DNA of 64,000 nt, taken from contig JAEMWC010000126.1 in assembly GCA_016490735.1 (NCBI GenBank), positions 1,197,501-1,261,500 on the forward strand. Reading direction: 5' to 3'. Position numbers and translations under genes: made by a program. This DNA is from Pachyseris speciosa (lineage: Eukaryota; Cnidaria; Anthozoa; Scleractinia; Pachyseridae). The notes under the pieces were generated by a model that did no database searches, was not told the DNA's origin, and saw nothing but the letters and a program-made list of their open reading frames with translations. Shown here in pieces: positions 1-64,000 of this stretch (position 1 is the stretch's first letter; every line of letters starts with the position of its first letter).

Positions 1-1550
1 ATGATTGTTTAATTTTTTGCCTGGTAGAGTAAAAGGAACAGTGTTTTCAGAATACTTGATTAGGTTGAATAATCGTATGAAGTGTTTCGATGATAACATT
101 CATCTACAGGTATAGCCTTCAGGAATGGTCCGTGACGTAAGAGAAACACTTTATGTAAATTAGAAAATATTACGTCCAAAACCTTTAGTCACAACAGAGA
201 TGTTGCTGTTCAATTCGAAAAAAAACTTGATTTCAACGGCAAATTTGTCTCGTTTACGGGTCCTTGCAAAGACTACACGAAAAAGCTACAGCTAATCATT
301 ATCTCTTGAGTAATGATAGAATACTGTAAAAAACAATACGGTATAATAGGAATTTTAAAGCAGTAAAGAAATAGGCAAATAATATTTCTCTCGTACTCAA
401 ATTTAGTTTGCTGTATACAACGATATTCGATCAGTTGACAAGAGGGATTAGCTAGTAAATTAAAGAGGAAGACACTAAAACGCTTTTAGTAACAAAAAAC
501 AAAACAGAATCTTTTATCTGGTTTCCAAGATCAATTTATCCCGGAATATGCTAAAAAAGTATCCGACCCTAAAAAACAAAGTAAAGCATACAATAGGAAA
601 ATAAAACTACGAAGGATTTAAAATTGCAGATAATTAAAGAGGAATTACAACTTCATTCAAGTAACCAAGAGCGAGCAAAGCGAAAGCAATGCAAGAAGAT
701 AGAACGGTTTTCAATTGAGTGTCGAAAGTAACTATGTTGCTTTGGTTTTGCATTCCTTCGCTCTATGATTGGCCAGAAAAACTCGCGCCACTTTCACAAC
801 CAATGAGAAGCAAAACCAATTGTGACTTGCACGCGCGTATTTTCCCGCGCTTTGCGCCGGCTACATGTAATTGCTTCCTATTCTGATTGGCTGATTGCAC
901 TGCTTACGTCTGTTGTGATTGGCTGGACTAATTGCTTTAGGTTTCGTTTTACGACGCTAAATTGAAAAGCGCTCTATTATAGCTTTATATATTTGTAAAA
1001 GATCACTATTCAACTTTAGTGGTTTAATTCCTGTTCATTTACAGAAACGATCGTCTACAACTTTATAGATGAGAAAAAAACAAACAATTTATAAGACGAA
1101 GTTATTTCCATGGTCTTCTAACAAGCAATTTTATTAGTTACTTTTTAAACTTCTTGAAGACATTGTATCTCTTTTTTCTTTGGTCTAGAATTTGTAACAG
1201 AAATGTTAAGTAGAAATAAAAGGAATACTGGTCGTTTAGTTGAATCAAAATTTTAAGTTTGTATGTAATTTACTAAAACAACCACTTCTAAAGACGTATG
1301 TTGCAGCATACTAAAAATAGATTTTTTCCGACATGACTTGTCATGTTTATCATAGTAAGCCGACTTTTAAAGTTGAGATGTAAATTATCATTTCATAACA
1401 TACACCTCTATTCACTTTTTACATCAGAAATACAAGAGGGGAAATAAAGAAAACGTAACTCTCATACAAAATAAACGGCTGGCAACTCTACAAAGAGTGT
1501 GGCCAAACTGTGTAAGACTTAAAATTCCTATAAACCAGAAGGCAACCCTC
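1..1550. other. AT-rich non-coding flank
   Basis: No open frame with recognisable protein content and no clear repeat boundary is visible here. The stretch is A/T-rich with a more GC-rich patch around 780-900. It may be intergenic or intronic DNA of a gene lying to the left. Confidence 0.5.
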
Positions 1551-1770
1551 GGGGTGAGAGGCACTCGTACAGCTCCCTCCTCCCCACTAAGAGAGCCCTC
1601 AGGGTGAGAGGCACTCGCACCCCTCCCTCCTACTCCCTGTCCCCTACCCTCACAGGGAGTAGAGGTGAGGGGTGAGAGGCACTCGCACCCCTCCCTCCTA
1701 CTCCCTCTCCCCTACCCTCACAGGGAGTAGAGGTGAGGGGTGAGAGGCACTCGCACCCCTCCCTCCTTCA
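1551..1770. repeat. 68-bp minisatellite
   Basis: The string GGTGAGAGGCACTCG recurs near 1553, 1603, 1671 and 1739. The last two intervals are exactly 68 bp and the first is 50 bp, so the array is about three full units plus a shortened divergent one. The units are C-rich on the plus strand (CTCCCTCC, CCCCTACCC) and contain a small inverted motif, CTCCCTGT with ACAGGGAG. Confidence 0.9.
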
Positions 1771-3741
1771 TGGAGAGATGTAATTTTTTTTTTAATTTGA
1801 TGGAATCTATCCTATGGTGAGCAGAGAAAGACAGCACAGTTCTCAGAAATACTTTTATTTACGGAAAGTTGCAAAACAAGAAACAATAAAACCAACTCTC
1901 AAGGATGATTTTGGTTTGGAGTGAATATGATTGCGCAAGTAGTAAACCTGTGAAAGCAGTCCCATAAGAGTAAATTGTACATGTGATGGTGTGGAGTTTT
2001 AACATTAGCCCATTTTCCAGTTGTGAAGATTTTGGTGAAGGTTCTGGGTGAAGGCAAGGCTGAAGCTGTTTTCTTTCTATTTAAATGTAACTTCTTTTCA
2101 AATGTTAAACATTGTTATGTTAGCTAGCCGACATTTGTATACTAATGGCATTGAAGTGTGCATCAAAACATTGTGATGTTGAGCCCGCATCCACTAATGT
2201 CATTTTTTGACAGAAAAAAGTGACTGAGTTTGGATGTTTTCAAGGAAACAAAAGTTGACTGCAGTTTTAACTGCAAGAAGAGTAGACTACTAAGAAGTTG
2301 GGAAACCAGACACTCGGGGTTTGCTTAAGTTTAGCAGTTTTGAAATGAAGTACATGTGCAGTTAGCACCCCTTGATTTTGGTTTTGTTTTGAGAGTTACT
2401 ACACGGTTAATCGGGGCTTAATTTCAGCCCTGATTAACGGGGGACTCATTAGAGAGAGGGGCTTAATAGAGATGGGGGGCTTATTTCAAACCTTAAACAC
2501 ACAGTTTTCACCTTAGAATAGTTTTTGTACAAAACTCAAACAACTGCAGTGAAAACTTTAGTATTTAATACAGAGCAGCAAACAGTATTGTGTTTGAGTA
2601 TATATTTGTTTCAAAACGAAGCTGCAACTGGGCCACATGAAGTAGATTTCATAAGAGGGAATAAGACAGACTTATTACAAAATCTCATGTCCCAAGAAGG
2701 AGGGGGGTGGGGGCTTATTAGAGAGGGGGGCTTATTAGAGCTTTTATGACAAATAAATTCTTTCATCCAGGAAAGGCAGGACACAGTACAGGTGGAAATA
2801 CCACATTTTATGAAACACAAGCCCATTTTTCATAGTAGTGGCAACTGCCCATTTGCTGAAAGCAAGAAAACCTTCTGTTTCATGGCAATGCATGGCTAAG
2901 CCAAGGGTAATGTGTAAAATCAAAGGGGTGAAATCAAGCATTCATATGAAGCATTAAACATATGCCACTCAAACTCTCAGAGACAGGTGAATAAGGTCCT
3001 GCACAGTGCAAGTGAATATTCAATAAGGTCCAACAAGTGTTTATGGCAGGGAGTCAATAAACTTTGAATAGTTTCAGCTCTTACTTCATGTACCAGACAC
3101 AGATGGTGCAAAACACGGAAAACATTGTCTTCTGTGAATGCCTTAAAGGTTAAAAATTCTGATGAAGTCTCCGTTATTTGAAGAAAAAGCCACAGTTTCA
3201 TTGTTAAGGTTAATCTGAAGTTTCATTGAGAGCCCCCCTGAAACCCATCTTTAAAATGGTCCCCTCATTGATGATGATGATGATGATGATGACGACAATC
3301 GGATTATGATCACCAGTCAGGTCTGGTGGCCAACTACACTAGTTTCTTGGACCCGAGATTCCTTGCTCACTTGGAACCCAATGACCAGCTAATTCACATA
3401 CTTGGCTATTTTTCAGAGCTGGAAACAGGAGATATTGATAGCATATCATCTTATGAAACACCTGATTTCAAAACAAGCTTAGTGATCTTGTGCACAGAGA
3501 TGCTGAACTTTTGGCTGGAATTGAAGATATACCATCACAACATTTTGCTTCCAAAATGGAATATGAAAATTATAAAAAAGCAGTTATCTGTATTATTTAT
3601 TCCATAAGTTGTTATCGTCAGTTTTTGCCATAATTCTTATTTCTTAATATTATTTACTGTTTTGTTTTATTAAACTGTTTTAAAAATTGTTATGTGTAAT
3701 ATGCCAAATAGTCACTGAAAAGCCCTTTTCAGGGAGTATCA
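1771..3741. other. Non-coding stretch with GGGCTTATTAGAG motifs
   Basis: Two clusters of a GGGGCTTATTAGAG-like motif occur near 2410-2490 and 2695-2745, and a short GAT microsatellite at about 3269-3294. Open frames at 2977-3201 (minus) and 3326-3607 (plus) have plausible composition but no motif I recognise, so they are not called as genes. No other structure is seen. Confidence 0.4.
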
Positions 3742-3776
3742 ATAGACGTAATTCATAAATGGCTGCCAATTCATTA

Positions 3777-3807
<31 letters not shown>

Positions 3808-3928
3808 AACCTCATTACCATGTGCTAAATTAAAAAGAATTCTTGCACTAATATGAGGCTTGATAGGTTAATTTGCACAATAACAAAGGAAAAATAAAAC
3901 AGCCACCATTTATGAATAAGGTCTATAG
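3742..3928. mobile_element. Short fold-back element (MITE)
   Basis: The left end reads inward as ATAGACGTAATTCATAAATG and the right end, on the opposite strand, as ATAGACCTTATTCATAAATG. A second inner pair follows (TGTGCAAATTAGCCTA against TGTGCAAATTAACCTA). The whole 190-bp unit is an imperfect inverted repeat with no coding content, typical of a non-autonomous DNA transposon. Superfamily is not determinable. Confidence 0.75.
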
Positions 3929-4024
3929 AGTTTGTATTGTGAGAATGAATATATTAAAATCATATATTTGACCTGTGGATTAAAGTATGAATGTCAATGA
4001 TCATTGCAGTTATGAACACTACTT

Positions 4025-4096
4025 AAGGCAGTAGTGAAAATAAAGGCTGAAAAATTCAGGCTTGTATTTTTTCAGGCTTTATTTTCACTACTGCTT
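4025..4096. repeat. Short palindrome
   Basis: Near-perfect inverted repeat: GCAGTAGTGAAAATAAAG on the left pairs with CTTTATTTTCACTACTGC on the right, with about 30 bp between. It is either a tiny fold-back element or a hairpin; no other function is suggested. Confidence 0.75.
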
Positions 4097-4446
4097 GTGG
4101 TGATCATTCACATCCTCAGAGTTTGTATTTTGTTTTTCCTGCCAGAAGCGACCCTTTGATTAAATTAATTTTTGTAACCACCTTATGCTGATCTGGGTTC
4201 CATAAATACATCACATAGAGTGTGTGGAATAAAGGAACCCAAAATGGCAGATGTTTGACCAAACTTAATTTAAACACTATTTGTAAACTGGATCAGGGCA
4301 GAACATGTTAAGTAAGAAAATTCCCAGCTCTTAGCATCACTATATGAGACAAACTAATTAGTTCACTAAGTAATCCAATCACTACCTCACTTTATTAAAG
4401 ATAAAAGTGCTCAATTAAAGATTAAAAACTGATGATGTCTTGTCAG

Positions 4447-4712
4447 GGCAGTCCATGCACCATGAGTTACTGCACAGATCTGGAAACAACAACATCTTGT
4501 CTCTTACTCAGGATGATGGTGGAGGTAGTCTGGGAGGGGAGGGGGAGGGGGCAGCGGCAGTGCACTCATCAGAAGAGGTTGAGCCTGGAATGAAGGAAAA
4601 CACAATGAGAAACAAAACCTGGATTGGAACAATACTTTTTTTATCTGTTCTATTTGTTTCGTTTTGCATTTTTACTGTTTCATTTATTTGTAATGTGTGT
4701 AATGTTGTGTGA
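4447..4712 (+). CDS. Possible terminal exon of a tail-anchored protein
   Basis: An open frame follows a plausible splice acceptor (CTTGTCAG at 4439-4446) and ends at TGA 4710-4712. It encodes about 88 residues: a polar start, a Gly/Glu-rich low-complexity middle, and a final hydrophobic segment of roughly 25 residues (WIGTILFLSVLFVSFCIF and onward) that reaches almost to the stop. That layout fits a C-terminal membrane anchor. No upstream exon was identified and no family is recognised. It could instead be a chance frame or a pseudogene exon. Confidence 0.25.
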
Positions 4713-4954
4713 CCATGACTGTCTTGCATACTACTGAGATTCAAATTTTTCCACCATTTCTCTTCCTGCCACCGTTGTTATGTACTGGACAATTTACATC
4801 TTTCTCAAGAGTCAGAGGTTCATTTGCTGTTTGCTGATGAGCAGTATGGTAAATAATACCCACTGATTGTCCGTAGGTGGTGGCTGAGTGAAGGCCACAG
4901 AATGGTCGAAACCCAGGGGGTGCATAGGCCATATGCATGTGGGATACATGTGGT

Positions 4955-5375
4955 AAGCAACTCAAAGATAAATTGCAAAAGATCCAAAACCATGCATGAA
5001 GGGTTATTATGGGTTCTTCATAATTTAATTATTATGACATTAGATCTGCAGATGTGCTGGATGATTTAAAGTGGAAAACCCTTGAAATCAGGCATCTCTT
5101 TACTAAAGCTGTCCTAATGTATAAAATTCTCAATGATCAATCCACTCCCCATCTGAGACTCCTTAGTTTATAAAGTTTAATGAAAGTAGCATAAATTATA
5201 ATCTTAGGAATCTTGAACCCAACCTGGCACTTCCAATAAGCCAAAAACTAATTTTCTTAAGCATAGTTTTAAATACAGTGTATAGTGGCGCAATGCTCTG
5301 GAACAATCTTCCCCAAGAGGCCAAAACAGCACAATTGCTTTCTGAGTTCAAATGTATAGTTTTCTCCTTCCCTTC
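4955..5375 (+). pseudogene. LINE reverse-transcriptase C-terminal remnant
   Basis: Reading the plus strand across stops gives typical C-terminal sequence of a non-LTR retrotransposon ORF2: KLQKIQNHA, RVIMGSS, then DVLDDLKWKTLEIRHLFTKA and VLMYKILND, then LWNNLPQEAK and a conserved exit. The region C-terminal to the RT fingers and palm is what these motifs represent in CR1/L2/Jockey-type LINEs (family knowledge). At least two in-frame stops and small gaps show that it is dead and 5'-truncated. Confidence 0.7.
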
Positions 5376-5429
5376 TGCTGCCGGATCATGCTGATTCCAT
5401 CTATAGCTGATTTTTGTTCACCTGACTTA

Positions 5430-5535
5430 TTTAATGTACTGTAGAGTACTGCTGTGTGGTGCAAAACGTGCAGTGCAGTGCAGTGCTCTCCTGTGCCGTG
5501 CCGTGCCGTACTGTGCTGTATTGTATTGTATTGCA
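5430..5535. repeat. Pentamer-like low-complexity tract
   Basis: Runs of GTGCA, GTGCC and TGTATT pentamers (for example GTGCAGTGCAGTGCAGTGC) form a short degenerate microsatellite. Confidence 0.7.
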
Positions 5536-5603
5536 ATTAGCCAGGTAGCTGCGATTCTGCCATGGTCGAGCAGGGCCTGCTAAACAAGAAATCATCAAGG
5601 CTA

Positions 5604-6006
5604 CAGTCACACCTCAATTACCCGGACCTCGATTATCCGTACTTGTTTATCTGTTCCACTTGTTTATCTCTTTCACTTGTTCCAAGTTTTTCATGAATAT
5701 TAATTAGTCATATTTAAGATCTGCAGCAAAACTTTTTTCCTTTACATTAAGATATGAAACTTTGGTTTGAACTGAATTTGTTTCACTTCAAAACACAAAT
5801 CTGTACATATTTCGTACCCACAGGGGCTTTAACTAATGCAATGCATTTTCTTTGTTGCTCAATGAAATTTCACGCTCCAATTTAGCTCAGTCATTCACTT
5901 AATTTATTTTTCCTCATTAATATTCATATTTTCAATTATCCAGACTCTCGATTATCCAGACTATTCAGCCCAGTCCCCACGAGGCCAGATAATTGAGGTT
6001 CAACTG
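5604..6006. mobile_element. Non-autonomous pogo/Tigger-like element
   Basis: Bounded on both sides by TA, with ends CAGTCACACCTCAATTA on the left and, inverted, CAGTTGAACCTCAATTA on the right. Inner GATTATCC motifs resemble the ends of pogo/Tigger members of the Tc1/mariner superfamily, which insert at TA (family knowledge). The roughly 400-bp interior is A/T-rich and has no transposase, so it is a deleted derivative. Confidence 0.7.
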
Positions 6007-6889
6007 TATGAGCTACTGAACAGAGAAAATAAATCGTAAACCACTCACGTATGACATTACAAAGAGCCATATCAATCTATGAATTCCGTACTTACATTGC
6101 CAAGGGGGTAGTGGAACACCTGATGATGGCAGGAAGGGGGGTAATCCATGTGGTCCTGACCACCTTGTGGGGTGGGGACAGTGAAGAAGCAGCAAGACAG
6201 CAGATGTAAGAAAAAAACCATACAGCAGAGGTTAATATCAGGCTGGGAGCGTAAATGATGCAATAAAGAAGTTACCCCTACATTTCAGGATGATGCTTTA
6301 GAAATCTGTAGAATTCCCAAATTGCACTTCACTCATCTACCTCCGCCTTCTTGGCTCCGCTAGCCTGTATGGTTATATCCCAGACAGCCAGTACTCTACC
6401 TTCTAGCAATATTTGTTAACTGCATTATTACTATTACTCTTATTTAAATTATATTTTATTGATATTGTAATTTAAGAGAAGAGAGCAATAAATGTTAATG
6501 TTACAGTGAAAACCTTTACCCTTTATGGGGCTTGACAGGAGGTGTTCTGTTGATGTCTGTCTCGCTTCCACGTGAAGGCCAGTAGATGATAATAGTACCT
6601 CCGCTAAGCCACAATCTTCCAAAATCTCCCTCACATATTTGGGTGCTTCACATGCAGTTCTTCGTCTAATTTTAGCATGTTCAAATTTTAATTTAAGGAT
6701 AGTACTCACTAGGTGACAAGTCACAGGGCAGGGACAAGTCTAAGATAAGCTGCCTTGTGTGCACCGCTTGGGAGATGTCGTTGGGACAAGATACCTACGA
6801 AGTACACATGAGGCAACTTAATTGTCTATAGATGGATTAATGATATGCTTTCCACATGGTTTATTTTTTATTTTGTCGTGGGGACAGGT
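6007..6889. other. Non-coding, one weak open frame
   Basis: Nothing recognisable is present. A minus-strand frame at about 6449-6724 has protein-like composition in its middle (for example PKYVREILEDCGLAEVLL), but it has no matching family I know and no convincing splice frame, so it is not called. Confidence 0.35.
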
Positions 6890-7130
6890 TGTGAGCAGGG
6901 ACAGGTCAGAGCACTCGCCTTCCGCGAATGTTTCCTGGGTTTGATTCCTGCTCTTGGCATCATAAGTGGGCTGAGTTTGTTGGTTCTCTACTCTGCTACG
7001 AGAGGTTTATCTCTGGGAACAGAGGTTTTCCCTCTCACCAAAAACCAACTTTTGATTTGTTACAGCACCCACTGCTCTCTTCCTCGTCAACAAATGACTG
7101 TACTCCTCAATGGGTGTCTTCAGTTATGAA
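6890..7130 (+). mobile_element. tRNA-derived SINE-like repeat
   Basis: The segment contains GGTCAGAGCACTCGCC followed about 30 bp later by GGGTTTGATTCC (about 6937-6948), matching the spacing and sequence of RNA polymerase III A and B boxes of a tRNA-like head. The body that follows (GGGCTGAGTTTGTTGGTTC, then CTCTGCTACGAGAGGTTT) is of the kind repeated widely in coral genomes, as far as I recall. It has no coding capacity. Boundaries are approximate. Confidence 0.5.
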
Positions 7131-7338
7131 AACACAGACCCATGGAAGGAGCCCTCAAAAAATGAACATTTTTATAGCTAGCACCTGTCTTTGTCTATGT
7201 CTGAGTTCAACTTAATTTGGGTCACACAGGGGCATGCCAGTAGAAATCAGTTGCCGAAGAGCACATTAGCAGAGCAGAATATGATGACATGTCTGTAAAC
7301 AACTTAAGGTTTTCATATAAGAGGGCCACTATTTCAAT

Positions 7339-8474
7339 CTATACAAGTTCAACTTTGACGTTGGCTACCTTCAGCACAAACACACCACAACTGACATTGT
7401 CTGTCTGATTAGGGTCTGAAATGGCCACATCTCTCCAGGTTCGGCCTTTTCTTCGACTTTCAAGGAAGCTCCTAAAAAGAAAGTTGATTAAGATAAAAGC
7501 TCATTAAGGTAATTCCTCACATTTGCATGGTGCATCCTTTACTGCGAATAATTTATGGCGTAATTGGTGCACGTTCGTGCACGCGCACATTTTTAACATG
7601 GCGGATTTGCCCTGAAATTGTCCTCTATCAGTTGACAAATGGCTATAGCTCACTAACGAGCACAGGCACCCCATATTTTTCCAGTCATTTTAATTAACTA
7701 ATCATAAGCTTTGCATGAGAAAAGTCTGATCTGATTTCTATTGTTGAAAATTGAATAAATAGGGAAAATAGCAGCTACACTGTGCTCTTTTCTATTTGCA
7801 GTTTGGTAACCATGGCAAGAAATTTGGTTCACATTTTCAATCAAGGAGTCAGCTTTCTGTCTAAATCAAACGTAAAATGTATATTTGTTTCCGACACAAT
7901 GTATTGAATGTAGTTTAAGGCGTGTTTCCACAAGTCTGGGCTCACAAAGTTTTTACAATAATTTGGAATGCTTTCTTACAATAAGCATTAAATAATGCCA
8001 AAATGGGGCATTTTCAATGCCTCACAGCTCCTTAATGAGCATGGGCACCCTCCTTTTTTATTTTACAATTAAAGTCCTCATATGATAAATATTCAGTGGA
8101 CAAAGTTTGAACAAAAATCTATTGTCAGTTTTATTTCAGAGGAATTACCTTAAATAGAATTACTGAGTAAATACAATAGTTTTGACATGACTCAAACCAC
8201 TTTTGTGAAGACCTTCACATTGTTTTCTTACCGAATTAGTGCCACAAATTTTCGGTTGTTTGCTGTTTTCCAGATCGACTACCTATAAATAGATAGTTTT
8301 ATATGGTTGAAAGACAACTTGAAAAATGCAGGCATAAGTTTTTTTTATTTACAATGGGCATGCATGATCATGTAACTTTTGCAAACGTGATCAATAACTT
8401 ACACCAAGTAGCCAGTGATTCCCCTGGCCAAACAGCCCTGGAAAGAAGAATTTCTTGTATGTCGAGAGGTTGCT
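7339..8474 (-). pseudogene. Ulp1/SENP-like cysteine protease, 3' exons
   Basis: Three minus-strand exons with GT/AG borders. The first, 8403-8474 after a TTTTTCAG acceptor, encodes a segment ending GLFGQGNHWLLG, carrying the catalytic His (NHW) expected of C48 peptidases. The second, 8232-8278, encodes SIWKTANNRKFVALIR. The last, 7339-7471, encodes SFLESRRKGRTW, then NQTDNVSCGVFVL with the oxyanion Gln and catalytic Cys, and stops at 7339-7341. Phases join correctly between the last two exons. The Asp-containing stretch normally between His and Cys is short or missing in the best frame, although another frame of the middle exon reads VVDLEN. No N-terminal exons are found, so this may be a decayed transposon-borne protease and not a working desumoylase. 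A DNA element sits in its final intron. Confidence 0.55.
7508..8150. mobile_element. TTAA-flanked DNA element
   Basis: Both ends abut TTAA (7504-7507 and 8151-8154). The inverted ends read GGTAATTCCTC on the left and GAGGAATTACC on the right. TTAA duplication is the hallmark of piggyBac and Kolobok elements (family knowledge). The interior (about 640 bp) lacks a transposase but contains an imperfect direct repeat near 7650 and 8030 (GAGCACAGGCACCC against GAGCATGGGCACCC). It lies within the last intron of the Ulp1-like fragment. Confidence 0.7.
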
Positions 8475-8594
8475 CTGAAAAATCTAGCCGAAAAAATGCA
8501 TTCCTTATACATTGCACATGAATCAACTAAATAGGTTCACATTTTTCTATAGCTTGAAATCAGAAACTGTTTATAAAAAATCGCTCACTTTTGG

Positions 8595-8870
8595 TTAGAC
8601 TTTCTAGTCTTCTCGGATAAGGACGATAAACTGTAGGCACCGTCTCACAACTCTCCATAATTGATTCTGTGGGATGTTAAAGAACCCATGCACTGTTTGC
8701 AAAGAGTAGGGGACGTAGTCCCCGGTGTGGTGGTCTACCTCTACTAGAATGTGGTTTTGGGGGAGGGATTTGCAGTTACGGACCTACAGTAATTGGCGCA
8801 AGCTGTTGTAGTGTCCCTGCCAGGTCTCTGGCGAAGACTATAAATCATAAATCATAAATCACTATCTTAA
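8595..8870 (+). mobile_element. Retroposon 3' end with ATAAATC tail
   Basis: A moderately GC-rich segment including GGGATGTTAAAGAACCCATG ends in three tandem ATAAATC units (about 8843-8863). A short tandem tail after a unique body is the signature of a SINE or a LINE 3' end. No protein is encoded. Confidence 0.5.
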
Positions 8871-10162
8871 ATTCCTTCAATTCCTGCTTAAGAAACCTCA
8901 GTGTTATTACCGTCCTTTTAATGCCTAATTACCTGTTCTTGCCTTTGTTTTCATTGAAAGTCAAATGCAATTTTTGTCTAGTACTTCAACAGAGGCCTTA
9001 ATTAAAAGCTCACAGAAAGCGATAGAGAATATTTTATCTTTGGCAGATTTATGTCCTGTGCTAGGCAACCAGAGTTATCATATTTCATTGGGTGGATATT
9101 TCAGAGAAATATTTCAAGATTTCTTTGCCAGTGTGGAAGAAAACTTTGTTTAACCTTTTTGCTACAATGTTAACATTAACTAACAGCACTTATTCTAAGG
9201 CAAACAAGAAAGTAGTTTTTGAGCTTATTTCACATTGCCATGCAGTTGAAAGCCAAACAGCAATTTGCTCCATGTTTATCTGAGCTTTTTGATAAAATTC
9301 TAATAAAAGTATTTAGTAACAAAAACAGACAGCAAGGCAAAGTGAGCGAAATTCAAAACAAGTATTTCTCAGGATGAAAATGGCAACAGGTTGTGGTAAC
9401 TGTTCACAGTTACTGATACTGTCTGTAATAATAAAATAAAATGAACCAGCTGCAGTTCAGAAAGCGACAAGTGAAAGCATGTTTCATGATGTTCACTATA
9501 TCCAAGCAAATATTTGGTTGAATTGCCCTAGTTTCAACTACTTTTCTTTAAAAGTTTAGATTTCCTCATGGTAAAGTGGGGGGAAGTTCCAGGTGTTTTG
9601 GATGTTCCAGAATGTTCTGTGATGTTCCAGTGTTCCGGGCCCTACAAGGCCCTACAAGGTCATGCTGCTTAGTGCTGTCTCGAACATCACATCAAGCTGT
9701 AAATCTCTTTTACCCTCCTTGTTTGCTTTATTTTTCTAGTAATGTGTTTTAAAATGTAGATAATGTATGTAAATGAAGGACCATTGACACATATACATGT
9801 ACAGTCATCTGTAAAAATTACCAGATAGTTCACTAGCCTGTATGCAGGCTCTTCATTTAGACAATATATTAATTCCTTTTGCTTTCAAATAGTGCGCGGT
9901 CAAAAGCTAAGGGATTGGGGTGAGCAAGGGAAAAAAGAGCCTGCAGTGGTCTCTGTATGATTTGAGTATATTCTACATTCAGATTCTGAACGTAATATTA
10001 TAGTGTCATTGGCTAATTTGATAGCCTGCAGTGCGGCCGAACTTGTCACGGCCGTGACACTAGTCAAACAAGTGAAGCAGAGTTTCGGCCAATTCAACAG
10101 GGTGAGCGTGAATGCAGAAAGTGATGCTTTTCTGAGTACATGTGAAGCTACGTATGTGAACC
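8871..10162. other. Non-coding stretch
   Basis: No gene is recognised. A local GATGTTCCAG repetition occurs at about 9600-9640 and a duplicated CCCTACAAGG at about 9640-9660. The rest is A/T-rich without clear boundaries. Confidence 0.4.
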
Positions 10163-10381
10163 AATTAAAGGGCTGAGAGCATAAACTGCCTATGTGTTAT
10201 TTTAGGTCGTTTTTCAATTTTCCTCGGAAATCAAACAAATTTTTGCATGTGACTTGCAAGCAATTCGATTCAAAAACATTTTCCGGTATTTTTATTCACT
10301 GATTTTTGTTTCATTTCCGAGCAAAATCGAAAAACGACCTAAAATTACACATAGGCAGTTTATCCTCTCAGCCCTTCAATT
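10163..10381. mobile_element. Fold-back MITE, family A copy 1
   Basis: The ends are AGGGCTGAGAGCATAAACTG and, inverted, AGGGCTGAGAGGATAAACTG. Arms continue inward (GCCTATGTGT, then GGTCGTTTTTC) to a small loop, so nearly the whole 219 bp is self-complementary. AATT occurs at both borders and may be the target. Two related copies form the arms of a larger structure at 58035-60493, which makes this a multi-copy family. Confidence 0.85.
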
Positions 10382-10534
10382 GATCTAAAGAAAGAGCAAG
10401 ATCTGGCAATTAAGAGTCTTCTCTGTGAAAAGGATGTGATGGCCGTGCTGCCTATGGACTTTGGAAAAAGGCTTCTGTTTCACGTTTTTCAATGGCTGAG
10501 TGTGAACGACAGAATGGCTGCTGAAGAATTTTGA
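10379..10534 (+). pseudogene. RecQ-like helicase N-terminal remnant
   Basis: Frame from 10379 reads IDLKKEQDLAIKSLL, then KDVMAVLPMDFGKRLLFHVF, stopping at TGA 10532-10534. This matches the start of the RecQ-family helicase core, where a Q-motif-like segment LKxEQxxAI is followed by Walker A (PTGFGKS in the family). Here Walker A has become PMDFGKR, losing the Thr-Gly and the final Ser that contact nucleotide. With an early stop and no downstream helicase motifs it is dead. The fold-back MITE ends exactly at its first recognisable codon. Confidence 0.6.
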
Positions 10535-11659
10535 ATGACTAGCTCTGGCAGAAATGCTGAATGGCAAAATGAAATCGGTGAAAGGTCAGCAGTAACCAGT
10601 TGGGATTAAGACGTTCATAGTGATGCATAAATATTAATGAATGGAAAATGACTGGAATTTCAAAGAACCGTGAAACAATCAAGAAATTGCACGCTAAATG
10701 CTTTTATCATTCAATACTTTTTTCCCTTCCTTTTCATTGGCCTAGAGCCTTCCACGTGACCTACAAATAACTGCCTACAAATAATGGTCTGCTCGTGTGC
10801 AGTACTGTCCAACTATGATTTTGCTGCAAATAATATTCTACTCATGCATAGTTGTGTCCACACGTCCAAGCTCTTCAATTTCATTGAAAAAAAGGCAGAT
10901 TGTTTCATGCTTCCCGAAAGTAATTATCAGCCTTCGGCTTCGGCAAATAATGGAACTGCTCGCCACTGACAAATCACCATATTTTGCTCAACCTCGTCCA
11001 ATAATTGTTTAATTTTTAAAACAGCTATATATCACTTTATTAAAGGACACTGAAACCATATGATCTGTTTGATGGATAAAAATGCGAGCAGAAGCCTATA
11101 AATTATTTGTAAACCACAAAGAAAAACATCTTATTGAGGCCTTCCAAGGGGTAGAAGTGACAAGCGACATGGCTCCGAAAACAGACAACAGTCCTCTCCC
11201 AAAACACTGACAACCGACAGAAATTGGCAGAAAACAAGTGACAGTTTGCGACGGCGACATTCACTTTCCATTCCTCTTTGTTTTCTTTGTGACAGCGACA
11301 TTATTTGTCCCTAACAAAACAAGTGACAGATGGAGTCATAAACAAGCGACAAAGTGACACCAGACCACCCCCTGGAAGATCGCGACCTCCTTATTTGCAT
11401 ATGGTAACACAGCACATATTTTGTTAGCCGAAGTTGAACAATTGCAAATTGACACGGTTGAATGAGCAGTGACCCAAAGGGTCATTTCCAGTTGTTTGTT
11501 TGTTTGTTTGTTTTCTGGTTGTTTCTGATTAGTTCATTCTACTTTGATGATTTGAAAGATTAGTCAAGCAGAAATGGGGATTGATCTCAAATTGAACAGA
11601 GACCACTGCAGGCTCTTCCTTTCCCTCCCTCACATCAATCCCATAGCTTTTGACCACAT
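10535..11659. other. Non-coding stretch
   Basis: No gene or bounded repeat recognised. Phrases built on GTGACA/AAGTGACA recur between 11150 and 11360, and a short GTTT run lies near 11495-11512. Confidence 0.4.
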
Positions 11660-13454
11660 CCCGTAGGAAACCAGCAGATCTGTTTATAGTCTGCTGCAGA
11701 TCTGCTACAGATGTGCTAGCAGATCTGTAGATAGTCTGCAGATCAACTACAGATCATCTGCAGATTGTCTGCAGAATGTCTGCAGAATATCTGCAGAATG
11801 TCTGCAGAATATCTGCAAAACATCTGCAGAACATCTGCAGATCTGCAGATGTTCTGCAGATGAGGGCATTTGGCATATACAATTAGCAGACAAAAAGCAG
11901 ATGATCTTCACAAATCAAACATCATTTATTTTAAAATTGAGGCCAACATCTTTGTATAAAATCATAACAGAAGTATATCCATTACAAGGGAAACAAAGCA
12001 GTTATTAGTACAGCTAGTATAAAATTACGCCACCACCATGGTACAACATTAATCAATCGGCAAATTTTAATTTTGTTCAGCTCCGAAATGACGGCTTAAG
12101 TTAATGCTTAATTCATGTTTGCTGATGACCGCAAGGAAAAACTTTCAACTTATTACAATACAGTGAATTGCATCAACTTCAATTATCTAACACTGCCAAC
12201 TTACAGAACTAATGAACACCAAAGAAACACGGCACCGTTTGAATTTCGTTAGCCGGTGGCGCTATTTGTACTTCTACAACAACAAACAGAGCGGTGAAAG
12301 TTGCTCACCTTGTATATCAGTCTCGATCAGTCTGCTTCATTTCAATCTACATCAATAACCTGCAAAATCCTTTTCAGGACTGTTTGCAACTTTCCTGCAG
12401 TAATCAGTTCAATTTTACAGCAAACAGGAGTACGTACATCACATTCATCCATGCCAGCGCCCGCCAAAAACTGATACACCAGAAATGCGTCCATGGATAA
12501 ACCCCAACAAAGATGCCCAGAAAATCAGTCCTTTCATCCTTTCGGGTCACATATTAATAACGTCCTGCCAAATCCAAGAGCCACCGCACTTTTTATCCCG
12601 AAATTAAGACACTCCAACTTCAATTTGCCCGCTTTTAGTTTTTAACCAGCCACAATAGTTCAAACGGTTATTTCAATCACCGTTGTAACACGAGATGGTC
12701 ACAAAATTGCAACAACAGTACAACACACATTGTGTCTCACATGTCCCAAGGGACTTGAAAGTCACGCTCGAACTCCGCGCCTCAAGTCGCTATCGTAATC
12801 TACTAACTTCTCTTCATCCAAAAGACTATAATTTTTTGCAGATGAAAAGGACCTCTCGTGCTTTTGATCGCGTAAGATTCAGTGGTTTCTCAACTTTGTG
12901 GAGCGTGCTTCTCGGCTTATCTTTTATCTAGACAAACAACATGTGCATGTCACCTGAGAGAATGAAAATAATACTCCATGCAAACATAAAGTTTCATAAT
13001 ACGCTGCTGTGGACATTGAATGGGTGTAAAACTAACCCCTGGCGATGCTGCGGACTTTACTGAGCTAAATTACAAACTAAAGGAATCCATCTACTGTATG
13101 TATTCATTTCCTGTGGCACTCCGATTCGACATACAAATGTACTGCGTAGAAATTGTTTCATTGATAACTACCGTATTTGTAACGAATTGGTCGCGCAGAC
13201 GACATATGAACATCAACAGCCCGGCTTTGGAATCCAACATGTTCCAGATTTCTTACAGACTTAACAGATTTAATCTGCAGATCTGTTTTTGATCTGTTTC
13301 TCGTCTGCAGCTCAAAATTGTTGCAGACGATCAAGGCACTAAGTCTGCACACTGAAAACAGACGTTGTAGACGATAAATTAGTCTGCTGTTAGTCTGTTT
13401 TTGCCAAAACAGATCTGTTACAGATCTGCTGCAGATCTGCTAGTTTCGTACGGG
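11660..13454. mobile_element. DNA element with CAGATCTG subterminal repeats
   Basis: The left end starts CCCGTAGGAAACCAGCAGAT and the right end, on the other strand, CCCGTACGAAACTAGCAGAT, giving inverted ends of at least 23 bp with two mismatches. Both ends are packed with CAGATCTG, CTGCAGAT and related words (about 11672-11880 and 13265-13440), in mirror orientation. The middle 1.4 kb has no recognisable transposase. A dinucleotide AT flanks both ends and may be the target duplication or part of the ends. Dense subterminal motifs are usual transposase-binding arrays (inference). Confidence 0.75.
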
Positions 13455-14265
13455 ATGCCATTATAATCAAGGCAAAAAACCTCTCTCAGTTGCCCTAAAG
13501 GAGTTGAGCCTGTATGCAGGCAGGCTAATAGTTCACCTGTTACACTTGCAGATATTGTGTGACGTGCACCATATTTTACTCTGATCTGTGGATGTTGTAT
13601 TCTGATTCCACTGTACATGTAGTTTTCGAAGGGTCTGAGTTTCCTGCTTTTCGAGGTGTGTGTTTTCGATGGGTCCCAAGGTTTCAAGGTGTGAGTTTTC
13701 TAAGTTTTAAGATCTGAGGTTTTGTGACTTCCACTCAGTGGGGTTCATGAATCCTCAGACATAAAATTAAGCGTCTGTCTTCAGGTTGGTTATGTATCAG
13801 TCAATTCCAAAAGCACCCATCCACCCCCCGGGTATACCCAGGGTATTTGATCCGAAAATTGTCCTGCATGGTGAGGCATTTGACTTTCGGCTAAACATTG
13901 GCCGGCGATCACCAGCTAAAGGGTTTTGCGAAGGTTTCGTGCGTCTTTCGCACGCAAATATTCATTCATTCACCACGGGCCAGGATCCGCTTCGCTCCTT
14001 TCACTTCAAGATTCTGCGTAGATTTTGCATTGTTTACTAAATATGCAGTTGATATGCCTTTATAAAGTTTGGAGTGCCAACAAAAGAGATCAGAAAAGAG
14101 TTTTGGCATACAATCTTTCAGATTTGGTTTGAAAAAGGTAAGCAATTTTGGGAGAGTGCCAAAATGCTTCATGCAAGGAGTGATTTGCTATATAGATTTA
14201 CACTTGAGTTGCCGTTGTTGAGGTCCTGACAGTGGGGCATTTTTTTACTAGATCTTAGTTGAACG
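13455..14265. other. Left host flank of the giant transposon
   Basis: Non-coding. Short direct repetition of GGTTTCAAGGTGTGAGTTTT-like phrases occurs near 13640-13700, and a repeat-like segment with CACCCATCCACCCCCCGGG at about 13805. No gene recognised. Confidence 0.35.
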
Positions 14266-14271
14266 GATTTT
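14266..14271. other. Target site duplication, left
   Basis: GATTTT immediately before the left terminal repeat; an identical hexamer follows the right terminal repeat at 41257-41262. Confidence 0.9.
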
Positions 14272-14338
14272 TACGGAGCCCCATAAGGGACATGCAACTT
14301 ATCGACTTGTTAAGATGTCGAAATGTCGAGATGTCGAG
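14272..14338 (+). repeat. Left terminal inverted repeat
   Basis: Starts TACGGAGCCCCATAAGGG, then CATGCAACTTATCGACTTGT, and runs into the 8-bp satellite. Compared with the right end only about three positions differ (A/T near 14290, T/C near 14311, T/C near 14318). Confidence 0.9.
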
Positions 14339-14650
14339 TTGTCGAGTTGTCGAGATCTCGAGTTGAGTAGTAGTGATGTCGAGATGTTGGGATGTGGAGT
14401 TGCGAGATGTCGAATTGTCGAAATGTCGAGATGTCGAGTTGTCGAGATGTCGAGTTGAGTAGTAATGATGTCGAGATGTTGGGATGTGGAGTTGCGAGTT
14501 GTCGAAATGTCGAGATGTCGAGTTGTCGAAATGTCGAGATGTCGAGATGTCGAGATGTCGAGTTGTCGAAATGTCGAGATGTCGAGTTGTCGAAATGTCG
14601 AGATGTCGAGATGTTGAATTGTTGAGTTGTCGAGATGTTGAGTTGTCGAG
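14314..14650 (+). repeat. 8-bp satellite, left end
   Basis: About 40 tandem copies of an 8-bp word, mostly ATGTCGAG or TTGTCGAG. A roughly 110-bp block is duplicated (GAGATGTTGGGATGTGGAGT occurs near 14380 and 14472). Because 8 is not a multiple of 3, translation gives an artefactual 8-residue repeat (SKCRDVEL). Mirrored at 41061-41210. Confidence 0.92.
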
Positions 14651-14826
14651 ACTTTTTGCTCAGAACGCTAACAGGTTTATTGCAGGCACATGAAAATGGT
14701 GTCATGAACAAGAAGCTCAAAATGGCGATAAAGGTCTTTAGAGTATCTCTTCTGTTAAGCTGTCTTTTCTTCAGCGCACAAGCGGTTCTTGAGAGATACC
14801 TACCTGTCCTTGAACAGCAGGCACTC

Positions 14827-15994
14827 ATGGAACGTGATCAACTGGTAGAAAGGTATTTTAACCTTGGTTTTACGCAGCGTGAAATCTGTGCCTTCCTTGT
14901 CCTCGCTCATGGAATCAGGATAAGCCTACGCCAGCTCAAAAGTATATTACAAAGACGAGGCTTAAGAAGAAGGGGACACCATACTGACTTCGGTTTGGTA
15001 ATTAGCGCAATCGAACAAGAAATGGAAGGAAGTGGTAGTGGTATTGGTTACCGTGCAATGTGGCAGCGACTAAGAAATGATCGAGGAATGGTGGTTAGTC
15101 GAGAAACAGTGCGGCACGCTTTGAGGATAATTGATCCCGAGGGAGTATCTGAGCGACTAAGACACAGGTTGAGGCGAAGGCAATATAGAGGCAAAGGACC
15201 GAACTTCCTGTGGCACATTGACGGTTATGACAAACTTAAACCCTTTGACGGTTTTGTGTTCACGGATGCATTGATGGGTTTAGTAGGCGAATTATGTGGC
15301 TTGGGGTTGGTTCTACGAATAGCGATTCGCGAGTTGTAGCAAGTTATTTTGTTGGCTGCGTTAGACAAGTTAGTGGTACGGCAACAGTAGTACGTGCTGA
15401 TTACGGAACAGAAAACGTGAAAGTAGCGGGTATCCAACGATTTTTTAGGCGTGACTCCAATGATTCTTTGTCAGGGAGCAAAAGCTTCATGTATGGCAAG
15501 TCTTCCTCGAATCAAAGGATTGAAGCCTGGTGGGCCAGCTGCGAAGAAATTGTGCGGAGTGGTGGATTAATCACTTCAAAGAGTTCAGAGATCTCGGTTT
15601 GTATTGTGATGGTCATGTCTTGCATGTGGAATGCTTGAAGTACTGCTATATGCGTTTGATACGAGACGAGCTTCAAAAAGCTGCTATTCAGTGGAACCTG
15701 CATCACATTAGACCTTCAACTAACCCTAATTCTCCCCCCGGAAGACCTGATACTTTGTATTTCCTACCATCTTTAACAGCGGAAGAAGTAAGAGATCATA
15801 AGTACCCTGTTGCCGATGATGACACCGATGTTGCTGAAGAGCTTTGCTGTTGTGACCCTCCGCCTGACTGCTTAGATTCATTTTCACAACTGGCTACAAT
15901 TATAATGAATGAACATGGACTTCATGAGCCTCAGACGCCAGAAGCAGCAAAGGAACTATATATCAAACTTTTGGATGCCATAGAGAACATATGA
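14827..15994 (+). pseudogene. IS3/integrase-like DDE transposase, two frameshifts
   Basis: About 389 residues if read through. The start chosen is ATG 14827 (MERDQLVERYF), because upstream codons from 14704 add a hydrophobic stretch unlike the rest. Residues 10-50 form a helix-turn-helix (GFTQREICAFL, then SLRQLKSILQRRGL). Residues 78-105 (GIGYRAMWQRL, then SRETVRHAL) resemble the second HTH of IS3 OrfB. The catalytic triad is visible: Asp in WHIDGYDKL (15220-15222), Asp in RADYGTENV (15399-15401), Glu in NQRIEAWW (15522-15524). The frame slips by one base near 15253 and again near 15530, each at a short T or G run, so three frames must be joined. The C-terminal 150 residues are intact to TGA 15992-15994. 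The protein would cut and join the element ends. Both slips could be assembly errors. Confidence 0.85.
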
Positions 15995-18275
15995 CCTCGA
16001 TCGTCTCACGAGGCATCTTTCTACTTAGTGTTTGAAATTTGTGTAATGAAACTGATGTGGCCATTGTAATTGGACTAATTGGTGCTATGAGCAAAAATGC
16101 TACCATTCACAAATGTTCTTCAGTTAAATGTTACAGTCCGTTCTTAAACCCTTATGCAGTTAATATAGTTTCTTACGTCCACCTGATTGAGGATTTGCCT
16201 TTATGTAATGCGGCAAGTGTGTAATAAATGAAGGTTGTTGTTTTATAGTAAATTGCCCTTGATTTTCCTGTTGATCAAAGTGGCTTGGGTGTGAAATCGC
16301 AAATATCCAGATTTCTTGTTTTCCATGAAAAATTGTCATCAGAATTGAATGCTGCTACACAAGGGATCTTTGCTACAACAAATGTACTAATCATACCTTG
16401 GCATACTAAGGAGTTTTTCGAAGGGATGGAATACGTTACAGTATGTCACACAACTGAAGACAGTTCTTGGTAAATCTGGAAAGCATATGAAGGAGAGCCT
16501 TCTTCGTATCTTGAACGAACCGCAACCACGAGCACTGAAAGCCCGCAATCTCCCCGCAAGTCAATTAAAACAATCTACTGATTCTTAGACGAAAATTATG
16601 AATTTCATTTCAACAGGAACAGTCTTTTAACTTTACATTCTATATTTACCCAAAACGTCAATTAATAAATACTTTACACTTGCTCCCTGCAAACACCCTC
16701 CCATTAATGATGACATACAGTGTTTGAATGCCTCAGGGGTCATGTGATGTGACAATAAATTTAATTTTACAAGGTAACTGGTGGGAACAAGGCTGACTGT
16801 CAAACCGAACAACAAAACAATAGTAGACGGTATTTCACTTGATATACCATTGGTAAAAGCTGATTGCTTCGAAATACAAAACCCTGACCAAAATTATTTC
16901 TTGGTGGATTGTGCGTCCTGTTCGTGCTATACATATCCTTCTGTGAACTTTACGGATGGACTAATCCACCGGCTGTACTACGTGAAAATCAACGCCGTTA
17001 AGAATTGGAAGAGGACAAATGCCTTCCTTCCAGTTCTCAAGAAGTGTACATTATGTCCAACTGGACAGAATATTAATCTTCGAAGCAAAAAGCCCCTAAG
17101 TAAATACCAGAAACACAACTTGCGACTCGTGGTAGGCAAGTCATCCCTTCCACTCTCCAAACGGAACGGAGCTTATGAAGGTACAGTCTATAACCAATAA
17201 AACTCTACAAAAAATATAAACGGTCTCCTCCCGGCTGAAGCCTCTAGCAGAGCATTTTGATTTGAGCATTTTTGTATGTTCCAGCGACGTATTTTAAACA
17301 GTCCAAGTAGATATCAACGGACGAAACTCTTCACAGACTGGGCAGTCATCCCTACCACCAAAAATTTCTTAAAACGATACGAGACTGGTCGCAAGAAATA
17401 CAACAACTAAACCAACATCCCGCAGTGCATTGACGACGGCTACCTCAAAAACTAGGATAGCTCACCTTTTTTAAAAATAGAAATATGTCAGTGAGCATCG
17501 TTTGCTCTACATGACTTTGTGCTATTCATGTGCTAAGTACTTATAGCAACAAAAAAACCCTCCTAGGTCCTTGATATTATTCTATCTGGCGCACATTCAA
17601 GAATGGGAAAATGTTAATTAGTCGAATAATTGAGCTACTTGTAACTCTATCACCAAATAATTGCTTATGGAATAGAAGTAAGACAGGTAATGATATTCAC
17701 TGCTCATTGTAACAAACCATTAGACTTTTAGGACAGGTCACAAGAATAACAAGGCCAGGATATAAAAGGCCACTAAGTTACTGTTAACTTTTTTAAACTT
17801 CAGAGCTGAATTTGACAGTATCTAAAACAAGTCAGTGGCGATTTAGCAACAAATTCGAGACTGCATTTACATATATTCCCTTATAGCACATGCAGCCGGA
17901 ATTGTGGATGTCTACAAATTAGGAAACTTAAGCAACAACCACTGTACTTGTACTCTTTTTCAGAGGACAAGAAAAATGTCTTAAAATAAAATCCTTTGCA
18001 GTAATTATTGTACGGCAATGTTCTCGTTCCCTTTAGAGGCAAAGTTGCTTTTGGTTTCTAGAATGAACGTGCGTAACTACAGTGATAATGTAACATTAAG
18101 GGATTGGTATATAGAAGTTTGAAAACAGATGTATCCCTTGTTGATCATACAACAATTAATATAAGAAATAAACAAGGTCCTGTCGTCAATCCAAAGCTCG
18201 TCGCTGTCCGCCATGTTTGGTAACAAGTACGCGATGAATTGAGCCTGCGGGACAAATGTCAGCGGCCTCCCGAAA
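15995..18275. other. Left-arm segment between transposase and array
   Basis: A/T-rich region of 2.3 kb unique to the left arm. Apart from one open frame at 16781-17200 it shows no recognisable gene. A short frame at 16285-16473 has protein-like composition but no motif. It may hold transposase 3' UTR and remains of a second gene. Confidence 0.5.
16781..17200 (+). CDS. Hypothetical Cys-containing protein fragment
   Basis: Open for 139 codons with no ATG anywhere in frame, so it would need to be an internal or terminal exon or a remnant. It has a Cys-rich patch (DCASCSCYTYP, then KKCTLCPTG) and a basic C-terminus (LRSKKPLSKYQKHNLRL), ending at TAA. The two Cys pairs could suggest a metal site, but no family is recognised. 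It lies in the left arm of the giant transposon, 0.8 kb after the transposase and on the same strand, so it might be a second element gene. It could also be an older captured piece. Confidence 0.3.
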   Translation: MGTRLTVKPNNKTIVDGISLDIPLVKADCFEIQNPDQNYFLVDCASCSCYTYPSVNFTDGLIHRLYYVKINAVKNWKRTNAFLPVLKKCTLCPTGQNINLRSKKPLSKYQKHNLRLVVGKSSLPLSKRNGAYEGTVYNQ

Positions 18276-18350
18276 CATCCCGGTAACTACGTAGTGTAAC
18301 TATCATATACTGGTTTACCGTGGTGACATATGGTGTGGCAAGTATTAGTG
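18276..18350 (+). repeat. Array junction sequence, left copy
   Basis: Contains TACGTAGTGTAACTATCAT and TGGTTTACCGTGGT just before the left array. The inverse is found at 40996-41060 next to the right array (TACGTAGTGTAAGTATCAT, TGGTTTACCGTGGT). This shows that the two arrays are arms of one inverted structure and not independent insertions. Confidence 0.85.
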
Positions 18351-21300
18351 GCATGCATGGACATACATGGGTATACATTACCATACAAAGTCATACACGG
18401 ACATACATAGCCATACATGAGCGTACACAGGAATACACAAGTATACATGGACATACATGGGTATACATGGCCATACACGGGCGTACACGGCCATACACGG
18501 GCATACATGGCCATACACAAGTATACCAGGCCATACACAGACATACATGGCTATACACGGGCATACATGGGGATACACAAGTATACATGGCCATACACAG
18601 ACATACCTGGCCATACACGGGCATACATGGCCATACACGGGCGTACACGGCTATACACGGGCATACATGGCCATACACAAGTATACATGGCCATACACGG
18701 ACATACATGGCTATACACGGGCATACATGGGGATACACAAGTATACATGGCCATACACAGGCATACCTGGCCATACACGGGCACACAGGGCCATAAACGG
18801 GCGTACACGGCTATACACGGGCATACATGGCCATACACAAGTATACATGGCCATACACGGACATACATGGCTATACACGGGCATACATGGGGATACACAA
18901 GTATACATGGCCATACACAGACATACATGGCTATACACGGGCATACATGGCCATACACAAGTATACATGGCCATACACGGACATACATGGCTATACACGG
19001 GCATACACGGGGATACACAAGTATACATGGCCATACACAGACATACCTGGCCATACACGGGCATACATGGCCATACACGGGCGTACACGGCTATACACGG
19101 GCATACATGGCCATACACAAGTATACATGGCCATACACGGACATACATGGCTATACACGGGCATACATGGGGATACACAAGTATACATGGCCATACACAG
19201 GCATACCTGGCCATACACAGGCATACATGCCCATACACGGGCGTACACGGCTACACACGGGCATACATGGCCATACACAAGTATACATGGCCATACACGG
19301 ACATACATGGCTATACACGGGCATACATGGGGATACACAAGTATACATGGCCATACACAGACATACCTGGCCATACACGGGCATACATGGCCATACACGG
19401 GCGTACACGGCTATACACGGGCATACATGGCTATACACGGGCATACATGGCCATACACAAGTATACATGGCCATCCACGGACATACATGGCTATACACGG
19501 GCATACATGGGGATACACAAGTATCAATGGCCATACACAGACATACCTGGCCATACACGGGCATACATGGCCATACACGGGCGTACACGCCTATACACGG
19601 GCATACATGCCTATACACGGGCATACATGGCCATACACAAGTATACATGGCCATACACGGACATACATGGCTATACACGGGCATACATGGGGATACACAA
19701 GTATACATGGCCATACACAGACATACCTGGCCATACACGGGCATACATGGCCATACATGGGCGTACACGGCTATACACGGGCATACATGGCTATACACGG
19801 GCATACATGGCCATACACAAGTATACATGGCCATACACGGACATACATGGCTATACACGGGCATACATGGGGATACACAAGTATACATGGCCATACACTG
19901 ACTTACCTGGCCATACACGGGCATACATGGCCATACACGGGCGTACACGGCTATACACGGGCACACATGGCCATACACAAGTATACATGGCCATACACGG
20001 ACATACATGGCTATACACGGGCATACATGGCGATAGACAAGTATACATGGCCATACACAGACATACCTGGCCATACACGGGCATACATGGCCATACACGG
20101 GCGTACACGGCTATACACGGGCATACATGGCCACACACAAGTATACATGGCCATACACGGACATACATGGCTATACACGGGCATAAATGGGGATACACAA
20201 GTATACATGGCCATACACAGACATACCTGGCCATACACGGGCATACATGGCCATACACGGGCGTACACGGCTATACACGGGCATACATGGCCATACACAA
20301 GTATACATGGCCATACACGGACATACATGGCTATACACGGGCATACATGGGGATACACAAGTATACATGGCCATACACACACATACCTGGCCATACAAGG
20401 GAATACATGGCCATACACGGGCGTACACGGCTATACACGGGCATACATGGCCATACACAAGTATACATGGCCATACACGGACATACATGGCCATACACGG
20501 GCATACATGGCCATACACGGGCGTACACGGCTATACACGGGCATACATGGCCATACACAAGTATACATGGCCATACACGGACATACATGGCTATACACGG
20601 GCATACATGGGATACACAAGTATACATGGCCATACACAGACATACCTGGCCATACACAGGCATACATGGCCATACACGGGCGTACACGGCTACACACGGG
20701 CATACATGGCCATACACAAGTATACATGGCCATACACGGACATACATGGCTATACACGGGCATACATGGGGATACACAAGTATACATGGCCATACACAGA
20801 CATACCTGGCCATACACGGGCATACATGGCCATACACGGGCGTACACGGCTATACACGGGCATACATGGCTATACACGGGCATACATGGCCATACACAAG
20901 TATACATGGCCATACACGGACATACATGGCTATACACGGGCATACATGGGGATACACAAGTATACATGGCCATACACAGACATACCTGGCCATACACGGG
21001 CATACATGGCCATACATGGGCGTACACGGCTATACACGGGCATACATGGCTATACACGGGCATACATGGCCATACACAAGTATACATGGCCATCCACGGA
21101 CATACATGGCTATACACGGGCATACATGGGGATACACAAGTATCAATGGCCATACACAGACATACCTGGCCATACACGGGCATACATGGCCATACATGGG
21201 CGTACACGGCTATACACGGGCATACATGGCTATACACGGGCATACATGGCCATACACAAGTATACATGGCCATACACGGACATACATGGCTATACACGGG

Positions 21301-24300
21301 CATACATGGGGATACACAAGTATACATGGCCATACACTGACATACCTGGCCATACACGGGCATACATGGCCATACACGGGCGTACACGGCTATACACGGG
21401 CATACATGGCCATACACAAGTATACATGGCCATACACGGACATACATGGCTATACACGGGCATACATGGGGATACACAAGTATACATGGCCATACACAGA
21501 CATACCTGGCCATACAAGGGAATACATGGCCATACACGGGCGTACACGGCTATACACGGGCATACATGGCCATACACAAGTATACATGGCCATACACGGA
21601 CATACATGGCTATACACGGGCATACATGGGGATACACAAGTATACATGGCCATACACAGACATACCTGGCCATACACGGGCATCCATGGCCATACACGGG
21701 CGTACACGGCTATACACGCGCATACATGGCCATACACAAGTATACATGGCCATACACGGACATACATGGCTATACACGGGCATACATGGGGATACACAAG
21801 TATACATGGCCATACACTGACATACCTGGCCATACACGGGCATACATGGCCATACACGGGCGTACACGGCTATACACGGGCATACATGGCCATACACAAG
21901 TATACATGGCCATACACGGACATACATGGCTATACACGGGCATACATGGGGATACACAAGTATACATGGCCATACACAGACATACCTGGCCATACAAGGG
22001 AATACATGGCCATACACGGGCGTACACGGCTATACACGGGCATACATGGCCATACACAAGTATACATGGCCATACACGGACATACATGGCTATACACGGG
22101 CATACATGGGGATACACAAGTATACATGGCCATACACAGACATACCTGGCCATACACGGGCATCCATGGCCATACACGGGCGTACACGGCTATACACGCG
22201 CATACATGGCCATACACAAGTATACATGGCCATACACGGACATACATGGCTATACACGGGCATACATGGGGATACACAAGTATACATGGCCATACACAGA
22301 CATACCTGGCCATACACGGGCATACATGGCCATACACGGGCGTACACGGTATACACGGGCATACATGGCCATACACAATATACATGGCCATAAACGGACA
22401 TACATGGCTATACACGGGCATACATGGGGATACACAAGTATACATGGCCATACACAGACATACCTGGCCATACACGGGCATACATGGCCATACACGGGCG
22501 TACACGGCTATACACGGGCATACATCGCCATACACAAGTATACATGGCCATACACGGACATACATGGCTATACACGGGCATACATGGGGATACACAAGTA
22601 TACATGGCCATACAGAGACATACCTGGCCATACACGGGCATACATGGCCATACACGGGCGTACACGGCTATACACGGGCATACATGGCCATACACAAGTA
22701 TACATGGCCTTACACAGACATACCTGGCTATACACGGGCATACATGGGATACACAAGTATACATGGCCATACACAGACATACCTGGCATTACACGGGCAT
22801 ACATGGCCATACATGGGCGTACACGGCTACACACGGGCATACATGGCCATACACAAGTATACATGGCCATACACGGACATACATGGCTATACACGGGCAT
22901 ACATGGGGATACACAAGTATACATGGCCATACACAGACATACCTGGCCATACACGGGCATACATGGCCATACACGGGCGTACACGGCTATACACGGGCAT
23001 ACATGGCCATACACAAGTATACATGGCCATACACGGACATACATGGCTATACACGGGCATACATGGGGATACACAAGTATACATGGCCATACACAGACAT
23101 ACCTGGGCATACACGGGCATACATGGCCATACACGGGCGTACACGGCTATACACGGGCATACATGGCCATACACAAGTATACATGGCCATACACGGACAT
23201 ACATGGCTATACACGGGCATAAATGGGGATACACAAGTATACATGGCCATACACAGATATACCTGGCCATACGCGGGCATACATGGCCATACACGGGCGT
23301 ACACGGCTATACACGGGCATACATGGCCATACACAAGTATACATGGCCATACACGGACATACATGGCTATACACGGGCATACATGGGGATACACAAGTAT
23401 ACATGGCCATACACAGACATACCTGGCCATACACGGGCATACATGGCCATACACGGGCGTACACGGCTATACACGGGCATACATGGCCATACACAAGTAT
23501 ACATGGCCATACACGGACATACATGGCTATACACGGGCATACATGGGGATACACAAGTATACATGGCCATGCACAGACATACCTGGCCATACACGGGCAT
23601 ACATGGCCATACACGGGCGTACACGGCTATACACGGGCATACATGGCTATATACGGGCATACATGGCCATACACAAGTATACATGGCCATACACGGACAT
23701 ACATGGCTATACACGGGCATACATGGGGATACACAAGTATACGTGGCCATACACAGACATACCTGGCCATACACGGGCATACATGGCCATACACGGGCGT
23801 ACACGGCTATACACGGCCATACATGGCTATACATGGGCATACATGGCCATACACAAGTATACATGGCCATACACGGACATACATGGCTATACACGGGCAT
23901 ACATGGGGATACACAAGTATACATGGCCATACACAGACATACCTGGCCATACACGGGCATACATGGCCATACACGGGCGTACATGGCTATACACGGGCAT
24001 ACATGGCCATACACAAGTATACATGGCCATACACGGACATACATGGCTATACACGGGCATACATGGGGATACACAAGTATACCTGGCCATACACGGGCAT
24101 ACATGGCCATACACGGGCGTACACGGCTATACACGGCCATACATGGCTATACATGGGCATACATGGCCATACACAAGTATACATGGCCATACACGGACAT
24201 ACATGGCTATACACGGGCATACATGGGGATACACAAGTATACATGGCCATACACAGACATACCTGGCCATACACGGGCATACATGGCCATACACGGGCGT

Positions 24301-26313
24301 ACACGGCTATACACGGGAATACATGGCTATACACGGGCATACATGGCCATACAACAGTATACATGGCCTCACACGGACATACATGGCTATACACGGGCAT
24401 ACATGGGGATACACAAGTATACATGGCCATACACAGACATACCTGGCCATACACGGGCATACATGGCCATACACGGGCGTACACGGCTATACACGGGCAT
24501 ACATGGCTATAGACGGGCATACATGGCCATACACAAGTATACATGGCCATACACGGACATACATGGCTATACACGGGCATACATGGGGATACACAAGTAT
24601 ACATGGCCATACACAGACATACCTGGCCATACACGGGCATACATGGCTATACACGGGCATAAATGGGGATACACAAGTATACATGGCCATACACAGACAT
24701 ACCTGGCCATACACGGGCATACATGGCCATACACGGGCGTACACGGCTATACACGGGCATACATGGCCATACACAAGTATACATGGCCATACACGGACAT
24801 ACATGGCTATACACGGGCATACATGGGGATACACAAGTATACATGGCCATACACAGACATACCTGGCCATACACAGGCATACATGGCCATACACGGGCGT
24901 ACACGGCTATACACGGGCATACATGGCCATACACAAGTATACATGGCCATACACGGACATACATGGCTATACACGGGCATACATGGGGATACACAAGTAT
25001 ACGTGGCCATACACAGACATACCTGGCCATACACGGGCATACATGGCCATACACGGGCGTACACGGCTATACACGGCCATACATGGCTATACATGGGCAT
25101 ACATGGCCATACACAAGTATACATGGCCATACACGGACATACATGGCTATACACGGGCATACATGGGGATACACAAGTATACATGGCCATACACAGACAT
25201 ACCTGGCCATACACGGGCATACATGGCCATACACGGGCGTACACGGCTATACACGGGCATACATGGCTATACACGGGCATACATGGCCATACACAAGTAT
25301 ACATGGCCATACACGGACATACATGGCTATACACGGGCATACATGGTGATACACAAGTATACATGGCCATACACAGACATACCTGGCCATACACGGGCAT
25401 ACATGGCTATACACGGGCATACATGGGGATACACAAGTATACATGGCCATACACAAGTATACATGAACATACACGGGTATACACGGGCGTACACAGGTAT
25501 AAACGGACATACACGGCTATACACGGGCATACATGGCCATACACAAGTATACATGGACGCACACGGGCGTACATGGGTATACACGAGCATACACGGCTGT
25601 ACACAGGCATACATTGGCATACATGGCCATACACGGACATACATGGCTATACACGGGCATACATTGCCATACACTGGCGTACACGGCTATACACGGGCAT
25701 ACATGGCCATACACAAGTATACGTGAACATACACGGGTATACACGGGCGTACACAGGTATACAGGGACAAACACGGCTATACACGGGCATACATGGCCAT
25801 ACACATGTATACATGGACGTACACGGGTATACACGGGCGTACACAGGCATACACGGACATACACGGCTATACACGGGCATACATGGCCATACACAAGTAT
25901 ACATGGCCATACACGGCGTATGCACGGACATACTTGGGTATACATGGCCATACACGGGCGTACACGGCTATACACGGGCATACATGGCCATACACAAGTA
26001 TACGTCAACATACACGGGTATACACGGGCGTACACAGGTATACACGGACATACACGGCTATACACGGGCATACATGGCCATACACAAGTATACATGGACG
26101 TACACGGGTATACCGGGCGTACACAGTGATACACGGACATACACGGCTATACACGGGCATACATGGCCATACACAAGTATACATGGCCATACACGGTTGT
26201 ACATGGGTGTACACGGAGATACATGGCTATACATAGGCATACATGGCCATAGACGGGTATACAGGATAGACTGTTGTACATGGCTATCCACGGCATACTT
26301 GGCCAAACACGGG
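18351..26313 (+). repeat. 20-bp satellite array, left arm (160-bp higher-order repeat)
   Basis: About 400 tandem copies of a 20-bp unit with consensus CCATACACGGGCATACATGG. Each unit is itself two related 10-mers of form NNATACANGG, so the base period is 10 bp. Units of distinct types recur in a fixed order of eight, giving a 160-bp higher-order repeat over most of the array; some copies carry one extra 20-bp unit (180 bp). Diagnostic units include GGATACACAAGTATACATGG and CCATACACAGACATACCTGG, once per 160 bp. Larger duplications are evident: variant words CATCCATGG and CACGCGCATAC recur 480 bp apart (about 21682/22162 and 21717/22197). The last 900 bp (after about 25440) are more disordered. 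The array is stop-free in all frames by composition and is not called as coding. Confidence 0.95.
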
Positions 26314-26392
26314 TAAATGAAATGTGGTTATGATATCGGTGCGGTATCCAGACGGAGCCCTACCGATAATTTGGCAATGTCCAAATATGGTC
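26314..26392. other. Boundary between left array and interior
   Basis: The 20-bp periodicity ends within TGGCTATCCACGGCATACTT and the next 80 bp are unique sequence leading into a fold-back element. Confidence 0.6.
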
Positions 26393-26726
26393 ACAGCGCG
26401 TTTAAGCCGCGGCTACACGAGCGATTTTTCGCTCGCGCCGATGATGCTATTTTTGAATTTTGTCACGTCGCCAGCGCGCGATGGAAATCGCAAGTGTAAC
26501 CACCCTTGAACTGGCAACGCAACAGGTAAAAAATCGCAAGAAAAAAATCGCTAGAAATTGAATGAGTTTTAACTTTTCGCGATTCTTTTTCTGCGATTTT
26601 TTGAGCTGTCGCATCACCTGTGCACGGGTGATTTTTACCGCGCGCCGGCGACGCGACAATTTTCCAAAAAAATCGCATCACCATCTCAAGCAAAAAATCA
26701 CTCGTATAGGCGCGGCTTTAAGGGCC
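26393..26726. mobile_element. Fold-back element with GCGATTTTT arms
   Basis: The left arm begins GTTTAAGCCGCGGCTACACG and the right arm, inverted, CTTAAAGCCGCGCCTATACG. Both continue with GAGCGATTTTT or GAGTGATTTTT and further matching blocks (CGCGTCGCC, GCGCGCGGT). The full 334 bp folds back imperfectly. There is no coding content. Confidence 0.75.
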
Positions 26727-27218
26727 ATTAAAGTATCTTTGATGCCGTTGCTAGGGAAAAATCAATTTGCTATAACTCTGCACATGTATGCTTCATTTGG
26801 ACCAAATTTGGACAATGCCCATAGGGGGCAAATATGGGCCAGTACATGACGTCATCGGACCACGCCCAATGTCACGTGACCAGAAACAGAAAAATGCATT
26901 TTAACTAAATGGCTTAAACCTTTTACCTCATTTTCTGTACAGTAACAATACAAAAGTCGTTTTGAAGAAATTTAAGCATGCGTTTTGGCTTATGATAAAA
27001 AATAAAAAATGAGAATGGAAAATGTGCTTCTTTGACCACTCTTTTGAGCATAATTTTTTTTGTTTTTCATTTTGTCGCAAAACCCATGCTTGAATTACAA
27101 GAAAATATGATGTTCTTTCGAATTGTTTTAAAATCCAGCAACTACATTTATCTCTCGGGGAGAAAGTCAATTTTTCGCGGCACCGGAAGTGGCGAGCGAA
27201 TTTTCAGCGGCCTGGTGC

Positions 27219-27482
27219 CTAAGCATTGTGGCCAGTCACATCTGTGTTTTGTTTTATCGAACAAAATTCGAATTCAGTTTCTTTTTCACAGTCACGGTGT
27301 TGTAGATTAATTAAATTACTGTTAACTAGGTTCTCAAGCGAGGCTGATGTTGTAAGGAGAAGCTGTCCATCACAAGTTTCGAGCTCACCATTATCAGTCA
27401 GGCTTTCTATCGAGTGGTTAAAGTGGTTAGCATTAATTTTTGATGTAAGAATGAAATTCTTGTGATCTAGAGCTGCTTTCAA
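27219..27482 (-). CDS. Hypothetical coding fragment, minus strand
   Basis: An 87-codon frame with protein-like composition (SLTDNGELETCDGQLLL, then SASLENLVNSNLINLQ). It is downstream, on the same strand, of the frame at 27632-27835 and could be another exon of one gene. No domain is recognised. It lies in the interior of the giant transposon next to a TIR element, so a transposon-derived origin is likely. Confidence 0.25.
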   Translation of the reverse strand: MKAALDHKNFILTSKINANHFNHSIESLTDNGELETCDGQLLLTTSASLENLVNSNLINLQHRDCEKETEFEFCSIKQNTDVTGHNA

Positions 27483-27631
27483 GGATGCTCACCGTCTTTT
27501 GCTCCATGCTGTCTTGGGAGAGCTTCGTTTATTTGTGTTATATTTAAACAATGGAGTTTCTCAGGTTCGGAAGGACAGTTCACGGACACAGGTTCACAGG
27601 ATCGCACAGTTTTATCGCAAGATCGGAGCGG

Positions 27632-27835
27632 TCAAAAGGTCGCGGACACAGAGTTTCTTTTGAAGTTTGCAGGTGATGATAGCGCACTACTAATTTCAGT
27701 TTGTGTCTCCGCATCTTTGAGATTTCGATTTCCAACCTGACACTGGAAATCTTTTAGTGTCACCTTTTCGAGATTTCCCCATCGACATGCAACCATCGCT
27801 GCGGCTTTCTGTTTACGTCCGTACGTGGAAAACAT
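27632..27835 (-). CDS. Hypothetical first-exon-like frame, minus strand
   Basis: Starts ATG at 27835 (MFSTYGRKQKAAAMVACRWG), continues through a basic segment to an acidic DAETQTEISSA, and stops at 27632. The basic start followed by an ETQTE box is common in cnidarian mobile-element proteins as I recall, but no family can be named. It ends 70 bp from a TIR element, so it may be truncated. Confidence 0.3.
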   Translation of the reverse strand: MFSTYGRKQKAAAMVACRWGNLEKVTLKDFQCQVGNRNLKDAETQTEISSALSSPANFKRNSVSATF

Positions 27836-27906
27836 TTTCAAGCAGAACACTCAAGTTTCAAAAATAAAGGTACGACTCACATGTTGTAAACGTAAAGCAG
27901 AAAATT

Positions 27907-28332
27907 CAGGGGCACCCAACGACAAGTTTCGGTAGATATCTGTTCGGTGGAGGGTAGTTCGCCTTGGGCTTTCGGTGTCGATTAAAGAGTGCACTCGGCC
28001 TAAAAGATTCGCAATGGGGAATTAATGGCCCCTGAGGTTTTCGGAAAGGTCATAACTGCTGTTTTTGGCAGTTAAAAACGTCAGCTAACATTTTCGGAGA
28101 GAAAATTATTCCCTAGAAAGTTCGTGGAAAGTTCATTTCAGCTTGAATTTTCTCAAAGGAAGATTTTGTTCCCTAACATTTTCGGGCAATTAAAACTTCA
28201 GCTAGGGAGTCCGAACAGATGAAATTTTTCTAGCTAACAAAAACATCACTTAAAACAGACTTCAAACACCGTAAGGTATTTAAAAATGCCTTTCCACAGC
28301 TTTTGGTTGATTTGGCTCATTGTATGCCCCCG
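27907..28332 (-). mobile_element. CAGGGGCACCCAACG element, copy A
   Basis: Begins CAGGGGCACCCAACGACAAG and ends with a diverged inverse (TTGTATGCCCCCG). Flanks AAAATT and AAAATC form an imperfect 6-bp duplication. Inner blocks (TTTTCGG, GGAACAAAATCTT-like words) match copy B at 31591-32036 in opposite orientation. No transposase is encoded. Confidence 0.8.
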
Positions 28333-29106
28333 AAAATCAATTAATAAAAATGTAAACAAAAGGTTTTCGATCTTGTATTTGTTGCAACGAAGCAAAAAAA
28401 GGTTACCGGCGACTTGAACGAGCCAGCGACCGGCCGACGCCGAAGAAAGCGCGCGAAAAAATTTGGGCTGACCGGAAGTGAAATTGCACTTGGTTAGCAA
28501 CCGTGTACCTTAGCAACGAGATACTTCAATGGGCCCTTAAGGAAACCTCTCTAGGGACAACAGACACTAAATCTCGGCCCCAAAGAGCAAAAACTTAACC
28601 TCTTTATTTAATACGGACACTCAGGCGATCCAGTGTTAACAGAATCAGTGAACCGTTACGCAAAGAAAAAAGCCAAACATCAACGCTTTGTTTTGTCTTC
28701 AACTTGAGTATTGAAAATTAAAATAAGATATCATAATATGTGACCAAAGAGAAAAAAGGGAAAGTGTTTGGGAAGGTAAGCTTTACGATTCTCCCATAGT
28801 CCATAAAATACATACATCGTCTGGTCACTTAATGCACTTGTTATGATGAAGGACTTTAAGTCTCTCTAGCCGGGAATTCTGTGCTGTTTTTCTCTTTCTG
28901 TGTCTTCAGTTTTCACAGTGTTGTCCCATGAAGGAGTAGGCTCTTCACGGACACCAGGAATCTCTGTTAGGTATAAACAGTTTTCGTTCAAGCAGTTTGT
29001 CCGAACCAGAATTATACTTTTAGTATTACTTTTTTACTGTGAAGCATCGCGTTGTAGTTTGTTTCATTTCCGAAACACTTATTCTTGTAAGTATCTAACT
29101 GAATTC
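28333..29106. other. Interior, non-coding
   Basis: No gene recognised. Sequence is mixed, with one CG-rich patch near 28420-28450. Confidence 0.35.
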
Positions 29107-29640
29107 TTACGAAGTAAATAAGTAAGTAAGACTTTATTTAACGAGGGTAACATATAACAGTAATAAAACTGATAAACTAATGGCCCTCGAAAATTAAAAT
29201 TTGAGAAAGAAAACACAAACCTATATACATCATAAATATTGTTAAAAATTAACAATTTACAGGAATAATTTACTAAGAATTTGATTATCTAAAATTATTT
29301 TAAGAAGGGAACGCTTAAAACTGTTTACACTGGTACTCTGCGAAAAGAATTACGGGAACGTAAAGGTAGAGAAGCCATTTTCAGATCTAAAATGCACTGG
29401 ATCAAAAACGACGAGAGTCCAACTATAATTATTTCTTTAATCCTGAGAAAATCAGTAACTCATTAACGTGAGAAAGACGTTTTTATCTCAAATCACAACT
29501 TATTGCTGGGAATGAGGAAACAGTACTGACAGATATAAGTAATTAATAAAGAAATCGAATAGTGATTCTTTCCAGAACTCTACAAGATAGTTTCGAAGAA
29601 AATTTTCACTGAAGTGTTAACTTACAATATAAAAGTCAAT
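29107..29640 (-). mobile_element. Possible LINE 3' region, minus strand
   Basis: On the minus strand the segment ends with CTCGTTAAATAAAGTCTTAC followed by TTAC repeats, the usual form of a LINE 3' end with a short tandem tail. The upstream 500 bp are A/T-rich and carry no RT motif that I can read. A poly-C run lies just beyond, at about 29670-29683. Confidence 0.35.
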
Positions 29641-30010
29641 GAAATATCGCCTTAGGAAGTTGATCCAGGCCCCCCCCCCCCCTCCCCACATTTTGTGAAA
29701 AAAATAATAAATAAAGTAAAAGACTGTATCATATGAACTCTTGTTGTTAGGCCATCGTAGCTTGATTAAGATAAAACACAAACAATGCATTAAAAGTATA
29801 TAAACAGTTTTCAAAAATTGTATCGGTAACTTTTTAAAATGTATGTTGCCCAGCATACGAAACGTCAAGTCTATATAAAATGCGTTGGTTTACCATGTTT
29901 ATCTCCGCTGTTTGTGTTTTGTTTTTAATCAAAGTAAAAGACATATATAAAAAAGTACTTTCACGGGATAACAGTGCTTGGCTAAAGGTGGTGGACACTG
30001 TCGCACAATT

Positions 30011-31074
30011 CATACACTTAGTTGAAGTCTTCTGTTTGTGAAGTAAAATGGGGTTGACAGACCAACGCGACTCCTGGTGTGTGCCCATTGTGTAAAGCAA
30101 ACATATCTTTAAGCGATTTTCCTTTTTTATAAGAAATCAAGGGAGGTTCCTTGAATATCTCTTTGAGTAATGGTTGCTCTTGTATTAGATGCCATTTGTC
30201 CATTAGTATGTTTTACAAACATGGTAACGATTCTTGAAATTGCTTCACGAACGGGGTAGAAGCTCCCCCAATTTGAAGTGAGGGGAGGTTACTAACTCTA
30301 AAAATATTTAAAATGCATATCATTCCGTTTAATTCATAAGATTTGTCCAGAAGTTGACATATTTTATTAACTCAAAAAAATCAAGTGATATCCTTTTCTA
30401 CACTTTTCAACTCGATTCATGCATTTAGAGAAGGGGGTTAGTGACAAAATAAACTTTGTAAACACAGTTAACGAAATCTGTAACAGAAGGTAGAGTAATC
30501 ATAACTTTGGTTCATTTATTCGTTAACTGTCACAAAATCGGATTCTCTGAATGTACCGGAAATTCCTTTTTTGATTGTCGCAACGACCAAAAAAGCATTT
30601 GCCAGTTCAGTAAGACAGAGTTTGTCTGTTCTGTCTTTGTAAGTGTTTAGTACTGTAAGATTAATGAGCCTTTTTTGAATCTTTTCTTTCTTCAAGAGCT
30701 ACTAAAACTCGACTTATGTCTAAAAGTTACCCTGAGAAAATGGTCGAACAGATACTCTCAGAAGTTAACTACGCGGACAGACAGAAAAACAGCTCTAACA
30801 CAGAAACAGAGAATGCACAAGAAACTGCCACCTCCGTGACGCAATTTCAGACATCGTTAACATGTTTGGACACAATGGCTTTTAATACAAGAACAACCAT
30901 TACTCAGAAAGATATTCAAGGAACCTCCCTTGATTTCTTATAGAAAAGGTAAATCGCATAAAGATATACATCTTCAGTAAAGGCCGTGAACAACACAATG
31001 AGCACGCAGCAGGAGTCGCGTCGGTCTGTCAACCCCATTTTGATCACCGACAGTGGACTACAACTAAGTGTATG
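30011..31074. pseudogene. Inverted pair of Penelope-like element fragments
   Basis: Two arms, 30011-30178 and 30892-31074, are inverted copies of each other (CATACACTTAGTTG at one end, CAACTAAGTGTATG at the other; GGGGTTGACAGACC inside). The left arm read on the minus strand (30018-30203) encodes LKEIFKEPPLISYKKGKSL and onward. This resembles the linker between reverse transcriptase and the GIY-YIG nuclease domain of Penelope-like retroelements (family knowledge, moderate recognition). The right arm encodes the start of the same segment and then a stop. The 710 bp between the arms hold no recognisable gene. Confidence 0.5.
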
Positions 31075-31248
31075 ATGTGTAAAGATAGTCAGTTTTAAAA
31101 TTTATTCCATCAGACGGGATCGAAAGGAGCCAATCATAAATTTTGAAAAATGCAATTTCAAGTTACGTTCTAGAATGGCCGTTTGCCCCTACAAAGGACT
31201 GGATCTACCCACAATTCACCAAGAACTAATCATTAGCAAAATGGCGTA

Positions 31249-31410
31249 ATCACACTCCCTGACGACAGTGAAACAATCAGATCTCAATTCGCACATGATA
31301 CCACTCTAATAGTCAACGACACTGAATCATTAACTGCAGACATCTCGGTTATAAATTCCTCCAGCATACTCTCAGGGTTAAAATTGAACCAAAAGAAACC
31401 CAAGGCGTTA
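31249..31410 (+). pseudogene. LINE reverse-transcriptase fragment
   Basis: Open frame reading ITLPDDSETIRSQFAHDTTL, then SVINSSSILSGLKLNQKKPK. The RT catalytic box FADD has become FAHD, losing an essential metal-binding Asp. The frame is cut at 31411 by the start of an LTR, so the LINE was the target of a later LTR-element insertion. Confidence 0.7.
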
Positions 31411-31522
31411 TGTGTCTCGCTTTGTGATTTATTAAACGTGTTCCAATATAGCGGCTACATACATTCAGCGCTAGTTACATAACAATAAGCACGTGACGTG
31501 GTAAACACGTGATACTGTGACA
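31411..31522 (-). repeat. Gypsy-type LTR (3' LTR)
   Basis: A 112-bp segment that on the minus strand runs from TGTCACAGTATCACGTG to GAGACACA, with AATAAA about 20 bp before its end. It is preceded on that strand by the purine tract GAAAGCGGGA (31523-31532). A TG...CA LTR directly after a polypurine tract identifies it as the 3' LTR of the minus-strand Gypsy element whose pol remains lie at 32151-34251. No matching 5' LTR is seen. Confidence 0.7.
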
Positions 31523-31590
31523 TCCCGCTTTCAATAAAAAAGGAAGAACGGCAAACACCATTTTTTTTAGCTTTCTAAAAGTTCATGCTT

Positions 31591-32036
31591 CAGGGGCACC
31601 CAACGAGCTAAATCAACCAAAAGATGTAGAAAGGAATTTTTAAGTACCTTGTGGTGTTTGAAGTTTGTTTGAAGTGATGTTTTCATAAGCTAGAAAAAGT
31701 TCATCTGTTCGGATTCCCTAGCTGAAAGTTTACTTTCCCGAAAATGTTAGGGAACAAAATCTTTCTTTGAGAAAATGCAAGCTGAAATGAACTTTCGACG
31801 ACCTTTCTAGGGAGCTATTTTCTTTCCGAAAATGCTAGCTGACGTTTTTGACTGCCAAAAACAGCAATTACGATCTTTCCGAAAACCTCAGGGGTTATGA
31901 TTTCCCAATTGCGAATCTTTTAGGTCACGTTTTAGTTACGAAAATCCGAGTTCCCTCTTTAATCGACGCCGAAAACCAAGGCGAATTACCCTCCACCGAA
32001 CAGATATCGACCGAAACTTGTCGTTGGGTGCCCCTG
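31591..32036 (+). mobile_element. CAGGGGCACCCAACG element, copy B
   Basis: 446 bp with ends CAGGGGCACCCAACGA and TCGTTGGGTGCCCCTG and an exact 6-bp duplication ATGCTT (31585-31590, 32037-32042). It sits between the Gypsy integrase remnant and its 3' LTR, hence inserted after the Gypsy element. It is non-coding and homologous to copy A in reverse orientation. Confidence 0.9.
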
Positions 32037-32150
32037 ATGCTTAATCGATGTCTTTAAAGTGTGTATCAAAACTGCAACTTGTTTAAAGTGGTTATTCAAT
32101 TAACGGTTCTCTGCAACTAACAAATGAACGTTCCTCAAGTTCTTTAATGT

Positions 32151-34251
32151 CTAAATGCTGTTTGTCTTGGAGGGCTTTGGAGTATTTGCAGGGGAACTAG
32201 CTTCTATACTGTCTCTTGCTGGCTGAACAGTTCCATTCCCAGGTCTTGATGGTGGTATGACAACTTTAGGGACTGCCATCAGGGGTGGATGTTGCGTATG
32301 GGGTGTCACATGGTCCGGCCTGAGGTGTGATCTTGTACACCGGTACACACCTGCTGTTTTGCTGTTCATAACTATATACGACCTTGGTGCTTTTGCTGTT
32401 CTCACAACAGTGCCTGGTTCCCATGTCTTGGTTTGGTGATCGAGGATTCTTATTGGCTGGCCTGGATGGAGTGGTTCTAGGGTTGGCCGTGCCTTAAGAT
32501 TAAAATAGTGGCCTTGCTGCTCTTGTTGTCGTTGTAACTGTTCCCTAACTTGTGCTGAATCATCTGGAAGGTTTGCACGGTGGGACATAAGTAACAGTGT
32601 TCTGAACTTTCTCTTTGTTAGCAGCTCTGCTGGTGATTCCAGGTGGTGGTAGAGGGGTGTTGCTCTGTATGATAGTAGTTCTCGAGTATGTATGTATGTA
32701 TGTAGTAGTTCTCGAGTATGTATGTTCGAGTATGTTATCGAGTATGTTCTTCATTGTCTGTACAATGCGTTCCGAAGATCCATTGGCTTGCGGATAAAGT
32801 GGGGAACTGGCGATGTGCTCTATTCCATAAGAGGTGGTAAAATCTGCGAATTCCTTTGCACTGTACTTTGGACCATTGTCAGTTACTAACTGACTGGAGA
32901 TGCCGTACTCTGCGTATATGCTCCTAAGATGAGTGATAATGGCTGCGGAGGTCGTGCTTGAAACCTTTCGGATGGCTGGAAACTTGCTATACTGGTCTGA
33001 GACAAGGAGGTACTGGTGGCCCTTGAAGTCGAACAAATCAGAGTTTAACCTTTCCCAATGGTAACTTGGTTGTTCTGGCTGGAGAATTGGTTCTTTCTGT
33101 TGCTGGTGTTGGTGTCTGGCAAGGATTACACTATTGCACGAGACTGATGACAACTTTGGTGATGCCTGGCCAGAAAACGCAGGCTCTGGCTCGGAGCAGG
33201 CATTTCTCCTGACCCAGATACCCTTGATGAATGATTTCTAACATCTCCTGTCGAAGGGATGGCTGGATAACGATGCAATCACCCTTAAGTATTAACCCAT
33301 CTTCAATGGTTAACTCGTCTCGAAAGTTCCAGAAATCGTGCAATGCTTCTGGGCATTTTTCTCTCTTATATGGCCATCCTTTGTAATCCATCTCTTTCAG
33401 TTTGCTCATGGTGAAAATCATGGACCGTCTCTTCCCGAATCTGCTGCAGTCTCGCTGGCGATACAGTAAGCGACCTGGTGACATGGTGTATGTCAAACTG
33501 AGGTAGCTGGTTGTTGCCAGATGTCGGTTGTGGTGAGATTCTTGACAAGGCATCAGCAATAGGTACTTCAGCACCTGGCGTTGGGGTCGAAATATCTGAG
33601 CACACCGAGGGTGGACACTTCAGCTTTAACTGCATTAAATGCACGATCATGTTCTGGCCCGCACATATAGGCTACCTCTTTCTTAGTTAACTCACGGAGA
33701 GGAGCAGTAATGGTGGCTAGGGGGCCTGAGTACCGTGGGAGGTAGTTGACCAGGCCTAGGAAACTTTGAAGACTCTTGACATCTTCTGGGGATTGCATGT
33801 TTTGTATAGCTGAGAGTATCTATCTTACACTTTACTGGTGTGGTGTGCCTGTGGTATGGCTTGGCAGTTAGCTGCATTTCAACTATGGCTTTGTTACCAT
33901 GTCCTTCCGACTGGATATTATCAATCTCACCTGTACAGTTATTTGTGTCCTGACATTGTTCTGCAGTCAGAATCCCTAAGAAAACTCTTTCGTCAGGGTC
34001 TGCTTCGGTCGGTCGACCTGTTTGTACTCCTTTCCTTTGTGGCCTCTTTTCCCCCAATGCGGCTTACTTTTAGGCTTGTTTTTGCCTTTGCTCAATTCTC
34101 TTCTGCCTAGGGAATTAACTTGGATGTGGTTTGTCATGGCCTGTAATTGGAGTTTAGTAGGTTCCTCTGTACGCGCGATTTCACGAGCCTTCTGAAATGT
34201 TACTTTGTTTCCTCCGGCTATACATTTCGGTAATAACCAGAAGCAAAACAA
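32151..34251 (-). pseudogene. Ty3/Gypsy gag-pol remnant
   Basis: Minus-strand pieces in correct gag-to-integrase order. Gag C-terminus is at 33976-34251 (Lys-rich KGKNKPKSKPHWGKRGHKG). A protease start at 33830-33950 contains VKCKIDT and then breaks. The RT tail is at 33700-33798 (LQSFLGLVNYLPRYS), the RNase H end near 33550 (IADALSRI), the integrase zinc-binding region at 33131-33350 (HQGYLGQEKCLLRAR), and the integrase core at 32660-33080 (SDQYSKFPAI, LVTDNGPKY, PQANGSSER). The integrase C-terminus is at 32151-32588 (RILDHQTKTWEPGTV). Most of the protease and RT is deleted, with frameshifts near 32590 and others. A short TACA-type microsatellite has expanded just after the catalytic Glu region (about 32685-32740). 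The element cannot be active. Confidence 0.85.
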
Positions 34252-34720
34252 GATGAAGCCTCAGGATTTGACTGCCCACAAGAACCATGAAGTTTTCTCA
34301 GTAAATATCTCTCCCATGAAAAGGATGTTATACAATTATGTTATTTGCCGGCCTAAGTCGGTCCGTATTGGGAAAAACTGTGCCTGCAGCCTCGGGCCAT
34401 ACTCGAGACCGAAATGGACTTCACAACGCCAAACTTGCAATAATATTACTAAGCTACAACTTTGAAATTAAATTCGGATTTGTACTCAGTTGATTGTGTA
34501 TACTCGCCTTTTTCAGTAACTGTAACGATTTCAATCACACAACTTGTTTCTTCATCCACTTAACAACCATTCGTGGTTAATATAAACATCATTTACGCCA
34601 TTTTTGAGCTTTGACTTTGATGGAAATTCTCAATCGCTTCCAAGTTTAGCTAAATTAGCTTTAAAGTCGGCAGCGGTCCGTACTCGGGTTCCGGATGCGC
34701 ACTTTTCAAAGAAATGAACC
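34252..34720. other. Interior sequence before the right array
   Basis: No gene recognised. There is a CG-containing patch (CCTAAGTCGGTCC) and otherwise A/T-rich DNA; unique until the first 20-bp repeat at about 34721. Confidence 0.4.
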
Positions 34721-37700
34721 ATGAACGCCAGTGTATGACCAAATATGCCCGTGTATGGCCATGTATGCCCGTGCATAGCCATGTACAACAGTGTATGGCC
34801 ATGTATGCCCGTGTATACCCATGTAAGTGCGTGTATACCCGTGTACGCCGGTGTATGGCAATGTATACTTCTGTATGGCCGTGTATACCCGTGTACGCCC
34901 GTGTATGGCCATGTATACTTGTGTATGGCCATGTATGCCCGTGTATGCCCGTGTACGCCGGTGTATGGCCATGTATACCCGCTTATGTCCATGTATACTT
35001 GTGTATGGCTATGTATGCCAGTGTATACCCGTGTACGCCCGTGTATGGCTATGTATACCCGTATATGTCCATGTATACTTGTGTACGGCTATGAATGGCC
35101 GTGTACGCCCGTGTATGGCAATGTATGCCCGTGTATGGCCATGTATAGCCGTGTATGTCCATGTATACTTGTGTATGCCGTGTACGCCTGTGTATGCCCA
35201 TGTACGCCAATGTATGCCCGTGTATGGCCATGTATACTTGTGTATGGCCATGGACGCCCGTGTATAGCCGTGTACTCCCGTGTAAGGCCATGTATAGCCG
35301 TGTATGTCCGTGTATACTTGTGTATGGCCATGTATGCCCGTGTATAGCCGTGTACGCCCGCGTAAGGCCATGTATGTCCGTGTATGGCCATGTATGCCCG
35401 TGTATAGCCATGTACGCCCGTGTATGGCAATGTATGCCCGTGTATGGCCATGTATAGCCGTGTATGTCCATGTATACTTGTGTATGCCCGTGTACGCCTG
35501 AGTATCCCCATGTACGCCCATGTATACCCGTGTATGGCCATGTATGCCCGCGTATGGCCGTGTATAGCCGTGTATGTCCATGTAAACTTGTGTATGGCCA
35601 TATATGCCCGTGTATAGCCATGTATGTCCGTGTATGGCCATGTATACTTCTGTATGGCCATGTATGCCCGTGTATAGCCGTGTACGCCCGTGTATGGCCA
35701 TGTATACCCGTGTATGTCCGTGTATACTTGTGTATGGCCATGTATGCCCGTGTATAGCCGTGTACGCCCGTGTATGGCCATGTATACCCGTGTATGTCCG
35801 TGTATACTTGTGTATGGCCATGTATGCCCGTGTATAGCCGTGTAAGCCCGTGTATGGCCATGTATGTCCGTGTATGGCCATGTATGCCCGTGTATAGCCG
35901 TGTACGCCCGTGTATGGCCATGTATACCCGCGTATGTCCGTGTATACTTGTGTATGGCCATGTATGCCCGTGTATAGCCGTGTACGCCCGTGTATGGCCA
36001 TGTATGTCCGTGTATGGCCATGTATGCCAGTGTATAGCCGTGTACGCCCGTGTATGGCAATGTATGCCCGTCTATGGCCATGTATAGGCATGTATGTCCA
36101 TGTATACTTGTGTATGCCCGTGTACGCCTGTGTATGGCCACGTATACCCGTGTATGTCCGTGTATACTTGTGTATGGCCATGTATGCCCGTGTATAGCTG
36201 TGTACGCCCGTGTATGGCCATGTATGTCCGTGTATAGCCATGTATGCCAGTGTATAGCCGTGTACGCCCGTGTATGGTAATATATGCCCGTGTATGGCCA
36301 TGTATAGGCGTGTATGTCCATGTATACTTGTGTATGGTCATATATGCCCGTGTATAGCCATGTATGTCCGTGTATGGCCATGTATACTTGTGTATGGCCA
36401 TGTATGCCCGTGTATGGCCGTGTACGCCTGTGTATGGCCATGTATACCCGTGTATATCCGTGTATACTTGTGTATGGCCATGTATGCCCGTGTATAGCCG
36501 TGTACGCCCGTGTATAGCCATGTATGCCCGTGTATGGCCAGGTATGTCTGTGTATGGCCATATATACTTGTGTATCCCCATGTATGCCCGTGTATAGCCA
36601 TGTATGTCCGTGTATGGCCATGTATACTTGTGTATGGCCATGTATGCCCGTGTATAGCCGTGTACGCCCGTGTATGGCCATGTATGCCCGTGTATAGCCA
36701 TGTCTGTCCGTGTATGGCCATGTATACTTGTGTATGGCCATGTATGCCCGTGTATAGCCGTGTACGCCCATTTATGGCCATGTATACCCGTGTATGTCCG
36801 TGTATACTTGTGTATGGCCATGTATGCCCGTGTATAGCCGTCTACGCCCGTGTATGGCCATGTATGTCCGTGTATGGCAAGGTATGCCCGTGTATGGCCA
36901 TGTATAGCCGTGTATGTCCATGTATACTTGTGTATAGCCATATATGCGCGTGTATAGCCATGTATGTCTGTGTATGGCCATGTACACTTGTGTATGGCCA
37001 TGTATGCCCGTGTACGCCCGTGTATGGCCATTTATACCCGTGTATGTCCGTGTACACTTGTGTATGGCCATGTATGCCAGTGTATAGCCGTGTACGCCCG
37101 TGTATGGCAATGTATGCCCGTGTATGGCCATGTATAGGCGTGTATGTCCATGTATACTTGTGTATGCCCGTGTAGGCCTGTGTATGGCCATGTATACCCG
37201 TGTATGTCCCTGTATACTTGTGTATGGCCATGTATTCCTGTGTATAGCTGTGTACGCCCGTGTATGGCCATGTATGTCCGTGTATAGCCATGTATGCCAG
37301 TGTATAGCCGTGTACGCCCGTGTATGGCCATGTATGCCCGTGTATAGCCGTGTACGCCCGTGTATGGCCATGTACGCCCGTGTATGGCCATGTATGCCCG
37401 TGTATAGCCGTGTACGCCCGTGTATGGCCATGTATACCCGTGTATGTCCGTGTATACTTGTGTATGGCCATGTATGCCCGTGTATAGCCGTGTACGCCCG
37501 TGTATGGCCATGTATACCCGTGTATGTCCGTGTATACTTGTGTATGGCCATGTATGCCCGTGTATAGCCGTGTACGCCCGTGTATGGCCATGTATGTCCG
37601 TGTATGGCCATGTATGCCCGTGTATAGCCGTGTACGCCCGTGTATGGCCATGTAAACGCGTGTATGTCCGTGTATACTTGTGTATGGCCATGTATGCCCG

Positions 37701-40700
37701 TGTATAGCCGTGTACGTCCGTGTATGGCCATGTATAGCCGTGTATGTCCATGTATACTTGTGTATGGCCATATATGCCCGTGTATAGCCATGTATGTCTG
37801 TGTATGGCCATGGATACTTGTGTATGGCCATGTATGCCCGTGTATAGCCGTGTATACTTGTGTATGGCCATGTATGCCCGTGTATAGCCGTGTACGCCCG
37901 TGTATGGCCATGTATACCCGTGTATGTCCGTGTATACTTGTGTATGGCCATGTATGCCCGTGTATAGCCGTGTACGCCCGTGTATGGCCATGTATACCCG
38001 TGTATGTCCGTGTATACTTTTGTATGGCCATGTATGCCCGTGTATAGCCGTGTACGCCCGTGTATGGCCAGGTATACCCGTGTATGTCCGTGTATACTTG
38101 TGTATGGCCATGTATGCCCGTGTATAGCCGTGTACGCCCGTGTATGGCCATGTATGTCCGTGTATGGCCATGTATGCCCGTGTATAGCCGTGTACGCCCG
38201 TGTATGGCCATGTATAGCCGTGTATGGCCATGTATACTTGTGTATGGCCATATATGCCCGTGTATAGCCATATATGTCTATGTATGGCCATGTATACTTG
38301 TGTATGGCCATGTATGCCCCTGTACGCCCGTGTATGGCCATGTATGCCCGTGTATGTCCGTGTATACTTGTGTATGGCCATGTATGCCTGTGTATAGCCG
38401 TGTACGCCCGTGTATGGCCATGTATACCCGTGTATGTCCGTGTATACTTGTGTATGGCCATGTATGCCCGTGTATAGCCGTGTACGCCCGTGTATGGCCA
38501 TGTATGTCCGTGTATGGCCATGTATGCCCGTGTATAGCCGTGTACGCCCGTGTATGGCCATGTATACCCGTGTATGTCCGTGTATACTTGTGTATGGCCA
38601 TGTATGCCCGTGTATAGCCGTGTACGCCCGTGTATGGCCATGTATAGCCGTGTATGTCCATGTATACTTGTGTATGGCCATGTATGCCCTTGTATAGCCA
38701 TGTATGTCTGTGTATGGCCATGTATACTTGTGTATGGCCATATATGCCCGTTTATAGCCATGTATGTCTGTGTATGGCCATGTATACTTGTGTATGGCCA
38801 CGTATGCCCGTGTATAGCCGTGTACGCCCGTGTATGGCCATGTATGCCCGTGTATGTCCGTGTATACTTGTGTATGGCCATGTATGCCCGTGTATAGCCG
38901 TGTACGCCCGTGTATGGCCATGTATACTTGTTTATGGCCATGTATGCCCGTGTATAGCCGTGTACGCCCGTGTATGGCCATGTATGCCCGTGTATGTCCG
39001 TGTATACTTGTGTATAGCCATGTATGCCCGTGTATAGCCGTGTACGCCCGTGTATGGCCATGTATACCCGTGTATGTCCGTGTATACTTGTGTATGGCCA
39101 TGTATGCCCGTGTATAGCCGTGTACGCCCGTGTATGGCCATGTATACCCGTGTATGTCCGTGTATACTTTTGTATGGCCATGTATGCCCGTGTATAGCCG
39201 TGTACGCCCGTGTATGGCCATGTATGTCCGTGTATGGCCATGTATGCCCGTGTATAGCCGTGTACGCCCGTGTATGGCCATGTATACGCGTGTATGTCCG
39301 TGTATACTTGTGTATGGCCATGTATGCCCGTGTATAGCCGTGTTCGCCCGTGTATGGCGATGTATAGCCGTGTATGTCCATGTATACTTGTGTATGGCCA
39401 TATATGCCCGTGTATAGCCATGTATGTCTGTGTATGGCCATGTATACTTGTGTATGGCCATATATGCCCGTGTATAGCCATGTATGTCTGTGTATGGCCA
39501 TGTATACTTGTGTATGGCCATGTATGCCCGTGTCTAGCCGTGTACGCCCGTGTATGGCCATGTATACGCGTGTATGTCCGTGTATACTTGTGTATGGCCA
39601 TGTATGCCCGTGTATAGCCGTGTACGCCCGTGTATTGCCATGTATAGCCGTGTATGGCCATGTATACTTGTTTATGGCCATGTATGCCCGTGTATAGCCG
39701 TGTACGCCCGTGTATGGCCATGTATGCCCGTGTATGTCCGTGTATACTTGTGTATAGCCATGTATGCCCGTGTATAGCCGTGTACGCCCGTGTATGGCCA
39801 TGTATACCCGTGTATGTCCGTGTATACTTGTGTATGGCCATGTATGCCCGTGTATAGCCGTGTACGCCCGTGTATGGCCATGTATACCCGTGTATGTCCG
39901 TGTATACTTTTGTATGGCCATGTATGCCCGTGTATAGCCGTGTACGGCCATGTATGTCCGTGTATGGCCATGTATGCCCGTGTATAGCCGTGTACGCCCG
40001 TGTATGGCCATGTATACGCGTGTATGTCCGTGTATACTTGTGTATGGCCATGTATGCCCGTGTATAGCCGTGTTCGCCCGTGTATGGCGATGTATAGCCG
40101 TGTATGTCCATGTATACTTGTGTATGGCCATATATGCCCGTGTATAGCCATGTATGTCTGTGTATGGCCATGTATACTTGTGTATGGCCATATATGCCCG
40201 TGTATAGCCATGTATGTCTGTGTATGGCCATGTATACTTGTGTATGGCCATGTATGCCCGTGTCTAGCCGTGTACGCCCGTGTATGGCCATGTATACGCG
40301 TGTATGTCCGTGTATACTTGTGTATGGCCATGTATGCCCGTGTATAGCCGTGTACGCCCGTGTATTGCCATGTATAGCCGTGTATGGCCATGTATACTTG
40401 TGTATGGCCATGTATGCCCGTGTATAGCCATGTATGTCTGTGTATGTCCGTGTATACTTGTGTATGGCCATGTATGCCCGTGTATAGCCGTGTACGCCCG
40501 TGTATGGCCATGTATACCCGTGTATGTCCGTGTATGCTTGTGTATGGCCATGTATGACCGTGTATAGCCGTGTACGCCCGTGTATGGCCATGTATACCCG
40601 TGTATGTCCGTGTATACTTGTGTATGGCCATGTATGCCCGTGTATAGCCGTGTACGCCCGTGTATGGCCATGTATAGCCGTGTATGGCCATGTATACTTG

Positions 40701-40995
40701 TGTATGGCCATGTATGCCCGTGTATAGCCATGTATGTCTGTGTATGGCCATTTATACTTGTGTATGGCCATATATGCCCGTGTATAGCCATATATGTCTA
40801 TGTATGGCCATGTATAGTTGTGTATGGCCATCTATGCCCCTTTACGCCCGTGTATGGCCATGTATGCCCGTGTATGTCCGTGTATACTTGTGTATGGGTA
40901 TGTATGCCCGTGTATACTTGTGTATGGCTATGTATGCCTGTGTATGGCTGTGTACGCCCGTGTATGTATGGCCGTGTACACACATGTACTTTTAT
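34721..40995 (-). repeat. 20-bp satellite array, right arm (80-bp higher-order repeat)
   Basis: About 310 copies of the same 20-bp family as the left array but inverted: the plus strand reads CCATGTATGCCCGTGTATGG-type units. Units again decompose into 10-mers of the form TGTANNNCCN. The dominant higher-order period here is 80 bp, with 140-bp variants. A segment of about 730 bp is duplicated: rare words TGTTCGCCCG, TGTCTAGCCG and TGTATTGCCA occur at 39341/40071, 39531/40261 and 39631/40361, each 730 bp apart. Further left the offset is 740 (TTTATGGCCA at 38931/39671; TGTATACTTT at 39161/39901). Open frames here are composition artefacts. Confidence 0.95.
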
Positions 40996-41060
40996 GGCAC
41001 ACCGTACTAGACCACGGTAAACCACTATATGATACTTACACTACGTATCTACGAACATCC
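40996..41060 (-). repeat. Array junction sequence, right copy
   Basis: Inverse of 18276-18350. Here it connects the array directly to the 8-bp satellite, with no transposase segment between. Confidence 0.85.
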
Positions 41061-41210
41061 CGACAACTCGACATCTCGACATCTCGATAACTCGACAAGT
41101 CGACATCTCGATAACTCGACATCATCTCGACAACTCGACAACTCGACAAGTCGACATCTCGATAACTCGACATCTCGAAAACTCGACAACTCGACATCTC
41201 GACATTTCGG
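41061..41210 (-). repeat. 8-bp satellite, right end
   Basis: About 18 copies of CTCGACAT/CTCGACAA, with some TCGATAAC variants. It is the inverse of the left-end satellite but shorter (150 against 340 bp). Confidence 0.92.
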
Positions 41211-41256
41211 CATCTTGACAAGTCGATAAGTTGCATGACCCTTATGGGGCTCCGTA
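41190..41256 (-). repeat. Right terminal inverted repeat
   Basis: On the minus strand starts TACGGAGCCCCATAAGGG followed by TCATGCAACTTATCGACTTG, ending in the satellite. Immediately followed on the plus strand by the GATTTT duplication. Confidence 0.9.
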
Positions 41257-41262
41257 GATTTT
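41257..41262. other. Target site duplication, right
   Basis: GATTTT, identical to 14266-14271. Confidence 0.9.
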
Positions 41263-41751
41263 ACCTTATAGTTTAGTCTCCCCAATTAGTAGAGCACTTG
41301 TGCTCGGCTATAATGAGTTGAGACTTAAATTAAGTTATCATCATCATAATCATCTGATCATCATTATCATCATCAACGACCCCTCCCCGATAGCTTCTGA
41401 GTTAAACAATTTATTACCTTTAGTTTATCTGGTTTTTCATCTTTCCCTCTCGCCACGAGGTGAATTTCACACTGCATGAGAAACTTCCTCAAGTTTTCCA
41501 GTTGTGCATCCAGCACTACAAACACAGCAGGAGCTCGCTCGTGAATCGGCCATCGAGACGCGACTAAAAATGTCAGCTCTTTCGTACCTCAGCGTAGCTT
41601 CTTGCAATTCGTTCACGCAGTTTTCAAAATGGTCCACTGCCTGTCACCATGTTGTTAAATACAATAAGATTAGACGTTATAATGAAAACGAAGTGACAAC
41701 TACTGTCCAACAAACTTTCCAGTGAAACTTCTCATCGAGTGAATGACAACA
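41263..41751. other. Right host flank of the giant transposon
   Basis: Mostly non-coding. On the minus strand at about 41460-41640 two overlapping frames are open; one reads HFENCVNELQEATLRYERAD and continues into a Cys-rich tail, the other reads VFVVLDAQLENLRKFLMQCE and ends at a GTAATA donor-like site. Either could be a host exon, but neither is recognised. Confidence 0.3.
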
Positions 41752-41997
41752 TGGCCGCCTCTCTTGCTGTGGGGTGAGCCAAGAAAATATGACCAGAAAG
41801 ACTGGAACGAAACCACTGGAAAGGGACCACTGGATCGGAACCACCTGACCGGAACGAAACCATCAAAACCAGTGTAACAACAGGAACAACCAATACCACC
41901 GGAGCAGAACCAACAAAACAACCAAACGAAATAAAATCAAACTCTTGATAAAGAGGAAACACTTTGCATTTTTTTTACGCCGCGCATCTGGGGTGCG
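41752..41997. repeat. GGAAC-rich inverted arm, left
   Basis: Tandem-like ACCACTGGAACG/ACCGGAACGAAACC words. The inverse (GGTTCC, GTTCCGGTTGTTCCGG) appears at 47492-47690, and the inner ends also pair (ATGCAAAGTGTTTCCTC-like against ATGCAAAGCCAGTAATGTTTCCTC-like). These are the arms of a 5.9-kb fold-back structure with the split LINE inside. Confidence 0.65.
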
Positions 41998-41998
41998 T

Positions 41999-42385
41999 AA
42001 ATCCCTGCATGTTTAACGAACATTGTGTGCTAGCAGCGTAGTTCAGGAGCCCATGATATAGTTCCATTGGTGTAAATGTGAACTTTTCCTTCTCACAGTG
42101 TTACTAAATATAACTCGTATACGTACTCCCTTTCATTACTTCTCTCTCATACTTCTCTAATAAATCACTCCTCCCCCCCCCCCCCGCTACGCCCTTCTTG
42201 TTGCCCACGTGATTGGTATTTCCCGCCGTTTCCCACACTGCTGAATGAGAACCGGACATGGGCGACCATGAAAAAAGGTGAGGAGGCTGTTACCGGGTGT
42301 TACACCTACACTTACGCATTTACACTAATGGAAAACTACATTACTACGCTGCGAGCACGCAATGTTCGTTAAACATGCAGGGATT
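41999..42385. mobile_element. MITE with AATCCCTGCATGTTTAACG ends
   Basis: Left end AATCCCTGCATGTTTAACGA, right end the inverse TCGTTAAACATGCAGGGATT. Pairing continues to GAACATTGTGTGCTAGCAGC with a few mismatches, about 43 bp in all. The interior includes a poly-C run at about 42173-42185. Non-coding. Confidence 0.85.
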
Positions 42386-42394
42386 TCCAATCCA

Positions 42395-43051
42395 TAAGAA
42401 AGATTGGCAAACTTGTCTCTCGAATTATCGACTAATTTCTCTCTTATCTATATTTAATAGACTTTTGGAGGAACTTATGTACAACAAATTACTGAATTTT
42501 CTTGATAGAGAAATAGTCTAAAAGGGTTCTTTGTGATAAACAATTTGGCTTTCGTGCCAAGCACTCGACTGATCAAGCAATTTTAAGTATTATTGATCAA
42601 ATTCAAAGGGCAATTGATGGAAAGGACTTCTCTTGTGGTATATTTTTAGATTTTAGCAAAGCTTTTGACACAGTAAATCATAAGATTCTCCTTGATAAAT
42701 TACAATACTGTGGCATCAGGGGTGTGACTCTCACCTGGTTCAAATCTTACTTAGCTGATCGCCGGCAAGTTGTGACTATCAATGTTAGTTCAGACCCTCT
42801 TCCAATCTCTTGTGGTATTCCCCAAGGATTTGTTTGGGGTCCGTTGCTATTCCTACTCTATACAAATGATTTTTACCTCTGTTCTGATCTATTTGATTTT
42901 CATCTATTTGCTGACGATGCTAATTTGTTTTGTAAACATAAAGATCTTTCGTCTTTGCACTCTAATATAAGTAGTGAATTAAACAATATTCACATATGGC
43001 TATGTGAAAATAACCGACCTCTTAACAGGGAATATTATATTAAGTACTTGG
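42395..43051 (+). pseudogene. LINE ORF2 reverse transcriptase, 5' part
   Basis: Frame 42395-42521 reads CLSNYRLISLLSIFNRLLEE. After a frameshift near 42525 the frame to 43051 covers QFGFRAKHSTDQAI, LDFSKAFDTVNHKILLDKL, SCGIPQGFVWGPLLF and LFADDANLF. These are RT motifs 2 to 5 of the Jockey/CR1/L2 type, with the catalytic FADD intact. The element has lost its 5' end (a MITE abuts it) and is split at 43052 by an LTR element; the rest resumes at 46556. Confidence 0.85.
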
Positions 43052-43204
43052 CGCCAATTGATGAGGCAAGGGTAAGTCGATGACGCGATACGTAACACAA
43101 CTGAAGGTAACAGAACAAGTGAGCTTACAAACACGAGTAGAACCACACGAGGCCCGAGGCCACGCATGCCTATAACTAACGTACCGCTGTCCGGTACTGG
43201 CGTG
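43052..43204 (-). repeat. LTR (3' copy) of minus-strand Gypsy-like element
   Basis: Direct repeat of 46052-46208, sharing CGCCAATTGATGAGGCAAGG at one end and GTCCGGTACTGGCGTG at the other, with small indels. On the minus strand it is preceded by the purine tract AGAAGAAAAGGAAG (43205-43220). Confidence 0.8.
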
Positions 43205-46051
43205 ACTTCCTTTTCTTCTACCCTCAAACTATATAAAAAGGTGACGAGTTCCTTGGGTACATGGCGAATATCAAGTTAGATCCAAATAAGTAACAGTACC
43301 TGATATAAAACTTATAAAGAAAAGTCATCGAGTTTTTCAAACCAACGGGTTGCATGGTTGGAGTCCATAACTCAGAGTCAAAAGCTTAGAGATTATAGTC
43401 CACAACTCAGGTAGAGTCCATAACAAAGTCATCATATCGTGCGGGACGACGTCGTACGCGTGTGGATCTGCGAGGCGCGGAACAGGTATCAGAGTCATTG
43501 CCTGTGGTGGGGGAGTCTAAAACTGGATCAGGGGGAGTGTCTTCTCAGGGCTCGTATTCATCGGCAGGAAGGTGGACATCACGAACTTCTTGAGTAGCAG
43601 GTGTCGATATTGCACTTGGTATGACGGGTGAAGATGGAGGGGAAGGTACTGGCTGCACTGGAAGGGCTTCGTCGGATGAGGAGTCAGGATCCCTGCTGAC
43701 TGCTGGTGGACGGAAGACTGTTACTTCGGATGGGACCCTGTAGCAATCAGATGTCTTAACGCGGTAAGAGGTGCTTCGAAGTTGAGAGCCAACAAACCTT
43801 CTGATGTTGCAGAAAGAGCCGGTTACTTCTACGACTAAATAGCGATCGAGAGCTCTTGTCCTGTTGCGATCGGAGAAAAGGTAGACTAAATCACCGATGG
43901 CGATGCGATTAGCTGGGCGGCGCCTCACGATGGGGGCCTTTGCTTTCTCGTTGTGGGCGTGGTTGGCGATACGTTGTTCGTTCTGCTTAACGATGATGCT
44001 TTGGTCCTGCAGTGGTATTTGTTGGTTCGAGAATTGATCTCCCTACGTCCACATCTCTCTAGAGGAAAGGCCACGTGAGCGGATGCGCGCGTTGAGGTTG
44101 GCTGTGGCTACGGCGAGTGTCACAAGGGAGACGGGGCCTCCTAGGAGGTCGTGTCGGAGTAACTCGTTTTCGACCTCTTGGACCGCTCTCTCGGCCACAG
44201 GATTCTTGTTGCGATTCTTGGCGTTTCCGAGCTCTATTGTGATTCTGTGATGCTTTAGTTGTTGATCCTCTGTTAGTGCCTTGAATCCTGGGGCACGATC
44301 AGTGCGTATGGTGGCTGGTGGTCCATCTAGTGGACGCATATGGACACATAGGCGGATAATGGCGTCACGTAGAGTGTGGTGTCGCTCATCTTCTAACAGA
44401 GTCGTGGCTGTGAAAGAAGTCACACATTCACGTAGCACGAGGACGAGCTGTCTCGATCGTTTGGTAACGTCAGCGGCGAACGAAACGCCAACGGCATCGG
44501 GTGGAAGGGAGGTTGACTGCTCCTCGCGTGCGTTCGGAGTTTGACGTAAGGCGGAACACTGGTGGCAAGCTTGAGTCACTTGGTCGATGGCCTTGTCTAT
44601 ATCCAGGGCATAGAGATAGCGCTTTGTGACATCCTTGAGTTGATTACTGCCGGGGGGGGGGGGATGGGTAACGAAGCTGGATGTGTAACGCGGTTAAGAG
44701 TTCCTCTAGTACCTGCCGGGAGACAACAATGCATTCACGGGTGGGAGCGAGAGGCTCGTTACGCTTAACAACGAGTAAGCCGTCCATGGCAATAGTAGCC
44801 AAATTGAGGTACCTTTTAACGTTCCTCGTATTGGTAAGCTTTTTCGAAGGACGTGTTCCCTGTTGTAGATGCGCGCGTGTGCGTCGTAAATCGGGACATT
44901 CCGCCTGTGTGGCCAACCAGGCAGCGCGACTGGTGAACGGGAGATGCCTGAGTATGTCCTGGATGGACGTGCATCTGATAACAGAATCCTGGGTGAGTCG
45001 TGTGAAGGCGCAGATCTGGCAGGCCTCATTCGCACACGGAGCTGTACTGCGACTGGCGAAATCTGAAGGTAGTATTGCAGAGCCAGATACGTGTCTTACA
45101 GAAGCCTGGTAACGGCTCACGGTAGACGGAAAGGTAGATACACGGGGGCTTGCTGAGAATTCTCCTCTGCAAAGTTCATACGCCTGTACGCAAGGTTTGC
45201 TGTCGGTCAATATGCAGGCCTTATGATGGGACTGTATCAGGTTCAGGTTCAGGTTCCTTTGAAATCATGAGTGAGTAAGTTGTCCGGGTCAAGGCTCACG
45301 TTTGCAGAGTGTTTTTGTGCTGGTCTGATGAACTGTGGCCTGGGTGGTGCGAGACTGGTGGCTGTACGTTGTTGCTGTGGGCTTCGGGTGTGCAGACAGC
45401 ATGTACTTGACAGAATTGTTCATTCCGTTTGAGGAAGTGAGGCTCAGGAGTTAAGTTGGGGATGCGTATTTTTCCCGCGACGCTGGAGACTATGGTTGGC
45501 TGTGGCCACAGTTGGGAAGCTGTTAGCTTTCTTACGCTAGGGGGCATCAGTCCGCGGTTACAAAGCATACACGGAGTCAGGGGGTGCTTCGCTTGGCAAT
45601 TCGACTTCTAGAAACTCTCCAGGCCAGACGGTCGTAGACGTGGGTGGAGAGCGTAGCACAATGGCACGGCGTGCAGTTTGGAGACGTTTGGAGAGTGGTA
45701 CTGTTTCTCCATCGTCGGTGAGGCCGCGCAGGGGCTGTGTCTTAGTCTTCTTTCCCCATGTGGTGCCATCAGCGAGAAATGGAGCGAAATTGCTGTCGAG
45801 TGACAAGGTATAAACCAGATTTTGCCTCCAATTCTCGAAGCTGTTTATAGACTCGTTCTTCGAGAGACTCCACTGCTTCGGGGCCCGTGGTGAAGAAGCC
45901 ATGACTGTTGTTGTGTATTGGGTTTACAAGAGAATCGAGCTTGAACGACGAAAAATTTTCGACGTATCGACGTACCTGTGTTAGGAATGAGTAGCTTTTC
46001 CTTGTATTTGGGCGTCGATTTCTTGACGTAGGTTCGAGGAAGCTGCCACCA
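43205..46051 (-). pseudogene. Gypsy-like LTR retrotransposon interior, deleted
   Basis: Minus-strand order from the right: a primer-binding-like TGGTGGCAGCTTCC (46036-46051) next to the LTR; a Gag start at 45780-45902 (SKNESINSFENWRQNLVYTL); a segment near the protease at about 45400-45480 (GKIRIPNLTPEPHFLKRN); an RNase H tail at 45000-45210 ([23 protein letters not shown]); then integrase at 43545-44579 (RTDRAPGF and NPVAERAVQEVENELLR carrying Asp and Glu). The final 120 residues are Pro/Ser-rich. Much of Gag, protease and RT is missing between about 45230 and 45600, so it cannot move by itself. Confidence 0.8.
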
Positions 46052-46208
46052 CGCCAATTGATGAGGCAAGGGTAAGTCGATGACGCGATTCGTAACTCAA
46101 CTGAAGCTTTAATTAAACTGGTATGACGGTAGCAGAACACGTAGAACCACACGAGGCACGAGGCCACGCATGCCTATAACTAACGTACCGCTGTCCGGTA
46201 CTGGCGTG
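46052..46208 (-). repeat. LTR (5' copy) of minus-strand Gypsy-like element
   Basis: 157 bp, colinear with the 43052 copy. The two differ by a few substitutions and two small indels (a GCTTTAATTAAAC insertion here), so the insertion is not very recent. Canonical TG...CA ends and a clear target duplication are not visible. Confidence 0.8.
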
Positions 46209-46555
46209 GGAATTTTGGACGCTTTTCTTTCGAGATTTCCGGTTCGAAATCGAATGGAACGGGCAAAGTTCCGGGAAAAGTTTCCGAAAATTTAGGAATA
46301 CGTTTTGAGTGCACCCTCTTTGCCGGAATTTCCAGAATTACCGAAATTTTCGTGTTCCATTCGCGATAGATATCGGTTTTAGTCTCCTTACCGGGCGTGA
46401 GCTCACATGGACAAGCGGAAAAACCAATAAGCGGACGAAGCACTTTCAGCATGTCAATGCACGTGACCTAGAATTCTGGGACGCGGTCGGACGCTTTCCA
46501 TTCGACCAGCGAAAATTCCGAAAATTTGTACCGGTTATTTTTGCTCAATGGAAAG
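46209..46555. mobile_element. Unclassified insert between LTR and LINE
   Basis: 347 bp of CG-containing sequence with self-complementary words (GGACGCTTTTC, GGACGCTTTCCATTCGACC, AATGGAAAGCGCC). Probably one or two small fold-back elements inserted with or after the LTR element. Confidence 0.4.
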
Positions 46556-47152
46556 CGCCCTTTGATTGATACTAACTTGAACTGGAAGAATCAAGTTGAT
46601 TATATTGCCAAAAAAGTGAGAAAAAGTGTGGGTATACTCTCTAAACTTCGTTATTACCTCGATATTTCTAGTTTGGCAAATCTTTATTATGCAATCATCT
46701 ACCCTTTCTTAATTTATGGGATAATTGCCTGGCGAAACACATATCCTACCACTCTTCAGTCAATTGTTGTCTTGCAAAAGAAAGATTTACGAATTATTAC
46801 TTTTTCAAAGTTCGATGAGCATTCAAGTCCTATATTTAAACAGCTAAAAATTGTCAAATTTAGTGATCTTGTTAAATATTGTGTTGCAATCTTTATGTAT
46901 AAGTTTCATAATCATCAATTACCATCGGTTTTTAACGATTTATTTATTCCAGTTGACAAAATTAATAGTCATAATACTCGCTTGGCCTGCAGACAAACTT
47001 ACTATTTACCTAAACCTCGAACTAATTATGGCATTTTCAATATACGCTTTCAAGTACCAAAAATCTGGAACTTAATCGAAGAAAATGTTAAAGCCCTGTC
47101 TATGAGTCAGTTTAAAAATGTTCTAAAAAACAAACTTCTTAGTGATTATTAA
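46556..47152 (+). pseudogene. LINE ORF2, 3' part
   Basis: Frame of about 198 residues to TAA 47150-47152: DTNLNWKNQVDYIAKKVRKS, YAIIYPFLIYGIIAWRNTYP, LQKKDLRIITF and so on. This is the region that follows RT in the same LINE as 42395-43051. The frame is uninterrupted, unlike the 5' part. Confidence 0.85.
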
Positions 47153-47480
47153 GACATCTTTTATTCACATGCTATTTTCTTTGTTTCTAATCAATAATCT
47201 TGCTAATACTGTGGGTGTTTTTGAGTGTGTGTTTTGTGTTTATGCCTGTGTCTGTTTTTCTGTGTGTGTTAGTGCATGTTCCCTGTGCGTGTTTTGCTCT
47301 ACTATACCTCTGATCCATTTCACTAATTTATTTTTATATCCTGCAATTATTAACCTTCAGGCATTTTTAACTCTTAATAGTTATTTCTGAAGGTCGGTAC
47401 CTTTTCTTATGTATTAATTTATATATTTTTGTATCAAAGAAAATTCAAGATACAATAAAGATGTTGTTGTTGTCTTGTTG
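47153..47480 (+). mobile_element. LINE 3' UTR and tail
   Basis: A/T-rich UTR ending ACAATAAAGATGTTGTTGTTG, a polyadenylation-like word followed by a short TTG tail, which is typical for the 3' end of this class of LINE. Confidence 0.65.
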
Positions 47481-47491
47481 TCCTTTCTTTG

Positions 47492-47690
47492 CGCGCCAAA
47501 TGCGCGGCTTAACAAAAATGCAAAGCCAGTAATGTTTCCTCGCTGTCAAGGGTTTGATTTGATTTCGTTCCGGTTGTTCCGGTGGCTTCGGCTGTTCCAG
47601 TTGTTCCGCTTTTCGTTCCAGTGGTTCTGGTTATTCCCTTACTGCGGTTTCGCTTCGGCGTTCCGAACTGCTGAAGTAGTTTCCATAACT
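47492..47690. repeat. GTTCC-rich inverted arm, right
   Basis: Inverse partner of 41752-41997, with repeated GTTCCGGTTGTTCCGGTGG and similar words. Confidence 0.65.
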
Positions 47691-49024
47691 GCGATGATCA
47701 ATCACGATTGTCATACATTCATTCTCACCCTCTTGACTGCTAACTAAGTTCTCACAATAGGAAATCGAAGGGTAATAAGTTGATTAATTATTGATTATTG
47801 CCGATGATCAATGACTAATCGATGAATAATCTATACGACTACGACACAAAATTTGCAGTCATTGATTTTTTGAAGTTTCCCTTTTACTCAAGATTTTGAC
47901 CAGAATGCCCCCTTACGAACTTTCTCCATTATTTAACCAGCTGATAAGCACTGATGTGTACCACCTGGACTCCATGCACTTTTCCTCGTATGGTTCTTTC
48001 CGCAACTTGGATAGACATCTGCCTGTATGTATCGAAAACCACTTCATCCCAATTCTCTTACGCTGGGAACCCTCGCGGAGAACCATCTACAGAAGCGAAG
48101 ATGCAATCATTCCATATGTTGTCTGGCCTTCTCCAACGTTCAACTTTTGAACAAGACTCACTGTTCCATCAGTGATAGTAGTTGAATTCTGTGGAAGGCT
48201 ATCAGCTAGATGGATGTCCTTCTTTAGGTAGCTAGCCAGTGCAGCTTTGTTGGTCTTCCGAGGGAACCCTTCTGACGTGGCGAGAGCCCATGGCAGTGGG
48301 CCTAGACTGTAATGGAGCAATTCGTTGATTTCAATCTTCCTATTCTGGCCCAGGATGATAATTCGTCCAAAGAGAGACCTATCAGCTTTCAGGATCATTG
48401 TTCGACGTCGGCTGTATTGAGTTGTGAAATTTGTTCTTTGGTTGTGTCGCTTCAAGCCTTTCCTCTCTGAACTGCTCATATGCCTTGCTTTCATCAAGTC
48501 TTGCCTCACACCACCAGATTCTTCTCTAGCGGTGGATATACTGACAAGCTGTTTACTTTCTATAAAGGGGTTGTTCCAGTTCTCAATTAGACTTTCTACT
48601 GCTGTTACTGCTTTCTCGTCTTTAACTTCCTTGTAGAAAGCATTTCGTCATGATGATGGGATGGACGCTTCACCTGAACCATGTCTCTCAGATGGGCAAG
48701 GAAAGAGCATCTGTATTCTAAGGTCAGACTGAATTTCGTGACTCCTCCACTTGTTTTCGTGTCCTTGTTGACAGTTACATTGGTCGTCTGGTCAACTCGG
48801 CTTCCTTGTGCAAGTTGAACAGCGAAACGTCCAGCCATGAAGTTGCAATAAATATCGGGGTGCTCTGAAGGAAGATTCATCATCTCTGCATGCGTAGCAT
48901 ACTAGTAGATACCTTGCATAGTTGATCTTGTCATAGGCAAAGCACCACAGTATCACCTGCCGAATGGCGAGGAGGCGCAACAGCCAGTTACCTTCTCGGG
49001 ATGCCCTTATCAGTCCCAAAAGCA

Positions 49025-49038
49025 CTTCTTCAACATAG
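49025..49038. other. 14-bp target site duplication, left
   Basis: CTTCTTCAACATAG, repeated exactly at 49854-49867, bracketing the retrozyme-like insertion within the decayed gene. Confidence 0.9.
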
Positions 49039-49111
49039 CTGAAGCCACTCAAAAGGCACTAAGGCCACATGGTAGCGGGCATTACCCCTTAAATCTACCA
49101 AAGCAAAGATT

Positions 49112-49192
49112 GAGCCCAAGCATTAGCAGCCATGGACAGCTGTTTCGGCCTTGTTAGGCCTCATCAGCATGGCATAGCTAATACTCAGGCTC
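49112..49192 (-). ncRNA. Hammerhead ribozyme, type I (inverted monomer)
   Basis: Identical in sequence to the copy at 49417-49497 but on the minus strand. Predicted self-cleavage lies between 49135 and 49134. Confidence 0.88.
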
Positions 49193-49416
49193 AAGTACCC
49201 ACATATCAATAAAACAAGCAATGAAATCGTAAAGCTTGTGGGATGTGGCTGGAGTGACAAGGATACTTCACAAATTAATGTGATCAAGTAAGCTGAAGCC
49301 ACTTGAGTGGCTTCAGCTTACTTGATCACATTAATTTGTGAAGTATCCTTGTCACTCCAGCCACATCCCACAAGCTTTACGATTTCATTGCTTGTTTTAT
49401 TGATATGTGGGTACTT

Positions 49417-49497
49417 GAGCCTGAGTATTAGCTATGCCATGCTGATGAGGCCTAACAAGGCCGAAACAGCTGTCCATGGCTGCTAATGCTTGGGCTC
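49417..49497 (+). ncRNA. Hammerhead ribozyme, type I
   Basis: All conserved parts are present. The core CUGAUGA (49442-49448) is followed by stem II GGCCU/AGGCC with loop AACA, then GAAA. A very short stem III (ACA/UGU, loop GC) follows, then the cleavage triplet GUC at 49472-49474. Stem I closes with 6 bp (GCCAUG/CAUGGC), an internal loop, and 14 further pairs (GAGCCUGAGUAUUA against UAAUGCUUGGGCUC, including G-U pairs). Short stem III is typical of Penelope and retrozyme hammerheads, which often act as dimers. Confidence 0.92.
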
Positions 49498-49668
49498 AAT
49501 CTTTGCTTTGGTAGATTTAAGGGGTAATGCCCGCTACCGTGGCCTTAGTGCCTTTTGAGTGGCTTCAGCTTACTTGATCACATTAATTTGTGAAGTATCC
49601 TTGTCACTCCAGCCACATCCCACATGCTTTACGATTTCATTGCTTGTTTTATTGATATGTGGGTACTT

Positions 49669-49749
49669 GAGCCTGAGTATTAGCTATGCCATGCTGATGA
49701 GGCCTAACAAGGCCGAAACAGCTGTCCATGGCTGCTAATGCTTGGGCTC
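49669..49749 (+). ncRNA. Hammerhead ribozyme, type I (second direct copy)
   Basis: Exactly 252 bp downstream of the previous copy, with the same core, stems and GUC site (cleavage after 49726). Cleavage at both sites would release a 252-nt RNA that could be circularised. Confidence 0.92.
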
Positions 49750-49853
49750 AATCTTTGCTTTGGTAGATTTAAGGGGTAATGCCCGCTACCATGTGGCCTT
49801 AGTGCCTTTTTAGTGGCTTCAGCTTACTTGATCACATTAATTTGTGAAGTATC

Positions 49854-49867
49854 CTTCTTCAACATAG
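49854..49867. other. 14-bp target site duplication, right
   Basis: CTTCTTCAACATAG, exact copy of 49025-49038; the decayed gene continues directly after it. Confidence 0.9.
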
Positions 49868-49935
49868 TCAAGGTATGACATCCAGAAACAACACAAATCT
49901 CCGTTGTCAGCAGGGTTTCTGGAAAAGAAGATACT

Positions 49936-50574
49936 GCGAAGCTATGTTGTTCCAACATCCTTAAAAACCGCAAAAATAGCAAACGATTTTTCCAAGAACA
50001 AACACGATATCAGCCATGCCGGAATCTCTTTGAAGTGTGATTTATTTTTTAAATCAAGAGAATATTCGTTACTCTATTTGTATTCGGCTTCTTTTTATAG
50101 TTCCTTGTCGTAAAAATCTCGGTTCTATTCATTGTAGGATTTCCCTACTGAAAACAAGCGAAAACATTTATTTTGTTCTGAATTAAACGAATAAACTAAG
50201 AATGGCTCTAAAATCTTTATTTTATTCATCCTCTCGAAATTTCTATTATTCTGTTCTTTTCATTTAATTAAGACTGAGACTGATCCGTGTGATCCGCCAT
50301 GACGAACACTACCAACATTGCGAAACGGTCTGTTTTGGAGGAAATTTTCCGGACTCGCGCCGCCAATTTGCCTGCTGTTAAAGTTGAAAGCTCTCCCTTC
50401 CAGTGTAATTGGCATTTGTTACTTTTAGTAATCAAACAAATAATGTTTTTGTTAAATCGGCGCCAAAAAATCAATATAATTTAAGATCTGGGAGAAGCAC
50501 ATATATCGAAATGTCGGGAACCGACAGGCATCAACGTTCCTTCATACCAAGAGCTCATAAACTTTGCGGAATAT
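49936..50574. other. Non-coding stretch
   Basis: No gene or bounded repeat recognised. Confidence 0.35.
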
Positions 50575-50576
50575 AA

Positions 50577-50665
<89 letters not shown>

Positions 50666-50682
50666 ATATATATATATGTTCA
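50575..50682. repeat. TA and TATG microsatellite
   Basis: About 30 TA dinucleotides, then six TATG tetramers, then more TA. Confidence 0.97.
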
Positions 50683-50805
50683 TAGTTTTTAATATGTTAT
50701 TACGATTATTATTTGCCATTTTTCTTGCATTTTTAATATTGTATTGCCATTGTATGTTTTTACTTAAGATGGTCAAATAAAGCGCATTATTATTATAAAC
50801 AGAGC
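50683..50805 (+). mobile_element. LINE-like 3' end
   Basis: Segment ending GTCAAATAAAGCGCATTATT plus short ATT repeats, the common form of a CR1/L2-type LINE 3' terminus. No coding part remains. Confidence 0.45.
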
Positions 50806-51775
50806 TAAATGTATCTGAAGCTAAGAGCTTATGGGTGTTTGTTTGCTCGACATTGATATTCATTTCCAACCACAACATTTTATACTGATTCTGAAGTAAA
50901 CAGCCAACACTGATTTAAAAGCTGTGTCCGGAAATTAAACACAAGGGAAGCCCATATTGGCAATGTCGGGCGGAATTTTGTCCAAAATTAAAGTAATGTT
51001 TTGTTACTGTTCTTTGGCATGTTCAAACTTCTATTTTTCGTTTTCAAATACGCTGTGGCTGTGATCATATCTGTTAACATCGTTTGCGAGTGCTGATTTT
51101 TTTGATGGAATGTTTTTAACTGGAAGGCCACAGGTTTAAAATTTTCGAGAATAATTTTTTTTAATCCAAAAAGAATCCTCCTTTAATCAATCAGACAAAA
51201 CAAGCGTATGATGTCTTTCACCTGGCTCTGAAATTCTCTACATTTTTCCTCAAAAAACACATCTTTGTCAATTTTCCTTTTTAGTATCACGACAAAATCT
51301 TTCTACAAATATATTTTGCTTCTTCCTTCGATCAACAAAGGCAAAATTAAAATATCGCACGAGCAAACAAGCTGTGTTAATAAACACCTATGACAATAAA
51401 AATGTTCTTGGGATCACTGACCAAATAATAATTTCTCCCGAGAGATACGCTCTCGTGTGACATAACACTGAGTTTGACCCCAGTCTCCAATGTCCTGTAG
51501 GAATTTTTAGCACATTGGCAAGTCTACACCCAGGGTACCAGCGCTTTGTGTTAACGTATTGTACCTTCAACGCTCAATTTTCGGCCGGCAGTCAACCTGG
51601 TTTGTGTGGGTTGTACTTTCTGAACAGTTCACTTTCCACGCGTTTTTCGATCAGGCTTTCAACTTGTTCATTCGACAACCGCGTCCTCTCCCCTTGAGTG
51701 AACCTGTTATTACCATCTGTCACGAAGTCTTCGGATCATTTTTTCGGGCGGCAGGCATCATTTCCAGCAAATGCG
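50806..51775. promoter_or_regulatory. Upstream region of the SGK3-like gene
   Basis: About 970 bp before the first coding exon. The last 250 bp are less A/T-rich and contain GGCCGGC and several CG dinucleotides, which would suit a 5' UTR and core promoter, but no TATA box or initiator can be assigned with confidence. Confidence 0.3.
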
Positions 51776-51847
51776 ATGTCCAAGCAGATCGATGTAACGG
51801 TACCTGACTCAGAAACGTTGAGCTCGGAGAAATCGAAGCGTTTCACG
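51776..51847 (+). CDS. SGK3: SGK3-like exon 1
   Basis: 24 codons, MSKQIDVTVPDSETLSSEKS then KRFT, donor GTAAGA at 51848. Phase 0. Confidence 0.82.
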
Positions 51848-54800
51848 GTAAGAACTGTTCTTGAAATTTTGCGTGTAAAGTTACAGCAGCTGGCTGCTAC
51901 GTGCGGCAAAATACGGTGCGCGCTCTTGTTAGCTTGCCGCTGATTATTCTCAAATGAAAACAAACAGCTAGACATGAATGATACGACAACACGCTGTCTT
52001 AGTTTGGTGGTGAGCGGTCACCGTCGCTACGAAAGGCAGCGGTGATTGTGAAGTATTGATCACCCGTTGTCGATTGGAAAACTTTGACAACACTAGGGGA
52101 AAGAACCGTGTTCGTCGTGTTCTCCTCTGCAGCTTGCAAACCGCGATCAAATTTCAAGTTGCCGTACGTACGTAGGCGTATACTTGCCACAATTTTTGCC
52201 GACAAAATCCATTTGGCATGGAGCTTATGTGAGCTTAAGATTATCGATTTTAGCTTCGGGTGTACATTTAATTTGCTAACCGAGTGAGAAGAAGGAACCG
52301 CACGCGCGTTTAAGTTAAGCTTGATTGTTGTTCACCTTGCAATTGCCTAACTAATTTATCATCATGTTTCTGGTGTCATGTTTGACATGACTTTATAAGG
52401 CTAATTGCCCAATGGTATCCATTCATTAAAATTTGATTACGAGGGAACATTTTTGCCAATATCCAACTCGCCGGTGAATATTTAAGCTGATTGTAAAGGC
52501 ACAGGCTTTGTAGTAGTTTAATGTGAATTCACGACAAATGCTCATGTGACACGAAAAAACGTTCACAAATCAAGCAACACATCATCAAATTAACATTGCC
52601 GATTGCACTCTTCTTGGCTTTATATTCAATTGGATCTTGAAGCACTGCCTTTGGAAAATAATTTTCCCATCGTCCGTTTTAAACATTTGGCTACTTCATT
52701 GTTCAGACTACTTACAGCCATGTTAGTGTTTTGCAGACTACATGTGTAATCTGTCAGAACCGATTTAAGCTTTTGTACATTAGGTCACACAAATTATTTG
52801 AAAGTTAAACTTAACTTGAGACTGACCGAGAATCAGCTTTGAATATCTAGCCTTGTTTTCCCGTGTAATTCTGGAATAGGTAAATTTGGATATTTAATTG
52901 AAAATGGCTGACCATTCAAAGCAGTTTGTCTTAGGGAAATTGTTGCTTACAAATATTTTGTTCATTTTATAAAAATATGTTGTCAAGATTGCTGTATGAG
53001 TTGTTTTTTTTTTGTTCAAAAATTAAACAAATCAGCAAAAAGCAATGTATTCTCTTCTTTGGTAATAAATTTTGCCTCTGTAGAAAGGTTCCTAAATGCT
53101 ATCAAGGCTTAAATTCTTCTGCTCCTTTTTCTCAGTTTTGACGAAAATACAGTTGTCAGTTGATTTTTAGTTTGTTATGTTTCCAGGGAAGCTTTGAACA
53201 AGCTTTTGTCTGATGAGAAAATATCCTTATTGTAGGCACACAGCCAGCCACAACATTAGTGCTGTTTTTAATAAAGAGGTATTATCGGTATCTGTCCCAA
53301 GATTATATATTTTGTCTGGTTGATTGTTGTTGACTTGAATTTCAACTTGTAACTTGTAGATGGATTATCTATTCAGATAATCTAAAGCTTTTATTAATTT
53401 ATGACATCTTGAAAAATACACTAAGCTGATTTATAATTTGATACTAGACAATGCAACTGGGAAAATTTACCTTTACTGCGCAAGCGAGTTCATTACACAC
53501 TGATAATGCATGTCTGTTATAAACAGGCAACATGTGTAGGTTGTATTTTTGCCAACATTCCTGGGAAGCTAAAAGAAAACCTTAGAATCAATGCTGCGTG
53601 TTTAAAAACTACGCAAAATTATTGTGGTTAACTTTTGTGGCTTAAATTTTTTGGGTTATTTAACTTGGCATTAACCTTGACCCTGTGGTTATTGACAAAA
53701 TTTCAATTTGTACTTTTATCTATATGAGAAATATTTGTGTAAGGAATTGTCTTTATCTAAACTAACCTTTAACCTCAATTTTAAAAGCATCCCCAATAAT
53801 GGGGTACATTTTATTTAGATTAAAATGCTAGAAATGCACTTCAATTTGTGCAGTGACATTTACTGACCAATGTGATTTTCATCATGCATTTGGGTGAGCT
53901 CCTAACCTGAAAATAATGGCAGCTACCTTAATCAACTTAGTGGCAATGAAACTCTTGTGGGGTGCATCATTACTTGTGCATTCTGCAGCTTTTCCTATCA
54001 TTTTAGGCATAATTATTCCCTTTTAACCAGATGGATTAACTACAGTTTCGATTGGCATATTATTTAACAATTAGATTATGAACTCGAAATTTCTATGGCG
54101 TGATAGCTGATGAGGGTGCAGCCTGAAATTTTCTTACGAGTGTAAATCTACTAGCTAGTCATTCAAAACTAAACAAGTAAATTATCTTTTAGTAAATCCT
54201 CCTCACAGAAATTTTTTAAATGTGAAGAAGCGACCAACATTTTGTTGACAACCACTACTCATGATAGAATGCTAGTAGATTTATACTTGGTACTAAATAA
54301 TACTTTTTGGATGTATGTTAAGGTACTGGTTAATTTAGGGAAAAAGTAGACTTTTAAAAGCTCTTCGTTCAGCTGTGTAAAGATGACAAAATAGCAGAGG
54401 TACCGGCCTGTACACTGTGTGGAAAAGTACATTGTACATCTGTCATCACAATTTTAAGTCTCAATTTCACAGGTTTTCTAAATATTGGAAGTGGCTGTTC
54501 TTTCTTTCTGTTACTTGTCACAAACAAAATTAATTCAACAAAACTACCTTTTTATTAGCAATAAGTTGCATAAGTTTCCCCTATGTTAGCATACATTAGG
54601 TAAAGTTTCTCTTTTGAATGAGGTCTGGTTTTGGTTGGTTAATTTGTAAAGGTATCTTCCTATTGTATGATTCCTGTTTGGTTTGACAACGGATAACTCC
54701 AGTTACTATTAAAAAAATAAAAGTGTTGATGGAAAAATAGTGATCACATTTTTGTAGAAGTTGTTGATCTGTTGGGCATGTAGTGGGCAGTGAGCATCAT

Positions 54801-57800
54801 GTTTACAGCAAACAGACATTTTCTGAAAAGAATGGACAAGAATATATTAAAAACCATGCAAAGCAATGTTCATGCTCACATTAGTAACTGCTCTTTCATG
54901 CATATTTAGGTTTTTGATTGCCTGCCCTTTTGAGGCCTATTTGTTTTCTGGTTATAACTGTTCCCTCTTGTCCTTTTAAATCAGCTCTTAATAAACTGCA
55001 TAAACTCCATTTTAAAGCTTAATTTAGTAAAATATGGGCAGACTTGAACTTAGATGTTTGTTTTGGCTGACCACATTTGCAATACATTTAGCCCTGGCAG
55101 TAAATGATATTTTGTTGACACTGAAAGTGTACAGACATAATGGAATCCAATTTCACCTTGCTGAACCTATTTTTAGTTGAAAGTGTACACCTTTTTATTA
55201 AGTACTATTTTGTTTTAAATAAATTACTCAGCTGTTATTAAAAGCCTACGGTCGGGATTTTTTCCCTTGTTATTTGAGTTAGATCCTTGGGTACCTACAT
55301 TGTACATAGAATAATGGCATGCTGACCATACCACAAAAGCTGGAATCCCTGGCTGCTTTTCGCATATCCCAACTTTCATAAAGAATTAGAAAAAAAAAAA
55401 CTTAAAAGATTACATTGGAATCAAATAAAATCTTCATTATTGTTTACGACCTCCTTGTTTGGGTGGTAGATTGCAACAAGAAGATCCAAGACCCATTCAT
55501 GAGTCGAAAACACTGAGGTATTCTTGGCAAGCTAGATTCACCAACTTCATAATTTATGCCAATGATAAAATTACTTTATGCCTTAATAATTACACAGCTG
55601 TTCCCTTGTTCAACACTTGAACCTTTACTGTTCTGCTTCTCAGCGAGTCAAATGCCGTTTCATGTTGTTTATGTTTATCAGTCGAGTCAGTGCCATGTGT
55701 TGTTCTTGGGAAGATGCACCACTACTTCCCTCTTCTCCTGTGGCAATGTTGAGGCAAAATGGAAATTTGTGTTGTAGAATTGCCCCATGGAGTATTCGAC
55801 GTTGAAGAAGGGGCTTAAGGAACAAGAAAGTACAGTAAACAAAAAGAAGAACGTTAATATGTTGTTGACTGGATGACAACAAGATTAATTAATAGTCAAA
55901 ATTTTAAGAAAAATTGCAGTGATGATTGTAGTATTGCAGGATGGCGTTTGATCAGCATGTTATCTATCCCCTTTTTTTTTTCAGGTCTACAAAGTTCTGA
56001 TTAAATTGCCTGATGGAAAGAGTTACTTCATTTTGAGAAGATACAATGAATTTCACCAAATGTGTGATAAGGTATGAATTTTGTCCATTTTTGGCGTGGT
56101 TTCAATCATTTGCATTGCTAAGTAAGTTAATTTTGTATTTATGTTGCAGGTAAAAATTAAATTCAGGTCAAAAATTTTTAAACTAGGTGGAAAATCAATT
56201 TCCTTTGTCTCTTAGCCCTAATTATGAATAATTAGGGCTAAGAGACAGAGAATTGAGCTTCAACCTAGGTTTTTTTTTTACCTGAATTTAATTTTGACCT
56301 GCAACATTTATGCCATATGGTTGTTACTTTTGCCTATAGTTAGGATTAAAATTAATAAATTACATAATGGATAGAGGGTTAGATAATATTTTCAGATTTC
56401 ATTACTTGTCCTCTTGTCTTATAGCTCAAAAAAATTTATCCCGATTTGCACATCAAACTGCCTGGAAAAAGACTACTTGGAAACAACTTTGATCCTGGTA
56501 AGATAATTATTGGGATTTGCTTACAGTCAAGTATAAATTTCTCAACCTTCTCATTCTCCACATGGCATGTTTTTACTTGGGCATGAAAGGGATGAAGTCT
56601 AGGATTCGGCTCTGTTCTTCTTTTTTTTAGTCTTCATATTGCGATTTTCCCAGTACACATGTCCAACACGCACCACTGCACAGAAGGGTTTAATAGAAGG
56701 TTGGTCATCTTCATGTGTCGCGCACATGACTTGAGTGACCTTTCATGCAGTTGAGTGACCTTACATGCAAAACTGCACGGAACGCCGAAAGATGTTTTCA
56801 AAGCTGACCTTCAGTTCTTTTTCATTTTTTCTGTAAGAGATTCTTCAATGAGTAATTTGGGAGGTTTCTCTGACCATATCTCGAAATTATCTTAAACCAT
56901 TCAATAAACGTTTTCTTTCTCAAACACTAGGTAGAAATATCCATCGAATGGTGAGATTAGTCATTTAGCAACAAATAAACTATTTTCACCTCCTTAACTA
57001 AGCTGAACATATGAACATTTTTTATGGTCTACTTGTCACCTGATTCTGCCTTTGGTGCAGATAACCCAGGTTCAACACACAGTTGGCAACCTCAGGGTGT
57101 TTTTCTGTTTTTATTGCTTTGTTTATTTGTTTGTTTGTGTTTTTGCAATTATTATTATTGTCATCAATGGTTGAGCTGCAAAGCAATTCGGCAATTTTAA
57201 AGGGATATTTGTTGACAGTGTTCTATGGATATTCACTTCAAGCAAAATAATAATTATTTTGCTTGAAGTGAATATTAATTATTAATAGACTCGAACATCA
57301 TGATTAGTGCAATGCGTCCGATGTAAGAAGGACAGACTTGTCTCTTTTTGCTTGTTTCTTGTCAAATTAGGGATACACACTGTATTTTTGCAGGTCCAAG
57401 TTTAGGCTAATTGTAGCCTCTTGTTTGGTTAGTCTTGGCATTTGAACCATAAATTGTGTTAGATGGGTATCAACAATTTTGTGATGGGCTGCATGTACAG
57501 CAGTGAAAATGCATTCATAAGAAGCAATAGTTACTGATTTGTAGTTTTGGTTTACTTGTGATGATGAAACTTTAACTGGACAGCTTTTCACAACCATTGG
57601 TACCCATAATATTATCTGTATTAAACAAGTATAAAACTGCAGCAATACTTGAATGTTAAAAAATTATTGCTAAGTGAAACACTTTTATTCCAGAGTTTAT
57701 CAAGATGAGGCGGGAGGGTCTCAATGATGTCACACAAAAGATTATCAGTCATCCAAAAGCCATTGACCAGTAAGAATCTAATTTATTTTAATTTGTTGTC

Positions 57801-60800
57801 ATGATTAGTTGAGATGGCTGCAGTGGGTAATCTGTGCTGGGTAACCTGTGCACAGATCCAGATGACCAAAAACAGCAGTGCCAAAGGTACTACCCTCTTG
57901 GGGGGTCTATGGCCATGTTCCCTGGTAAAAATGTTTGTAGTTTAGTCCCCTAAAGTGCCATTTCCTGGGCTTTGAGTCACTTGGACAGGAGATTGGCCAG
58001 TTCCATTTTCCTTCTAAAATTCTTGTCACTTTACAATTGAAGGGCTGAGAGCATAAACTGCCTATGTGTAATTTTTGGCTGTTTTTTTAGTTCACTTGGA
58101 TTTGTCCAAAGTTTTGCATGTGAACTGCATTTTGATTCAAAAACATTGTCCCGTATTTTTTTTTCACCAATTTCTTTTTCGTTTTCAAGAAATAACGTAT
58201 GCAAAAAAAAACACCTAAAACTACACATAGGCAATTTATGCCCCCAGCCCTTCATATGTCTGCCTTATTAACATGCATGAAGCAATGCCCAAGGGTATTC
58301 TTTATGCGCAATGTGCCTTTTTGACTCATAAACAGCCCACAAGATGCCCATCCGACTTGGAAATGGTCGACTTTTTTAAATGCAGCACTTATTACCAGTG
58401 TTTTGCTTACTGATAGTGCTCAAGAAGCTTCCTTAGCTGGAAAACAGTGCGCAACATTCTGGGTTGACTTAAAAACAGCACACAGCAACCTTGGTTAACC
58501 TTAAGCCAGCGCGTGTAGATTTTGTCCGACTTGAAAACAGCACTCAAAAGATTTAGGGTTATTGTTAAGTTTAGAGTTAAGGTTAAAATTAGGGTTAGGG
58601 TTAGAGTTAGGGTTAGGGTTAGAGCTAGGGTTAGGGTTAGAGCTAGGGTTAGGGTTAGAGCTAGGGTTAGGGTTAGGGTTAGGGTTAGAGCTAGGGATAG
58701 GGTTCGGCCTAGGGCATTGCAAACGTTAATGTTAAAGTAAGCGGCGTATTTTGAGTCTCGCACAGGTTTCTTGGTTTTTTGGTTCCTCCGAAATGAAAAG
58801 AGTGCACAGGTTTCTTGGTTGATTCTTAGTTCTTTCGGGAAGGCTTTGGCCGATGTAAGTAAAGTGTTGAAGAGGGTGTTTTGGTTGAAAGCGGCATACA
58901 GCAGGATTGGATTTGATTCTAACTCAGTGCTTAAAAAGCTTGCTGTCGGCTGAGAAATAGAATAAAATATTAAAGAAGGCTGTTTTTATTTGAAGATAGC
59001 TTTTGGCCACTACCAACAACTTCTGTTCGTGAGCAACACCGAAAATTTGAGTTAACGATGTTCAAGGGCAAAATTAAGAGTTAAAGGAGTAAGCTGTTTC
59101 CCGTCGGTTTCCACGATTTTGAAGGGTTCATTTTCGTCGTCAAATGGAACCAGTGGAATGAAAATCGTATCACAAATCAACGTAAATGACGACAGTGAAA
59201 AAAGTGGAACAAAATACTTAACTATTTTTGTTGGCTTTAAGACGCAAATATTTGCATAAGATGTGAAATTTAATCCGTATCGTCTGATGCGTAACACAAC
59301 GACTTGTTAAAATGTCTCGCGTGCAAATACGTATTTGCTGGTGTTTATCTCGCTTGAAAATACGTTTTGCTGATGTTTACAAGCCTCCATAAAATCAAAA
59401 TAACCGAGTTGATCGACGCAAAACTTATTTATATGTTGAAATTCGGCAGCATGTCTCCCTGTGTTTACATAACAACTCGACGAGCGACCACAAGTAATAT
59501 TTTCCACGCGCGCCCATGCAACTTTTCCCTGGATTGTTTTCAAGATAGTCATTGAAAACAGACGGACTTCTCATCATGCTGACTTCCCTCTCTCGGATGA
59601 ATTCTCCGTAATGTTTCTGAATTTTGACGAACTGTTTCACGGCTTCGATGGCCCGCAAGACAGCGCCCACTTCGACCGCAATGAATTGTGGGAATGTTAT
59701 GCCCTCCACGAGCGAAAGACACTCTGCAAACATTGGCCAGTTTTTTTGCCCTAAACTCCAAAAACACCTCTCCTTTTCGCAAATTCTAGCACGGCAACCT
59801 TTCAGAAATGGACCAAGACTAGCAAAACCGAGCCGCTTTTGAGACCAGAGATGTTTTCAGAGTTTTTTTTTCTGCCCGGCTCTTAATCTCTACTCCCAAA
59901 CCGGAGAGTCAAATTAATCTCTCTCTTCATGGTTTGGCAAGCAGAGAAAACACGACTGGCTTCTTTCAGCCGTGTTAGACTTATGGATCTTAAGACTTCA
60001 TGATGTCCTTCGATCACCAAGCAAACAGGCAAATTGACATAATTCAATTAAACCAAACAAGCTAGCGCAGATTCGGCAGACACGTTGCATAAGTACCAAT
60101 GTTTTAACCGCCAAAACTTTTAGTCTACGTCACACTATGGAACAATCCTTTCTACCTGTCAATCATTTCATGTCCAGTTTCAGTTTTACCCTTCAGTTAC
60201 GAGCATTTGGCGCTAAGTTTTCAAATAAAGAAATAAAGAATACCCTTGGGCATTGCTTCATGCATGTTAATAAGGCAGACATATGAAGGGCTGAGAGCAT
60301 AAACTGCCTATGTGTAATTTTTGGCCGTTTTTTTTAGTTCGCTTGGATTTGTCCAAATTTTTGCATGTGAACTGCATTTTGATTCAAAAACATTGTCCCG
60401 TATTTTTTTTTCACCAATTTCTTTTTCGTTTTCGAGAAATAACGTATGCAAAAAAACTACACATAGGCAGTTTATGCCCCCAGCCCTTCAATTACCTACA
60501 TAGACTCAAAAGAGAGGAGCACCTTGTACAGCTTAACAAACATTAAACACCACCACAGGAAAGCAACTTACTGTTAAAGAAGCTATTGTCTGAATTGCCA
60601 CATGATTTCAGAATAAAAATGTAGAACTCCAATTTGACCCTCTGGAATTTTGTGAATGTAAAACAATGAACTCTGTTGTTATGTTTGTTTATGTTTTACT
60701 TGACTGTTTGTTTGTTTTTTGTTTACTTACTGAATGATTGATTTATTTTGCTATTCAACAGTCCTGATGTGAGGGAATTTTTTTCACTGGATAATCCCAA

Positions 60801-63800
60801 AAATGCACAAACTAATGATGATGATGATCAGCCTGGAGCAGATGAGTCTGGCCAGGTGACGTCATCTGACACTATTCAGTAGAATTCCAAAATCCTATTC
60901 AGTAGAATTCCAAAATCTAACTGCACTTGATACATGATAGTCATACAGAATAATAAGCTTTTTAGGGTGTGTAGCTGCAAAATTTAATTGCGATAAAGTT
61001 GTCAAGGTACAAAGACAACGTTGCCAAGTTCTAGTATTAAGTGGGTGGAAGATTAAAAGTGTGGGAGGCTATCTCACTTGTGAATGTTCCTCTTAGCAGT
61101 GGTGAAATAAAGACTGAAAAATTAATGCTCTGCAGGAGTGGAACCTATGACCTCTGTGGTACAGTACCCTTACAGTGCTCTTCCAGCTGAGCTAATGAGC
61201 CAAGTGGGCTTTGCAGATGTCTGCAAGCTTTATTTTTTGTCAGGCTCTCCTTCTAAAGTAGCATACACAACTGCAATGGTCTCTCATATTTTAAGTTCTA
61301 TTATTTTCATGATAATATTATCAAATGACCAAGCATAATGAGTGCTTAACAATAACTGGATTCTTGGGCTAGTAAATGCATATGACCCTCCCACTTAAAT
61401 AATTTAGAGACAGCTCTAAATGGTGGATGATAATTAAGACAAAACACAGAAAAATTATCAAAGAATTTTCTGGTTCGCTTTTTCTCATCCTTTTTTCTCC
61501 TGAAGATGGTATTTTTGTATTGATTTATTGCATTAATTGATTAATTGATTGATTGATTAATTAGTTAAATTTTTGTCAATAGGGCCATGACCCAGATGGG
61601 ATTGATTTAGGAGGTACATTTAATCCAAAGTAAGTGCAACCCAAAGCCTTGATATCATCGCATAATTAGTCTCATTATTGTAACTTTTCCCTCTTATTTC
61701 TTATGGCAATGTTGTGGTTTAATTTTATCCTTGGTTCAATTTTTATTTTCCTTTCTTTTATACTGATTATTATACATTACCATACACAAGAACAAAAGAA
61801 AATAAAAATTGAACCAAGGATAAAATTGAACCACAACACAGTAATAGAGGGTATACATTAAAAATCAAGGTAGTTTATATTTGGTGATCATCACCTTCAT
61901 TTGCATGGCATGAATGTTTTCAGCTGCAGCTATGTCTTAATAATTCTATAAGAAGATACTGGTACACATTTTCAAAACTCCGGGAATCATTTTGGGCCAA
62001 TAAACTATGAGATCCGCATAATTATATGTAACGCAATTGTGAGACAAGCAATTAACTAAACTATCAGGCTCTAGTATATACCACACAAATGAATAGTACT
62101 TTTTGCGCACTCTGATTGGTTAACTTGGAGGTGAATAGCAAGTACTATTCACCTCCGAGCAGCCGGCGCGCGAGATTTTTCAATTTCCGATCGCTTGTCG
62201 GTATATTGTCACACATAAAGTAATGTTTTGGTCCACTAATTATTCAGCTTGTGTGGTATATACTAAAACAATTATTATTCACCTCAGTGTCGGTGAAAGT
62301 GGTGGATATTTACCTCGCCGCTTCACAGCTCGGTAAATATCCACCACTATTCACCTCCACTTTGGTGAATAATTGTCAATTATGTTGATGTCAAAGTAAC
62401 AACTGCAAACTCCAGGATATTGTAAAGCATGGAGATCTTGTTGGGGCAGTTAAAATTTAAAATTATGATATTTATTATTAATATTACAGGGACCACACAG
62501 GATATTTTGTATTGGGGTGGCTAGCTTGCGCGGTCCCTGTATTAATTATTGTTATTCTGTACAGAGCAAAACCAAGCGATTTTCTGTTCCTGAAGGTGAT
62601 AGGGAAAGGAAGCTTTGGAAAGGTAAATTGCTGGGTGAAAATAATAAAACTTTACCCAGAAATGCAATTTTGCAAAGGGTGTTGATGAAGTGCTTACTAT
62701 AGATTGCATGAAATTGATTAAATTGATGAAGGTTAATGTCTATGAAATGGCAAAAAGATACATGCATTATGAACTTTGTATGTAAAAATTAAATTCAGGT
62801 AAAACAATTTTAACTTAGGTTGAATCTCAATTCCCTTAGTCTTCTAGCCCTTCATAATTAGGGTTAGGAGACAAAGGAATTTGAATTTTTACCTACATAT
62901 ATGTATAAAATTTTTACCCGAACTTAATTTTTACCTACAATGCACATCTGGACATAATAATTGTGACAACAATTCATACAGTCATTGTGGTTGTCATCGT
63001 TGTCTGTCTGTTCAATTATTGTCTCTGTTATTGAATCAAGCAATAATATCAGCTTGTCATGGAGAATGTACAGTTGGTCAATTATACTGTTTGTAACATT
63101 AGTTAGTTCATCAGTTAGCATATCAGGTAGGCGAGGAGAGTATTGGGGGTGGTTGTGCATGTTTGGTGGACGCCAAAAATACAAATAAGGCATTAAAAAT
63201 CCATGTTCACTTTTCACAGAAATTACAAAGCAAAAATTCACAGTTCACTGATTTTATTTCATATTTTCACTGGTCATGAAAAGCTAAAAACACTTAATCC
63301 CGTATCATGCAATAATTTCTTCCCCCCCCCCCCTTGGGTGGCCACCCAGTCAGTAAATCGCACCATCAGTTTTTTCTCTTATCAGTCAAGCAATTATTGG
63401 CCAGTATTCAGTAGTCAGGCTATTTCAGTTTGTACTTCATGTAATCAAATAGCTACAGTGTTGTACCTGGTCAGCCAGCTGAACAGTTAGTCAGTCAGTT
63501 AGTTAATCAGTCTGTCTGTGATTGAGTCAGTCAGTCAGTCAATCAGTCAATCAGTCAGTCAGTTGTTTACTAAGTCAGATAGTCAGCTAGCCAGCCAGTA
63601 AGCCAAACAGTCAGAGGTGATCATTGAGTCCCAAAGACTGTCTATGGTATACAGTCAGTTCTCAGTCAGTGAGGGTTGTCCATTACACTCGCACTGAATT
63701 GGATTGACAGCAGGCATAGATTGGCTGACTTGGCTTAAGCCAGATTGCTGTGAGTGTCTCTGTTAGACAGACATTTCTCAGTGAGTCATTCAGCCAGTTC

Positions 63801-63920
63801 ATTCATTCATTGCTTTCTCATTCTATTCCTTGGTAGGTGTTTCTTTCCAAGAACAAGGCTGAGGACAAATTCTATGCAATAAAAGTTCTCAACAAGGCAG
63901 CTATAAGAAAGAGAAATGAG
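51776..63920 (+). CDS. SGK3: SGK3-like PX-domain serine/threonine kinase (5' part)
   Basis: Eight exons with GT/AG borders and compatible phases: 51776-51847, 55985-56071, 56425-56497, 57694-57769, 60762-60855, 61583-61629, 62565-62622, 63837-63920; the gene runs off the window. The product starts with a short leader, then a PX domain (residues about 20-125: KRFTVYKVLIKLPDG, FILRRYNEFHQM, LPGKRLLGNNFDPEF), then an acidic linker. The AGC kinase N-lobe follows, with glycine loop GKGSFGK and the VAIK-like Lys in FYAIKVLNK. PX binds endosomal phosphoinositides, and SGK3 acts downstream of PI3K and PDK1 (family knowledge). Start is ATG 51776; an upstream ATG at 51771 is out of frame and stops after eight codons. 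The 4.1-kb first intron is almost repeat-free, later introns are full of MITEs. The catalytic loop, activation loop and hydrophobic motif lie beyond the edge. Confidence 0.9.
51848..55984 (+). other. SGK3-like intron 1
   Basis: 4,137 bp with GTAAGA donor and a poly-T TTTTTTTTTCAG acceptor. It is A/T-rich without recognisable transposons or tandem repeats, in contrast to all other stretches of this length in the window, so regulatory content is possible but none is identified. Confidence 0.6.
55985..56071 (+). CDS. SGK3: SGK3-like exon 2 (PX)
   Basis: 29 codons, VYKVLIKLPDGKSYF through RRYNEFHQMCDK. It holds the RRYNEF motif, whose Arg contacts the 3-phosphate in PX domains. Donor GTATGA. Phase 0. 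Confidence 0.92.
56141..56307. mobile_element. Fold-back MITE, family B copy 1
   Basis: Ends ATGTTGCAGGTAAAAATTAA and the inverse TTAATTTTGACCTGCAACAT. The centre CCTAATTATGAATAATTAGG pairs on itself. It lies in intron 2; a relative is at 62776-62940. Confidence 0.88.
56425..56497 (+). CDS. SGK3: SGK3-like exon 3 (PX)
   Basis: LKKIYPDLHIKLPGKRLLGN then NFDP; includes the proline-containing membrane-insertion loop of PX. Acceptor TTATAG, donor GTAAGA, ends in phase 1. Confidence 0.92.
57229..57275. repeat. 47-bp perfect-type palindrome
   Basis: ATATTCACTTCAAGCAAAAT pairs with ATTTTGCTTGAAGTGAATAT around AATAATT. A hairpin in intron 3, perhaps the trace of a small fold-back insertion. Confidence 0.85.
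57694..57769 (+). CDS. SGK3: SGK3-like exon 4 (PX end)
   Basis: FIKMRREGLNDVTQKIISHP then KAID; the RREGLN helix closes the PX domain. Acceptor TTCCAG, donor GTAAGA, ends in phase 2. Confidence 0.92.
58035..60493. mobile_element. 2.46-kb composite with family A fold-back arms
   Basis: Arms 58035-58305 and 60233-60493 are inverted copies of each other. Each contains a full family A MITE (AGGGCTGAGAGCATAAACTG) plus about 50 bp of shared inner sequence (CATATGTCTGCCTTATTAAC). The 1.9-kb centre holds an interstitial TTAGGG tract and two minus-strand open frames (59052-59297, 59425-59733) with no recognised domain. Because the inner 50 bp also pair, the two MITEs act as ends of one larger element or arose by inverted duplication. 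It is inserted in intron 4 of the SGK3-like gene. Confidence 0.75.
58589..58708 (+). repeat. Interstitial telomere-like tract
   Basis: About 20 TTAGGG units interspersed with TTAGAGC, forming an 18-bp superunit TTAGAGCTAGGGTTAGGG repeated about four times. Confidence 0.9.
60762..60855 (+). CDS. SGK3: SGK3-like exon 5 (linker)
   Basis: PDVREFFSLDNPKNAQTN followed by an acidic DDDDQPGADESGQ. Donor GTGACG is weaker than the others; reading on would reach TAG within nine codons, so splicing here is required. Ends in phase 0. Confidence 0.85.
61113..61215 (-). mobile_element. tRNA-like SINE head, minus strand
   Basis: The minus strand reads TTAGCTCAGCTGGAAGAGC (A box and D arm) and, about 40 bp later, AGGTTCCACTCC (B box). 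A plausible anticodon arm is present, but the acceptor stem does not pair well, so a tRNA-derived SINE or tRNA relic is more likely than a working tRNA. Confidence 0.5.
61583..61629 (+). CDS. SGK3: SGK3-like exon 6 (linker)
   Basis: GHDPDGIDLGGTFNPK; matches the short Gly/Asn-containing linker before the kinase domain in SGK3 proteins. Donor GTAAGT, ends in phase 2. Confidence 0.85.
61711..61837. mobile_element. Fold-back MITE, family C
   Basis: GTTGTGGTTTAATTTTATCC and the inverse GGATAAAATTGAACCACAAC are the ends. Pairing continues through TTGGTTCAATTTTTATTTTC, with a roughly 50-bp loop. Confidence 0.88.
62072..62265. mobile_element. MITE with TAGTATATACCACACAA ends
   Basis: Perfect 17-bp inverted ends TAGTATATACCACACAA and TTGTGTGGTATATACTA. 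An inner palindrome AGTACT...AGTACTATTCACCTC is also present. Non-coding, intron 6. Confidence 0.88.
62270..62378. repeat. Fold-back repeat adjoining the MITE
   Basis: AGTGGTGGATATTTACC pairs with GGTAAATATCCACCACT, and outer ATTATTCACCTCAGTG-like arms also pair; about 110 bp in all. Confidence 0.8.
62565..62622 (+). CDS. SGK3: SGK3-like exon 7 (kinase start)
   Basis: AKPSDFLFLKVIGKGSFGK: the AKPxDFxFLK entry and the complete glycine-rich loop GKGSFG that covers ATP phosphates. Donor GTAAAT, phase 0. Confidence 0.93.
62776..62940. mobile_element. Fold-back MITE, family B copy 2
   Basis: Ends TTTGTATGTAAAAATTAA and, inverted, TTGTAGGTAAAAATTAA. The inner TTCATAATTAGGGTTAGGAG block resembles copy 1. 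It is more diverged than copy 1. Confidence 0.75.
63470..63620. repeat. CAGT-type microsatellite
   Basis: Degenerate CAGT/CAATCAGT tetramer and octamer runs in intron 7. Confidence 0.85.
63837..63920 (+). CDS. SGK3: SGK3-like exon 8 (kinase beta2-beta3)
   Basis: VFLSKNKAEDKFYAIKVLNK then AAIRKRNE; the Lys of AIK anchors ATP. Acceptor TGGTAG, donor GTTTGA, phase 0. The gene continues beyond the window. Confidence 0.92.
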
Positions 63921-64000
63921 GTTTGAATTCACTTTTGAAGTTATGCAGACTCAAAATTTGTGTTGCAGAGAGAAATAAAAAGAATTTATTGCACTCTTGT

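Follow-up and report, generated by a model that had tools for sequence, protein, structure and literature searches.

IS3EU elements, a eukaryotic class of cut-and-paste transposons, are characterized by TAYGG..CCRTA ends, a 6-bp target duplication, terminal inverted repeats (TIRs) longer than 30 bp and a DDE transposase (PMC10045372, PMC12730594), and Styx, an IS3EU-related fungal element, carries extra genes besides its transposase (PMC10853768). Foldback elements with terminal repeats, some of them linked to satellites, are already known (PMC3688188, PMC4079207, PMC6446971, PMC10218199). The TIR repeats of Galileo bind the DNA-binding domain of the Galileo transposase (PMC3688188); Tetris is apparently non-autonomous, is flanked by duplications of 8-10 bp and seeded a satellite (PMC4079207); and Rehavkus-1_TC measures 9.5 kb (PMC10218199, PMC6446971). 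Target duplications of about 8-11 bp have been reported for the Mutator/MULE groups (PMC6446971). Units of hundreds of kilobases between foldback elements are also known, and DNA transposition is said to become less efficient the farther apart the ends lie (review, PMC6431247). These sources are cited from excerpts.

Our study concerns a locus in a 64,000-nucleotide stretch of Pachyseris speciosa DNA, which as a whole is called the window. A preliminary description had read 27 kb of it as a single transposon of an IS3-like eukaryotic class, the bulk of which would be its own satellite DNA. Our analysis makes it very likely that the locus consists of two nested cut-and-paste transposons, the inner of which has satellite arms and, in some copies, a transposase-like gene. 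The features of the locus are collected in Table 1.

Table 1. Coordinates of the outer and inner elements and their parts in the window
Feature	Position	Strand	Remarks
Outer target duplication GATTTT, left	14266..14271
Outer IS3EU-type TIR, left	14272..14338	+	64/67 match
8-bp satellite of outer element, left	14313..14651	+	common to six other paired copies
Outer transposase gene (PF24764)	14722..15994	+	D-D-E motifs kept; broken over three frames
Inner target duplication AACATCCC, left	18274..18281
Inner giant foldback element	18282..41053		22,772 bp
Conserved terminal block of inner element, left	18282..18370	+
20-bp satellite, left arm	18392..26313	+	best period 160
Remnant, first 42 bp of DUF6729/DDE transposase-like gene	26318..26359	-	100% over 42 bp
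Third-level insertion(s)	26724..28536		absent from C559 and C5
Interior common, in pieces, to other family copies	28537..34718		~96.6-99.6%
Decayed Ty3/gypsy-like pol within shared interior	32151..34260	-	integrase core, H2C2
20-bp satellite, right arm	34719..40966	-	best period 80
Conserved terminal block of inner element, right	40970..41053	-
Inner target duplication AACATCCC, right	41054..41061
8-bp satellite of outer element, right	41055..41226	-	common to six other paired copies
Outer IS3EU-type TIR, right	41190..41256	-	64/67 match
Outer target duplication GATTTT, right	41257..41262

A foldback element nested in an IS3EU-type element

The outer ends start with TACGGAGCCCCATAAGGG, and their termini, TACGG..CCGTA, fit the TA..TA and TAYGG..CCRTA form of IS3EU. 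Scanning the window for TAYGG..CCRTA pairs with ends 0.1-40 kb apart gave 11,573 pairs, among which the GATTTT-flanked one was the only pair with exact 6-bp flanks and also had the best-matching TIRs (29/30). The preliminary description had reported GATTTT on both sides, ends matching over about 67 bp, and an 8-bp and a 20-bp satellite mirrored at both ends; all of these are present, and the 64 of 67 identical TIR positions exceed the 30 bp expected of IS3EU. Its assignment to the IS3-like eukaryotic class also agrees with the ends and 6-bp duplication of the outer element and with the transposase domain.

What that description missed is a second mirrored block of non-satellite sequence, which lies outside each 20-bp array and adjoins a second pair of target duplications. 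The order in the window is AACATCCC, 22,772 bp and AACATCCC repeated, while the other outer copies run uninterrupted through AACATCCCGACAAC. Using this 14-mer as an anchor, we compared the joined flanks of the inner block with loci L011, L012, L013, L015, L016 and L017, where 80, 82, 88, 85, 85 and 86 of 89 bp agree, respectively, and with L020, where 79 of 89 bp do. Because the other outer copies lack this single 22,772-bp block, the 20-bp arrays and the second mirrored block belong to a different element: the 8-bp satellite is that of the outer element, which measures 4205 bp once the inner block is subtracted, and the 20-bp satellite is that of the inner one. A giant satellite-rich transposon does exist here, nested within a short one. 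First, an IS3EU-type element of 4.2 kb, which has 8-bp satellites within its ends, would have integrated and duplicated GATTTT; the giant foldback element would later have integrated immediately ahead of the right-hand 8-bp satellite of the outer element, producing the AACATCCC duplication.

The outer element and its family

The preliminary description placed a DDE transposase near the left end; a gene with the PF24764 integrase core does lie there, but it is broken over three frames. It matches 961 proteins, the best with 86% identity, and the organisms named among the 120 matches listed are the stony corals Montipora, Acropora and Porites. The PF24764 integrase core and these homologues point to a possible place in the IS3EU clade. 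When nine copies or pieces of the outer family were inspected for the motifs, no frame as long as that of the 423-aa relative was seen; the longest were one of 391 aa (C529) and one of 322 aa with all three markers (C63).

In the whole genome (983.7 Mb), the terminal 32-mer of the outer element occurs at 18 places, nine per strand, compared with none for the control. These places form seven pairs, that of the window and six others, plus four lone ends. The window pair spans 26,985 bp and the others 4157, 4157, 4175, 4549, 5426 and 9451 bp. An exact 6-bp duplication flanks five of the seven pairs, the window included; of the remaining two, the pair on C529 shares 5 bp and that on C1191 none. 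The search for further ends with 6-bp duplications, proposed in the preliminary description, thus yielded six more pairs, four of them exactly flanked, and in these homologues the ends belong to short elements, which contradicts its reading of one element. In tandem-repeat scans, each of the six other pairs had the 8-bp satellite at its two ends, and none had the 20-bp satellite. The 9451-bp copy on C1191 (L012), with two ends and no matching 6-bp flanks, is perhaps a chimera.

Directly to the left of the outer insertion site, at 13789-14242, lies a dispersed repeat, about 450 bp long, that matches 39 other scored places at 79-85%. Among 40 scored of 1406 candidates, the left flank beyond this repeat was matched only by the window itself, and none of the 40 represented an empty allele of the outer insertion. 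A search of genome_contigs gave two distant loci in a sponge-symbiont record, with no paired TAYGG..CCRTA ends, and the viral_contigs searches led nowhere. Elsewhere in the window, we observed three open frames in the right flank (42517-43083, 43545-45923 and 46472-47152), which resemble pieces of LINE and BEL/Pao-type retroelements; a 252-bp tandem duplication at 49303-49856 (2.2 copies, 98%); and an interstitial TTAGGG telomere-like array at 58549-58704, with about 25 units and also an 18-bp period.

The inner foldback family and its satellite arms

The inner element is one member of a family with conserved ends of about 85 bp, which have the form GGTAAGTACGTAGTG...CACTACGTATCTACG. The left end block matches at 88-100% in 40 scored of 112 first-look candidates, and the right one at 87-100% in 40 scored of 134. 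Genome-wide, a 22-mer core of the end has 72 + 64 = 136 matches, and its control has none. At least 29 convergent pairs are present among the 100 of these 136 places that were listed: two span 626 bp, 26 lie in the range 8.9-26.9 kb and one reaches 60.6 kb; the median is 17.2 kb. The 40 scored matches of each end block supplied seven further pairs of 8.1-20.2 kb, which, together with 27 of the former (the two 626-bp copies omitted), make up the 34 intervals that we tabulated; 33 of them span 8.1-26.9 kb. Exact 8-bp duplications, all different, were found in 13 of the 16 pairs checked, one pair matches at 7 of 8 positions and two have no duplication. The two 626-bp copies are flanked by CTAATCGC, an 8-bp duplication, and contain satellite in a single direction only; they are identical including their flanks (801/801), so they may represent one duplicated locus. 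The 60.6-kb pair on C537 (L027 and L040), which is flanked by an exact 8-bp duplication, contains the DUF6729/DDE gene described below.

The 20-bp satellite adjoins the end block in all 12 left ends fetched. In C325 the left arm is about 2.6 kb long and the right arm about 2.5 kb; these lengths are about 3.6 and 2.0 kb in C413 and 8.0 and 6.3 kb in the window. The two arms of C413 mirror each other at their inner ends as well, which means that the arms there are complete inverted repeats; the left arm of the window stops slightly short of the corresponding point. An ungapped comparison of 14 copies shows that identity falls inward, with medians of 0.989 over the first 90 bp (minimum 0.944; 91 pairs), 0.936 over the next 110 bp and 0.777 over the next 130 bp. 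Between the left arms of C325 and C413 the shared fractions of 30-mers are 0.34 and 0.45, compared with 0.08 and 0.07 between these arms and the right arm of C325; being far more alike to each other than either is to that right arm, they indicate that arm content is partly inherited. For the left arm of the window, 30-mer sharing is higher with the right arm of the same copy (0.54) than with the left arms of C325 (0.37) and C413 (0.32), so exchange or evening-out within a copy also occurs. Full colinearity of the two arrays of the window was discarded as proof, since the 16-mers that occur once in each are unaligned (rank correlation 0.21). The left satellite also contains an uninterrupted frame of 2631 aa at 18421-26316, with long frames in the other reading frames as well; the unit is probably just free of stops, and the idea of a gene in this frame was dropped, with a single weak protein match for a 300-aa piece.

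Interior of the inner element and its candidate transposase

Interiors were read whole in the window, C325 and C413, and in part in C17, C559 and C5. The stretches they share are mostly 96-99.6% identical, with one in C5 at 90%, and a decayed gypsy-like pol is among them. About two thirds of the third-level insertion of the window is a high-copy dispersed repeat present at 39 other scored places at 97-99%, and the C17 interior holds an insertion, about 11.7 kb long, that is unrelated. A MITE-like repeat that starts with CAGGGGCACCCAACGA is present in two inverted copies, at 27906-28367 and 31589-32037. Six-frame domain scans of the window, C325 and C413 interiors gave no transposase other than that of gypsy type. 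Matches to the C325 reverse transcriptase (40 scored of 4192 candidates) fall in paired intervals in 13 cases, less than 30 kb from a lone end in 17 and in neither setting in 10. Integrases of the gypsy class make target duplications shorter than 8 bp, and for this reason, and because the gene is decayed, the gypsy integrase was rejected as the mover of the inner family.

Among the six interiors, only that of C559 contains more than a scrap of another gene. It is a 464-aa frame (L059:4737-6128), antisense and just inside the left arm, with a DUF6729 domain (E 3e-6) and a break near its 3' part. Of its 59 homologues, the longer ones have 775-812 aa and several contain an OTU domain; those with an organism named come from the anthozoans Oculina, Desmophyllum and Paramuricea. 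Across 24 homologues, two D residues never vary and an E downstream of them is conserved at 90% or more, and these may be the catalytic residues of a DDE-like core. Domain matches in the 24 comprise DUF6729 (12), OTU (11), MULE (two, best E 0.0047), Transposase_mut (one, 8e-4) and DDE_Tnp_ISL3 (one, 0.0041), the Mutator-type E values being weak; the profile of the homologues also matches OTUD3 (E 0.0013). Together with the 8-bp duplications, these weak Pfam signals suggest a distant relative of Mutator. When the genome was searched with the MULE family, 150 of 205 candidates were scored; the search yielded 45 matches, none of them inside the 34 intervals.

The gene itself has 23 matches genome-wide. 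Ten cover most or all of it (at least 1337 bp, 98-100%), seven of these inside paired intervals and three less than 20 kb from a lone end; the shorter ones comprise three at 98-99% over 197 bp and four at 90-100% over 42-50 bp. In total, 13 of the 17 matches at or above 90% lie in paired intervals and four within 20 kb of a lone end. Because all 17 are in or near elements of the family, we take the DUF6729/DDE protein to be the putative transposase of the inner family. Six matches of about 150 bp at 69-70% (C276, C672, C3, C704, C1592 and C643), none inside the intervals, suggest that related elements exist outside the family. Most likely, a DUF6729-DDE-OTU transposase would cut at the GGTAAG and CTACG ends and insert with an 8-bp stagger. 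Copies that lack the gene, such as that of the window, would have been moved in trans, and the repeated arms may bring the distant ends together, either through many binding sites or through pairing, by analogy with Galileo.

Alternative explanations

The exact GATTTT duplication and the 64/67 TIRs are what a single 27-kb IS3EU transposon, its bulk made of its own satellite DNA, would also display. This reading is extremely improbable, given that the six other pairs span 4.2-9.5 kb without the 20-bp satellite and that the extra DNA, a 22.8-kb element, has its own 8-bp duplication and its own family. Satellite arrays of this kind are difficult to assemble, and an assembly artefact might produce such an arrangement; the same architecture at 13 loci, each with a different exact 8-bp duplication, reduces the probability of this explanation to almost nothing.

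Within the nested arrangement, it is also conceivable that the inner element inserted with short arms, which lengthened in place afterwards, so that no 20-kb element ever moved. We regard this as rather doubtful, yet as the most serious of the alternatives: arm length varies from 2.0 to 8.0 kb across C325, C413 and the window, the best periods of the two window arms differ, identity between copies declines inward (medians from 0.989 through 0.936 to 0.777), the content of the window arms has been homogenized within the copy (0.54 versus 0.37 and 0.32) and two 626-bp copies exist. However, 34 of 36 end pairs, counting those of 626 bp, are more than 8 kb apart, and the content of the C325 and C413 left arms is partly inherited (0.34 and 0.45 versus 0.08 and 0.07). 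Less probable than growth in place is that the DUF6729/DDE gene is a passenger and that another transposase moves the inner family. Several copies do lack the gene, a decayed gypsy pol is carried as well and the Mutator signal is weak, but the confinement of the gene at 90% identity or more to the family or its vicinity (17/17), together with the invariance of two D residues and the near-invariance of an E, makes a passenger role unlikely and speaks for the gene as the source of the transposase.

Comparison with known systems

It is important to note that foldback elements are known and that the inner family is an unusual variant of them, as arms this long occurring this often are unusual. A limited search of open-access text did not find a family combining kilobase arms of short-unit satellite, more than 100 ends and this gene, and no paper on DUF6729, a domain of unknown function, was found in the literature searched. 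We tentatively consider the possibility that the inner family is a distinct lineage, with a DUF6729-DDE-OTU protein and 8-bp duplications, in which the kilobase-long satellite arms function as parts of the ends, allow elements of 10-25 kb to transpose at high copy number and have scattered complete satellite arrays across a genome. Its paired ends are mostly 8-27 kb apart despite the reported length penalty, which makes it a natural system for asking whether arms compensate for distance. The family also offers a means of distributing satellite DNA over many places on the chromosomes, and through it DUF6729 becomes tied to a mobile element.

The outer element resembles IS3EU, as described in the excerpts, in its ends, 6-bp duplication, TIR length and DDE transposase, and differs from it in the 8-bp satellite just within both ends and, in the window copy, in the 22.8-kb insertion. 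The inner element has the foldback structure, in which tandem repeats compose long inverted repeats. The TU elements of sea urchins likewise have long inverted termini with tandem repeats, although they are much smaller. Galileo and Tetris of Drosophila, according to the same excerpts, share with the inner element long inverted repeats with internal tandem repeats; however, Galileo has TIRs of more than 1 kb and belongs to the P superfamily, whereas the inner element has arms of 2.0-8.0 kb of 20-bp units (three copies) and a DUF6729/DDE gene, and Pfam scans of this gene and 24 relatives gave no THAP or P-element transposase. Rehavkus, which is Mutator-related, is described as having satellite in its inverted termini, as does the inner element (PMC10218199, PMC6446971), but its duplications are of 9 bp and those of the inner element of 8 bp, and no PHD finger, a Rehavkus feature, was detected in the 24 members at E 0.01. 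With an 8-bp duplication, exact in 13 of 16 pairs, the inner element falls within the range reported for the Mutator/MULE groups.
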